Source of the DNA: Obelidium mucronatum
Taxonomy: Eukaryota; Chytridiomycota; Chytridiomycetes; Chytridiales; Chytriomycetaceae
DNA: 64,000 nt
Direction: 5' to 3'
Assembly (NCBI GenBank): GCA_025765595.1
Contig: JAIVFH010000019.1
Span: forward strand, 62,001 to 126,000
Part shown: positions 1 to 64,000 of the stretch, in pieces
Layout of the letters: each line of letters begins with the position of its first letter
How positions within the stretch are numbered: the first letter of the stretch is position 1
Notes under the pieces: generated by a model
Told to the model about the DNA's origin: nothing
What the model saw: the letters and a program-made list of their open reading frames with translations, nothing else
The model's database searches: none
Position numbers and translations under genes: made by a program

Positions 1-127
1 ATGAAACCTTGCTTTCCTTGGCAATGTCCATGATTTTTGATTCTCTGGTTCAACAGTTCCCTAAACTTTAAAGAGACTGGCTTTCAAAGCACGTGCAAAC
101 CATGTTATTTATTGTTGATGGTTTGAC

Positions 128-357
128 CGCTTGACAGGGTTGTTCTGGTACAGCTCGGCTTGAACGCGGAACGAGCGGCTTTTGGTCAGCGCGTCGAGAT
201 AATTCAAGGCGCCGTTCATCCGGCATGACCAGCGCCTGTGGTCAATATGTTAAATTGGTGTCTTTCTTCGAACATGCGCAACAGCAACTCCAGCTTACCA
301 GCGTAGTGATCTTTCCGTGCGGCGGTACTTGCAACTCGGATAACTTGGGCATTGATT
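128..357 (-). pseudogene. Fragment of a second copy of the VWA-like/P-loop gene
   Basis: Read on the minus strand, this stretch matches the N-terminal part of the gene at 467-3402. ELQVPP, KITTL followed by a GTAAGC donor, ALVMPD and YLDAL...VQAELYQN all recur in the same order. The copy is broken: about 20 bases are missing just after MPD, shifting the frame, part of the segment before ELQV is lost, and the reading frame ends soon after QAELYQN. No downstream P-loop part is present, so it is a remnant of a tandem duplicate. It may continue beyond the left window edge. Confidence 0.6.
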
Positions 358-466
358 GGGCCATCATCTTAGACTACAGGCTACTGTAGATTTTTCTTCT
401 TGAACTATTTTTTTTTCATATCACTGCAACAAATAAAACCTTCCCTTTCTTCCTTCTGGATCCTCT

Positions 467-3402
467 TTATCTTCTTTTCATAACCTGAACAAGCGCCTTC
501 TTCACAGTCTGAATGTCTTCTTCCTCAACAACACCCAACACAGCAGCGGGATTTCTAGCATTTGCAAAAATAGCACGTCCATTCACTTGATCTGTATCGA
601 CAATGCAAACTGGTCAAAACCACCAACAGAAAAAAACATTAAAACTCACCCTGTTCAATCTTTTGTAGGACAGTGTATCCATCCATCAAGTCCAAACTAC
701 GGATCCAGTTCTTGACATCCGATACCCTCCACGCAGTCAGAGGAGTCAATGGGGCGATTCCACCGTCTTGAGAAGGTGGTGGCGGTGGTTGTGACGGCTG
801 TTGGTAGTGAACTTCCTGAGGAGTAGGCGGGAGGTCTCGGAACAAGTTCTGAGAGTCTTTTCGTGGATTGGGAATCACAGGAGCGTATTGAGACTGGGTG
901 TATGGGGAAGCATCGACGTGAGCGTATTGAGAAGGAACTGGTGCGTATGGGGACGTAACAGGTGGTGTATTGAAAGCAACTGGTGCGTATGGGGACGTAA
1001 CAGGTGGCGTATTGAAAGAAACTGGAGGGGCTGAGTAAGCATCGTATGGCAGCTGGTTTTGAGAGGTTGCATCAGAAAAGAAGCTGTCCTTTGAGATGCG
1101 GCGAGCCAGACCACCTTGCTTACTTCCAAATCGGGAGCGGTGGGAACGAGATTCAACATCTAGAGCCATCATAACTCGAACAATAGACCGCTCCTTGTAC
1201 GCATCGTGGCTTGAAATCTTGGGGGTGAAGTTGGACAGGGGAAGAACCTTGGCAAACTTGATTCTGGAAGCGATTCTGTCAAATTCAGCCATCTCTTCCT
1301 TTCCATCAACCCAAGAAGCGGCCCAAACAACAGTCTTGTCTATTTTTAAAATATCAGCATACGGCCATAACGAAAACACGAAAAAAAAAACTCACTCATG
1401 TTGGCAAACTGCTGACTCAAATACTCCATTTTCAACACAATCTTGTCAGAGTTCAAAGAATCCCACTTGACAATTCCCAGAACACAATCAATTTCTTTTG
1501 GTGAGAAAATAGCGCTGTCTGGGTTCTCGGCCAAATACTTGTTGACGACTTCAAACGTCAATGGCTTCTCACCAAACTCCATCTTCTTGTTAAAGTAGCG
1601 ACCAAGCATATCGGCCCACTTGACACCAACAGGCATCTTGTTCGTCAAAATCAATTCAACTTCGTCTCCGGAGTAGGAGGCTTCTGTGTAACCTGTCACC
1701 ATACCCATAGTGTCAAAGAGTGTGTGCTTTCCAATGTCCAATTGGTCAAGAGAACTGGTCATTTGAGCATTGTATCCTCCGACTTGGGCGGCCGGGATTG
1801 GATCGTTCAAGGCCACGAACTTTACAGAGTTAATGAAGGACGACTTTCCACTTCCAGCAAAACCAATAACCAATGGAGTGAGTGGCTTCAGGGTCAAAAG
1901 AATGTGACCTGAAAAAAAGGACGGGAAAATCAGGATTGAAAAAATAGAACCCTAACCCGCAAAAAAAGGCACTTACGGAAACTAAACAAGTATCCAACGG
2001 TACGAGTATCCAACAAAATTCTGGAATACTGGTCAGCACACTTGAAAATGTGGATCGTGAAACGTTCGGGAATGTTTTCCAACAGCTCGACATCGTTCAA
2101 AATCTGGGACAATTGGGTATTGTAACGCAGAACTTGAGTGTCATTGTATTGGCTCGAGTTGCCCAATGTAAGAGTGGGAACCAAAAATTCCACAGGCGTA
2201 AAGTACTTGCCGCCGCCAATCTTGACAATGTACGTGTCTTTTTGCATAAAGTTTGTTCAAAATACCATCAAGACAATAAAAATCGATTTCGAAGAACTCA
2301 CATCTTGGATCGTATTCTTGCATGTCCAAGAGAGCAAATCCAAGTCTCATGGTGACATCTTGTCTAAGTCCGAAAGTACGTGGAATCTCACAAGTCACCG
2401 AGAATGGGTTCTGAAGCGTGCGGTTCTCAAGGCCAAGAGGTAAAAGTTGTGCTCCGTGCTTTTGCAAAAGGTCCAAAGTGGAACCAGGAGTCACATTTGC
2501 CGTGTGATAAATCACGACCGGAATCTAAGCATCAAACAAACACAAAAACAGGGTTGTTGAATTATGCTCGGTTATTCAAAAAAGAACCCACATCTTTTGA
2601 AAACAGAGTTTTCATCACAACCGCCAAGTCGTTCTGTTTGTCCTTGGAATTGTTAACATCTCCCGATGTGAAAATAACCAATTTATGGAGGTTATCTTGG
2701 GAAGCCAGTCTGACAGCATTGTTGAGCGGTTGTAGCAAATGGGCCTGCTTCCCACCAATTCCAGCAATTCCTTTACGTTTTGCTTGATCCTTGTCCTTGA
2801 GAATAAATTCACGCAAGGGAACGATTCCATCAAGAGCTTCCACTGTAGAAAAAACCCCGGACTGCTCTACTTCTTCAGGCTGCGGGGGAGCCGAAGCAAA
2901 CATTCCACCAATCCGTGAGATACTGAAGCTTTTCTTTTCAGCAGCTGGGGCAACCACGGGGGCACCCATAGGAGCAGCCACACTACCATCCATCGATGTG
3001 GAAGGGCCCGCTTGGGACGGGGTTCGGGCCATGCCGACCGCACCAGGCTTGCCATGTAAGGGGCTGTTTTGGTAAAGCTCCGCTTGGACTCTGTATGATG
3101 CGTTTCTAGGCAAAGCATCCAAGTACTGCATTGCTCTGTGACAAAGATTGGTGCTGTTTGCATCTGGCATAACCAAGGCCTGTTTCAGATTGAGGAGATG
3201 GTTGATTAAATTTGGTCTCAGACCGCAGGCGCTCCTCAGTACAGCTGCACATACAGGTATCGAAAAGCACCCCCGTCTTCATGTGCAATCAAAGCGCTTA
3301 CCAGGGTGGTGATCTTGTGGAAGGGGGGAACCTGCAGCTCCGACAAGAGCGGCAATATCTGATCGTTGTACATGTTGATGATTGCTGTCACAGTCCGCTC
3401 AC
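467..3402 (-). CDS. Large protein: VWA-like region, P-loop GTPase-like domain, C-terminal SAM-like domain (5' end unresolved)
   Basis: Seven exons fit in frame with GT-AG introns: 3302-3402, 2592-3179, 2302-2524, 1977-2237, 1396-1908, 650-1339 and 467-591, giving at least 832 residues. The first third has VWA-like strands (LVIFTSGD, then IPVVIYHT). The middle has a perfect Walker A, GFAGSGKSS, followed by DTMG as a G3-like motif. Next comes a low-complexity Pro/Tyr segment in which FNTPPVTSPYAPV occurs twice in tandem. The last 60 residues (WRVSDVKNWIRSL...NGRAIF...VLGV) look like a SAM domain. The first visible exon starts in phase 1, and an in-frame stop lies just upstream, so the true start is missing or lies in an exon I cannot see. 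The gene is head-to-head with a receptor gene. I infer a nucleotide-binding, possibly signalling or scaffold protein; the precise family is not recognised. Confidence 0.7.
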
Positions 3403-3530
3403 CTGGAACGAAAGAAGAATGCATTCAGAGGGTTAGTTGGTGTTGTTTGGAATGCCGGCGCAAGTGCTTACTGGTAGCTTAAATTGGTTCTTTTGGAAAA
3501 ACAATCGCACCAAAAAGAAATCTCACAAAA

Positions 3531-4751
3531 ATGAGTGAGAGTCCTGCAACAGCGACTGCTATGACCACGACTAGTCCTTCAGTGCAAACTACGACGATGG
3601 CGGCTACTACTACTACTATTACTTCGGAAGGAGGTATCCAGCCTACGCAAGATCCTGTTGCGACTACTGGCGGCAATCCAGACGACAACGGCAATAACAA
3701 CAACAATGGCAATGGAAACAACAGCGTTGTTGCAACCGCTACGACGACTTCTATCAGAACAACCTCTTCTCGAGTTGTCACTACTACTTCTGCTGTGGCA
3801 GTAAGTCCAACTCCAGAAAGTGGTAGTGGATCTGGTTTGGGTATCGGCATTGGAGTGGCAGTTGTGATTATTGCCTTAGCCATTGCCGCATTCTTCTTCT
3901 TCAAGAAACGTAACGCTAAAAAGGAAACCCAAGTCCAAGAACGTGCCGTTTCTTCGACTGAATGTAAGTGGGCAAGCCCAACCAAGCCCGCCTTTTAATC
4001 AAAGAAAAAATAGTAGTTGCAAAGTCCCCACGGACACCTGATGGGGGAGACTCGTCCTCGGTCTCTATTGTCTCCGGAACACCAGTGCCTCAGCGCGTCG
4101 CTACGCAGGCCTCCCGCGTGTCCACCGTGGTTTCTCAGGACACTATCACGCAAACAACTGCTGCGCCAGCAGCTCAGGAGTCTATTGTTGTTGTTGAAAC
4201 TGCTCCAGCTTCTGCTGCTATTTCTGCTGCTTCGGCCGCTGTTGTGGTTGAATCACTTCCTCGATCAATTTTGTTTGTCTATGACACGGACTACAGTCCA
4301 TCTGGCCAAGTTTGCGAGGAAATGGAACTCGCTTTAGCGGCGAAGCTGGAAGCGCAACATCAAACTATTTCTGTCACCCGATTTGGTATCGAAGGACTTC
4401 CCGAAGAAATTGAATTGCCCAACTTGAGCTCCTTTGAGAAGGTGGTTGTTGTTTTGCGCAAGGCCGAAAGATTCAGAATTTACCGTGAAGGAAAGATCTT
4501 CACACGTCTGGAGGGTGAGTCGTCGCACTTTTTTTTCCGTTCGGCGCTATTTCTCTAACTTGAACGAACCAGAATTGTGCGGCGACAAGCTTACAACTGT
4601 GGTCTTTGAAGTGATAATGCAAAATGGAAACATGGATGCCCAAAGACACGATGGATTCCCATTGGTGTACTTTTCCACAGCTGACAAAAAGATTGTCGAC
4701 AGTCCTGGAAACGATGCGACACTCAATGAGCTCACTGCTCTTCTTTTGTGA
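3531..4751 (+). CDS. Membrane protein with TIR/SEFIR-like cytoplasmic domain (receptor A)
   Basis: Three exons (3531-3963, 4014-4514, 4573-4751) encode 370 residues. A Thr/Ser/Asn-rich stalk is followed by one membrane span (GLGIGIGVAVVIIALAIAAF) and a basic stop-transfer KKRNAKK. After a Ser/Ala/Val-rich linker comes the family cytoplasmic domain: SILFVYDTDY, GIEGLPEEI, VVVVLRKAERF, IYREGKIF, ELCGDKLTTVVF and HDGFPLVYFST. The alternating hydrophobic strands and helices suggest a flavodoxin-like fold of the TIR/SEFIR type; no catalytic residue can be assigned. Unlike its paralogues at 8537 and 10015 it shows no Cys-rich head and no signal peptide, and its start abuts the broken 5' end of the divergent gene. 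It may be 5'-truncated. Confidence 0.75.
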
Positions 4752-4825
4752 TTTTATGCGTTTAAGAAATCTTAGAATACATTCCCCTTCTATATTTGAA
4801 GTCATGTCCGCCGCAGCTGGAATTA

Positions 4826-4988
4826 CAGCTGATTTCAAAAAGAATGGCACATCCTTTTTTTTTTCGATTTTTCCAAGTATTGCATTTGGTAGCTTTGTAT
4901 AACTTTTGGTAGAGATCCCATAGCACAAGCCTGGAGGCTGCGAAGAAGCGTGCAGTTCAGCGTTCCTGCAGAATCTCCATCTTACAAG
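4826..4988 (+). repeat. Left terminal inverted repeat, 163 bp
   Basis: This segment is the reverse complement of 8347-8509 with a single difference: CGTTCCTGC here against CGTTTCTGC at the other end. Most Tc1/mariner elements have TIRs well under 100 bp, so this length is notable. The transposase start codon lies 14 bp inside it. Confidence 0.95.
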
Positions 4989-5002
4989 GCTGCTTACAAG
5001 GG

Positions 5003-6140
5003 ATGCAACTTTTCAATTTTGAAATGACTTGGAGCTCTGACATCCGGAAGAATATCGTTCTTGACATGCTGGATGGTATACCTGTTGACACTACTATCAA
5101 AAACCAAAGGGTCTCACGGAGAACGGTCGCTCGTGTGCGCTCGTACTGGAATCTATATTCTTGCACAAGCAATCCCTTTGCACAAGTAAGCGGTCGTAGA
5201 CGAACTGTAGAACGCATGTATTGCGAGGCAAGCCAATGTGCAAGAACCCGATGTTTGTTGTACTGAACTTGTTGCGACAGTACCTGCGGACATTGTTGGA
5301 TGAAAGAACAGACTGGTACTTGTTTGAGCTTCAAGAAGAGCTTGAAATAGTCATAAAGCGGAAAGTCCCACTTCCGACCCTATGGAGATGCCTACAACGA
5401 GAGGGATACACTCACAAAAAGGTTTGTGTTAACAAACGACAGTACCATATCTCATTTCCGTGGCTTATATTCCTCCAAATTCTAGCTTTCTGTTCGTGCC
5501 TTGGAAAGAAATGAATGGGAACGAGCTTGTTTTGTGGCTGAGATTGGAAACTACCCAAGGGAGTACCTTGTATTCTTCGACGAGGCTGCAAATGACAAGA
5601 AGACCCTCGAAAGACGATTTGGTTACTCCATTGCTGGAAGAAGGTCCATTCATATTGCGCCATTTGTAAGAGGAGTCCGATACTCAATCATAGCCGCAAT
5701 TTCATTATCTCATGGATACCTTGCATTCTCGGTTGAAGAGGGGGCATTAGATGGGCTGGATGTGTTTGATTTTGCCGTGAATAAGCTGGTGAGAAAGATG
5801 CAATGCCACTGCTTCTTATTTATTCATCTTATTGTTGCAGCTTCCAGAATGCAGTAGATACCCAGGACCAAATTCAGTAGTTATCTGCGATAATGCAGCG
5901 ATTCACAAACACCCTGCAATTCGTAGAGCATTCGAAAGAGCTGGAGTATTACTGATTTTCTTGCCACCGTACTCGCCAGACTTAACCCCAATTGAGAATT
6001 CGTTTTACCACACAAAGCAATGGCTCAGAAGAAACAAAGAGGACATAACTGACGGAAACAGAAGTGCAAAAATCATTGAAGCCTGTGATATGTTCACTCC
6101 CACTCTTGCTGATGCATGTTTTAGATCGTGCAAATTGTAA
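5003..6140 (+). CDS. Tc1-type transposase (DDE_3 superfamily endonuclease)
   Basis: Four exons (5003-5185, 5233-5421, 5486-5788, 5841-6140) give an open 324-residue protein. The N-terminal part has a helix-turn-helix pattern (VSRRTVARVRSYWN). The catalytic triad is visible: the first Asp in LVFFDEA, the second in VVICDNAAIH, and the Glu in LTPIENSF. Exactly 34 residues separate the second Asp from the Glu, the DD34E spacing of the Tc1 family. PPYSPDLTPIE is the usual Tc1 signature. The enzyme would bind the TIRs and do cut-and-paste transposition at TA. An apparent frame change near 5220 is explained by a 47-nt GT-AG intron, so I read it as intact; the price is loss of a Gly-Arg-Arg-Arg motif from the spliced product. 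Confidence 0.9.
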
Positions 6141-6276
6141 TAAACTCTTCTTACTCTCGTATCTTACTCTCCTAATTGTTTGACCATTCAAATTGAATAA
6201 GTTCTGATTTCTATTACGGCACAAAATGTTCAAAAAAAAAAAGATAAAGTCTAAGCAACAAAACAACTTTGAAAGC

Positions 6277-8316
6277 TTAGGAGAGGTCAAAAACTCTTCT
6301 TTGGACTTGAGTTCCTTCAATCTCCAAATGATCCTGGTCAAAACGTGCCCACAATGCTCCTTCAAACGAAACACCTATACTTCCCAACTTCCAAATAATT
6401 CGAACATCTGGCTTTTCGGCAACAGCTGACAGGAATTCTGGAGCTTCCATCTCAAGAATTGAACGGATTGAGCAGCTCTGGCTGATAGCATGTTGTGAAA
6501 CAAGTTTGAAAAACCGACCCGAAGACCATACAACTGTGATTGTGACTGTTCGAACATTGCTTCCAGTTGATGCTTGGGAAAGGGTGCCCTTCACAGAAGG
6601 GCGGGCTGATGGGGGTTCTAAAGTTGACAAGCCAGTACCCAACCTTTCCTGTTGAAGAAGATATGCGTTTTTCATATCAAAGCATGCATAGTTGGGAGGT
6701 GTGTTAAGAGTAACATGTGGATCATTTCCAGCTGTCTGAACAACATTCAGTTCGTTGACAGGTTTGCTCTGAGAAACTCACCAAGATTCTAGCCCAAGGA
6801 CGCAAATGCTTATCTTCAGATAGAAGCAAATGGTAACCATTTCTTCTGAAGCAACCATTTGAGTGGTCGCCATGGTTGTCCTTGACTTGACAAGTACCCA
6901 CATACAACTCCTTGAGTTGACCAAGAGAGTCATTTCGAGTATGTGGATGCCCTGCCAGTTTGTCCAAAATGTCGCGACGGTGGGTAGCTGGTTGAGCTGA
7001 AGCACTACTACTGGAACCTATAATTGTAATTGACGTTAGAAGACCTGAAGATGACCAGATAATTCACCTTTTGACAGGAAGACAACAAAACTAAAGCCGT
7101 TTGGAAATTGAAACACTCCTTTCACTGCCTTTACTTTGACTCGAAGCACAAAGGCCAGACCGTCATCTTCAATTTCTTGTTTGGCTGCTGCCTTCGTGTC
7201 TCTGAAGGCAATCTTGAATAAAAGATTCGACCAAGCTGGTTTAGAATCCGTGACCAATCTAATAAAGGATGCTTTGTTCAATGACGTCAGACGTGTGAGC
7301 TTTGTGAACATGCTGATTGATTGTATATCTTTCCCAGTGGCATCATCAACAGCAACAACAGGAACCACTGTAAACCAGCAAATGTTATTATACTTTCTTT
7401 TCGTGGCAGTACATCAGCAATAAACTCACTGATTTCGCAGCTTGCTGCCTTTTCGAAACCCTCGTCATCCAAATTGATTTTTTTGCCGAATCTTGGCTCA
7501 TTCTCGTTTGAAATTTGCCGCTTTAGATGACGATGATCTGATTGTTCCGATGGACAAGATGAATCAAAACAAGAAGTGGGTGCAGATGCTTGGTATCGTT
7601 CGCCAACTCGAGTTGTATTCCCAAACCAATGTGGACCATCACTTTCTCGGAACTGGGGTGATTCGTTGAAGCTACTGGAATTTCGAAGAGGGAAGAATAG
7701 CGGCTGTTTGGTTTGTGGGAGATCCTGCAATTCGGGCACTGGATCATGTCGAGGATGGTCAAAATCATCAAGGTCAAATGGGTAATCTTCGCTGTCGATA
7801 GCAGGCAGTTGGGAAGAATTGTCGACAGGTGCTTGGGGATCATTAGCAATCAGTTGCAAAGCGTTGTCGACAGCAACATTTTGGGGCCAGGCAGCGATTG
7901 GCTGGGAGTTGCTGATAGAAGCCACGGTAGGTAGTGCAAGTGGCTTGGCAGAACCACTGGCATCCTCTTCATAGACTTTTCCTGCATCCCTTATCTTCTT
8001 TGCATGAGACTGGCAAGCCGAAATGCGGGTTTGCATCTTGATGAGGCAGCTTGCAAAGATAGGATGGCGAATGCTCTGGACAAACTTGAGCTTGGCGTCA
8101 CTGGTGATGATCACACCATTGCCAGGCAGCTGTGGTGGGCTTTTTGACCGTTCGCACGTACATTCCCCTGTTTGAAAGGTCTTTGTTTAAGGGTGAGCGA
8201 GTGAGTGTGCCAAAATAGGAGCCTTGCAGAGTGACGAGACATACCACTTGATGGAGAAAGCACTTCCCGCAGTCTATGCAAACGTTTCTTGGCAGTATTG
8301 CTGGTACAGCCGACAT
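6277..8316 (-). CDS. Transposon cargo protein with Cys-rich N-terminus, function unknown
   Basis: Five exons (8245-8316, 7430-8180, 7068-7367, 6782-7017, 6277-6735) join with GT-AG introns into a clean 605-residue frame. The N-terminus has a possible metal site, CIDCGKC followed across the first intron by ECTCERS. Next come a basic segment, a long Pro/Asp/Ser-rich linker with acidic patches, and a C-terminal half rich in predicted beta strands (LAFVLRVKVKAVKGVF, TVTITVVWSS, VRIIWKLGSIGVSF). I do not recognise the family. It lies wholly between the TIRs and converges on the transposase with a 136-bp gap. An acidic linker beside a Cys-rich head would suit a DNA-binding or accessory protein, but that is a guess. 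Confidence 0.8.
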
Positions 8317-8346
8317 GATTTGAAAAGAGAAAGACACTGTTCGAAA

Positions 8347-8509
8347 CTTGTAAGATGGAGATTCTGCAGAAACGCTGAACTGCACGCTTCTTCGCAGCCT
8401 CCAGGCTTGTGCTATGGGATCTCTACCAAAAGTTATACAAAGCTACCAAATGCAATACTTGGAAAAATCGAAAAAAAAAAGGATGTGCCATTCTTTTTGA
8501 AATCAGCTG
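8347..8509 (-). repeat. Right terminal inverted repeat, 163 bp
   Basis: Reverse complement of 4826-4988 with one mismatch. Its inner end lies 30 bp upstream of the cargo gene start codon, and its outer end 27 bp upstream of the receptor start codon at 8537, so it probably forms part of both promoters. Confidence 0.95.
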
Positions 8510-8536
8510 TAAATATAAAAAAATCTTCTTTGGGTG

Positions 8537-9842
8537 ATGAGCTTCATTGGTGTAAGTTCCTCCTGCCTTCCTGCTGTCCTGACATACACCATCATAGTAC
8601 TGCGGGACAAGTGCGATTGATAAAACGTGCGCGGTTCAATGCGCAAAGCAAGATGACTGTCCTGTAGCCTGCTGGGCATTCAATGTCATCAACTGTCCTC
8701 CAAAGCCCTCCCCTACAACAGACACTCCCCCGCCGCCTGTCAAAACGACCGATGTTGTTGTTGTAAATCCCCCTCCTCCACCTACAGTTGATCCACAACC
8801 CCCATCTCCTCCCCAAACCAACGATCCAGTCGTTCCAGTGATTGTGCCAGACAATCCAATCGCCCAAGGAACGACAACGGCTTTCGTTGCAATCAGAACG
8901 TCTTCAACCGTAGTTGCCTCCAAGGGCGGCGTCCTCCCCCCTGTCGCAACTACTACCAGCAGCTCCTCTGCCCCAGAGACCAACACTGGCAGCGGAGCAA
9001 CCGCTGGTATCGCAGCTGGAATCTCCATTGGATTTGTTGCCATCTTCATTGGTTTCTTTTACTACATGAGAAGATCAAAGCAGCAGAGGGAGAATCAAGA
9101 ACGAAGTGTCTCTTCACTTGAATGTAAGGGCTTGACGGCCAGCGGCCAATTAAATCTCTCACACGTCTAACACCACCCTGCTCTGGTTTTAGTAAGAAAG
9201 AGAGGCCATTACGACGAGTCTTCGGTTGATAGCATGCCTGTCAGACAAGCAACATATGTCCCCAACTTTGCAGCTACTGCCGTTCCAGCTGCTGCTGCGG
9301 TGTCCAGTGTGGCACAATCTGGACCAAAGAGGTCTATCTTATTTGTATATGACACAGACTATGCACCATCGTCTCAAGTCTGCCAAGAAATCGAGCATGT
9401 TTTGTGGGCAAAACTAGCGGCTCAACAGCGTATTGTTGCAACTCGACGATTCGGTATCGAAGGACTTCCCGAAGATATTCAATTGTCTCAGTTGGGCTAT
9501 TTTGACAGAGTCGTCGTCGTTCTTCGTAAAGCAGAGAGATTTAGAATCTACCGTGAAGGGAAAATCTATGCACGTTTGGAAGGTATTACTATCCGGTTTT
9601 TTTGATTTCTGCAATGTTTATGGATGCAGTTTCCTTAAAAAAAATCATTCTTATTTTCTGTAGAACTCTGTGGTGACAGACTCACGACTGTGGTCTTTGA
9701 TGTTGTGATGCAGAACGGAAACATGGATGCCCAAAGACATGATGGATTCCCACTTGTATATGTATCAACGGCCAACAAGAAAATCATCCAGACTCCAGCG
9801 AACGATGCAACCTTTAATGAGTTGACATTCCAGTTATTGTAG
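8537..9842 (+). CDS. Cys-rich receptor-like protein with TIR/SEFIR-like tail (receptor B)
   Basis: Four exons (8537-8551, 8598-9123, 9193-9582, 9664-9842) encode 369 residues. A 15-nt first exon (MSFIG) splices in phase 0 onto the Cys-rich module YCGTS...C...C...DDC...CW...NC. A Pro/Thr/Val stalk, one membrane span (AGIAAGISIGFVAIFIGFFY) and a basic MRRSKQQR stop-transfer follow. The cytoplasmic domain has SILFVYDTDYAPS, GIEGLPEDI, VVVVLRKAERF, IYREGKIYARLE, ELCGDRL and DGFPLVYVST, closely matching the copies at 3531 and 10015. The gene model shows no cleavable signal peptide. The Tc1 element ends 27 bp upstream of the start codon. Confidence 0.85.
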
Positions 9843-10014
9843 GGGCGGGCACCTTCCTTTTCTATCTTCACTTCGTTCTGTTTTTTCTTTATCCTGAGTT
9901 CTATTAGATGGAATAGCTTTGAAACCATGAAGTTCATTAAAAAGCAGATTAAAAACTTCTGTGTGGTGATTCACACAAGCCTGGATATTTTTTTTTTTTG
10001 TGATTAGAAGAAAA

Positions 10015-11342
10015 ATGGCAGACGCAGGGGTAACCATGATCTGCTGTTGTATGTCTGCAAGACTAACACTCGCCCTCAAAGTACTGTGGCTATGATCCAC
10101 GCCGGGAATTGACGGCTTGTTTTGGAAAACCAGAATGCAGTGTCAACAGCCAAAATTGTCCTCGAAAACAAACATGCTTCTCGTACCAAGACTTTGTGGA
10201 TGCAAGAAACCAGCCATGCGTTGATCAATTGAACAGGTTTCTACCTGTCGTGACTACGACTGCCCGTCCTCCAAGAACTACAGTGGCGGAGAATCCACCT
10301 CCTGCACCCACTATGACGACCGTTCAGGGCCTTCCGCAATCGGGTGAACCTGGTTCCGGACCGACTGGTGATTCATCCGATGGGCAATTATCGGGTTCCG
10401 GGGACGTAAACTCTGCTGGGGGAGTGTTGATAACTGCAACTGTCAAGTCCGCTGGTGGTCCTGTTATCAACAGTCCTAGTTCTACACCTGTCACGATTGG
10501 ATCTTCGGCAAGCAGTGAAAGCGGAAGCGGATCTGGTTTAGGAATCGGTATTGGACTAGCCCTTATTGTGTTGGCTGTTGGTGGATTTGTGTTTGCCAAG
10601 AAACAGCGTCAACGCAAAGAAGTGGCAGCGGCACCTGATAGCACTTTTCCCTCTGAATGTAAGTCGAAAAGTTTTTCTCTTTCATCCATTTACTTGTCTT
10701 CTTGATATTTAATTATTTAAAATCTATCCCACTGCAGACACCGCCGCCCCAGTTCAGAAGGCGATCATTACACCCGCATATGCTGCGCCAATACCAACAG
10801 CAGGAGCAGCCGCTGTTATCACAGCTGGCGTAATCCCGTCCGCCAAGCGTTCGATCCTCTTTCTCTATGACACAGACTACACCCCCTCCGCCCAAATCTG
10901 CCAAGAAATTGAACACGTTTTGTGGGCCAAACTGGCTGCCCGTCAACGTGTGGTTGCAACCCGAAGACTTGGACTACAGGGACTTCCTGAAGATATCCAA
11001 TTATTCCAACTGGGCGAGTTCGATTCCATCGTTCTTGTTCTGCGTAAAGCTGAGAGATTCAAAATCTATCGCGAGGGGAAAATCTTTGATCGATTGCAAG
11101 GCATAGTACCTTTTTTTTCTTATTTTATTGGAGTGTCTTAGTGTTCCTAATGTTATTTCTTAGACCTCTGTGGCAGCAAGCTTATCACCGTTATTTTCGA
11201 TGTTGTGATGCAGAATGGCAACATGGATGCACAGCGACATGACGGATTCCCTTTGGTTTACTTTTCTGCTGCCGACAGAAAGGTTGTTCCTACTCGTGAG
11301 AATGACGATACCTTGACCCAACTTGCAGAGCAGCTTTTGTGA
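10015..11342 (+). CDS. Cys-rich receptor-like protein with TIR/SEFIR-like tail (receptor C)
   Basis: Four exons (10015-10029, 10082-10658, 10738-11100, 11164-11342) encode 377 residues. Micro-exon MADAG joins YCGYDPRRELTACF, with six Cys before a Thr/Pro/Gly/Ser-rich stalk. The span GLGIGIGLALIVLAVGGFVF is followed by KKQRQRKE. The cytoplasmic domain repeats the family blocks: SILFLYDTDYTPS, GLQGLPEDI, IVLVLRKAERF, IYREGKIFDRLQ, DLCGSKLITVIF and HDGFPLVYFS. The third intron (11101-11163) starts with GC instead of GT, a GC-AG intron, placed exactly where the paralogues have GT-AG introns. The gene lies 172 bp downstream of receptor B in the same orientation. Confidence 0.85.
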
Positions 11343-11460
11343 ACTTTGTGAGAATACACTTTTTTGTAAGCCTTGTGATTGCTTGTTTTTTTCGGTCTTG
11401 CCTGTTTTCCCACTTGCCGTTCAAGCCTGAATAAATTTTTTTTACCTGAAAATTTCGACA

Positions 11461-12392
11461 ATGAGTGTGAGTCCAATTTGAGGTTTTGCTCTGACCCGAC
11501 TCTGACCCCCTTCGCTTTTAAGTACTGCGGAGCACGTGTGACGGATGTAACCTGCAATAGTATTCCTTGCAAGACCATTCGCGACTGTGGACCAAGCATG
11601 AACTGCTGGGTCGTCAGTCTCAATTGTAATCCAACACCGCAACCATCACCAGACCCACCACCCCCACCACCTCCACCTCCACCACCTCCCCCATCGCCAT
11701 CTCCAGACACACCAAGCGGTGGAGGTGGTGGCAGCGGTGGAGGAGGCGGCGGAGGAGGAGGAGGAGGAGGAGGCGGAAGCGTTCCAACTGACGCACCACA
11801 AGCGGCTTCAACGACCGCAATTGGACAGAGCATCACTTCCACATCTTCACTGCAGTCAGTTGCTCAAAAAACCGCCTCGGCTTTGGGTAACACAAGCTCC
11901 AGCACTACTGACAGCGGAAGCAGCGGACCCAACATTGGGATGATTGCGGGAATCGCTGGCGGCGTAATAATTCTGATTGGAATCATTGCCTTCTTTGTGA
12001 TGCGAAAGAAGAAGGCATCAGCAACGGAGCCAGGAGTAACTGTTGGAATGTACTCATATCCAACGGAACCCCAGAAAGATATCAAGAGAAGCTCACCAGC
12101 TCCTCCTCCATCTCCTACATCTTCTACGTCTCATACTCTCAATCTTTCGTTGGCGCCTACTTCTGGTTACCAAGCGTCGGAGTACCAACAGCTTGGCTAT
12201 GCAGTTACGGCTGTGCCTGCCTTCTACAGAGCAAATCGTGACCACATTGCCAAATCAGACGCAGAATTGACGATTCACGAGGGGTCAAGGGTGTACATCA
12301 CTCGACTGCCAGATAAAGACGGGTGGTGTTTTGGAAGAATCGGGGGAACAGAAGGATTAGTCCATTCGTCTGTCTTGGGACTCGTTGGTTAA
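11461..12392 (+). CDS. Cys-rich receptor-like protein with SH3 tail (receptor D)
   Basis: Exon 1 is only ATGAGT (MS). A 56-nt intron containing an in-frame stop must be removed to join exon 11523-12392, giving 291 residues. The head YCGARVTDVTC...CKTIRDCGPSMNCW...NC is nearly identical to that of the next gene. A run of Pro followed by a long Gly/Ser run forms the stalk. One membrane span (NIGMIAGIAGGVIILIGIIA) and basic MRKKKA come next. The C-terminal 60 residues are an SH3 domain: AVPAFYRA, AELTIHEGSRVYI, GWCFGRIGGTEGLVHSS, with the ALYDY-like start, the WxxG-type core and the Gly-rich turn. SH3 domains bind Pro-rich peptides, so the tail could recruit a Pro-rich partner. Confidence 0.87.
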
Positions 12393-12645
12393 ATGCTTCT
12401 TTGTTTTTGATTTTTGGTGCCAGATATGTGTTAGAAAATACAATATTACTATGGTCGAAAAGAAGGTATAAAACGAATCATTAAGAAACGGACAGTATTG
12501 TGTGCAACACAAACCAGGTTATTCATTCAGATCGAGTTTGGGTAATTGGGCAAAAGTAATGCTGTAAAACGTATCTTCATCTCCTCTTGCCGTATTTAAG
12601 GCTTTGCTGAAGGCTTTTCTTCCCTCAAAACGATAAATTTTGACC

Positions 12646-13677
12646 ATGAGTGATGTGAGTACTCTTCCTCAACAAATACACTCTAACATCATCTTTCAGT
12701 ATTGTGGGAAAACTAGCACTGATAGATCATGTCTTATCCCCTGTCGGACCATTCGGGATTGTGGACCATCCATGAACTGCTGGCCTTCAACTGTACTGAA
12801 TTGTAATCAACCACCACCACAGCCTTCGCCCGATCCACCACCACCTCCACCGCCTCCTCCGCCTCCACCGCCACCTTCACCTACACAACCTCCACAACAA
12901 TCCCCCGCCCCTTCTCCTGCAAGCCCTGGAGATGGAGGTGGTGGTGGTGGCGGCAATGGCGGCAACGGCAGCGGCAGCGGAGGCAGCAATGGCGGAGGAA
13001 GTGGAAGCGGCAATGGAGCTGGTAGTATTGGCGGCGGCGGCGGTGGTGGTGGTGGTGGCGTTTCGAATCCTGAATCTCAATCCACTGCCATCCAGGCAAT
13101 CGCTACGACCGGCTCCACAAACCGCCAACAAGTATCCAACAATGCTCCTCCTGGTGGAAACGCAAATATCAGCCCTGTCTTGGATAGTGGAAACGGTGGT
13201 GGTGGTGGTGGTCCCAATGTTGGGATGATTGCAGGGATTGCGTGTGGGGCCTTGATATTGATTGGAATCGCTGCCTTTATCGTTGTGCGCAGGAAGAAGG
13301 CAGCCGTGGAATCCATTGGTTCAGTCCACCACTCTCAGTCATCAAAGGATAAAGAAATGAAGATCACGGCAAACTCGACACCTCCTTCTCCTACAACTTC
13401 TTCCACCCGTGAGCTCAACCTTTCAATTCCTGTCGCGGCTCCCGTGTATCAGTATCAGCCGCCAGCGCATCAGTACCTTCATCAATCCGTCACAGCCGTG
13501 CCTGCCTTCTATCGCGCAAATTGCGATTATATTGCAAAGGCCAGCGGAGAACTGACCATCCACGAAGGCTCCAGAGTTTACATCACGCGAATGCCAGATA
13601 ACGAGGGGTGGTGTTTGGGGCGAATTGGCGGAACTGAGGGTTTAGTTCCATCGCGTATCTTGGGTCTTGTCGGTTAA
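12646..13677 (+). CDS. Cys-rich receptor-like protein with SH3 tail (receptor E)
   Basis: Micro-exon 12646-12654 (MSD) plus exon 12700-13677 give 328 residues. The 45-nt intron happens to be open in frame, so an unspliced form would add 15 residues. The head YCGKTSTDRSC...CRTIRDCGPSMNCW is a close copy of the upstream gene. The stalk is a long Pro run, then Gly/Ser/Asn repeats that have drifted in length between the two copies. The span NVGMIAGIACGALILIGIAA is followed by VVRRKKAA. The SH3 domain (AVPAFYRANCDYIA, GELTIHEGSRVYI, GWCLGRIGGTEGLVPSR) is at the very C-terminus. A clear tandem duplicate of receptor D. Confidence 0.88.
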   Translation: MSDVSTLPQQIHSNIIFQYCGKTSTDRSCLIPCRTIRDCGPSMNCWPSTVLNCNQPPPQPSPDPPPPPPPPPPPPPPSPTQPPQQSPAPSPASPGDGGGGGGGNGGNGSGSGGSNGGGSGSGNGAGSIGGGGGGGGGGVSNPESQSTAIQAIATTGSTNRQQVSNNAPPGGNANISPVLDSGNGGGGGGPNVGMIAGIACGALILIGIAAFIVVRRKKAAVESIGSVHHSQSSKDKEMKITANSTPPSPTTSSTRELNLSIPVAAPVYQYQPPAHQYLHQSVTAVPAFYRANCDYIAKASGELTIHEGSRVYITRMPDNEGWCLGRIGGTEGLVPSRILGLVG

Positions 13678-13874
13678 ACTTTTCTGATGTATCAAAGATT
13701 GGGGTCTTCCCATGTTTGTAAAATAGAAGCAAGAAACTGCTCTATGATTATTGAAGAGTTTCCCCGTTTCGTTTAATTTCGTTTAAATTATTGCTGGGAG
13801 TCACTCAATTCCACAAATGCAGAGCTTGATGTCGTCGAGATTCTTAACTGTATCGCTGTGTAGTAAAACGCAGT

Positions 13875-13912
13875 AGTGCCCGCGCGCATCTTGGGGGCTT
13901 GTTGGTTGAAAG
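13875..13912 (+). pseudogene. Orphan SH3 C-terminal fragment
   Basis: About 200 bp after receptor E the sequence reads VPARILGACW, matching the final VPSRILGLVG of receptor E at both DNA and protein level, with no SH3 body before it. It is the leftover 3' end of a lost or recombined copy. Confidence 0.5.
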
Positions 13913-13967
13913 AGAATAGAGCGGCGGACTTTAAATTGGATAATTTTCAATCAATACTAACGCAGAA

Positions 13968-16935
13968 ATGGCAGAACTCACGCCAGGCGAGCGGTACGCG
14001 CAGCAGAGCGGGCAGACGAGCACGCACAGCTTTGGCGGGTCGCTGTGGATTGTGCGGGCGAAGGCGACGGCGCGCGGACTGCGAGTTGCGGCGTTCTCGA
14101 GCCTGCGGCCGGGCGTCGAGTACGTCGGCGAGCAGCGCGGCCGCGCCGAGCGCTTCAAAGTCGACGGCCTCGAGCCGCACAGCGCCGCCGCCCTGACCGC
14201 CGTCGTGAAGACCCAGGCCGCCGGCGCCGTCGCCGACGTGAAAGTGACGCTCGTGCAGCAGCGGTAAGGCTGCTGTCTGCCTTGCCGGACCGAAGCCTAA
14301 CCCTCTCTCCCTGTCTAGCACCGCCGTGTCGATCGAAGACAACACCGTTGCCGCTCTGAGCGTGATCCTGGCCAACGAGGAGCAGTTCCTGGCAACCACT
14401 TTGGGCGAAAAGTCAACGGACGGCGCAAACCAGAACATCTTCAACCCGTGCGCGTCGGAAGAGCAGTGGGACGGAACGGTCGAGAACAAGACGTACGCAA
14501 AGAAGCAGGAGGATCCATTCGTGCTGGCCGCCCAAGATCCCTCCTCACCCCACTACAACCCTAATGCGGCTGCCGGTGGTGCAGGAGGGGGTGGTGCTGC
14601 TGGTGATATTGGCAGTATCTCCACCAGTAATCCAGGATCCGGGATCGGAGCAAACGGTGGCGGTAGTGGTGGTGGAGGTTTTGGTGGTGTAGGTGGTGCC
14701 GCTAATAGTTCACTGTCCAATGACGGATCCACAAGGTATGCTGAACCATCGGGTCCTCCTCCTCCAAAGGTCGATGATGGATACAATGATGTGCCCGACG
14801 AATACTTTCCAGGTGGTGGCGACCCCACAGCTCCAAAGCCCATCCACGATGCCAACGGCAATGTTGTTGGAATGACCACAGGAGGTCCTAGAAAGTGGAA
14901 CCAGTTTGGCTTGAAGAACTTGGATTGTGAGTTTTATTGCCGTCTTTTTTCACTACGGTGAATAACTCTATTACAGATAACCTGATCGCCATTGGATTTC
15001 CCAACTCTGGAATTTCCACAATTCTCAACAACATTGTCGGGTCCACAAAGTTTCCAGTTTCTACAAATGGTGTGCGCTCTCGTTGGACTCCAGGGCCTGT
15101 TAGTGTCATGACTGCCACGCATCGTGAAATCCACAAGTTTGTCATTCGTCCAGAATACATTGAAGAAGATGTTGCTGAAATCGCAGAGAGATTAAAGATC
15201 TGGTACCGAGCCAAAGTCATTGTCATTGCCAACATGGATCATCATTTGAAGATTGGAGCAGAACCATACAAGAGATTGCTCAAGATTGTGAAGAGAAACT
15301 TTGGCGATAACGCGTATGTAGCATCTCCTTCTCTTTCCTCCATCATTTGTTATTACTTCCAAAATTCCATTAACGTTCTCTTTGATACCAGGTTAACAAA
15401 ACAGATTGGAATTCTCTTCAACAAAGTGAAACCAGGAAACAACACCATGAGTACTTTCAGAGACGTTATTTTCGACGGAGAACAAAGTCCATTCTTTGCT
15501 GTCGACATCAACTCAGAGTTTTCCAAAAGCAGCACGTCCTCTCTTCGTGTCCGCCTCGCAGGGCTCCCTGGTTTCCTCGAAGGCCTGCAGGAATTGCAGC
15601 TCATTGACCCCAACTCCAGAAACAATATGATGGCCTTTGATCCAATGGTAGAGCACGTCTCCAATGTTTCTCAGCTTCAGGGAAAACAAACTGCCGAACA
15701 GGCGGCTGCAGCGGCAGCGGAAGAAGAGAAGCGTCGCGTGAAGCCAAACGAAGTGTTGTTGAAGTACTACTGGCCAGTAGACCGTTGTATAAAGTATACT
15801 GGTCCAAGTCCAGTCTCTGGGGCGAGTTCATCATCTTCCAGCGATGGCGCTGACTTCTGGTTCGGAAACATGAGCGTTATTGAGTGGCCCGAACCAACCG
15901 ATTACGAACTAAGAGACACGAGAAGTGGGAGTGGTTCCGGTGTTGACAAATACGAAAAGATTTTCAATGATCAAGTGGAAGCCACAAAAATGAAGGCCGG
16001 TGTTGAGTTATTGTAAGTAGTGTGTGTGTTTTTTTTCATCGTTGCACAAATTACCGCTCTAACTTCATTACCTTTTTTTTCCCCAGCGACGCTCTCAAAG
16101 CTCTTGCCCTGAAAGGGAAAAAAGAAACAGAAATCCGCGAACTCTACCAAAGCCACGCAACAACCAACCAAATTGTGACTCGCTTGATTCTCGAAGTAAA
16201 TCCAAACAGAATCAAGTTGAAACCTGAAATCCGGCAACTCTTTTACAACATTCTTTCCCAAGACAGTGGACAAACAAGTTCCAACAATTTGTGGGGTGAA
16301 GTGATGGAAACGAGACGGGTCGAGTTTTCAAAGTTGTTGGGTTGTGTTGGTGAATATTTCCCAGTCAAGATGGTGATTGGAGGAAGATTTCAGTTCTTTA
16401 AGAAGGCCAAGGCGGAGGTGAAGCCCCCGCTCTTATTTTTTTTTTTTTTGTTACATACAAGCAATCAAATTGCTTTACTGACACCCACGAATCTTTGCTT
16501 AGAAAAAAGAAGATGATACTGTAGCCAAACAAGGAGGCATGACTGAACTCGACCTCAAAGGAGACGAGAAAAAGAAGAAGGACAAGACTGTACTTTTGGT
16601 CGAAAAGGGAAAAGAAGATCTTGAGGCTGAAGACAATCTCACTAAAGATGTGGAGAATGATGAATCTTGGGAAATTCAGGTTACTCCTTTTTTTTTTAGT
16701 CGCGGCTTATGCAGGACTTTTTTTTGGCTGTCTTACTAATCATAATTCTTTTAATTACATTTTTTTTCAGGGAGGAAACATTCACTTCAACCAAATTCTT
16801 CCATGGGAACGAGACATTGCATTTGATCGCAACTCGTGGTCCATCATTCAGATTGAGAAAGTTGTGTCGATTTACGAGTTGTTTGATGATGAATTGAAGG
16901 CGATGCTGCCAAAGAGCTGGCGCCATTCTAGATAA
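13968..16935 (+). CDS. Large protein with degenerate P-loop, function unknown
   Basis: Seven exons (13968-14263, 14319-14926, 14977-15313, 15392-16012, 16087-16417, 16503-16679, 16771-16935) join in frame to 844 residues. The N-terminal 98 residues are compact, possibly a beta-rich domain, encoded by strikingly GC-rich DNA. A Gly/Ala/Ser-rich linker follows. The third exon opens with IAIGFPNSGISTILNN, laid out like a Walker A motif but with Ile where the catalytic Lys should be. VIVIANMDHH could be the G4-like strand. The rest is helical, with an Ala/Glu/Lys-rich segment and an acidic/Lys-rich region near 16540-16670. The fold resembles P-loop GTPases, but nucleotide binding is doubtful. It sits between Cys-rich and B-lectin receptors. 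Confidence 0.72.
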
Positions 16936-17070
16936 GATTGTTGTGTTGGTTCAATGTCTGAGAATATGCGTCTGAGTAAAAAGAAAAAAAAAAACGAAAA
17001 AGAGTTCATTGTATTGGTTCAAGTGTCTGAGAGTGTGATTAAAAAGAAAAAGGGAAAAAAAAACGAAAAA

Positions 17071-18203
17071 ATGCTCATTGTGTTGATCCTTCTTGTCGCC
17101 GTGTGTGGTTGGGCACAAACCACGGCGTACTGTGGAGGGTACGGTTTAGCTGAGGCATCGGTTCATGTTGTATCAGAATATGCTTGTATTAGTCGAGGTG
17201 ACACTGTTTCCGCCTGTACTGCAATGAGAGTTGCGGGTGGAAACCACGAGCTGGCTATTGAGGTATTCCTCCTCTTTGCTGTTATTTCCTTTCTCTGAAT
17301 GGGTTTATCGACTCTGTTTGGATGTAGAATAACGGAAACCTTGCTGTGTATAACGCAGACTCGATGGTCAAATGGACTTCCCGCAGTAGCGGTCGGGTAT
17401 CTTCCGATACAAGGCTACAATACAGCACAAACGGAGTAGTTCAAATGATCTCTGGGGGCAGAGTGGTTTGGTCATTGCAAAGTGCCGGCTCCGATGGCCT
17501 TTTTTGCGTGAACACTGAAAATGGCCAACTAGCACTATACGACGTAGTAAACGATGAGTTGATCACAATTTGGGAATCGACCACAGAAAAATATGGCGCT
17601 GGCTATCCCAAACCAGGGCAAACAACAACTGTCAAGGTCTATACTACTACGGATGTGGTCCTTAGAACAACACAACCAAGTCCTTCTCTGTTTCTTTCCC
17701 CGCCTCCTTCTCAGTCTCCTTCTCCGCCTACTATCCCAGAATCAGCAACTAAAGCTCCATCAGAGTCGAGCGGGTTGAGTGTTGGCGCCATCGTGGGGAT
17801 ATCTGTTGGAGCTACCGCTCTTCTTGCCGGTGCTGCATTCTTGCTGTACCATCGCCGAGTTCAAAACCCAAAATTGCCCCAATATGCTGAACAACTCCAA
17901 CCTCTCAGCTCCTTCGCTCCTGCGGGTGTACCGGCCTCATCGTTGGAACACCGAGTCACTGAGATGCCGGTGGTCCCGATTGCTAGTGGTTCAGAGTGGT
18001 ATAGAGCGAATAGTGATTATTTCGCCCAAGTTGAGGGAGAACTTACTATTCAGCGTGGAGACTTGGTTGAAGTGATTGGAAAGAGGGAAGACGGGTTGTG
18101 GCGTGGCAGAGTTAGAAGAGAAACAGGAGCGGAAGTTGGAAGAGAAACAGGATCAGAGCCGTTTTATTGGGTGAAATCTTCGACACTGGATCGGGTGGCA
18201 TAG
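17071..18203 (+). CDS. B-lectin receptor-like protein with SH3 tail (receptor F)
   Basis: Exons 17071-17262 and 17328-18203 encode 355 residues. A signal peptide is clear (MLIVLILLVAVCGWAQ). The ectodomain is a bulb-type lectin: NGNLAVYNADSMVKW, SDTRLQYSTNGVVQMISGG and VVWSLQ, with paired Cys. Such domains commonly bind mannose-type sugars; QxDxNxVxY-like pockets are only partly kept. A Ser/Pro stalk, one span (GAIVGISVGATALLAGAAFL), a basic YHRR stop and a C-terminal SH3 (EWYRANSDYFA, GELTIQRGDLVEVI, GLWRGRV) follow. The SH3 carries an extra RRETGAEVGRETGSE insertion, a direct repeat of RETG.SE. The intron splits the lectin domain at the same place in all four paralogues. Confidence 0.9.
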
Positions 18204-18382
18204 AAAAAAGTCCTCAATGTCCCTTATGCTTTGATTGATTGTGGAGAAACTGCAAGGAGTAAAAAAAAAAAAAAAAAAAACGCCAACAAAATTAACCACG
18301 CAGGTTATTTTCTTTATCCTGGTTCATGGTTGCAGTTCCTTTTTCAAATAGGCTAGTACGTTTTTGATTTAAATAAGAAAAA

Positions 18383-19335
18383 ATGAAGATTGTGTTGTTT
18401 GGGATCCTTCTCATCGCGACGTGTGGTTGGACACAAACAACGAAGCACTGTGGAGGGTATGGTTTAGCTGAGGCATCGGTCGTGGTTAAAAGACCATATG
18501 CTTGTATTGTTCGAGGTGATACTGTTTCTGCCTGTACTGCAATGAGAGTTCCAAGTGGAAGTTATGAGCTGGCTATTGAGGTACTCCTTTTCTCCCACTC
18601 TCTTTGCTATTATTTCCTTCTTCTGAATGGTTTATCGACTCTTCTTGGATGTAGAATGATGGCAGCCTTGTTGTGTATGACTCCAAATCGAGCGGCAAAT
18701 GGATTTCTTACGGCAGCGGTCGGGTATCTTCCGATACAAGGCTGCATTACAACACAAGCGGAGAAGTTCAAATGTTTTCTGGGGGCAAAGTAGTTTGGTC
18801 ATTACAAACTGCTGGTTCCGATGGCTTCTTTTGTGTGACTGGTTATGGCGACGTAAAATTGTACGATAATGAATTCACCACAATTTGGACCTCGTCCACA
18901 CAAAGCTATACCTCAGGCTATCCCAAATCTCCACAGGAAACAATCAAAATCTCTACTGGCGCAATCGCGGGAATATGTGCTGGAGCTGTCGCTCTTGTTG
19001 GAGGTGCTGTATTCCTACTGTACCGTCGCCGAGCTCAAGAACCGAAAAAGTCCATTGAACAACTCCAGCCATTCATTCCAACTATACAATCAACATTCAT
19101 TGGATCCCCCCCTCAATTATCTGAAACCCTTGAGATGGCGCCGTTCCCCTCTGGTCCAAGTGAAACTTTCAAGGCAAGCGTCAGTTATCACGCCCAATAC
19201 GATGGAGAGCTCACAATTGAACAAGGAGACCGTGTTGAGGTGATTGGAAAGAGGGACGACGGGTGGTGCCGCGGACGGGTTGGAAGTGGAGAGTTAGGTT
19301 GGATCCATATTTCGAAATTGGAGTTGGTGGGATAG
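18383..19335 (+). CDS. B-lectin receptor-like protein with SH3 tail (receptor G)
   Basis: Exons 18383-18580 and 18655-19335 encode 292 residues. The signal peptide MKIVLFGILLIATCGWTQ and lectin body are near copies of receptor F, including HCGGYGLAEASV and VSACTAMRV. The Pro-rich stalk of F is almost absent: the lectin runs nearly straight into the span (STGAIAGICAGAVALVGGAVF). The SH3 domain (SYHAQYDGELTIEQGDRVEVI, then DDGWCRGRV, GWIHISKLELVG) is complete. The coding end is followed by duplicated copies of its own last 36 bp. Confidence 0.9.
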
Positions 19336-19475
19336 GCAACCAAAAGTTGGATCCATGTTTCGAAATTGGATCTGGTGGGATAGAAACAATTACAACCAAA
19401 TAAGAAGAAAGTAAATGATGGTGAGAGATCGAAATTGGATCTGGTGGGAGAAGAAGAAAGTAAATGATGGCCATT
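19299..19475 (+). repeat. Partial tandem copies of the receptor G 3' end
   Basis: The block TGGATCCATATTTCGAAATT plus GGAGTTGGTGGGATAG at the end of receptor G recurs at 19346-19382 with two or three changes, and a shorter copy (ATCGAAATTGGATCTGGTGG) lies at 19427-19450. A second motif, AAGAAGAAAGTAAATGATGG, also occurs twice (about 19402 and 19449). These are tandem duplications of a gene tail. Confidence 0.75.
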
Positions 19476-19544
19476 TTTTCTATTCGTGTATAAGAGAGAT
19501 AACAACGACTGTGAACGTGAATTGCTTGTCACCAAACATCATTC

Positions 19545-19752
19545 TCGTGCGAGTCTAGAATTTGCTGAAGATTTCTCAGAATCCCCACTTCTTCTCCCAG
19601 AAAGCGGGTTTCAATGTAGCCCGTGATCATACCCAAGGTGTTAAAAGACAGTATGTTCTCTGATGTGTATATTAACTTAAAACCAAATCACCTATTGACA
19701 GAGTTAATGTGAGATGACTTCACACCACCGGAAAAATCGATTATCATTGCTA
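19545..19752 (-). pseudogene. Fragment of a P-loop GTPase-like gene
   Basis: On the minus strand the sequence reads DFSGGVKSSHINSV, then after a frame break NTLGMITGYIET. These match GFAGSGKSSFINSV and DTMGMVTGYTEAS of the gene at 467-3402, in the same order but with about 120 bp deleted between them. The Walker A is degraded. This is a third relic of that family in the window. Confidence 0.65.
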
Positions 19753-19946
19753 GTGAGCAGAATATGGCCTATTTTCAATTAACCAGGATGCAGGGAATGT
19801 AAAGCCACGCAATGAGAGCCAATGACACCCCTCACTGAATACCAAGAGGAAATATTTTGGTCACGAGTAACTGCAAATTCTCACGAATTATGTGTAAATG
19901 TATTCCGCCATTCAATAAGCAGTTTAGCCATTATATAAGCGATTAT

Positions 19947-21144
19947 TTAAACACGTAAGCTCTCCACAATCTCAGAAAACACGGCTTTTTGTTTTGGAAG
20001 CAACGCGTAGCTCAACGAGCAGTATACTACCGGGCAGCCTTCGTACCGAGCAAGGGATTCAGTCAAATTAGTCCCGACTGAACTCGAAACAGTGTCATAC
20101 ACAATTGGAACAAAGCGCTTGCCATGCTGAGAACAGATATCTGAAAAGAAAATCGCGCGAAAAAAAAAAAGATGTAAATGGATGAAAAAAAAGGGAAATT
20201 AAGGGACAGTGGAAGTCTTTACCCTTTAAGCGATGGACAATTTTCCCCTCTCGATAGATTAGAAACCGATCCACCTTGTGGACTGCGACAAGGACACAAT
20301 CAAATCGATCCAATTCAATCTCAATTTCTTCAGGAAGACCAGCGATTCCAACCGTTTCTGTTGAAACCTTGTATCGCAACGAAAGCATTGATGAGATTTT
20401 GCGTTCAAGTTGTTCAGCAACGAGGAGCGATGGCGCGAAATCCGTGTCATGGAGAAACAAGAGAGAAAGCGTTGGCAACGATAATGTTGGTGCTGGTGGT
20501 GGTGGCAGAGAATGGGAAATTGCAAAGGTCCCCTGAGGCTCCAACAAATCTTTTGCAGCAATCAAGCATTACGGCAATTAATATCAGAAAACCAAAAAAC
20601 AATAAGCCAATTACCTTCAAGATTTGATTGACCGGGTTTCTTGGCTTTTCGCTTTCTAATGAAAACAACGGCAATTGCGGCTCCAAGTAATAGCACAATG
20701 GACGAGATTCCCACTCCAAGACCGATTGCCAGGCGATCGTCTTTCGGCGGAGGAGGACCGATTGCCAAGCGATCGTCGTTCGGCGGAGGAGGACCGATTG
20801 TCAAGCGATCGTCTTTCGGCGGAGGAGGGAGAGGGCCGATACTTGTTGATGCTGCATTATTAGGGTCAGGGATAGTTGCGACCATCGTCGATGACAGCGA
20901 AGTAACAGTTGAGGTCACAGCAATTCCTAAGAAAGATTCCACGTTCGGTTTTGGTCGGCAGCCCTTGGAATCGCAAGTTGAAGTTGTGCCAGTCCCGCAT
21001 ATGAATTCACCATCTATGCAAACAAAATTCTCGTTGCCGCAGTTTTTCTTTGCTTTCACGGCCTCGAAGGTGCCACAACTCTGGGCAACAGGGCGTCAGC
21101 TTGGAGAAATAGCCGCTTGGGTTCCTTACATCCGAATAAGACAT
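19947..21144 (-). CDS. Cys-rich receptor-like protein with TIR/SEFIR-like tail (receptor H)
   Basis: Four exons (21130-21144, 20615-21080, 20223-20549, 19947-20140) encode 333 residues on the opposite strand to its paralogues. Micro-exon MSYSD splices to SCGTFEAV...NCGNENFVC...C...C...C. The stalk contains PPPPKDDRLAIG three times in tandem. The span (GISSIVLLLGAAIAVVF) is followed by IRKRKAKK. The cytoplasmic domain is the most divergent of the family, but all blocks are kept: LSLLFLHDTDFAPS, GIAGLPEEI, FDCVLVAVHKVDRF, IYREGKIVHRLK, then GKRFVPIVYD and GCPVVYCSLSY. This divergence makes the invariant residues informative. Confident as a gene; the fold assignment is tentative. Confidence 0.83.
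20721..20830. repeat. Three 36-bp tandem repeats in the receptor H stalk
   Basis: Three copies of a unit starting CCGATTGCCAGGCGATCG lie head to tail in frame, each encoding PPPPKDDRLAIG or a close variant. Copies differ by one to three bases. Confidence 0.9.
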
Positions 21145-22251
21145 CAATTTGGAGGAATTATTGTTGAACTTTTCGCATCCCGAAACAAGGCCAAAGCACA
21201 ACCCCGCCACCGGATCGCACCGCCTCGAGCCTCAGTACAGCTAGTAATATGACTGATGCGGAGGTGTCTCTGAAGCCTGATTTTTGATTTTCTGCTTCGT
21301 TCGTGTTTTAGAGATGACTGGGCCAGAGTACGAACGAGCCCTATTTGATATTTCAGAGGCTGTCCATAAATACGAACCACGCGTGTGAAAGCTCTTAAGC
21401 TTAGTAGCTCTCTTTGCAAGGACGAGATATCGGTGTATGCCTTGCAGTTGCAGGGCTCGCAAACACCACCGTAAAAAATAATGAAATCATATAAGCGTTA
21501 CGGAAGTATGCTTTCAAGTGGGGAAAAGCCTGGTTGTTTGAGAGCAGCACTTTGCTTCCAGTTCATCGAAAGCAAATGTGTTGAGTATGATTGCCATTGA
21601 TTGGGAGGTCAGATACAACGAAACTCAAACTCATTATTACGTGAGGAAATAAAAGAACTATGTTTAGAGATGTTGTACAAACAGAAGCAAGAAACCGAAA
21701 AAAAAAAAGCTATCATCGTTGGCATGGGAACATTGAGTCCCCAAGGTGTCATTGGTGTTGTTATCGATGAGTTCCAAGAGTGACATTTAAATATGTAGTG
21801 AACTATAACCAAAGCCGATTCTCACTGCTATAGCATCAGTTCGCGCCTTATTTTTTGGATCATTTGCTCCACTTGTTGCCGAAATCAAAAATCGGGCTTC
21901 AGACCGACTTCCGCATCAATCATACTACTTACTGTGAGTGCGATGCAGTGATTGCGCTTTGGCCTTGTTATGCAGACTAGCTAGAAAAAAACAAAGATTG
22001 GAGACTAGATCGGCCTAGGTGTTGAGCTGTCCCACATAACGTCTTATTTGGTATTAAATTGCTGTGAACTTACTGGTCATCAAGTTCGATTGCTGGCATT
22101 AATGGGGTTGCTTCCACGTCCACTACAAGAAAACAGGAATGCGATTGCCTATATGATACTTACGCAAATGCTAGTGGTCTGGATGTGCTTCTGTGATCGG
22201 CGGGATGAACGGTGCTTTTGAAGATGGGAAAAAAATGGACAAAAAATTTCA
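21145..22251. other. Gene-poor interval between receptors H and I
   Basis: I find no supportable gene in these 1.1 kb. Short open frames of 60-90 codons on both strands lack introns, domains or paralogues. The first 300 bp would hold the receptor H promoter and the last 200 bp that of receptor I. Confidence 0.5.
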
Positions 22252-23363
22252 ATGTTTTATGCGCTTGTGCTGGCTATCGGCAGCGTTGCCGCCCAGGGCA
22301 CCTCGAAGTGCGAAGGCGCTGGCTGGCCCTTGTTTTCCTCCAGCATTCCTTCTGGTAACATTGAGTGCATCGGCAGGGGCACGTCCATCCCAGCTTGCCG
22401 CGCATTAGGACGGACAGGCGCGAAATACGTGCTGACAGTGCAGGTATTTAATTAAGCAGTATTCCGGATGCGCGCTGACGGCTGCGGCAGAACGACGGCA
22501 ATCTCGTAGTGTACAACGCGGCCACCAACGCCGCCGCGTGGTCGTCGGGCAGCTTCAGCCTCACTCAGGTCGACAGCGACACGGCGCTGCGCTATCTTCC
22601 GAGCGGCGAAGTTGCGCTGGTGGCCGGCAGTCGCGGACTCGTGTGGTCGCTGCGGACAGCGGGCGGCACAAACGGATGGCTGTGCGTCGACACGGAGAGA
22701 GGAAACGTCGTGCTGTACGAGAACCAAAAACTGGTGTGGGACTCAGAGGGCGGGTACAAGGATGGATCGGGATACCCGCTGAACCCTGCCACCACAACTC
22801 AACAACGACAAACACAAGCAAACACCGTCCTTCCAACTGCGAGTCCTCTTCAATCGGATCCTTCTCCTCAGAATTCTCCCAAGCCTTCTCTGCCGCCCAC
22901 TACCCAGACTCCAGAACTACCACCACCAACCTCGTCGTTTTCGGCTGGTGCAATTGCAGCTGTCGTCGTTGCTTCTTTTGTGCTCCTAGGCTTCGGTGCA
23001 TTCCTTCTCTATCGGCGCAAAAAATTTACTGAAGTTTCTCGACGCGATATCTTACAGCCTGTCACTGTTCCTTTTATAACAGTTCCAGCCCCAGCTCCAA
23101 AACACATTGGCCCTCCTCCTAATAATATTGAAATGACTGAAACTCCAACCAGTTACACAACTGGGCGGCCCATTCCCACCGCGTTTTTCATGGCGAAAGA
23201 TAATTACCCCATTACAGGCGAATCCAAACATGACGGAGAACTGACGTTGATTGCTGGAGCTCGAGTAGAAGTTATTGATACACGAGATGAATGGTACCGG
23301 GGAAGAACAGAACCTGGCGCATTTTACTGGGTACACAAATCCAGGTTAGAGCCTGTTGGTTGA
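22252..23363 (+). CDS. B-lectin receptor-like protein with SH3 tail (receptor I)
   Basis: Exons 22252-22443 and 22491-23363 encode 354 residues. The signal peptide is MFYALVLAIGSVAAQ. The lectin domain has NDGNLVVYNAATN, DTALRYLPSGEVALVAGS, VWSLRTAGG and GNVVLYENQKLVW, closest to receptor J. A Pro/Ser/Thr stalk, one span (GAIAAVVVASFVLLGFGAFL), YRRKK and a C-terminal SH3 (FMAKDNYPITGESKHDGELT, then VEVIDTRDEWYRGR, FYWVHKSRLEPVG) follow. The first 500 bp of coding DNA are much richer in G+C than the rest of the gene and than receptor J, with an abrupt change near 22790. Confidence 0.9.
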
Positions 23364-23538
23364 ATTTGCTAGCAATAATTGCGTTTCTGTTGAATGAATA
23401 AATGAATGTTATTTAATTTTTCAATAATTTAATGTTGTTTTGTACAAGTATGCCGTGTGACACAAATATTGTCATAGCTGGGATAAATGTAAGCAACCGC
23501 AATCTCTCACAATCCCATTCAAAAAAATAAATAAATTC

Positions 23539-24401
23539 ATGGGCGCCTCTGAAACATCCAGAAACCCAAATTCATTATTGGTCAAGCCCGTTGACGAGCG
23601 GGCAGACGCTGCAAAGTTGCCACCTGGACTGCTTTCATTCATTCCACAACTGCTAGCAGATGGTAACAAAGAATTGGCCAAGGTAAAAATCCTACTCCGA
23701 TACGCTGATACATCCCTCATATTCCTTTTGTTCATCAAGAACTTAATCTTTATTCTTCAGATTGACAATTCTCTGCATCAGGCGCCAATCATTGTCGAAA
23801 TCGCGTATTTGACAAAGCTTCGGCACGTATACGTACTTGCCTACGTAATAGTTGCAGTCTTGTATGTGATTTTAGTAGCCGCCAATATTTTTGGTGGGTT
23901 TTTGACATATTGTTTGGCGATTGGTTGGCCCATTATTCAAAGTTTACGGGCGGCGAAGGAATGCAAAAAGGAGTCGGTCCAGCAATGGTAAAGCTATTAA
24001 ACCGTTTTGTGGATAGAGTAACGTGTTTCATTTTTTTTTGTTTGAGACAGGCTTTCGTATTGGATTATATTGGCCCTATTTACTCTTGTAGAGTATGGCG
24101 GCAATAGACTGCTTTCATTATTTCCGTTCTACTATTTTATAAAACTGGTCTTCATACTGTGGCTTATTATTCCTTATTTCAGGGTGAGTGTCAGAATATT
24201 TGAATAGTAACAAAAACTTAACGGAATAATACATCAACGTAGGGATCATTAATCATATACAATGTTCTCTTGGAGAACATTTTGCCTCTAATTTCAGAAT
24301 CAGCGAAACCCGAGCAAACTACTGATTCAAAAGCCGAAATTGTGGTGAAGAGGAAAGAACATCGGATGATGAAGAACGACTTCATTGGACTAATTGCGTA
24401 A
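23539..24401 (+). CDS. TB2/DP1/HVA22 family membrane protein (Yop1/REEP-like)
   Basis: Four exons (23539-23682, 23761-23987, 24051-24183, 24243-24401) encode 220 residues. The core matches the HVA22/DP1 pattern: hydrophobic hairpin LAYVIVAVLYVILVAANIFG, then GWPIIQSLRAAKE, WLSYWIILALFTLVEY, FPFYYFIKLVFILWLIIP and a final IIYNVLLENILP. Family members shape tubular ER membrane. A 70-residue N-terminal extension and a Lys-rich tail lie outside the core. It is a single housekeeping-type gene inside the receptor array and its frame is intact, so it was probably present before the array expanded. Confidence 0.88.
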
Positions 24402-24589
24402 AATATATCCCTCTTATTTCAACCAACTGGTCCCGACCTTGATTTGTGTAACCAATAAAAGGGGTTCATTTCGCGTTTCAATAATTGTTACAAGATCTTC
24501 CAAAACCCAATGTTAGTTCTGCGTTATATTTGGCTTTGCGTTTGGCTGGGTATTCGGCTGTCGCCTTGCGAGGAACAAGGAAGTGGAAA

Positions 24590-24700
24590 CAATTCTGCGC
24601 CACCTCTGGGCCGCCTGTGCGTAACCGCGCGGCTCCTCTGCTGCCAACCACCAATTGAACTGTGCAATTCGAGAGATACGAAAGCCTCGTGCTGGATTCG
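24590..24700 (-). pseudogene. B-lectin fragment
   Basis: The minus strand reads STRLSYLSNCTVQLVVGSRG then LRTGG, matching DVRLSYLSNGDIQMVSGSRV (receptor J) and the VAGSRG...LRTAGG of receptor I. No signal peptide, stalk, span or SH3 remains in frame. It is oriented opposite to the functional lectin receptors. Confidence 0.55.
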
Positions 24701-25222
24701 ATTTGACTGGTGTTGGATAAATGATGGTAAAACTGTGACCGTATAAACAGTTTAAAAAAACCGGGCAACTTTTTGTTCTGTCCTTGCGTGATACTATTTT
24801 TCTTCATTTAAAATTAGGCGGTTTATTCCAGTCATATCGTGTATACTCCTCAGTCCATGAATTGCCCAGGGCGATTCATTGCGCTTCTTTGAAGCGACAG
24901 ACAAGCACTCATTCAAATCGACGGATGAAAAATGTAGTGGGTACGTAAGGACGATTGAATGATTCAGAATGAAAGGAAGTCAAAAGTACATCATGGCAAC
25001 AGTTGGAAAGGCAACCCCCTCCATCACAGTGCGATTTTGTTCCTGCGGAAACCCGACTGGGTTGCGCAACTGGGCTTGCATCACAGTCGGTTGCGTCTAC
25101 ATCGCGTCGGGATGCGTCTGGAAGCCGGCAAACCACGGCGGCGCAATGGCGGCGTTCAAGTTGGCAAATGCGCTCATTTTGAAAAGTTTTTGTTGGTGTT
25201 CTGCTTTGCCACCGTTTGTCAT

Positions 25223-25465
25223 TTAACCTTGCAGCAAGGACACAATGAAATCGATGCAATTCGGAGCGTGCAGTCTCAATTTCTTCAGGAAGAGCAGCGA
25301 TTCCAACCGTTTCTGTTGAAACGTTGAACTGCGACGAGAGATTTGATTCTGAGTGACGAGGAGCGACGGTCCGAAATCAGTGTTATGGAAAACCAAGAGA
25401 GAAAGAAATGGCTTGGCAATAAGATTGTTGGTGCTGGGGAGAGAATCATGATTAACAATGTTCAA
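25223..25465 (-). pseudogene. Fragment of a TIR/SEFIR-like cytoplasmic domain
   Basis: On the minus strand, PFLSLLVFHNTDFGPSLLV matches LSLLFLHDTDFAPSLLV of receptor H; the DNA then keeps the counterpart of STETVGIAGLPEEIE in another frame, followed by an FDCVL-like piece. At least two frame breaks and an internal deletion are present, and the IYREGK block is absent. Confidence 0.65.
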
Positions 25466-25494
25466 AAAATAAGATATCCATTCAGCTTGACTAT

Positions 25495-25722
25495 GGCAGC
25501 TTCTTTAGCAGGAAGTTCTGCGAATAGCCACAATCACACCATCGACAGCAACCAACAGCATTGGACCGACAACGAGTATCGACTATTTCCCTCCTCCTCC
25601 TCCTCCGAAAGATAATCGCCTGCCAATTGGGGGAATCTCGTCTATCGATTAGAAAGCGTCATTGTGATTAGAAAGCGGAAAGCCAAGATACCCTTGGTCC
25701 CTGCCAATCAAATGTTGACGGT
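25495..25722 (+). pseudogene. Fragment of a receptor stalk and post-membrane region
   Basis: On the plus strand, PPPPPPKDNRLPIG, GISSI and VIVIRKRKAKIP followed by a GTAATT donor match the stalk and stop-transfer of receptor H (PPPPKDDRLAIG, GISSIV, VVFIRKRKAKKP, GTAATT). Most of the membrane span is deleted and a stop lies after GISSI. It points the opposite way to the adjoining cytoplasmic fragment, so a former receptor was broken and partly inverted. Confidence 0.6.
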
Positions 25723-25926
25723 AATTCGATTTTTTCGTTGTTGGTTGCCCGTAATACTGAGACGAGACGGAGCCTTTCTGGAATCCAGGGCAGGTGAATC
25801 TGGTCGACAACGAATCCCGCTCTTGTTTTTACAGCTTGCCAATGCAGAGCCCTATGGATCGTGATCCAGCCCGCAGATCTTAATAGTATCATTTACCCAA
25901 ATTGGTAAAATCTCATCGAAGAAGCA

Positions 25927-27068
25927 ATGCACATTTCCATCGCCCTGGCTGCTTTCGCGATCAGCACCGTTGCGGCCCAGGGCTCCTCGAGTCTTTGTGA
26001 AGGAGTTGGCTGGCCAGTGTTTGCGTCAGCCGGAACTGCAGGTTCCTCGATTTGTATTGGCCGGACTCAATCGATGGCGGCTTGTCAGGCATTGCGGTTG
26101 CCAGGCGGAAAGTTCGAACTAACAGTGCAGGTGTTTACTTAATTCTGCAAAGTGTGACAGCATGTGTCCTGATCGCTTTGTTTCAGAACGATGGTAATTT
26201 GGTTGTATACAACACTGCTACAAAGGCGTTTCTGTGGGCTTCTGGCAGCAACGGCCCAGTTGCCTCAGATGTGAGACTCTCGTATCTGTCGAATGGGGAT
26301 ATTCAAATGGTGTCTGGCAGTAGAGTCGCGTGGTCCTTAGAGACTGTGGGATCAAACGGATTGTTGTGCATTGACACAAACAACGGAAAGCTGACTTTTT
26401 ACGACAACAACGGAGGAACTCTGGGAAATCCAGTTTGGGATTCGTTTACAAACCAGTACAAAGCTGGATCTGGATACCCAAACGCTGGTCGCGTTACGGC
26501 TACCACGATCAGGACTACGACTGTAGCACCTCAACCGCAACCACAAACTCAACCAAATTCAGTCGATACAACTATGGCTCCTCGTCCATCACTGCCGTCT
26601 CCTGTTACTCCGCCGCCGCCGCCGCCTTCTCCCCCTCCCCCCTTTCCAACTGGTGCAATTGCGGCAATTGTTGTTGTTACTTGTTTTCTCTTGGGTATCG
26701 GAGGATTCCTTCTCTATCGCCGCAAGAAGGCCGCGGAACTCAAGCAAGCTGAGGCCTTGCAACCTGTAATTAACCCTTACTTAACAACTCCAGCTCCACA
26801 CCCGTACATCGGCCCACCTCCAACAGAAATCGAAATGAGAGAAGTTCCACCCACATCCACAACTGGGCGTCCGACTCCCTCGGCGTTTTACATGGCGAAA
26901 GATAATTACCCCATTGAAGGTCAATCCAAACATGACGGAGAACTGATATTGATTGCTGGAGCTCGTGTCGAAGTTGTTGAAACGCGTGCAGATGGGTGGT
27001 GCCGGGGGAGAACTGAACCCGGTGCTTTTTATTGGGTTCATAATTCCAGGCTTGGGCTAATTGGATGA
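25927..27068 (+). CDS. B-lectin receptor-like protein with SH3 tail (receptor J)
   Basis: Exons 25927-26130 and 26187-27068 encode 361 residues. The signal peptide is MHISIALAAFAISTVAAQ. The lectin has NDGNLVVYNTATKAFLW, SDVRLSYLSNGDIQMVSGS, VAWSLETVGSNGLLC and LTFYDNNGG. The stalk is Gln/Pro/Thr-rich with a Pro run, the span is GAIAAIVVVTCFLLGIGGFL, then YRRKKAA. The SH3 (FYMAKDNYPIEGQSKHDGEL, then VEVVETRADGWCRGR, FYWVHNSRLGLIG) ends the protein. It differs from receptor I mostly by substitutions and lacks the GC-rich 5' section. Confidence 0.9.
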
Positions 27069-27249
27069 GTTGAAACTTAACAAAGACGTCATGAATTTTT
27101 CATCATATGTACGCAATAAGGCGTCCTTCTGTTTTCTTTCTCTCTTGAAAAACCTTGTTTTCTTCAGATATTGATGATTGCGCCTGTGGGGGTTGTTGCC
27201 CGGATCTCATTCTCTTCGACTCTATACTCTGGTCAACCTTTCGGTTCTT

Positions 27250-27685
27250 TATCATGCATTCGGCGTTCCCTTTCGAATTTGCCATGCCAAGTGGCGGAGA
27301 ATATGAGCTGGCAGTACAGATAGATTCCGTATTGTTCAGTAGAGTGTGATACGTCGCTGCGATGCTGATTGATCGTTTTCTTTCAGAATGATGTAAACTA
27401 GCAGTGTACAAAAACTGGCCCAATTGCGTCAGACTCAAGACTTTCATATCTTGCAAATGGTTTTATTCAGGTGTCCTGTTTCTTCCCACAAAAGAACAGA
27501 AAAGAACTAACCGCTTTCGTCCAATCAGTCATGCGCTTCAGCTTAGAAATCCAACGCGTTTGCCTTTTCTCTTTATTTCACTATAGGTCACCCATAGCTT
27601 TTCTCTTTATTTCACTATAGGTCACGCATAGCTCAGGCACGCCGCCCTTCCTCAAAGCGAAAGACAACTCATTCGACTAACGTTG
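27250..27685 (+). pseudogene. Decayed B-lectin/SH3 receptor copy
   Basis: The remnant reads SGGEYELAVQ at the usual exon end, but the donor GT has become AT. A second exon starts NDVN, then a stop, and continues in another frame as TGPIASDSRLSYLANGFIQV. Near 27636-27680 a piece PPFLKAKDN matches the SH3 start (AFYMAKDN). The rest of lectin, stalk and span is deleted. Confidence 0.65.
27564..27635. repeat. 36-bp tandem duplication
   Basis: Two adjacent copies of a 36-bp unit beginning TTTTCTCTTTATTTCACTAT and ending near CATAGC, differing by one base (CACCCAT against CACGCAT). They lie within the decayed receptor copy. Confidence 0.85.
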
Positions 27686-27826
27686 ACGTGGTAACAGTAA
27701 ATACAATTTCTTTTCAATCTTCATTTGTATTCCGTGGGAGGAACCAACAACGTTTTATTACTTGAAATTGCAAACTCCTTACATCTCTAAACAGCACATT
27801 TCTTCTTCCTTCTTTTCGCACCGACT

Positions 27827-30800
27827 CTAGCTCGTCTTTGTTGCAACATAACCACCTGGATTCGCCTCTCGAATCAACTTCAAGAACACTTCTTCCAAGG
27901 TAGTCTGCGAAATACCCCAACTTTTTACAATTCCTTCTTTGTTCTCCTCCAACCATTTTACAAAGGATGGAATCGATGGAGTACTTGAAATAGGGAACTG
28001 GTAAATCAAAGCACCAGCAGAATCGTCTTCCAAATTGGCACCAGGCACGGCTGAGCTCACTTTTTGTTTCATGGCTTCAGGGTTGGACGTGATGACAGAA
28101 ATACGGTAACCCGCACCAAACTTGTTTTTAAGCGAGATAGAGTTACCTAGAAATAGAAGGGAATCAGACACGCTGTTCGAAAATCAAGAAAAAACTCACC
28201 GATGGCAGAAAGTTGTCCATGGGCCATGATAGCAATACGGTCACCCAACACGTCAGCTTCTTCCATGGAATGCGTCGTCAGGATAATCACACGGTCTTTC
28301 TTGAACTTCTCAATAAACGACCAAACGTGACGACGGTTCACTGGGTCCATTCCGGTAGTTGGTTCATCCATGAAAATGACTCTTGGGTCTCCAATGGTGG
28401 CAATAACAAGTGACAATCTTCTCTTCATACCACCAGAGTAAGTTCCTGCACGAACATCCTTCACAGTCCAGAGCTTCACGGCCTTGAGACGTTCTTCGAA
28501 GAGGACAGTCCATTCGGCTTTTGGGACACCCTTGAGACCAGCGTACAGTTCAATGTGTTCACGGGCTGTCAAATCTTCAAAGAGAATGTCGTGTTGTGGA
28601 CACACTCCAAGCATACGACGAATTTGAGACATTTGAGTACGAACAGAAAGACCACAGATGAGTGCGTCTCCAGAGGTGGGTGGGGTGAGACCAGCAAGCA
28701 TGGACATCGTGGTGGATTTACCAGCACCGTTTTGTCCCAACAGAGCAAGACTTAAAAAAGTAGTAACACCAATGTCAGCAATGGATTCGAGAAAGTCAAA
28801 AGGTTACATACAGTTTTCCTTCAGCAAGAGTGAAAGAAGAGTTTCTGACGGCATGCTTGTCCAACTTTGACTTAAAGAAGGGGTTCTTGCGGTATGTCTT
28901 GCGGAGACGAACAATCTTGACAGCACTGTCGTCCTCTGCAAAATGCAAAAGTTGAGTCACAAAACATAGCACACACAATAAAAAAATTCTCACCAAGAGA
29001 CAAAGCTTTCACTCGTTCCGCCGCAACATCTTCTTCCTCTTTTCCCAAGTCCAAGTCCCCAGCAACAGGGGCGCCAACCTTACGAACCCATTCCTGAACA
29101 TCCAATTCTCCTCTAACTTTTTCGTAACCCCAGTAGCTTGGCAAAAATGGAAAGTAGAATGGTTGAGCAGTTCCGTATTCATCTGGAATCACGGCATCCA
29201 AGTACCAAGTGACGACACCCCAAATCGCAATATCCATAATCATCAAGTACCAAGCAGTAACCGGGTTTGGAAGTTGTGGGTATCCATCGTTCTGGTAGTT
29301 TGGCAACAAGTTTTGTGGGATTGAGGAGTAGAGGTTGTCCCATGGGAAACCTGGACCAGGGATGTAGGTGGAAGTGAGTTGATCGAGGCGTCCAGTAGTG
29401 AATGTGGAAATGTCGAGGAAGAGACGACCAAAATTGAAGAATGGAATGAGAGCCAAGACTGTTATTTTTTTGTGGGGGAGGAAAAAAAATGAGAAAATTT
29501 TTCAGATCAAAAAGATTGCACCAAAGAGATAAAGAAAGACAAACTCACTCCATGGGACAAAATCTGGAATCAAGGTAGGGACCCACCAAATGTATCCCAA
29601 TTGACCACTCGAAAAGACAAAAGACTCAAACAAGAGACCAATCACAAACACAAAGATTCCGAGAAGAACGGCGGCTCTGGCCTGACGAACAACACAGGTC
29701 ATGGCAAAAGCCAACATAACCATACTTTCCCCAAAGAGGAAAAAGGTGATCCAAAGGGCAAAGAAGTTGGCGTTTCTGAACACCTCGAAACCAAACGCGA
29801 GACCAAAGAGGACCGTGAGAAGAGAGTTGATCAAGACCAGGAAGGAAACAGAGAGGTAGTTTGAGATCCAGTACACGCATGGATAGAGACCCATCATCTC
29901 CATTCCATGACGCAGCTTGGCTTCCTTTTCACCCACAATCTGGTTAAGAACGGAGATGAAAATAACCATGACAGAGCAGAAGAAGAAACAGGAACCGAGA
30001 GTTTGAACGATTGTGTCGGAGAGAGTTACAGACGGAATCAATGGCCAGTCCTTGAGCTGGTAGTCCAAGTTGGCTTGTTTTGTGTTTCCATTCAAACCAG
30101 TAATAATCGCTTCGTCCAATCCTCTAACCATTCCAATTAACTCACGACCGTAAATGTCGCTTCCATTGGCACTCAAACTGGCATTGTACCACAACTGGTA
30201 ACGAACATTAACGTATGGAGTTGTGACGGTGTCAAAAGTGACTGCCCAACGAGTCACATTGGGATGGTTCAGGGCGTAGTTGTAGATGAAGTCTTGTGAA
30301 GACACAGGGTAGATTGTCGAGGCATCGTCTTTTGAAGGAGAATAGTTTGCGTCAGTGATGGGCGACGTAGCGATTTTGAAGGTGGTTCCAGTGCGGTTCT
30401 GATTAGCATTGGCAAAGTTTTGCATATATTGAGTTGTTTCGGCCGTCTGAGGATAGTACATCATCAGGAGGCAGTTTCCAGTGTAGGACTAGGTTGAATA
30501 TTGAGAGTTAGATCATTCTCAAAACTACGACTACAAGGAGGGCCTTACCGTGCAGGGTTTGACGCCTGCAGTTTATCAGATTTTAATAAGACAAAGTGGT
30601 TAGGTCTTAGTGTGTTGTATTTTACAGAAGTGATTGACTAACCATCCAAAGCACCCACAGGGGGGTGTGGGTTGGACAGCTTCTGGTTCGAATAGTCGGC
30701 CTGCTGAAGAACAAACAGAACCAAGTGGAAAATGAGCGGAGCGACGACGGTCTGGGCGAGAGTCGATGCCTTGTATCTCCACTAAAGTCAGGAGAAAGTT

Positions 30801-30963
30801 GGTTGGAGCTTCAGATCTAACCACCACATCATCGCTTTAGGACGCCATTACCCACCTGCAAAACAGCATTTCGCTTGAGCATGATCACCATCTGGGAGGC
30901 AAATGCCGCAAAGAAGGACTGCTTCTTGAGCACCTTCGGGGCCGTGGCTTCGATGTTACTCAT
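27827..30963 (-). CDS. ABC transporter, subfamily A-like half-transporter
   Basis: The gene starts MSNIEATAPKVLKKQS and runs through at least eight exons to a stop at 27827, about 950 residues. The third coding exon is tiny (about 17 nt, GVKPCT). Order: a first membrane helix (TVVAPLIFHLVLFVLQ), a large lumenal or extracellular loop with several N-x-S/T sites, a bundle of membrane helices (FFFCSVMVIFISVLNQIV, VSFLVLINSLLTVLFG), then one ATPase domain with Walker A GQNGAGKST, Q-loop VCPQHDILF, signature YSGGMKRR, Walker B VIFMDEP and H-loop TTHSMEEAD. The [14 protein letters not shown] tail is typical of ABCA proteins, which move lipids. It is transcribed divergently from a second ABCA gene. 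Confidence 0.9.
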
Positions 30964-31244
30964 TCTCCTTCAGTCAAAGTCTTTCTGGATTTACAAATTC
31001 CAATTAGGCTCAAGTTACCAACAAGTATGGCGTTTACCAACACTAAAAATGGCAGCGTGCCGCTTGTATCGATGGTTTTATAATCACAAATTGCCAATTC
31101 CAAGTTGACAAATTAGGAAATTACCGATTTCTCAGTCACAGAATTCCCACGAAATCGCATTTGGATTTGATTTGATTTGCTAAACACTGCTAGAGTTCTA
31201 CTTAGAAGGTATTTGACTTGAAGCGGCACCGAACTGCCACATTT
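30964..31244. promoter_or_regulatory. Shared divergent promoter region of the two ABCA genes
   Basis: These 281 bp separate two start codons that point away from each other. No clear motif stands out beyond AT-rich stretches such as TTTGATTTGATTTG. Co-regulation of the pair is possible but inferred only from the layout. Confidence 0.45.
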
Positions 31245-34200
31245 ATGTCCCAATCGCAAACACCGCCTAACTTTATCGTTGCCGATCTGGACCCTCAACA
31301 GCCTGTGCGACTCCAACCACACCACCTACTTCAAGAACAACAACAGCAGCTGCAAATGAAGGACGATCAGCCAGCCCCTCATGCCAGCAACGCCCACAGA
31401 AAGCCTAATCAGCTCAAGGCCCTTTCGAGGAAAACTATTGCTTTCCAGAAGCGCCAAATGTTTACAAACATCTGTTGTATTTGGTGTGTTTGTGCCGCAG
31501 ATTGCCAGTGTCGATTCCAATGCTAATCTCTATCTCTCCACCCCACCCTACCCCCCAGCATGTGTCCGCTTATGATGGTCGTTATTTCGGCCATGATTGG
31601 ATCGCTCATCAACGGTCTTATTGCAAAGTCGCAAACAGCCGAAGGTGTGATTGGCTGTAAATCAATTAGCGATGTAGCATCACACTAAACGTTTTATTTC
31701 CTCATCGATGACTAGATGTTCTCTACTGCGGCAACAATGCCTCTCTGACGTCTGCCGGTTTCCCAATCTTCAACCGTTCCGATCCAAGAGTCTACGGCGT
31801 CAACGTTCCAAACGGGAAGTCCGTCAACTATTTGGTGTACTTGAATTTGGGGAACTTGAACGGGCCTCCCGGAGCTCAAATTTTGAACGCAATCCGACCA
31901 TGTATGTGTAGTGTAGGGTTCATAGCATATTATTGGCTAATCCTTGTTTGTAGGTGTTAACTGGTTCGGAGACGAGTACCCACAATTCAGTCCTATTTAC
32001 GAAAGAAACGCAAACTTGAGTGCAAGTGGGAAGGCTGATGCAACTTATGTTCCCCCACCAGACGGTGGATGGCTCGCTGAGTTGTCGAAGATCAGCACAG
32101 ACCCAAAGAACTTCGATTTTGTTTCCTTCCGTTGGTTCACGCAGCTGCAGCAGTCTTCATGGGCTGTTGTTGGTGCAAAGAAAGGATTGGAAGGAGCTTT
32201 GGGCTCCCTCCCCAACTTGGGACCTCTCTCCCTTGCTCAAGGAATTGCACTTAATGCCAATGCTTCCGCTATTTTGCACCCACGTTACCAAGCGTCAACT
32301 GGTCTTTTGGGGGCAATCTCCCAGCGGCTCTACACCAACTTTACCACTTCTACAGACCCAAAACAACCACCTTTCAACCTCGCGAACTTCCAACTTGTTC
32401 CATACTTCTCCTCCAACAATAGCATTCAGTCGTCCGAGGACATTGATAATATCATCTCAGACCAATTGAATGCCATCATTGCGGGTCTCGCAAGCTTGAA
32501 CAAGACAGTCCTTTTGCAAAGTTCTTCTAAACAATCGACTGCTGATATTCAAGCCTTCCAACTGGCGGGAGCGGCGTTGACGTCGAAAATGCCTTACGGA
32601 GGTCTCTACTTGGAAGAATTTGACGCCACCACTGGAAAAGTGAAGCTCATTTTCCACTACGGAACCGATGATCGTCTCGCTTCAAGTAGTTCTTTCCCAT
32701 TCACTGGATACAGATTACTCCAAACAGTGGCTCAAATCGGACAGGCCAGTTTGAGAGCCATCTCCTCAGGAACGAACGCATCCTTGGCCCAAGCTACCGT
32801 CACTCAAGGAATCAGATCCTTCCCAGAAATCAAGAACACTGGATTCTCGTTCCCTTTTGGTGGACTGATTGGACGTATTTTGTATCCATTCGGTGTTAGT
32901 TTCTTGTTGCCCATTTTCGTCATCATGTTGGTGAAGGAGAAGGAAGACCGTATCTACATTATGATGAAGATGAATGGTGTCAAGACATGGGCATACTACT
33001 TAAGTCACTATGTCACCTTCTTCATCCTCTTTTTCATCTCAACTTTGGTCTTTATTGTTGTGGGAAAGGGTGCCAAGTTGGATATGTTCACAAAGACTTC
33101 CCCTGTTGTATTGACGGTGTTGTTCTTGTTGTGGGGAAATGCCCAGATTGTTTTGGCATTTTTGATTGCTACTTTGTTCAGCAAGAGTCGTATTGCACTT
33201 GGTGAGCTCCTCATATTTTCAATATCCTTCTGAATCATTAACTTGATTTGATGCTCCTCTCAGTGATGACATTCTTGGTTGTTTTGGTCGGAGTCGTTAT
33301 TTCTCTAGTTCTTGCCAACCTGTACTTGGATGCTATTCAATTCCCAGTCTTGAACATTTGGCCACCATTCGCTTTCTACCGTGGTCTTAGTTTGATGAAC
33401 ACCGCCAGTATCACCGCTGGTGCATTGGTAACACCGTTAAATTTTTTGGTTCTGAAACAATTCTTGACCGTCTTCTTCTATTATTGTTTTTAGCCATTCG
33501 GAACTGAGCAATTTGCAGCTGGAACTGAATTCAGCAGCATCTGTCGGTTCCTCTTCGTTGAAATTTTTGTGTACGGAGCCTTGGCAATCTACATGAACCA
33601 GGTCGTGCCCACCGAATTTGGAGTCTCCAAGCCATGGCACTTCCCAGTAACCGACTTGATTGCACTCGCCCAATCCAACAAGAGAAAGAAGGCAAACGGT
33701 GGAATTGATATCCACGCTGAACACCACGTTGCCATTGCTGCAACTGAAGAGTTAGATTCCCGTGAAGACGACGACGTTCGTGCAGAACGTGCTCGTGTCG
33801 ATGCCCAGCAATACTCCCCTGACGCCACCATTGTCATGAGTCATATGAAGAAGGTGTACCCAAGCAGAAAGGGTCTTGGTCCTAAAGTGGGAGTACGTGA
33901 TGTCACCTTTGCTGAAGAAGCTGGAGTCATCTTTGGACTTTTGGGGTATCTATAATAATGTTTCTTTCTTTTTTCGTATGTGGATGATTAATTCATACTT
34001 TCATTATAGTCCAAACGGTGCTGGAAAAACCACATTGATCAACATTTTGACTGGTTTATACGAAAGTTCTGGTGGTCAAGCGAGACTTGCTGGATTCGAT
34101 ATCAAGACTGAAACAAGTCAAGTATACAACTCCATTGGTGTATGCCCACAGGTATTATTTTTTTGAAAGTAGTGCGAAAATCCTTGAATATTAAAACGCC

Positions 34201-34986
34201 CCTCTTTTTTTGAACTTACCAGTTCGACATTCTCTGGGAAGACTTGACCGTGGCTGAACACTTGTACTTTTATGCACGTTTGAAGGGAGTCGCTGGTGGA
34301 AAAGAAATCGAAGCCGTTGAGCAATCCTTGAAGCAAGTTTCCCTGGAAGCCCTCCGTAACCGTCTCTCCAAAACATTGTCTGGTGGTGAAAAGCGCCGTT
34401 TGTCGATTGCGATTGCACTTGTCGGAAACCCGTCTGTTGTCTTTTTGGACGAGCCTACGGTTAGTACATATTATATTAATACCCACGGCGAATTACAATC
34501 TCACATGCATTTCAATAGACTGGTTTGGACCCCGAAGTACGTCGTTTGATTTGGAACATTATCCAAGACGCTCGTGAAAACAAGACTATTATCCTCACAA
34601 CTCACTCCATGGAAGAGGCCGAAGCTCTTTGCCAACGTATTGGAATCATGGCGAAAGGATCTCTTCGGTGCATTGCTCAGCCATTGCGACTCAAGGAACT
34701 GTATGGAACGGGATTCAAGCTCTCCTTCTATTCTCTTGCGGAAGACACTGACCGGGCATGTGCGTTTGTGGAAACCATCTTGCCAGTGGGATTCAAAAAG
34801 ATCGACGCCTTCAGTACGAACACGGCTTATGAATTTCCAGCTGCAAGTAACGCCATTCCAGCCTTGTTCGAGGAGATGGAGAAGGGAAAAGATGCCAATG
34901 GTATTTTGCAGTGGGGTATTTCCCAAACCACATTGGAAGAAGTATTTTTGCATATCATTTCAGACGATGACGCAAATGCTGATTAA
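31245..34986 (+). CDS. ABC transporter, subfamily A-like half-transporter
   Basis: The first ATG in frame is at 31245 ([12 protein letters not shown]). About nine exons give roughly 1,100 residues. A Gln-rich N-terminus precedes the first helix ([18 protein letters not shown]), then a long Asn-glycosylatable loop, a helix bundle starting [20 protein letters not shown], and one ATPase domain split by introns inside the Walker A (LLG then PNGAGKTT) and just after Walker B (VVFLDEPT then TGLDPE). The signature is LSGGEKRR and the end [14 protein letters not shown]. It differs from its neighbour in the loop and in helix sequence, so this is an old duplication. Predicted lipid transporter; the substrate is unknown. 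Confidence 0.9.
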
Positions 34987-35055
34987 TTGAGGTGGAAATT
35001 AGGTTGTGTTTGTTTTATTGCTTTTTAGAGTAAAAGAAAAGAGAAATTCTTTCCG

Positions 35056-36054
35056 TTAAATATTTGATTCTTTCGCAATCATTCGGGCACCTTGGACGGC
35101 CAGGAAATCCGCTTGTTCGTTTCCATAAAGCCCTGCGTGCGCTTTAATGTATTCCTGTTTTGTGTGAGGGATTCAAACAGATTCAAAGCCCCAGACTTAC
35201 AATATGAACAGTTTTGACACCATTTCGATGTCTTTTATGCATTTCATCGTCCAATTGAAGCCACAAATCCTTATTCGCCACAGGTTCGTTTTTGGAATTC
35301 CTCCAATCTTTCAATTTCCACATGGAAACCCAGCCGCCAATTCCATTCTTGACATATTTCGAATCGGTTTTGATTGTTAAATGCGCGTTTTCAGGTGCGG
35401 CTTGGAGGGCACGAATAACAGCCTACATCGAAATTAAAACACGAATCCTTGCAACTCGCATCCTAACTCGCAGTACCAATAATTCCGCGCGATTGTTTGT
35501 CTGTATATCTCCAGGCAGTGGTTCGCTAATGTTCCGAGGATCGTTTGGAGCAAAGAATACGCCAATGCCACCCTTTGCTGATGCCTTCCCGTTTCCACCA
35601 CATGCACCGTCCGTGTAGATAACAAGCCTCGGGGTAATTCCTTGTATCGCTTGCGCGTCATTATTGGGTATGGGTGTTGCTGTAGTGGGCAACGCAATGA
35701 CCTTTGTGGATGAGGGTGGAAGGATACCCGAGAGCGGTCGAATGGACACTGTTGTTGTGATTCGTTGTTTTTTTGCAGCTGCTGGTTGTTCGGCGTTGTT
35801 TGGCTCTGATTCCTCTTGTCTAATCCGCTTCGATCCCTTCGACGACGTTGACTCAGCCTTTAAGTAAGCTTCGGCTTCAAGAGTCGTTGCAAAGCTCTTG
35901 AACTCTGAGCCTGGAAACTGATGGACCTGCGTCTGGCAGCTGTCCCTGAGTTGAGGTGTCAATACTACCCAACAACCAGCCTTTACCCTTGCATTTACCA
36001 GGTTTTGTAGAGTCCTGGCTTTCGTCCAACACGGACCGCATATACTTTGGGCAT
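35056..36054 (-). CDS. Ribonuclease H1
   Basis: The start codon MPKVYAVRVGRKPGLY opens an RNA:DNA-hybrid binding domain, completed across the first intron as KTW then DSCQTQVHQFPGSEFKSF. A Ser/Lys-rich linker leads to the RNase H fold: VIYTDGACGGNG (first Asp), NNRAELL with the catalytic Glu, LTIKTDSKYV with the next Asp, and HAGLYGNEQADFLA with the last Asp. The protein removes RNA from RNA:DNA hybrids in nucleus and mitochondria. The usual WVKGH motif reads EYIKAHAG here. The gene ends 70 bp from the convergent ABCA gene. Confidence 0.93.
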
Positions 36055-36430
36055 TAGTTTTAGTGATACGAGTATTTTGTTGAGAAAAGACATCTAAAGA
36101 CTAAATAGCAAATGCAACCACATCTTTTCCTTCTTATTACTTTTAAAAGGAAAGACATTCTTCTATTTTGATGATGAGTAATTATGAATGAAGCCAAACA
36201 ACCTTATCACAAATAAAGAAAAAAAGTGGTGATTTGGAACAGAAGCGGTGATGCAAAGCAAGGTCTGAACGACCCTCATCATCACCACATTTTTTTAGGT
36301 CGAAAAATTTCATTACACCAACTTGTCACCTTTCCAGTGGTTTAAGGAAAGGAAAAAAAAGACCGAATCAGCGGAACCCAAAAAAAACAGTTTAAGAAAC
36401 AGCATCCCACATCAGACACACAACTACGCT
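36055..36430. other. Intergenic region between RNase H1 and the first WOPR gene
   Basis: A divergent promoter region with A-rich runs. No open frame or structured element is evident. Confidence 0.5.
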
Positions 36431-37619
36431 ATGCTGCCGCTTACGCCTGCCCCTAGTCCACAAAGTCCTCCCCGCTTCCTTGAGACTTTCAGAGGGTATG
36501 TTGTCTCTTTCCATCGTACTTAATCTCCTGTAGAAGTTGGTGGATAGTCGTGACGTACACTCATTCCCTTCCAACGAACTCTGACGTCCATGAGACTTTT
36601 GACTGATCAAACATCAAAACTATTAGATTCGTCAAGAACAAAAACGATGCAAAGATTCTAGTAGAAGCATGCATTGCAGGCTATCTATTCCCCCTCAACG
36701 TCATTCCAGTCGATCTGAGTTGCCTCAAGCTACAGTCGGGAACTGTGATAGTCTTCTCAGGTATTCTTCAACTGACCTATCCCGTCTTCTTTATCCGTGC
36801 CTCCCTAACATGAGAAATTTCTTAATGAATCCAGAATCTACATCTCATACGCAAATGATGCGATGGAGAGATGGCGCTAAATGGAGTCCTAGCAGAGTCA
36901 ATGGCCAGTTTCTGCTGTACCGCGAAGTAGAATCGTCAAAGGTGCCATCAACAACAAGTACCGATATGAGCCAAGAATCCAGTCGCTTCAATACCCCTGT
37001 CCCACGTCCGGGAACCCGCCTTGTTGTTCAAGGTTTCGCAAAGCGTACAATCAGTATCACTGGTTCGGATGGCCACAACTACCGCGTCATCAGCTACTTT
37101 TACCCGAAGGATGTGTCTCATTTGTATGGAGATGACCACGAATCAGATGATGTTATCCCTACACCTGGTGGCAATCGGTTGGGAGACGTCGAGAAAACCC
37201 GCAAATATGAAAGACATGATATCCAAATAGAACCACTCAAGACTCCAGCGCAACATGGCAATTTGGCGCAATTCTCTGAAAAGCCTCAACAACAGGTAGT
37301 TGCTGCACGCTTTGCTGGCAAAAAGATGGCCACCGTAGCAGCCCCTTCAACTTCTCCTACTACCACTACTTCGGTTACTTCAGCAAACTGGAATCCCCAG
37401 TCCCCTCCGCTTCAATACCAACAACACTACCATCAACAGTATCAGCACCCTGTTTCTTCAGCACAGCATCAAGTTTATCTGCCCAGACCGCATTACCAGG
37501 AAGAATATAGGCCATCTTCTTGCTATTGCGGTGGCATGGGATTGAAAAGAAAATACAATCCGGAATGGGATAGTCAGAACAGTGTTATTCTTCGGCCAAT
37601 TGTGATGAGGAGGTTTTAA
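36431..37619 (+). CDS. WOPR-domain (Gti1/Pac2 family) transcription regulator, copy 1
   Basis: Three exons (36431-36495, 36627-36760, 36835-37619) encode 327 residues. The first WOPR half spans ETFRGFVKNKNDAKILVEAC and SGTVIVFSE, then the signature MMRWRDGAKWSPSRVNGQFL and YREVE. The second half is GFAKRTISITGSDGHNYRVI, SYFYPKDVSHLY. Proteins of this fungal family (for example Wor1, Ryp1, Gti1, Pac2) bind DNA and control morphogenesis and development. The C-terminal part is Gln/Pro/Ser/His-rich and ends with CYCGGMGLKRKYNPEWD, shared with the next gene. Introns sit at the same codons as in copy 2. Confidence 0.93.
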
Positions 37620-38163
37620 GTTCAAATAAAAAAAGCTCCTTAGTAATAACAAGTTGTAATTTTTTTTTGACTTTTGAGTGATGCGACGAAAAGCAGAGAT
37701 TGGACAATTTCATCGAAAACCATTACTTTTTTTTTCCACATCACCAGATTTTCCTTAAAGGTGATCTGAAAAGTGATAGCAGATTGCCGAAACCGGTACG
37801 TCCCTTGGAGAATCAGCAAAGATGAAATTCATTTGTTTCAATAAATCTACCCCTTGAACAATGAGCGTTTCGTGGCTTTACACCACTGTCAAAGTCGAAA
37901 AGTGTCTGATGACGCATCAAAGTCCGACATTGGCCGGCCAGCTGAATCCCAAGGCGTGATCTCATCCGATAAGGAAGACATGATGCATCATTATTAATTT
38001 CAAAATTCTTGTTTTCACCGGTGTCAAGTCTGTGTATATTTTAGCACCCCGGAAGGAGGGAAAAAAAAAGATCCCTTTTGATGGCAAATTTTTTTAACTC
38101 TGAGATCAAAGAAAGCACACGCTTCTATTACACCCTCTTCTAGCACGACCAAACACCATCACC
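37620..38163. other. Intergenic region between the two WOPR genes
   Basis: It holds the 3' end of copy 1 and the promoter of copy 2. Poly-T and poly-A runs and a CACCATCACCATG start context are visible; no further gene is supported. Confidence 0.5.
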
Positions 38164-39671
38164 ATGCCGCAGTATCCATCCGGTCAAAGCAGTACTGGAT
38201 CTGCCTTGCTACCGCCACAACGGTACCACCAGCGGCCACTGCCACCTCAACCAACGTCATCATCATCAGCATCATCAAGACCGTCGATACCCTACTTTTA
38301 CGAGACATTCAGAGGGTAAAGCCACAAAAACAGAAAAGAGCGAGAAAGGAAGAATGTGAATTCTAAAATCGGAGAATGTTATATAGCTTTGTGAAAACGA
38401 AACGAGACGCACAAATCCTGATTGAGGCTTGCGTGGCTGGACACTTGTCTCCCTTGAATTCATTCCCAGTGGACATGTCTAGAATGCAAATCAAGTCAGG
38501 AACTGTGATTGTCTTTGCAGGTGTTGCATACTAACATTTTTTTTGTGTGTGCTTAATTTGAGTGGGGGCGGTTGGGTTTTGGGATCACTAATAACTGTTA
38601 ATACATTACAACAAACAGAACACAGCAATTCCACCCAAATGATGCGATGGAGAGATGGTGGCAAGTGGAGCCCGAGCCGAATTAACCAGGACTTTTTATT
38701 GTATCGCGAGGTCGAGGCCGTCAAACCTGGAGATGGGCCGGTTGTCGCAGTTCAGAACGAGATAATGCCTCAGTTTGTGAATCCCATTACAAGGCCTAAT
38801 ACGAGACTGGTACCGAATGGATTTGCAAAACGGACAATAACTTTGACTGGGTAAATTCACAAGAGAACTCTGTTCGATTTTCTTCGGAGTTGATGACTAA
38901 CCAGAAGAAACCTAAACGAAACGTCATGTTTTTTTTAGATCCGACGGGAAAGAATATCGCGTGATTTCCTACTTTTATCCTCACGATGTGTCTCACTTGT
39001 ATGAAGGAGAAATACAAGCAGCTCCGCCAGCTGATGTCGACATGTTGGATGGTGAACGACCAGACGCGAACTCAACAGTCAACTTACGTCAGCGTATTGT
39101 ATTCCCCGCTCCAAATACCATTCTAAAATATGGTCGCATCGAAACGGGTGGACAGCCTTTTATGACACCATCCAAAGTTCCTGCACTTGCACGATTTCGA
39201 AATCCCCCCTCTTCGGGTTCACTAATTCCACAAAGAAAGCAGTCATCACCATTGCGATCTGTTATTATACCCAGTCAAGCGACATTCCCCCACCCTCTAC
39301 CACAACAACAACAACCTCAACAACAATTCCAACAAATTGGTTCTTCATTATCATTCCAGCCACAAAAACAGCAGCACTTGGATCAAGATAATTATAATGC
39401 ACATCGGCAACACTTCAGTAGCCCTCATGGCCAAGAATCATCGTCATCTTTTTATCAGCAACAGCCCCACGAGCAGCACCAACAGCCCGAATACTTTCAT
39501 AATCCCAATCATCAGTATTTTATAGCACATAATAATATCAGCAGTATGAATGCCAGCGTATGTCCTTGTGGCGGTATTGGACCGAAAGTAAAGTACAATC
39601 CAGATTGGGAGCAAGAGCCTGCCGTTCTCGCACCTCTTTCTAATTTTCACGACGACTCTGCTAATGCTTAA
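38164..39671 (+). CDS. WOPR-domain (Gti1/Pac2 family) transcription regulator, copy 2
   Basis: Four exons (38164-38315, 38387-38520, 38619-38850, 38939-39671) encode 416 residues. WOPR blocks are ETFRGFVKTKRDAQILIEAC, SGTVIVFAG, MMRWRDGGKWSPSRINQDFL and GFAKRTITLTGSDGKEYRVI followed by SYFYPHDVSHLY. It keeps an extra intron inside the domain, between LTG and SDG, that copy 1 lacks. The C-terminal half is strongly Gln/His/Pro-rich, as in many fungal activators, and ends CPCGGIGPKVKYNPDWE. A tandem duplicate with a diverged activation region. Confidence 0.93.
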
Positions 39672-39811
39672 AAAAGAAAAAGTTGAAAAAAAAAGAATGG
39701 TATTAAATAAGTGAAAATAATTAAACTAATAATAATAATTATAGTATTCTTCTTTTTCACCTTTATTCTCAACAATTTGCGCTTTTTTCGGTTTTTTTAA
39801 ATCCAAAAAAA

Positions 39812-40712
39812 ATGAACAGCACTAGAGCGTTTGCCCGCTTCTTCCAGGCTTCGACTGTCCGCAGAGCTCACACTTCAGTTGCTCAGACCTTCACTGAGAA
39901 CAACCCTGCCTCTTTCCCATCAGTCAAGGACACTATGCTGAAGCCAAACTTCCACGAATACCAACACGCCCACGGTACACACATACTCTCTCTCTGAACT
40001 GTGCGATAGTCCTTGTTTTATATCCTATCGAAACTGTTGCTGCTGCTGCTGGAGTGTTGGATAATTTAAAGATCGTTGGAGTCCTTCGAAATTGGGGAAA
40101 AAATTACACACATGATGACACTGAATGGCTCATCGCAAACGAACAACATCTGCAACAACATACGCAAAACGCGCGCTGTCATAGCCATGACACACCAAAT
40201 CCTGGACCCACCCCCCCCCCCCCCCCCCCCCTCCGAATTCAAAAACGAATTCCTCTAAAACCCATAATTTTTTTTTTTGTTCATCTTTTCAACAGGAAGC
40301 ACCAACACCTGGTTCTGGATCAACGTGATTGTAACTGTCCCAGCCCTCGTTGCCGTTGGATCCTACTCGATCCCAATTGAATTGGAACACATGAAGCACC
40401 TCTTGGCACACCCCAGAGAATACGAGGACTTGCCATACATGCGCAAGAGAAAGAACCCATTCCCATGGGGTGACAAGAACTTGTTTTACCACCCACATGC
40501 TAACCCAGTAAGAAGCGACTTTTTTATTTGGGGGAGGGAAGGGTGGTTTTGTGAAACTGTTGGAGCTATTCTTCTTGGGATAAGGATAATTAATAGCTGC
40601 CTGGTGGTAGTGCTGCTGCTGGACACTTGTATCCTAAGATTTGATTCTACATGCATCAAAAGCTAACTCGCCTCTTTTTTTTTCTTTCATCCAGGACCCA
40701 CCATCTGCTTAA
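39812..40712 (+). CDS. COX13: Cytochrome c oxidase subunit 6A (Cox13-like)
   Basis: Exons 39812-39974, 40296-40507 and 40695-40712 encode 130 residues. The N-terminus is Arg/Ser/Ala-rich with no acidic residue in its first 30, as in a mitochondrial presequence. The core has the single membrane helix TWFWINVIVTVPALVAVGSY and the conserved tail HPREYEDLPYMRKRKNPFPW then GDKNLFYHPHANP. The subunit sits in the inner membrane in respiratory complex IV and tunes its activity. The last exon encodes only DPPSA. The first intron contains a run of about 20 C and a poly-T stretch. Confidence 0.94.
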
Positions 40713-41159
40713 AAACAAGCAGTAGAAATATTCTGGAAACTCACTCTTCCTCGCGAAGAAAACTTGGTGTTTGTGTGAATGTTTTTTTGTGGCGGTTCAA
40801 AATAAAAAAGTTGACCTGTTCTGAACTTTCGAACAATTCCATTGTTTCTCAACTTTTTTTTTTTTTTTTTGGAAACAACAGATAGTTTTTTTAATGAATT
40901 CAAATTGTAATTAATAAGAGATCAAGAAACAGTTGTTTTCTTTTCTTTTTTTTTTCTAATATATCGATTTTTTTTTGTTAAGGAAGACATGTGTAAACTC
41001 AATAAGAACAAGCACAAAAAAAGATGGAAAATGAGACGTTGTAGAAACAAAAAAACAAAAACAAAAACAAAACAAACTAGAAAGTGAAGTGAAAAAAGAA
41101 GTGCAAGTAATTTAAGGAACCAGACAAATGGCATATAACAGTTTCGTCTATTTTTCGTT
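40713..41159. other. Convergent 3' regions of COX13 and the egghead-like gene
   Basis: AT-rich tails with long poly-T and poly-A runs, including AAACAAAAACAAAAACAAAA. The short open frames here are low complexity and I call none. Confidence 0.6.
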
Positions 41160-43490
41160 TTACTTCTTGATGACATCAAAGTCTGACTGTAACAGAGCCA
41201 AGTTTTAGAGCGCAGAACTAAAACTTCCAAAAACAGAGAGGATAAAAAAAAAAAGGTGAACTCACAGGTGGGAATATAATACCGTACATGACAGCACAAC
41301 CTTCCATCACAACACAAATGTATTGCAAAATCAAGGTAAGCGGGATCCGCAAAAACACGATAAACGGGTTCACCCCCTTATCAATATCCTGAATGAAAAT
41401 CCCCAAAATGTACAAGTACACAAAAGTAACAAAAGACACATCCTTCAAGAACCCAAACCAACGCGGTGTAGTGTACTTGTACGCGAAACCAAGCGGAATC
41501 GAAGCAATCGTACAGTAGAGGGAAAAGATTCCGAGACCCCAGAAAAAGGCCCACAGTTTGGGGAGAAAGTTGGGCAGTCGTCTGATTCCGACAAACCATC
41601 TTCTACGTTGCTTCATGAATCCCATAATGTCCATGGGTGATTGCTCACGGACTAGAGCGCATACTTTGCCGCATCGGAAACCACGGTCCCAGGCCTTCAT
41701 TGCAAATTGGTAGTCCTTCAGTGAGTGATCCCAAGTCCCAAGTGACGGCGTTTTCCACAAGTCCGTTGTTCATGAGGAAGGATCCGTGGGCACCAAAAAT
41801 GGGACGGTGGAAGTAAGTGTATCTGGAAAAACCGAAAGGTAAGGAATCGAGATAGATAGGAGGGAAGAAATCATCGATCCAAAAAAGAACTCAACTGCAA
41901 GTGGAATCGAGACAAGTCATCACCGACACGAATAGCATCAGCAACAGTAAAAATCCAGTTGGACCAGTACTTGTACTGGTTGTACAAAATAACACCTTGT
42001 CCAAAGTGGTAGTCCTTCTCATACCAAATAAACTCCAAACAACGCTTCACAGATTCATCGTCGATAACAGATTCTTCATCCAAATGCAGAATCCAGTCGT
42101 GCTCGGTGAATTTCATTGTTTGGCGGTACCATTCAAGAGCACGGGCCTTGTATTTGGAGTTTCCAGTGGTGAAGTTCTTTGGGCAAGGTGTAGCAGTTGA
42201 TTCCTTCGAAAAAGTAGGGTTCATCTGTGAGAACGTGGATACGAATGGATGGGTGGAAGTTTTCCAAGTGTTTGTGGGCCTGCCACGCACGGTAGACTGC
42301 CTGTAAGTGTTGTAAAAAATTTAATTGGATTTTCCATACAAATTTTGTTTTACGAATGAATCCATTACAACAGGATACATTGATATGGAGGATGGATTGT
42401 CCAAGGAGAATGGAGTAGGAAAGGAGTAAGGATAGGAACACCGCCTACGGCAGGCAAGGAAAAAAAAGAATTACACCGCCTACGGCGGACCGCCTGCGGC
42501 GAAAAGAACACCGCCTACGGCAGAAATGAAACACCGCCTTCGGCAGTGTGAAGGCAGGGGTAGAGTATAGACAGCATACCTCTCGATTATCACCCTTGGT
42601 AACCGTAACAATGTAAAAGTTATCCAATCTACGTTTCTTGACACCTTCTCTAGCATAATCCAAGAATTTGGGAGTACGGTAAGGCAGAATAAGACCAAAG
42701 AGACAAATCAAAGTGTATGGCAAAGGCAGCAACCATCCTGTGTTTGAAAAAAAGAGAGACACACACAAAATGTTTGAAACAATGAGGATCAATCGATAAA
42801 CAAGCCAACACACACAACAAACACATACCAATCTTCCAGTAACAGCCGACATTCCACAACTCGTAATCATCATAACTCTGTAGTTTACCGAGGTAGAAGG
42901 TCATGAAATAGATAGAACCCATCAAGAAGAGCATGTTGAAGATCCACATTTCCGAGAGCAAGGCCATGACGGCTTTTGTGTTTCCCGTGTTTGTGCGGAC
43001 TTCAGGCTCGCCTGCATGGCATGGAGTGGATGCATTGTTAGGATCAAAGCTTGTAATCACACACACCGATAAATAAGGGGAGCAGCAACGCACCGGTGCG
43101 CCGCGACAGCGAGTTCGACAGGGCGTACGACAGCGGCGGCTTCCTGGCGTCGCCGGCGGCGTGCGGGATGGGCACGGCGGTCTCGGCGGCGGCGGCGGCG
43201 TCGTGGTCCTTCAGCGGCGACGACACAAACTTCTTGTGGCTTGCGGCGGGGGCTACGGCGGCCACGTGCGCCGGCTGCGGCGGCTGCGGCAGCGGCAGCT
43301 CGGCGCCAAAGTCGCGGAACGTCGCCGTGCCGTTCGACGCAATCGAGTCGCGGAAGCGCCCGCCGCCGCCGCCGCCGACGGGCGTCTCGGACCCCGTCGC
43401 CGTGTTGAACCGCAGGCCGCCCTGCGACGCCTCGGACGCGCCGTCCTGCCACGCCGCTGTGGGATTCGGGGTCGGGGTTGGGTCACTCAT
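41160..43490 (-). CDS. GT2 family glycosyltransferase, egghead (beta-1,4-mannosyltransferase)-like, with two frameshifts
   Basis: A GC-rich Ala/Pro N-terminus (from 43490) is followed by membrane helices (EMWIFNMLFLMGSIYFMTFY, LLPLPYTLICLFGLILPY). The catalytic part has VTVTKGDNRE, VLTDEP, KYKARALEWYRQ, the metal-binding region WILHLDEES, FGQGVI, ADAIRVGDD, GAHGSFL and the acceptor-site-like QRRRWFVGI, then C-terminal helices and DFDVIKK. This order matches egghead proteins, which add mannose to a glycolipid in metazoans. Two extra bases break the frame: near 42178 (PK|NFTTG) and near 41715 (SLTE|DYQF, where the usual ED..F motif should be). Either the gene is recently dead or the consensus is wrong; all other sites look functional. 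Confidence 0.8.
42439..42546. repeat. Cluster of five short GC-rich hairpins in an intron
   Basis: Five copies of CCGCCTACGGCGG or a variant (CCGCC-TAC-GGCAG, CCGCC-TGC-GGCGA, CCGCC-TTC-GGCAG) lie at about 42441, 42476, 42490, 42511 and 42534, inside the 278-nt intron between VTKGDNRE and AVYRAW. Each is a near-perfect stem of five pairs with a three-base loop, in an otherwise A-rich setting. Confidence 0.85.
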
Positions 43491-44282
43491 TTGCTGTGTT
43501 TGCCCAAATTGATTTTTACAAGAAATGCAGGAGAGAACAAGCGGGAAATTCTATTCATCACAAGGAACAACGGGCAAGAATAAAAGTATTGGCTAAACCA
43601 ATGCTTCTGTTTCTCGATTTCAACGAATACACGAATCTCTATTCTTTCTCGCTCCATTATTCAGAAGATTGATTAAACTTTACTCATCGTCCAGCATTGA
43701 CTATCTTCTCTCTTGCAATATGCCTTTCTTTCTTTCCTTCTTTCTTTTTCTTTCTGTCCTTGTCTTTTTTGGAATTCGATGATGTCTTGGATTAATGTTC
43801 ACCTTATCTAACCCAACCAACCAACACTAACCAGTCAATCCCGCCCTTTTTTTTCTTTTAATTATTCAAGTCATTAATAAATACTTTTTATCGTTATCAT
43901 TGGTCGTGCAGTTTTTTATTGGGCCTGGAATTGGGTTCTTGACAATTGAACTCAAAAAAATAATTGCGAACGGAACCCAAAGAATACGTTTCAGGAACAA
44001 TAAAAATAGTGGAAATCTTGCTGTCATGGTCATGAACTTTTATTTCTCTAGAAAGGTAAGTCCCAACCCCTTCCCCTTCCTTCATTGAGAGTTTGCAAGT
44101 AAAAAAATGGCAGTTGAGAACCTGAATCGCCCATCGATTCCCTGCTACTTGATCCATCCATCTATTTCGCCAAACCAATTAACTCAACCTTTCATTCACA
44201 TACCTAAATCCCCTTTTTTTCTTTGTTGTGATAACAGCCTGCGCAAAATAGACATTCAATTGCAACAACAATTGGAGTTGAC
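43491..44282. promoter_or_regulatory. Divergent promoter region of the egghead-like gene and the first Pkc1 gene
   Basis: The 792 bp include pyrimidine-rich tracts (CTTTCTTTCCTTCTTTCTTT near 43730). A 60-codon open frame at 43900-44088 is not clearly coding, though an upstream kinase exon cannot be excluded. Confidence 0.45.
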
Positions 44283-44413
44283 ATGATACCCACAATGACA
44301 GACGACTCAACACTGCCTAGAATCAACAAAAACCAAAGAACGAGCATGTCAAGGTAAAAAAGAAAAACATGAATTCTTTAGGCGACACGTGTCTTTGATA
44401 ACACTCCAATTAC

Positions 44414-44449
<36 letters not shown>

Positions 44450-47400
44450 CAAGTTCAATGTCATCACTGTCACGATCCCTTCAGCCCAAGAAATCATCTG
44501 CATCCATCAGTCCAACGCTGACTGCCTCGTCAAACTCTAGTGCCGTCACCTTATTCGGTAAATACTCTTGTTTTTTTTTTGTTCTCAAAAATTCATCTCA
44601 CCACGAACACAAAAACAGACTACAAAAAGCACACTGGCACAAGCTCACTCGACAAACTCAACTACCGCCTCCACGAAATCAACCGCAAAATCCAAACAGA
44701 GCAAAAAGTAATCGAAGGCGCTGCTCGCTTATTGGACGCTACACGCGATGACGCGATTGCCACTGCGAATGTCCGGCCCACCCTAGCCGACAAGATGAGA
44801 GAAAGTTGGGCGAAAATCTCGGTTTTGGAAACTGCGAAACTGTGTCATGGAGAACTGGGTGAACAAATGAGCGACGTTGTTGTGCAACCAAGTGGTGTGT
44901 GTTCTCAACTTTTTTATTCCTAGTTTCTTTTTTGACCGCTAACGACAAATACAGATGTCATTCACTACAAGAAATCAAAAGGCCACCTCCAAATCAAAGT
45001 AATCGGAGTCTTCAACCTCGAAGGAACCCTCGACTCCAAAATCTGCACAATCTCTCTCGACGGAAGCCGCAAATTCACGTCACACCACATCCAGCCATGG
45101 GACGAAGTCTACGAATCGCAAGTCATTGCAAAAGAAGTGGAGATTTGCGTATACAGTTACCCTGAAGGATCTCTGATGGGGCTTGTCTGGTTTCAATTAG
45201 AGGACCTTGAACATGAGTTGTGGACACGTTATCCGAGGGGACAACCGGCTTCTGTGGATGATATGGAGGATATTTGGGTTGATATGGAACCGTTTGGTCA
45301 TGTTTTGCTGAAAGCGTCATTTGGTGAGGGGCACTCCCCCATTTATTTCCTCCCCAAAACGGAATCACTCACCTTCATTTCATCTCTTTTTTTACGCAGT
45401 GCCTGAAAAGACAACACACAAAAGGAGCCATAGCGAGCAAACTCTTTTTGACGAGGACACTCATGCCACCACCACCACCACCTCCACCACGACGGTGCCG
45501 GAATACTCCAAGAACGGCCACATTTTCGACGTTCGCACCTTCTCATCCAAACATCAATGTGCTGTATGCGATAAAACCTCCATCGCGGGTGCCGAATTCT
45601 ACAAATGCAAAGAATGCAGATTCGCATGTCACGTTCAATGTCTTTCGCATGTGTTGTCTCAGTGTTCAGGCGATGACGCAGCGATTGTAAGTAGTAAATA
45701 ATATAAAATTCGGGTCTAAGGGCTAAACAACAACAAAAACACCCAACAACAACAACAACAAAAACAACAACAACAAAAAGGAGGATCAACACATTATTCT
45801 CAAAGACCATTCTTCAAGTTTCCACAAGATCCCTCACATTTTCAAATCGAAAACTAGATTCGGTGGTGGTAAACGGTGGTGTTCTCACTGTGGCTATAAA
45901 TTGAAGCTTGGCGCGCGGATCCTTGAATGCACTGAATGCAAGAAATGTTGTCACACGAACTGTAAACCAATGATGCCGCATTTCTGTCAACTGGATCAGA
46001 AGGCTGTTATGGAGTGGAAAAGGGCGTTTGATAATTTGGAGCGGAAACGGCAGTCCGTGGCTTTTAGTACTATGGCGGTTGCTTTGGAAAGAGAGGAACG
46101 AATTGCTTCTGCCGCTGCCGCTGCTGCTGATCGTTGCCTCGATAGTACCACCCAGGAATCTATTTATTCTTCGGGAAGGTGCAGGTCGGCTCCAGTATCT
46201 CGACGGAATATCCAAACCATTGAGAATCGCCACCACCATGTCAAATCGAAAGGGCCGAGTTTGGATGACTATTTCTTGGTTTCTGTTTTGGGAAAAGGCC
46301 GTTTCGGAAAGGTTTGTTGTGTGTTGTTTCTGCGAATGTCTTTTTTTAAAAAAATTTCGCATATTACTCCCTTTTGTTTTCAAGGTTGTTTTGGTGGAAG
46401 ACAAGAGCACCAAGAAACTATACGCAATGAAGGCCCAAAAAAAAGAAGCCATCGTGAAAGACAAGAACATTGACGGTGTCCAACTTGAGCTCCAAATTCT
46501 GCAAATGGCGACACGTTCTCAACACCCCTTCCTCGTCAGTTTGCAATGCAGTTTCCAAACAGACTCTCAAGTCTACTTTGTGATGGAATACGTTAGCGGT
46601 GGGGACTTGATTAACGTGTTTGAAGTCATGAATGGACGGTTTACTCAGCAGCAAGCTGTTTTCTATGCTTGTGAAGTGTTGTTGGCTCTTGAGTATTTGC
46701 ATGGGAATGATATTGTTTATCGGTAAGTCATTTCGACCGAATCTCTGATCTATTTTTTTTAACTAACCGGGGTTTTTTTATTTCCGGGTGTACAGCGACT
46801 TGAAACTCGATAATATTCTTATGTGTGCTGACGGACACATTAAGCTTGCTGATTATGGAATCTGCAAAGGCAATATGGGATTCAATCAAACAACAAAAAC
46901 GTACTGCGGAACCGCGGAATACATGGCACCAGAAATTATACAAGGTGGTAGATATACTCGCGCTGTGGATTGGTGGGGTTTCGGTGTCCTCTTTTTTGCC
47001 ATGCTCACTGGAAAGGTAAAACGAAACCCTCTTTCTTTTGACCAAGCAAGGAGAAAAAAAAACAAAAAAAATAACTGATTCCTTTTGTCTTATTCTTAGT
47101 TTCCGTTCGGTGGAGCTTCTGAACTTGAGGTTTTGAAGGAAATTCTGTCACGTGGAAAACCGAAAGCGTATCCAAATACTTCGGGCCTCATTGAAAAGGT
47201 AATCGTTGGAATAGTTTCTTTGTTTTTTTTTGTTTTCAAAGCTTCATTCACTGATTGAAAAAAAACTCAATTCCCCCTTTTCTTTCTGTCAGTTGCTTGT
47301 GGCGGACCCGATGAGACGGCTGGGCAGTGGTCCAAACGACGCCTACGATATAAAAGCACACCCATACTTTACAGGACTTGATTGGAACAAGTTTTTGGAC

Positions 47401-47604
47401 AAGAGCATTACCCCACCATGGAAACCTACGATTGTAAGTTCTCGAGATGTTGTTCAGGGGGGGGGGCTTTTGTGCAGCTAACTCTCGTCATAGCGATCTG
47501 CCAAGGATGTATCGAATTTCGACAAACAATTTACAAACGAGCAAGTTATTTTGACACCCATTCCAGCCAGAAATCAACTCTTTGAAGGATTTGATTTTTG
47601 CTAA
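44283..47604 (+). CDS. Pkc1-like protein kinase C, copy 1
   Basis: A multi-exon gene of roughly 850-900 residues. Domains in order: a Ser-rich N-terminus, one HR1 coiled coil ([20 protein letters not shown]), a C2-like domain ([24 protein letters not shown]), two C1 zinc fingers (H...C..C...C..C...H..C pattern from [17 protein letters not shown] and from [19 protein letters not shown]), then the kinase: [15 protein letters not shown] with the ATP Lys, YRDLKLDN across an intron, [16 protein letters not shown] and the PKC tail [10 protein letters not shown]...FEGFDF. ADYG replaces DFG as in fungal Pkc1. These kinases act below Rho1 in cell-wall integrity signalling. Only one HR1 is visible, and the start codon is the best available guess. 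Confidence 0.88.
44413..44446. repeat. Poly-A run of about 33 bases in an intron of Pkc1 copy 1
   Basis: An uninterrupted A run just before the exon encoding [11 protein letters not shown] second low-complexity tract, (CAA)n, lies in a later intron of the same gene at 45725-45778. Both are prone to length error. Confidence 0.9.
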
Positions 47605-47976
47605 AAAGCCGCCTTTAAAACGCGAGGTGCACGGACATTTGGACATTTTCTTTCATTCCTTTGCTTTTCGATTTTATATTTACAGAACATAATAAAGTTC
47701 GTTATATTAGTGCCCTTTTATTTTGAAAAGCTTTGCATTTTTGTGATTGAACACGATTCGATGAACTTGGCTGTTGGACACATGAAAAAAAAACCCTGTA
47801 AACGATATTAATTCCCTTTTGTTTCCCACCCCTTGATTGCCTTTCCATTCAAGCTCAAAGAATACGAATTCAAGATCTAAATGGTAAAAAATGCTCTTTC
47901 GTTAAAGCGTATGCGCTATTGGTGACCAAGCGGACTCCTCTCATCTATAACCCATTGTTAACACCCCCTCATCAAG
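47605..47976. other. Intergenic region between Pkc1 copies 1 and 2
   Basis: It contains the AATAAAG signal of copy 1 and AT-rich DNA. A very short first exon of copy 2 may be here, but I cannot place it. Confidence 0.4.
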
Positions 47977-51377
<3,401 letters not shown>

Positions 51378-51667
51378 TCTTTGATTAAGAATAAAAACAT
51401 CGGACTGGTACATATTCTGCGTGCCTGCAATTTTTTCCCATTAACTTGCTCCAATCACAATACTTTCGTAATTATTCTTGAACAACGATGGTGCGTACGC
51501 TCGATGAGATCAGTGGCATAAGCAAAGGATCCTCTTTTTGAATAGCGGGAATGGAGGATTGACGTCTGCAGGATACCCTCGATCGATTCAAAGTCAACCA
51601 ACCCCGTGTTCCATTAATTGCTAACCCTGGCTTTCCCCCCTTCTGCCAGTCCAAAGACGCCAAAGCG

Positions 51668-55588
<3,921 letters not shown>

Positions 55589-55670
55589 GAAATTCTTTCA
55601 TTTGCATTTTGTGAGGTTGTGGGATTTGGGTGTCTATTTGTTCTTTTTTTTTGTTTGGGTTGATATAAAC

Positions 55671-57338
55671 ATGACAATTCTCAAGCTGGTTCGAAGAACG
55701 CGTCTCGTCAAAGTATCTTTGCTTGCCGTATTCTTGTGTGCCGCAACCTACCTGGTTACAACGAGATCGTATGATCAATCCGTGATGCGTCTGGACTCAG
55801 AGGGCGATTATTTCCTCCCCTCATCAAGTCCGCCTGCCCAATCGCTTTTGTGGACAGAAGAAATCACAAACTGGACGTCTCCATTCTTTGTTCCCGCAAA
55901 CACGACTCTTCCACCTCGAACCATCTTGCATCTGAATATACATCCGACATGTCCGCCACCACCCCGTGTTGCCCTGATTGCAATCTTCTCAATCCCTGCA
56001 TTTGAAAACAGCGCACGAAGAACATACCTTCGCAATCAATACAACCATCAAAACAACCTGCTACAAGCAATCGAAAACTCCGTCAGACCAGATTGACTTC
56101 GTTTATTTCTTTGGGAAGCCGTATTCCCCAGACGCGCAATACCAACTCTCACTCGAACAGCGGGAAAACCCACGCGATACCGTGATCATGACGGAACGCT
56201 ATGAAGATCGCGATGACGGGAAAATTCTGGACTGGTTCCGATACGCGCGACAGAAAATGTATCTTCCACATCCACAGTTGCAAGGCGAATGGTGTCCAAG
56301 ATATCAGTATATTGGGAAATCGGACGATGATACAGTCATTCATGTTGAGAGGTTGAGTCTTTTGCTCCGCAATGGTGTTGGTCCGGGATCGAATTATGTG
56401 GGGCGGCTGAGTTACCCCTTTATTAGAGGACAGCATATGACAGGAATGCTGTATCTCTTGACTCTTGATATCGTTAGAGTGGATCAATGATTCGCCGATA
56501 CCAGAAGGAAATAAAATTGGTGTTGAAGACGTGAAAGTGGGGGAATGGTTGTGGGATGCCAACTTGGAGGTGAATCTGGTGAATAAGGAGGTGGAGTTTC
56601 ATAATTTACCAAGTGGGCCGTATTTCCAACGAAGGATTGATGGGAATTCTGTGGTTGTTCATTATTGTAAACACATTGAACAGTTTTTTGAGTGTATGAA
56701 GGGATTGTATGAGTTGAGTGCTTTTCCTTCTTCTCTTGTTTTAGTTTTTGACATTAACCTAGCGTGTCTGTTTTTCTTCTTTTTATTTGTTGCCACGCAG
56801 CCCCAGTGAGCCTATTTTGACTGTCGACCACTACTTCATTCATCCCGAAATGATAAATTACAGAATCAAGTTCCAATTTGGTCTTAATGTAACAAATGAA
56901 ACACAAGAATACATCTTCGAGCAGATATATTTCAAATCTGAACACACACCCTTAAGTCTGGCAGAATACGACAACCTTATACTGGAGAATGCTATTGATT
57001 CGGCCCTCGAGACCCTTGGCCTCTTTGAATTAAATCTTCAAATACGGCAGCAAATAATCATGCAGTTGAGGGAGAGCTCTTACGATAAATGGCTTGTATA
57101 TGATGAACCGTTGCAGCTGATTGTAGGAGTTGTGGTGGAATCTCGGATGGAAAAGATGGGCATCCGGGAAGTTGACATAAAAACATATATAAGCGAACGG
57201 ATAAGAAGCTTGTTGGCATGGATTTTGCAGGATCCGGAACATGCAGTTAAACTGCTGGATTTTGTAATTTTGAGGGACTATACAATGGGGAGGGGATTAA
57301 TAGCTGGCTTCAATGTCAGTTCAGATCTAGGGGACTGA
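55671..57338 (+). pseudogene. GT31-like glycosyltransferase with helical C-terminal extension, copy 1 (frameshifted)
   Basis: A type II membrane start (VKVSLLAVFLCAATYLV) precedes PRVALIAIFS, RRTYLRNQY, DRDDGKILDWFRYAR, YIGKSDDDTVIH with the DDD metal motif, and GMLYLLTLDIV. This order fits the GT31 beta-1,3-glycosyltransferase family of the Golgi. Two single-base frame changes interrupt it: between NLLQAIEN and DQIDFVYFF (about 56080) and at DIV|EWIND (about 56475). After the VVVHYCKHIEQFFECM block come about 200 residues of mostly helical sequence with no family I recognise. Either a pseudogene or an intact gene hit by consensus errors. Confidence 0.75.
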
Positions 57339-57564
57339 AATATCCAAGAAACTATTGGCTGCAGTCGAAGGTGGCGGAACCGTCAGTGACGACTTTGTCG
57401 GACAAGTTGATTGCAAGTAAACTATGAGCTTGACTAATTTAGCGCGCCCTACCTTGAATTAAGGTTTCGCCAAAACTATTTCTTTGTGAAATTTTGTTGT
57501 TGGCCACAAGGAATATATTCTTGCTGGCAATTAAAAAAGCATTATTTCTAGACTAGGTTATTAT

Positions 57565-58409
57565 TTATTTGTCGTGTTTTGTAACTGCATCATTCAGCAA
57601 TTCCATTCTCTTTTCGTCCAGGGCAAGCTTACGCTCTTCCAATTCTAGCTCCTTTTTTCTCAATTGACGATCTTCGGCAGCTCCATCAAAACTTGATTTT
57701 AGAAAAGCGGCATGGGCAGCATTTGATTCCTTGAACATTTCTGCAAGAGAACTAATTGTCATGGCAACAAACCTCAGATCCGATTTTGGATGTGGAGAGC
57801 CGGTTGCAGAAGGAGGACTGGAAGTTTCGGAGTCGTTTTCTTCGTCTGAGTCGAAATCGTGTTTTTGTTTGAGACGCTTTGTTGCTGCATCATGGATTTT
57901 CGCTCCGTTTGTTTCACAAACATCCTCATCTGTAGCCATTTTGCGCTTCTTTTCTGCTTTTTCCTCCTCGGCTTCTTGCATCTAAATTCTTGGGTTTGTC
58001 AGCAATGAGTGATTGGATGTCCGAACAATCAACCAACCAAATCAATGAGGTCATTCAAAAGCTGCTCGCGCTCACGATACTCTTCGTCAGTTCCTGCAGC
58101 ACGCAAGGACTCCATATCGTCTTGTTTGAATTTCTTAATCAGATCGGTAAAACGACTCTGGCAATTCTTGGGTGAGGCCTTCTTGTTATCCTTGGTAACA
58201 GAGCAAACAGCATTTAATCTTGCTGCCACTTTATTCCAACGTTCGTAGGTTTGTCCATGAGGGGCTGCGTATGGCTGGACACGCACGACTACTTTGAGGA
58301 GAGCAATGTCTGTTCGAACATTGAAACGAAACGCAGGCTTGCGAGATTGCTTTTCTGAAGGATTCACTTCAGAAGGGTGATCTGCTGCAGAGGAAGCGTT
58401 GGAGGACAT
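57565..58409 (-). CDS. Myb/SANT-like DNA-binding protein
   Basis: Exons 58038-58409 and 57565-57981 give 262 residues. The first exon holds a three-helix Myb/SANT-like domain: TDIALLKVVVRVQPYAAPHG, YERWNKVAARLN, NCQSRFTDLIKKFKQDD, resembling domains found near fungal transposases and in fungal regulators. A Lys/Glu-rich nuclear-signal-like segment (EEKAEKKRKM), an acidic Ser/Asp stretch and a C-terminal coiled coil (RKKELELEERKLALDEKR) follow. It lies between two GT31 copies and reads opposite to them. DNA binding is inferred. Confidence 0.8.
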
Positions 58410-58456
58410 GGTTTGGCTTTGTTGTACGGAAGCTGTGAAAAAAAAAACTCTCAGAA

Positions 58457-59487
58457 ATGAGCATTCACTTGTCCAGAGTGATTTTTCCATCTACTAAACA
58501 GAAAGCGGCTGCTTTAGTTACTTTCTCAAACCCAGGCAAACGAAATGCACTCTCTCCTCAAATGATGACTGAGTTGGGATCTGTGCTGGACAAAGTATCC
58601 CACATGGCATCAACAGACACTGAACTTGTAGGCAGTCATTCTCACAGGCGACAATGGATCTTTTTGCTCCGGATTCGATTTGTCATCAAAACACAGTAGC
58701 AGCAGTACCAGCAGCGGAGAGAATACATTCTTCACGACAGCGTATGCCCTGCAAATGACCGCTCTCATGCACAAGAATATGCTTAAACTGCATCGAATGG
58801 ACCTTGTTTCTATTGCTGCCGTTGACGGATTTGCTCTTGGTGGTGGCTGTGAATTAATGGCCTGGTGTGATTTGCGAGTCATGTCCAAAGAAGCCAAGGC
58901 AGGGTAATGTTGCCCATTTTTGGTTGGTCTTATTCATAAATTGAAACCTTGAAACCATCAGATTCTTGCAAACGAAAATGGGTGTTGTTACTGGTTGGGG
59001 TGGGGCAACACGGTTGAGGACGATGGTCTCTCCGTCACACGCACTTCAATTGCTCTCATCGCCCAGAATCATGAATTCAAAAGAATGTTTTGAGTCCAAA
59101 CTGGCTACACATATCGGAGACGCGAATTCGGCAAGTTCAATGGATATTGTTGAACGAGACGTTTTCAATCGTGATTGGGTTGACGCGTATCCTTTGGCCA
59201 TCAGAAACATGAAGAAATTAACACAATGTGGCATTGCGGGTGATGGAATCGATTTGGAAAAGATGCTCGCAAATGAACAGCGCGTGTTTTGTGGGCTGTG
59301 GGGTGGGAAGGATAATATAGAAGCTGTGGCAAACTCGAAGATGAAGCAGCCCATAAAAAACATCCCTCTTATGACTATTGTGATTTTCTTTTTTTTGCGA
59401 TATTCGGGATATTTTGTTTTGGCACCCCCTTGTCACAGTTTCCTCGCCAAGCAGCCCCAAAGAGAATCTTATCGCGCAAAACTTTGA
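58457..59487 (+). CDS. Enoyl-CoA hydratase/isomerase family protein, ECHDC1-like, with one frameshift
   Basis: It begins MSIHLSRVIFPSTKQKAAAL and has the crotonase core: FSNPGKRNALSPQMM, VILTGDNGSFCSGFD, VDGFALGGGCELMAWCDLRV and KMGVVTGWGGATRL. The last motif resembles ethylmalonyl-CoA decarboxylase (ECHDC1), which removes a side product of fatty acid synthesis. One extra G at 58631-58632 (ELV|AVILTG) breaks the frame; without it the domain is perfect. The C-terminal part runs about 40 residues past the usual family end, so the true stop may be lost or spliced. Since this is a conserved single-copy enzyme, the frameshift is a candidate consensus error. Confidence 0.8.
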
Positions 59488-59510
59488 AACAGAAAAAAAC
59501 ACACTCTCCA

Positions 59511-61526
59511 ATGACACCCAGATTTCTGCGAATGTTTGCAGTTCGGCTTTGTGCCGTGGTTGCGCTATGTCTCGTGTCAATGCTCCTGATTCTACAAAGC
59601 AAAGTTTCTCCAGAATTACCCACAGAATCAGCCCCCAAGGCAGCGCCCCTGAAGACTCTCTTTAAAACAACATCCTTGTCAAGAAACGCCTTGGTAGCGG
59701 CTCCAGAATACTATCTTCTATCATTAAGCCCATCTCCAGAAAATGCACAATTAATGTCTGCAACGTTGAAAGTCGCGGTCGAGGGCTGCCCGACCGCCAA
59801 ACCTGCCTTGATTGGTATTTTAACTACCGCCGAAGTGGAGAATACATTCGAAGACAATATTTGCGAGAGCAATATCGCAAACAGAATGAGCAACTACCAG
59901 AAGACCAACAGATTGAAATAATGGTATACACGCGTATATGTTCATTAAACCAAAAAAAAAAAAAAAAGAATTCTGAACCCGTATTGAAGTTTCTGCTAGG
60001 TCGCGAACACAGTTACGAAAAAAGATTCCAAATCCAAACCGAACAAAGCCTCCATCCAACCGACACACTCATTACAAATCGAACCGAAAACGCGAATGAA
60101 GGCAAGATTCTTGATTGGTTCCAATACGCACGATCCGTCCTCTACACACGCCACCCAACCTCTCCAAACCAATACTGCAAACGGTACGCGTTTGTTGGAA
60201 AAGCGGAAGACGATGAAACAATCAATATCGCAGTGCTATCACGCGCCTTGTCGGCATTAACTCCTTCGCAAGCAAATTTCGTGGGATACCCTGTGGCAGT
60301 GGAAGAATCTCTCAAACTGCACAATAAGAACTTGATCAAAATGCACGGGATGTTGTATTTTATCAATGCCGAGATGGTGGAATGGATTAACTTTAGTGAC
60401 ATCCCAGAGACGTATTTGGTTGGCCCTGAATCACATCAAGTTTCCAAATGGCTTGCGAAAAGCGGGTTGCGTATTGAAACAGTGAACTGGCGGACAAAGT
60501 ATCACGAAACCACACACGTCATCAGCTTTGAAAACCAACCAATCAGTAAAGAAACGATTGTCGTGCATCCATGTAAAACAAATGTCTTTTTTCGATGCAT
60601 GGAATACATGTTTGATCGTGTTTCGATTGATCATGAATACGTGACCAGCATGGAGACTGCGGCTTCTCATTTGGAGAGGTTGTCGTTGACGTTTCCGGCG
60701 TCGGTGGTGCATCAATCGTGGCTCTACATGAGGGAATTGATGAAACTACGGGATCCAGTTGCTCCAACTCTTTCTGTACCTGAATTTGAGTACGCGTTGC
60801 TTCATTATACTTTGATTCTGCATTTAAGCCAGGAGCTTACGTGTTCATTGAGTGATGCCACGATTAGCACCTTGATTCTCCATATACTCAATTTAAATCG
60901 AATTGGTAGGCGGCGGTAAACAGCGGGAATTTCTGAAACCGACGCGGGAGGCGACTGATTTGTTTTTGGTTTCTTCGATTGTGGATGCGAGGATGATGCA
61001 TAAAGGGTTGAGTGGGGCTGATGTGTCTGTTGAAAAAATGGTGGAGATTTTGGAGGGTTTCATGTTGCTGAAGGGCGATGATGATGGGAAAGAGAGTTTG
61101 AATAAGGGAGCTGGAGCTACTGGCTGCTTACTGCTTGGGGATGAAGTTGTATCTTTCTTTGAATTCGTCGACTGGGGTTTTGGATGATGCTGCGATTGAC
61201 TTGTTTTTAGTCAGCCATGCAGTGATCCATGGGGCAATTAGACTCGGGATTAGCCATGAGTTTGAACGTTCAGATGTTGTAAAGAAATTTGCGACAGGTC
61301 TTGTTGAACTGTTGGGACGCAATGACGGACAGGAAATTCATGAATCAGTTTGTGGATTTAGTTTTGAAGGAGAGAGGAGTAGCGTTTGAGACAAACAAGA
61401 GCGAATTGTTTGATGGTGTGAAGAAAGCTATTGTAGATGTGATTGAGGGAGACAGGAAGGTGTTGGAGGTTGGGGAGTTGGATCAAATCGTCAAGACTCG
61501 GTTTGAAGCTGACAATAGCACATTAT
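59511..61526 (+). pseudogene. GT31-like glycosyltransferase with helical C-terminal extension, copy 2 (frameshifted)
   Basis: The membrane anchor is VRLCAVVALCLVSMLLIL. Catalytic blocks are PALIGILTT, RRQYLREQYRKQ (frame broken just before it near 59848, one base missing), NEGKILDWFQYAR, FVGKAEDDETIN (EDD in place of DDD) and GMLYFINAEMVEWINFS. A 58-nt phase-1 intron ending at 60909 joins LTCSLS to GGKQREFL. The long C-terminal region repeats a helical theme, e.g. ATDLFLVSSIVDAR, AIDLFLVSHAVIHGA and FMNQFVDLVLKERG. Two more frame breaks lie near 61150 and 61315. Three lesions and the altered metal motif suggest loss of function. Confidence 0.75.
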
Positions 61527-61611
61527 AATATGAATAATATTTGCATTTATAAACCTTTTTTAAATTATATTTTAAGATGCATATATCAGAGATTTCCAAT
61601 TAGAATTGTCC

Positions 61612-64000
61612 ATGTTCCACATACTGTGCACTGCCAAACAACCCAGGATCCGGCTGAAACGTTTCTTGGGTCTCGCCATATCTGCCACTGTTTTATTTAT
61701 TGTAATATTCCATCTCTGCTCTTCTCCTGAAGGAACATCGGACGCGACAGCCGCCGAATACGTGAATCAACATCACCCTGTGATCAGGAGCCCAGTACAC
61801 AGCCTACTACTCACAGAGAATTATTCAATCGCAAACTCTTCAGCTCAATACAGAATCCGACTTGACGCAGATCATCCGGGATGTCCTATTCCTCGACCCG
61901 CGCTTGTGGGTATCTTGACAACACCGGGACTAGAAAGCTCGTTTCGACGACAATATCTGCGTGAAAAATATCGAGAGTTGAATAAGAAGCTGGATGCTAC
62001 GAAACGGATAGATGTCAAAGTTAGTGTTTATACAAAAAGTAAATTGCTTTTTTCACAAGAAGGATTCACAACCCCCCCCCCGCAGTTCTTTTTCGGGACC
62101 TCAAACAACACGGAAATCATGCATCAGCTGAATGCTGAATATGCAGCCCATCCCGACGATACAATCATCACATCACGTATGGAAGGACGCGATGAAGGAA
62201 AAATCCTAGATTTCTTCCAATATGCACGAAGCATTCTCTACACGCAACACCCGAGCAACCGGCATAGATTCTGTAAAAGATATCTATACGTTGCCAAAAG
62301 TGATGATGATTCCGTGATTCATTTACCGCGTCTTTCAGAGCTCTTGTTGAGCCTCCCGGCGCCGACGTCGTCGTCTTCTTCATCGTCAAATTTTGTTGGG
62401 AATGTGTTCCATGATGTGATTACGCAGGCGAGGATTCAGATTAGTGGGATGCATGGAATGTTGTATTTGATGTCTGCGGATTTGGTGGAGTGGATTAATT
62501 TCAGTCCGATTCCGGTTGAGAATGTGAGGGGGGTTGAAGATCAACAGGTGAGCAGTTGCTATGGCTGCACCAACCAAAACGAATTGAACTTTCTGTTTTC
62601 ACTTAAACCTCTATTTTTTTTAAACTTTTATTCAAGGTTGGATATTGGTTCCAACTATCGAAACTCCACATCAATTGGTTCTATGTCGGGCGGAATCGAT
62701 TTCATGACTTGATGGATGTTAATCCAATCACAAGATGGTTTCAACACCGAATCACTTCCGAAACTGTTGTTGTGCATTACTGTAAAACTTTGCAAGATTT
62801 TTTCAGATGCATGAGTGGGCTATTGGAGGAGTTGAGTTTTTTTTTTGAATTATTTTTATTTATTTATTTATTTATTTATTTATTTTTGGACACTGAAACC
62901 CCCCATCACAGGATCCATGTGAATCACTCTCTCTTCAAAGCTGAGAATGCCCAGCATCGACTCAAAGAGAATGGCCTCCACCTCCCACTACCCACCATAA
63001 AAGAATCCCTCCAACACATGCGTGATTTCTATTTCACTTCAAACTCAACCATGCTGCCCTTGGCCGAATTCGACCACCACCTGCTCCACCATTCCATCAC
63101 AGTCCACACTGGCGTTCAATTCACAGACCTAGAAATGAGTGTTGTCATGCGAGAATTCGTAAATATGGGGAGACGCGGGAAATGGATTGAGACTCAACAA
63201 GAACTGAGAACAGTTTCTGTGGAATTATGTTGTAGGCGCGAGAGCCAAAGGTGTTGGAGTCGTGTGTGATGAGAAATGCGTGAAACAGGTTGCTTTGGGG
63301 TTTGCTAGGCAAGCGGGGGATGTTGGTGTTGTGGTTGGCCAAGAGGATTTGGTTCGTAGGATTGTAGTCAATTCTCTGCGTTTGCGGGTTGGAGGGGAGC
63401 GGGAAGAGGATTATGTGGAGAGTTTTATGAAGACTATTGAGCGGGTGGGGTTGGAGTATAGGAATGTGGATCTCAAGAGTTGTTTGGAAGAGTTTGAGAG
63501 GTTGGAGCAGCTGGAGTGGAGCTCTCAGGAGGAGAGGGGAGAATGGTTCACACGATTTGTGGTGGAGAGTGCGGTGCTGAAGATGGCTGATCGAGTAGGC
63601 ATAATGAATATGACTGAAGAGTTTGTTCAATATGCCGTGGATATAATGGTACAGTTTGTGCCTTTTTCAGAGTTTGAACAGGAAGTTGTTGAGTTCTTTG
63701 TTGTCCAAGAGAGTTCTGCTGTGGGAATCAATTTGACAACAGAGCAGATGGTTGAGAGAGCTAATGTCGCAAGCGATATATTGGCGACGCGGACGCTGAT
63801 GCCGGACGAGTTGAAATTAATTAGTGTATGGGTCAAGGTTCTTGAACGCGGGAGGCTTATGGGACGCGAGTGGTGCCAGGAGGACGTTGAAAGAATAGCA
63901 CGCGCATTGAAAGTAAGAAGCAAGGTGGAGAAGCTTTCGGATGAAGTTGTAGATTTGTATTCCATCCGGCAGATTGTCCAAGAGAGGTGCAAGGTGCTGG
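61612..64000 (+). CDS. GT31-like glycosyltransferase with helical C-terminal extension, copy 3 (runs off the window)
   Basis: The start MFHILCTAKQPRIRLKRFLG precedes an anchor helix (LAISATVLFIVIFHLCSS). Catalytic blocks: PALVGILTTPG, FRRQYLREKYR, GRDEGKILDFFQYAR, YVAKSDDDSVIHLPRL with an intact DDD, GMLYLMSADLVEWINFSPIP, NVRGVEDQQVGYWF and VVVHYCKTLQDFFRCM. Exons read in frame across introns 62020-62085, 62548-62636, about 62830-62911 and about 63136-63230 (phase 1, the same splice as copy 2). From 63231 the frame is open to the last base, about 257 codons of helical, Glu/Val-rich sequence. No lesion is seen, so this is the likely functional member. One intron contains a TTTA microsatellite (62853-62885). 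Confidence 0.82.

Follow-up and report, generated by a model that had tools for sequence, protein, structure and literature searches.

To our knowledge, LRR-type surface pattern-recognition receptors are largely missing in fungi. A 64,000-nucleotide stretch of DNA from the chytrid Obelidium mucronatum (Chytridiomycota), hereafter the window, carries an array of receptor-like genes, which raises the question of what kind of membrane proteins they encode and whether recognition is among their roles. On balance, the sequence suggests that they are probably a fast-turnover family of single-pass, glycan-binding cell-surface sensors.

A modular array of single-pass membrane proteins

Open frames and exon models place ten genes for single-pass membrane proteins within positions 3531–27068; transmembrane helices (TM), orientation and signal-peptide-like N-termini were judged by eye from the translations. 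A head is joined to a tail in nine of the ten, using three of the four possible combinations: a Cys head with an alpha/beta tail in three genes (G2, G3, G8), a Cys head with an SH3 tail in two (G4, G5) and a B-lectin head with an SH3 tail in four (G6, G7, G9, G11). The remaining gene, G1, has an alpha/beta tail and no head, and the pairing of B-lectin with alpha/beta tail is absent among the ten. The initial annotation had described nine proteins, eight of them combining one of two heads with one of two tails; the modular architecture and the pairing stand, the count becomes ten and one of the combinations is missing. The modular single-pass array is thereby confirmed, more strongly than first stated, with its architecture established at the sequence level.

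All genes but G8 lie on the plus strand. Among those with alpha/beta tails, G1 (3531–4751; exons 3531–3963, 4014–4514 and 4573–4751) encodes a Ser/Thr-rich ectodomain without Cys head, a TM and the tail, and is the same as database protein P0003. A Cys head, a TM and the tail are encoded by G2 (8537–9842; exons 8537–8551, 8598–9123, 9193–9582 and 9664–9842; head motif YCG; same as P0001), by G3 (10015–11342; exons 10015–10029, 10082–10658, 10738–11100 and 11164–11342, the last intron requiring a GC-AG donor at 11101) and, on the minus strand, by G8 (19947–21144; exons 21144–21130, 21080–20615, 20549–20223 and 20140–19947; head motif SCG; same as P0009). Because database protein P0002 corresponds to the G3 model shortened at the N-terminus and without the head, the G3 head is a reading of this analysis. 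G4 (11461–12392; tiny exon 1 at 11461–11466) and G5 (12646–13677; tiny exon 1 at 12646–12654) each encode a Cys head, a Pro/Gly stalk, a TM and an SH3 domain. G6 (17071–18203; exons 17071–17262 and 17328–18203) begins with a hydrophobic, signal-peptide-like N-terminus followed by B-lectin, TM and SH3, a layout that G7 (18383–19335; exons 18383–18580 and 18655–19335) repeats with a short stalk. G9 (22252–23363; exons 22252–22443 and 22491–23363; same as P0005) and G11 (25927–27068; exons 25927–26130 and 26187–27068; same as P0004) likewise encode a signal-peptide-like N-terminus, B-lectin and TM, with an SH3-like tail. Five of the ten models (G1, G2, G8, G9, G11) agree letter for letter with database proteins, and homology searches returned no database records for G4–G7.

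Two further contigs, C206 and C267, have collinear flanks from which we infer that they are the other haplotype. Nine of the ten genes have open frames on both haplotypes of the assembly (C19 and C206), with alignment gaps of whole codons, which would not be expected of chance frames. On C206 an insertion of 777 bp, its ends carrying a repeat of about 9 bp, breaks G8. A 3.7-kb DNA transposon (4825–8510), which the initial annotation did not mention, has 166-bp inverted repeats that are 99.4% identical, TA flanks on both sides and a transposase that by eye is of Tc1/mariner type; C206 carries the empty site.

Between the genes lie relics: TM and tail pieces of a G8-type gene (25230–25746, minus strand); an inverted lectin-SH3 gene (24418–24702, minus strand; lectin piece 24610–24702, 3′-end piece 24418–24460); a lectin head (27290–27473, plus strand; 27417–27473 by sequence comparison and from 27290 by frame reading); and a second copy of the G7 3′ end (19346–19383, plus strand). 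Seven pseudogene fragments and duplicated tails had been reported before; relics are indeed present, and their number is four gene relics plus one duplicated flanking piece (21882–21935).

Identity of the heads and tails

Lectin heads are recognized best as a group. A profile of the four (A1) matched gastrodianin-4 (E 2.3e-12) and other bulb lectins, placing them at profile level in the B-lectin family (PF01453). Individually, the proteins scanned scored 16–24 bits, under the Pfam cut-off of 32.4; P0004 (G11) had no Pfam B-lectin match at E 0.01, and the Pfam B-lectin model run against the whole genome recovered none of the window genes at E 0.001. At the first sugar site, read directly, the motif QxDxNxVxY, which we take to be the sugar-binding motif of bulb-type B-lectins, is intact in G9 and G11 (VQNDGNLVVY) and degenerate in G6 and G7; a degenerate site in two of the four window lectins would count against a glycan sensor. 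The Cys head matched nothing in Pfam, nor any PDB entry below E 0.06, and the surface location of the Cys-headed proteins is less sure because no signal peptide is visible.

The SH3 tails are above the Pfam cut-off in G4, G5, G6 and G7 and under it in G11, with no match at E 0.01 in G9. A six-sequence profile that takes in G9 and G11 (A2) matched p47phox (E 3.6e-16), and at the sequence level these tails belong to the SH3 family. Read by eye in the A2 alignment, against what we take to be the canonical ligand-binding residues, the groove Pro is retained in G5 only and the last Tyr in none of the six, and these losses would also count against the sensor reading. The SH3 domains of G4 and G5 are 56 and 60% identical to that of a lectin-headed gene at 12.5 kb on C19, against 32–42% for the four lectin-headed window genes. 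In the SH3 tree the Cys-headed tails branch with the C19 lectin tails (support 93/95, not starred), a grouping at which long branches converge; the tree would also be compatible with each head type having arisen once on SH3 tails.

The alpha/beta tail had been called TIR/SEFIR-like. With HMMER filters on, none of the six tail proteins matched the Pfam TIR or SEFIR families at E up to 10. A genome-wide SEFIR search was silent throughout, its controls included. The predicted fold is flavodoxin-like and its matches include TIR and SEFIR, and equally Argonaute MID domains and FMN reductases, so that the TIR/SEFIR label has partial support. TIR and SEFIR chains were among the top structural matches for one tail model, and VIA matches, which we preferred over the Foldseek rows, set no family apart from the rest. 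The Foldseek rows shown (E about 3e-4 to 1.5e-2, rmsd 5.5–11.7 Å) listed GPCR fusion constructs, catalases and GTPases for the G8 model, and flavodoxins and oxidoreductases for the G2 model, with TIR chain 5for at rank 6. Searched by sequence against solved structures, the G1 tail gave nothing below E 0.6 and the tail profile (A4) nothing below E 0.03, the best match being 1qor at 0.036. We therefore rejected assignment to a known fold, since sequence and structure matches single out no family.

Tail homologues below E 1e-60 numbered three in one search and six in another, all from O. mucronatum. Among the best 7,996 candidates scored, none was found outside this species and the next matches (E 0.08–0.09) were apparently to TM or low-complexity sequence; the search needs shared five-letter words and restricts candidate length, and absence from other chytrids does not follow. 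G6 and G7, although from this genome, were missed by a lectin query, which may reflect either a limit of the search or the lack of a record.

Exchange, turnover and selection

Heads and tails are mosaic in sequence at three places. Neighbours on C267 (L053 and L038) have different heads (52 of 93 residues identical; dS 0.34, dN 0.35) on the same tail (TM-SH3, 130 of 132 identical; dS 0.00, dN 0.007). At 46–48 kb on C19 the arrangement is reversed, with neighbours L061 and L059 sharing a head (103 of 107 identical) and differing in TM-SH3 (46 of 145). G8 and its paralogue on C8 are 31% identical in their heads and 88% in their tails. This genome thus does not hold a stable orthologue set free of head/tail recombination. 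Non-adaptive concerted evolution of tandem arrays would also be consistent with exchange of this kind.

In the assembled sequence the haplotypes differ in copy number: C8 has six lectin exon-2 places and the allelic C267, which aligns in both flanks, has two. Four C8 copies that closely resemble one another have apparently shifted frames. Together with the relics, the polymorphic transposon and the insertion in one G8 allele, those copies are what would be left behind by a tandem family that had no role in recognition and evolved neutrally, through birth and death with gene conversion. We consider this account highly improbable, given that the nine open pairs and the tails show the proteins to be kept: pooled dN/dS between haplotypes is 0.09 for alpha/beta tails (three genes) and 0.08 for SH3 tails (six genes), values that in these alignments mark purifying selection. 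Duplication and loss of modular heads over conserved tails, as initially proposed, is borne out by the relics, the haplotype difference and these ratios.

Elsewhere in the proteins the pooled ratios are 0.25 for Cys heads, 0.21 for stalks, 0.41 for TM plus juxtamembrane region and 1.30 for B-lectin heads. The lectin-head excess stems from G7 alone, whose head differs between haplotypes (dN 0.122, dS 0.053) while the remainder is nearly identical (head versus rest, p = 3e-7; amino-acid versus silent change, weak at p = 0.04); once G7 is left out, the difference between lectin heads and tails vanishes (p = 0.78), and positive selection on heads as a general claim was rejected. In the tandem pair G4/G5, head dN is 0.31 against 0.12 for the tail (dS 1.6 and 1.8; 34 and 62 codons). 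Between haplotypes, faster head change is confined to G7; between tandem copies it is seen in G4/G5. Conversion of the G7 head from another copy was rejected, as the assembly holds no donor closer than the other allele; an unsampled donor is possible.

Such a head is what might be expected of mating or allorecognition proteins, where haplotypes differ most where compatibility is read, and mismatch does reach 6.1% over 18–19 kb against 0.4–2.0% over 28–40 kb. However, G7 is the only one of nine compared genes with head divergence, there are further peaks at 21–22 kb (5.9%, mostly non-coding), 25–26 kb (5.0%) and 40–41 kb (3.3%), and the haplotype comparison comes from one isolate. We regard this explanation as very unlikely.

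A candidate family of surface sensors

As glycan-binding sensors, the proteins would present an outer head on a Pro/Ser/Thr/Gly stalk, with one TM helix linking it to a cytoplasmic module. The head is either a B-lectin, for which mannose-type glycans are the probable ligands, or a short module rich in Cys. The SH3 tail would recruit partner proteins, and the orphan alpha/beta tail would serve in protein interaction or signalling. On binding a surface that bears glycans, whether substrate, microbe or another chytrid, the proteins would cluster and their tails would come together. Change in the arrays would arise from tandem duplication, from transposon hits and from recombination within the stalk, which would give a kept tail another head or a kept head another tail. 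We infer the ligand, signalling and biological role, recognition included, as well as surface location and orientation, the latter from Lys/Arg residues after the TM.

Wall sensors of the Wsc/Mid2/Fus1 kind follow the same plan, with a short tail, a single TM and an ectodomain rich in Cys or in Ser/Thr. As attachment proteins or wall sensors, the heads would anchor zoospores or rhizoids to chitin or the wall of the same cell, and the tails would organize cytoskeleton or wall synthesis. Weak single-protein Pfam matches to Psg1 (E 0.008, under cut-off) and Mid2 (E 0.095) point this way, as does copy-number change, which is ordinary among adhesins. Yeast Fus1 is a single-pass protein with a Ser/Thr-rich outer part, no signal peptide and a C-terminal cytoplasmic SH3 domain; read by eye, the translations of G4 and G5 would likewise be single-pass, lack a signal peptide and end in SH3. 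Wall sensors, however, tend to be stable and small in number, whereas here heads with dN 0.35 share one tail, and we consider this alternative somewhat unlikely. Fus1 itself is encoded by one gene, serves cell fusion in mating and, unlike this family, is not known to have a lectin or Cys head, a tandem array or head/tail swapping.

Other known systems share parts of the design. Plant G-type lectin receptor kinases form expanded families with a B-lectin outside, one TM and a kinase inside, where the O. mucronatum proteins carry SH3 or alpha/beta tails instead. Animal Toll/IL-1 and SEFIR receptors are single-pass proteins with a flavodoxin-like cytoplasmic domain, matching the plan and predicted tail fold of the alpha/beta proteins; the latter have no Pfam TIR/SEFIR match and different ectodomains. 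Vertebrate NK-receptor clusters vary in copy number and carry animal signalling tails; they are clustered like this family, with a different lectin type and different tails. Membrane receptor families including C-type lectin molecules are described for those clusters (PMC1193534). Fungal NLRs, according to PMC9815663, bear a SEFIR-resembling, TIR-like domain at cytosolic N-termini; this TIR-clan-like module is fungal but cytosolic, whereas the O. mucronatum proteins are membrane proteins. The terms lectin and SH3 do not occur in PMC8778642, and we found no fungal lectin-TM-SH3 or Cys-TM-alpha/beta family in the titles and abstract openings available, with few subscription papers among them.

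By analogy, the head/tail pattern resembles recognition-receptor families in animals and plants, and the present analysis adds to the initial annotation head/tail recombination within one genome together with a haplotype copy-number difference. A stronger version, in which the array serves non-self recognition at the fungal surface, the stalk acts as recombination hinge and the alpha/beta tail is perhaps a far-diverged relative of TIR/SEFIR that signals in a Toll-like manner, seems to us quite unlikely; were it true, it would provide a fungal counterpart to the surface immune receptors of plants and animals. A family in a zoosporic fungus that exchanges lectin and Cys heads above retained tails is a concrete candidate with named genes, and the O. 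mucronatum arrays may be regarded as a natural experiment in domain shuffling via the stalk.

Gene models and protein anatomy

Within the 48.3 Mb assembly (694 contigs), ten single-pass genes (G1-G9 and G11) were modelled between 3531 and 27068 of the window, which covers 62001-126000 of contig C19. Five models (G1, G2, G8, G9 and G11) agree letter for letter with the database models, even in the unusual 15-base exon that opens G2 and G8. In the database record for G3 the N-terminal head is missing, and the intron of this gene at 11101 requires a GC-AG splice.

Lectin-headed G6, G7, G9 and G11 open with a hydrophobic, signal-peptide-like stretch, followed by a B-lectin domain divided by one intron, a stalk, a transmembrane (TM) helix, Lys/Arg and an SH3-like tail. 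The Cys-headed genes (G2-G5 and G8) begin with a 6-15-base exon and an intron, after which come YCG or SCG and then a module rich in Cys; no signal peptide was visible when their translations were read by eye. The Cys-headed paralogue on contig C8 (P0010) has a similar 12-base exon ahead of its head. Because the intron position is common to Cys heads on both tail classes (alpha/beta and SH3), these heads seem to form one lineage. G1 is headless. Charges after the TM helix indicate the probable membrane orientation, and the architecture as a whole leads us to infer that the proteins are receptors; a rival reading is that they are attachment or wall sensors.

The array adjoins a minus-strand P-loop protein gene (639-1951), whose weak Pfam hits, to SMC_N and to interferon-inducible GTPase, fall below cut-off, and is flanked by a minus-strand ABC transporter gene (28147-30488; ABC2_membrane_3 match in 29502-30488). 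A hydrophobic-protein gene (23540-24400; membrane stretches by eye) lies between G9 and G11, its first exon without a Pfam match at E 0.01. An unrelated gene left of G6 (13969-16940), one exon of which likewise gave no Pfam match at E 0.01, divides the array. Since its 3' end is copied beside lectin genes on contig C267 (18833-19076; 244 bp, 92%), a block may have been duplicated.

Haplotypes, selection and copy number

Contig C206 is collinear with the array contig, C19, and its flanks are 97.6% identical, so it is most simply the other haplotype. It also holds a diverged second copy (8888-9676, 76%) of 1137-1910 in the P-loop gene. Nine of the ten genes are open on both contigs; on C206 one G8 allele is interrupted by a 777-bp insertion with C-rich runs and a repeat of about 9 bp at either end. 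A 3.7-kb transposon between G1 and G2 (4825-8510; 166-bp inverted repeats, TA target) is present on the C19 haplotype only. It ends 26 bases ahead of the G2 start codon and has a second reading frame (7287-8186, minus).

Between haplotypes, Nei-Gojobori dN/dS for nine genes (G8 excluded) was 0.09 in alpha/beta tails, 0.08 in SH3 tails, 0.21 in stalks, 0.25 in Cys heads, 0.41 in TM and juxtamembrane segments and 1.30 in B-lectin heads. The last figure is owed to G7 (head dN 0.122, dS 0.053; TM-SH3 dN 0.010), and with G7 removed heads and tails did not differ between haplotypes (p = 0.78). Allorecognition and neutral turnover are rival readings of the family.

A genome search at E 0.01 found 47 lectin places, counting exons and both haplotypes, clustered on C19/C206, C8/C267, C322, C20 and elsewhere. 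Exon 2 is represented six times on C8, four of these places being alike and apparently frame-shifted, and twice on C267; the matches listed for C8 include at least three exon-1 places. The flanks of C8 and C267 align with each other, at 97-99% to the left and 91-95% to the right. For the alpha/beta tail there are 17 exon places, in the four window genes and their counterparts on C206, at C19:296 kb, and on C8 and C267. Assembly error may inflate or mask these counts. At E 0.001 the Pfam B-lectin model matches the genome at one place only, C12:194369-194590, which lies outside the arrays (27.2 bits, under cut-off). C5, C9, C47, C55, C75 and C81 carry further SH3 places whose frames stay open for 184-441 aa; these are possible TM-SH3 genes with heads of other kinds.

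A mosaic head-tail family

Two neighbours on C267, L053 and L038, have unlike heads (52/93 residues identical; dS 0.34, dN 0.35) and the same TM-SH3 part (130/132; dS 0, dN 0.007), identity climbing to 97-100% inside the stalk. L061 and L059, which are neighbours on C19 and lie about 14-16 kb to the left of the window, have a common head (103/107; dS 0.06, dN 0.02) and dissimilar TM-SH3 parts (46/145). Comparison of G8 with its C8 paralogue gave 31% identity in heads versus 88% in tails, and dS of 1.57 (45 codons) versus 0.27 (81 codons); head and tail therefore differ in descent, not in constraint alone. Among twelve SH3s compared, those of Cys-headed G4 and G5 are closest to each other; the next closest belongs to the gene at C19:12.5 kb, which has a lectin head.

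These genes establish the structure, maintenance and mosaicism of a head-tail family. Our best reading is a glycan-binding surface-sensor family in which heads are renewed over kept tails by recombination in the stalk; the most daring would have Toll-like tails serving a fungal form of surface immunity.
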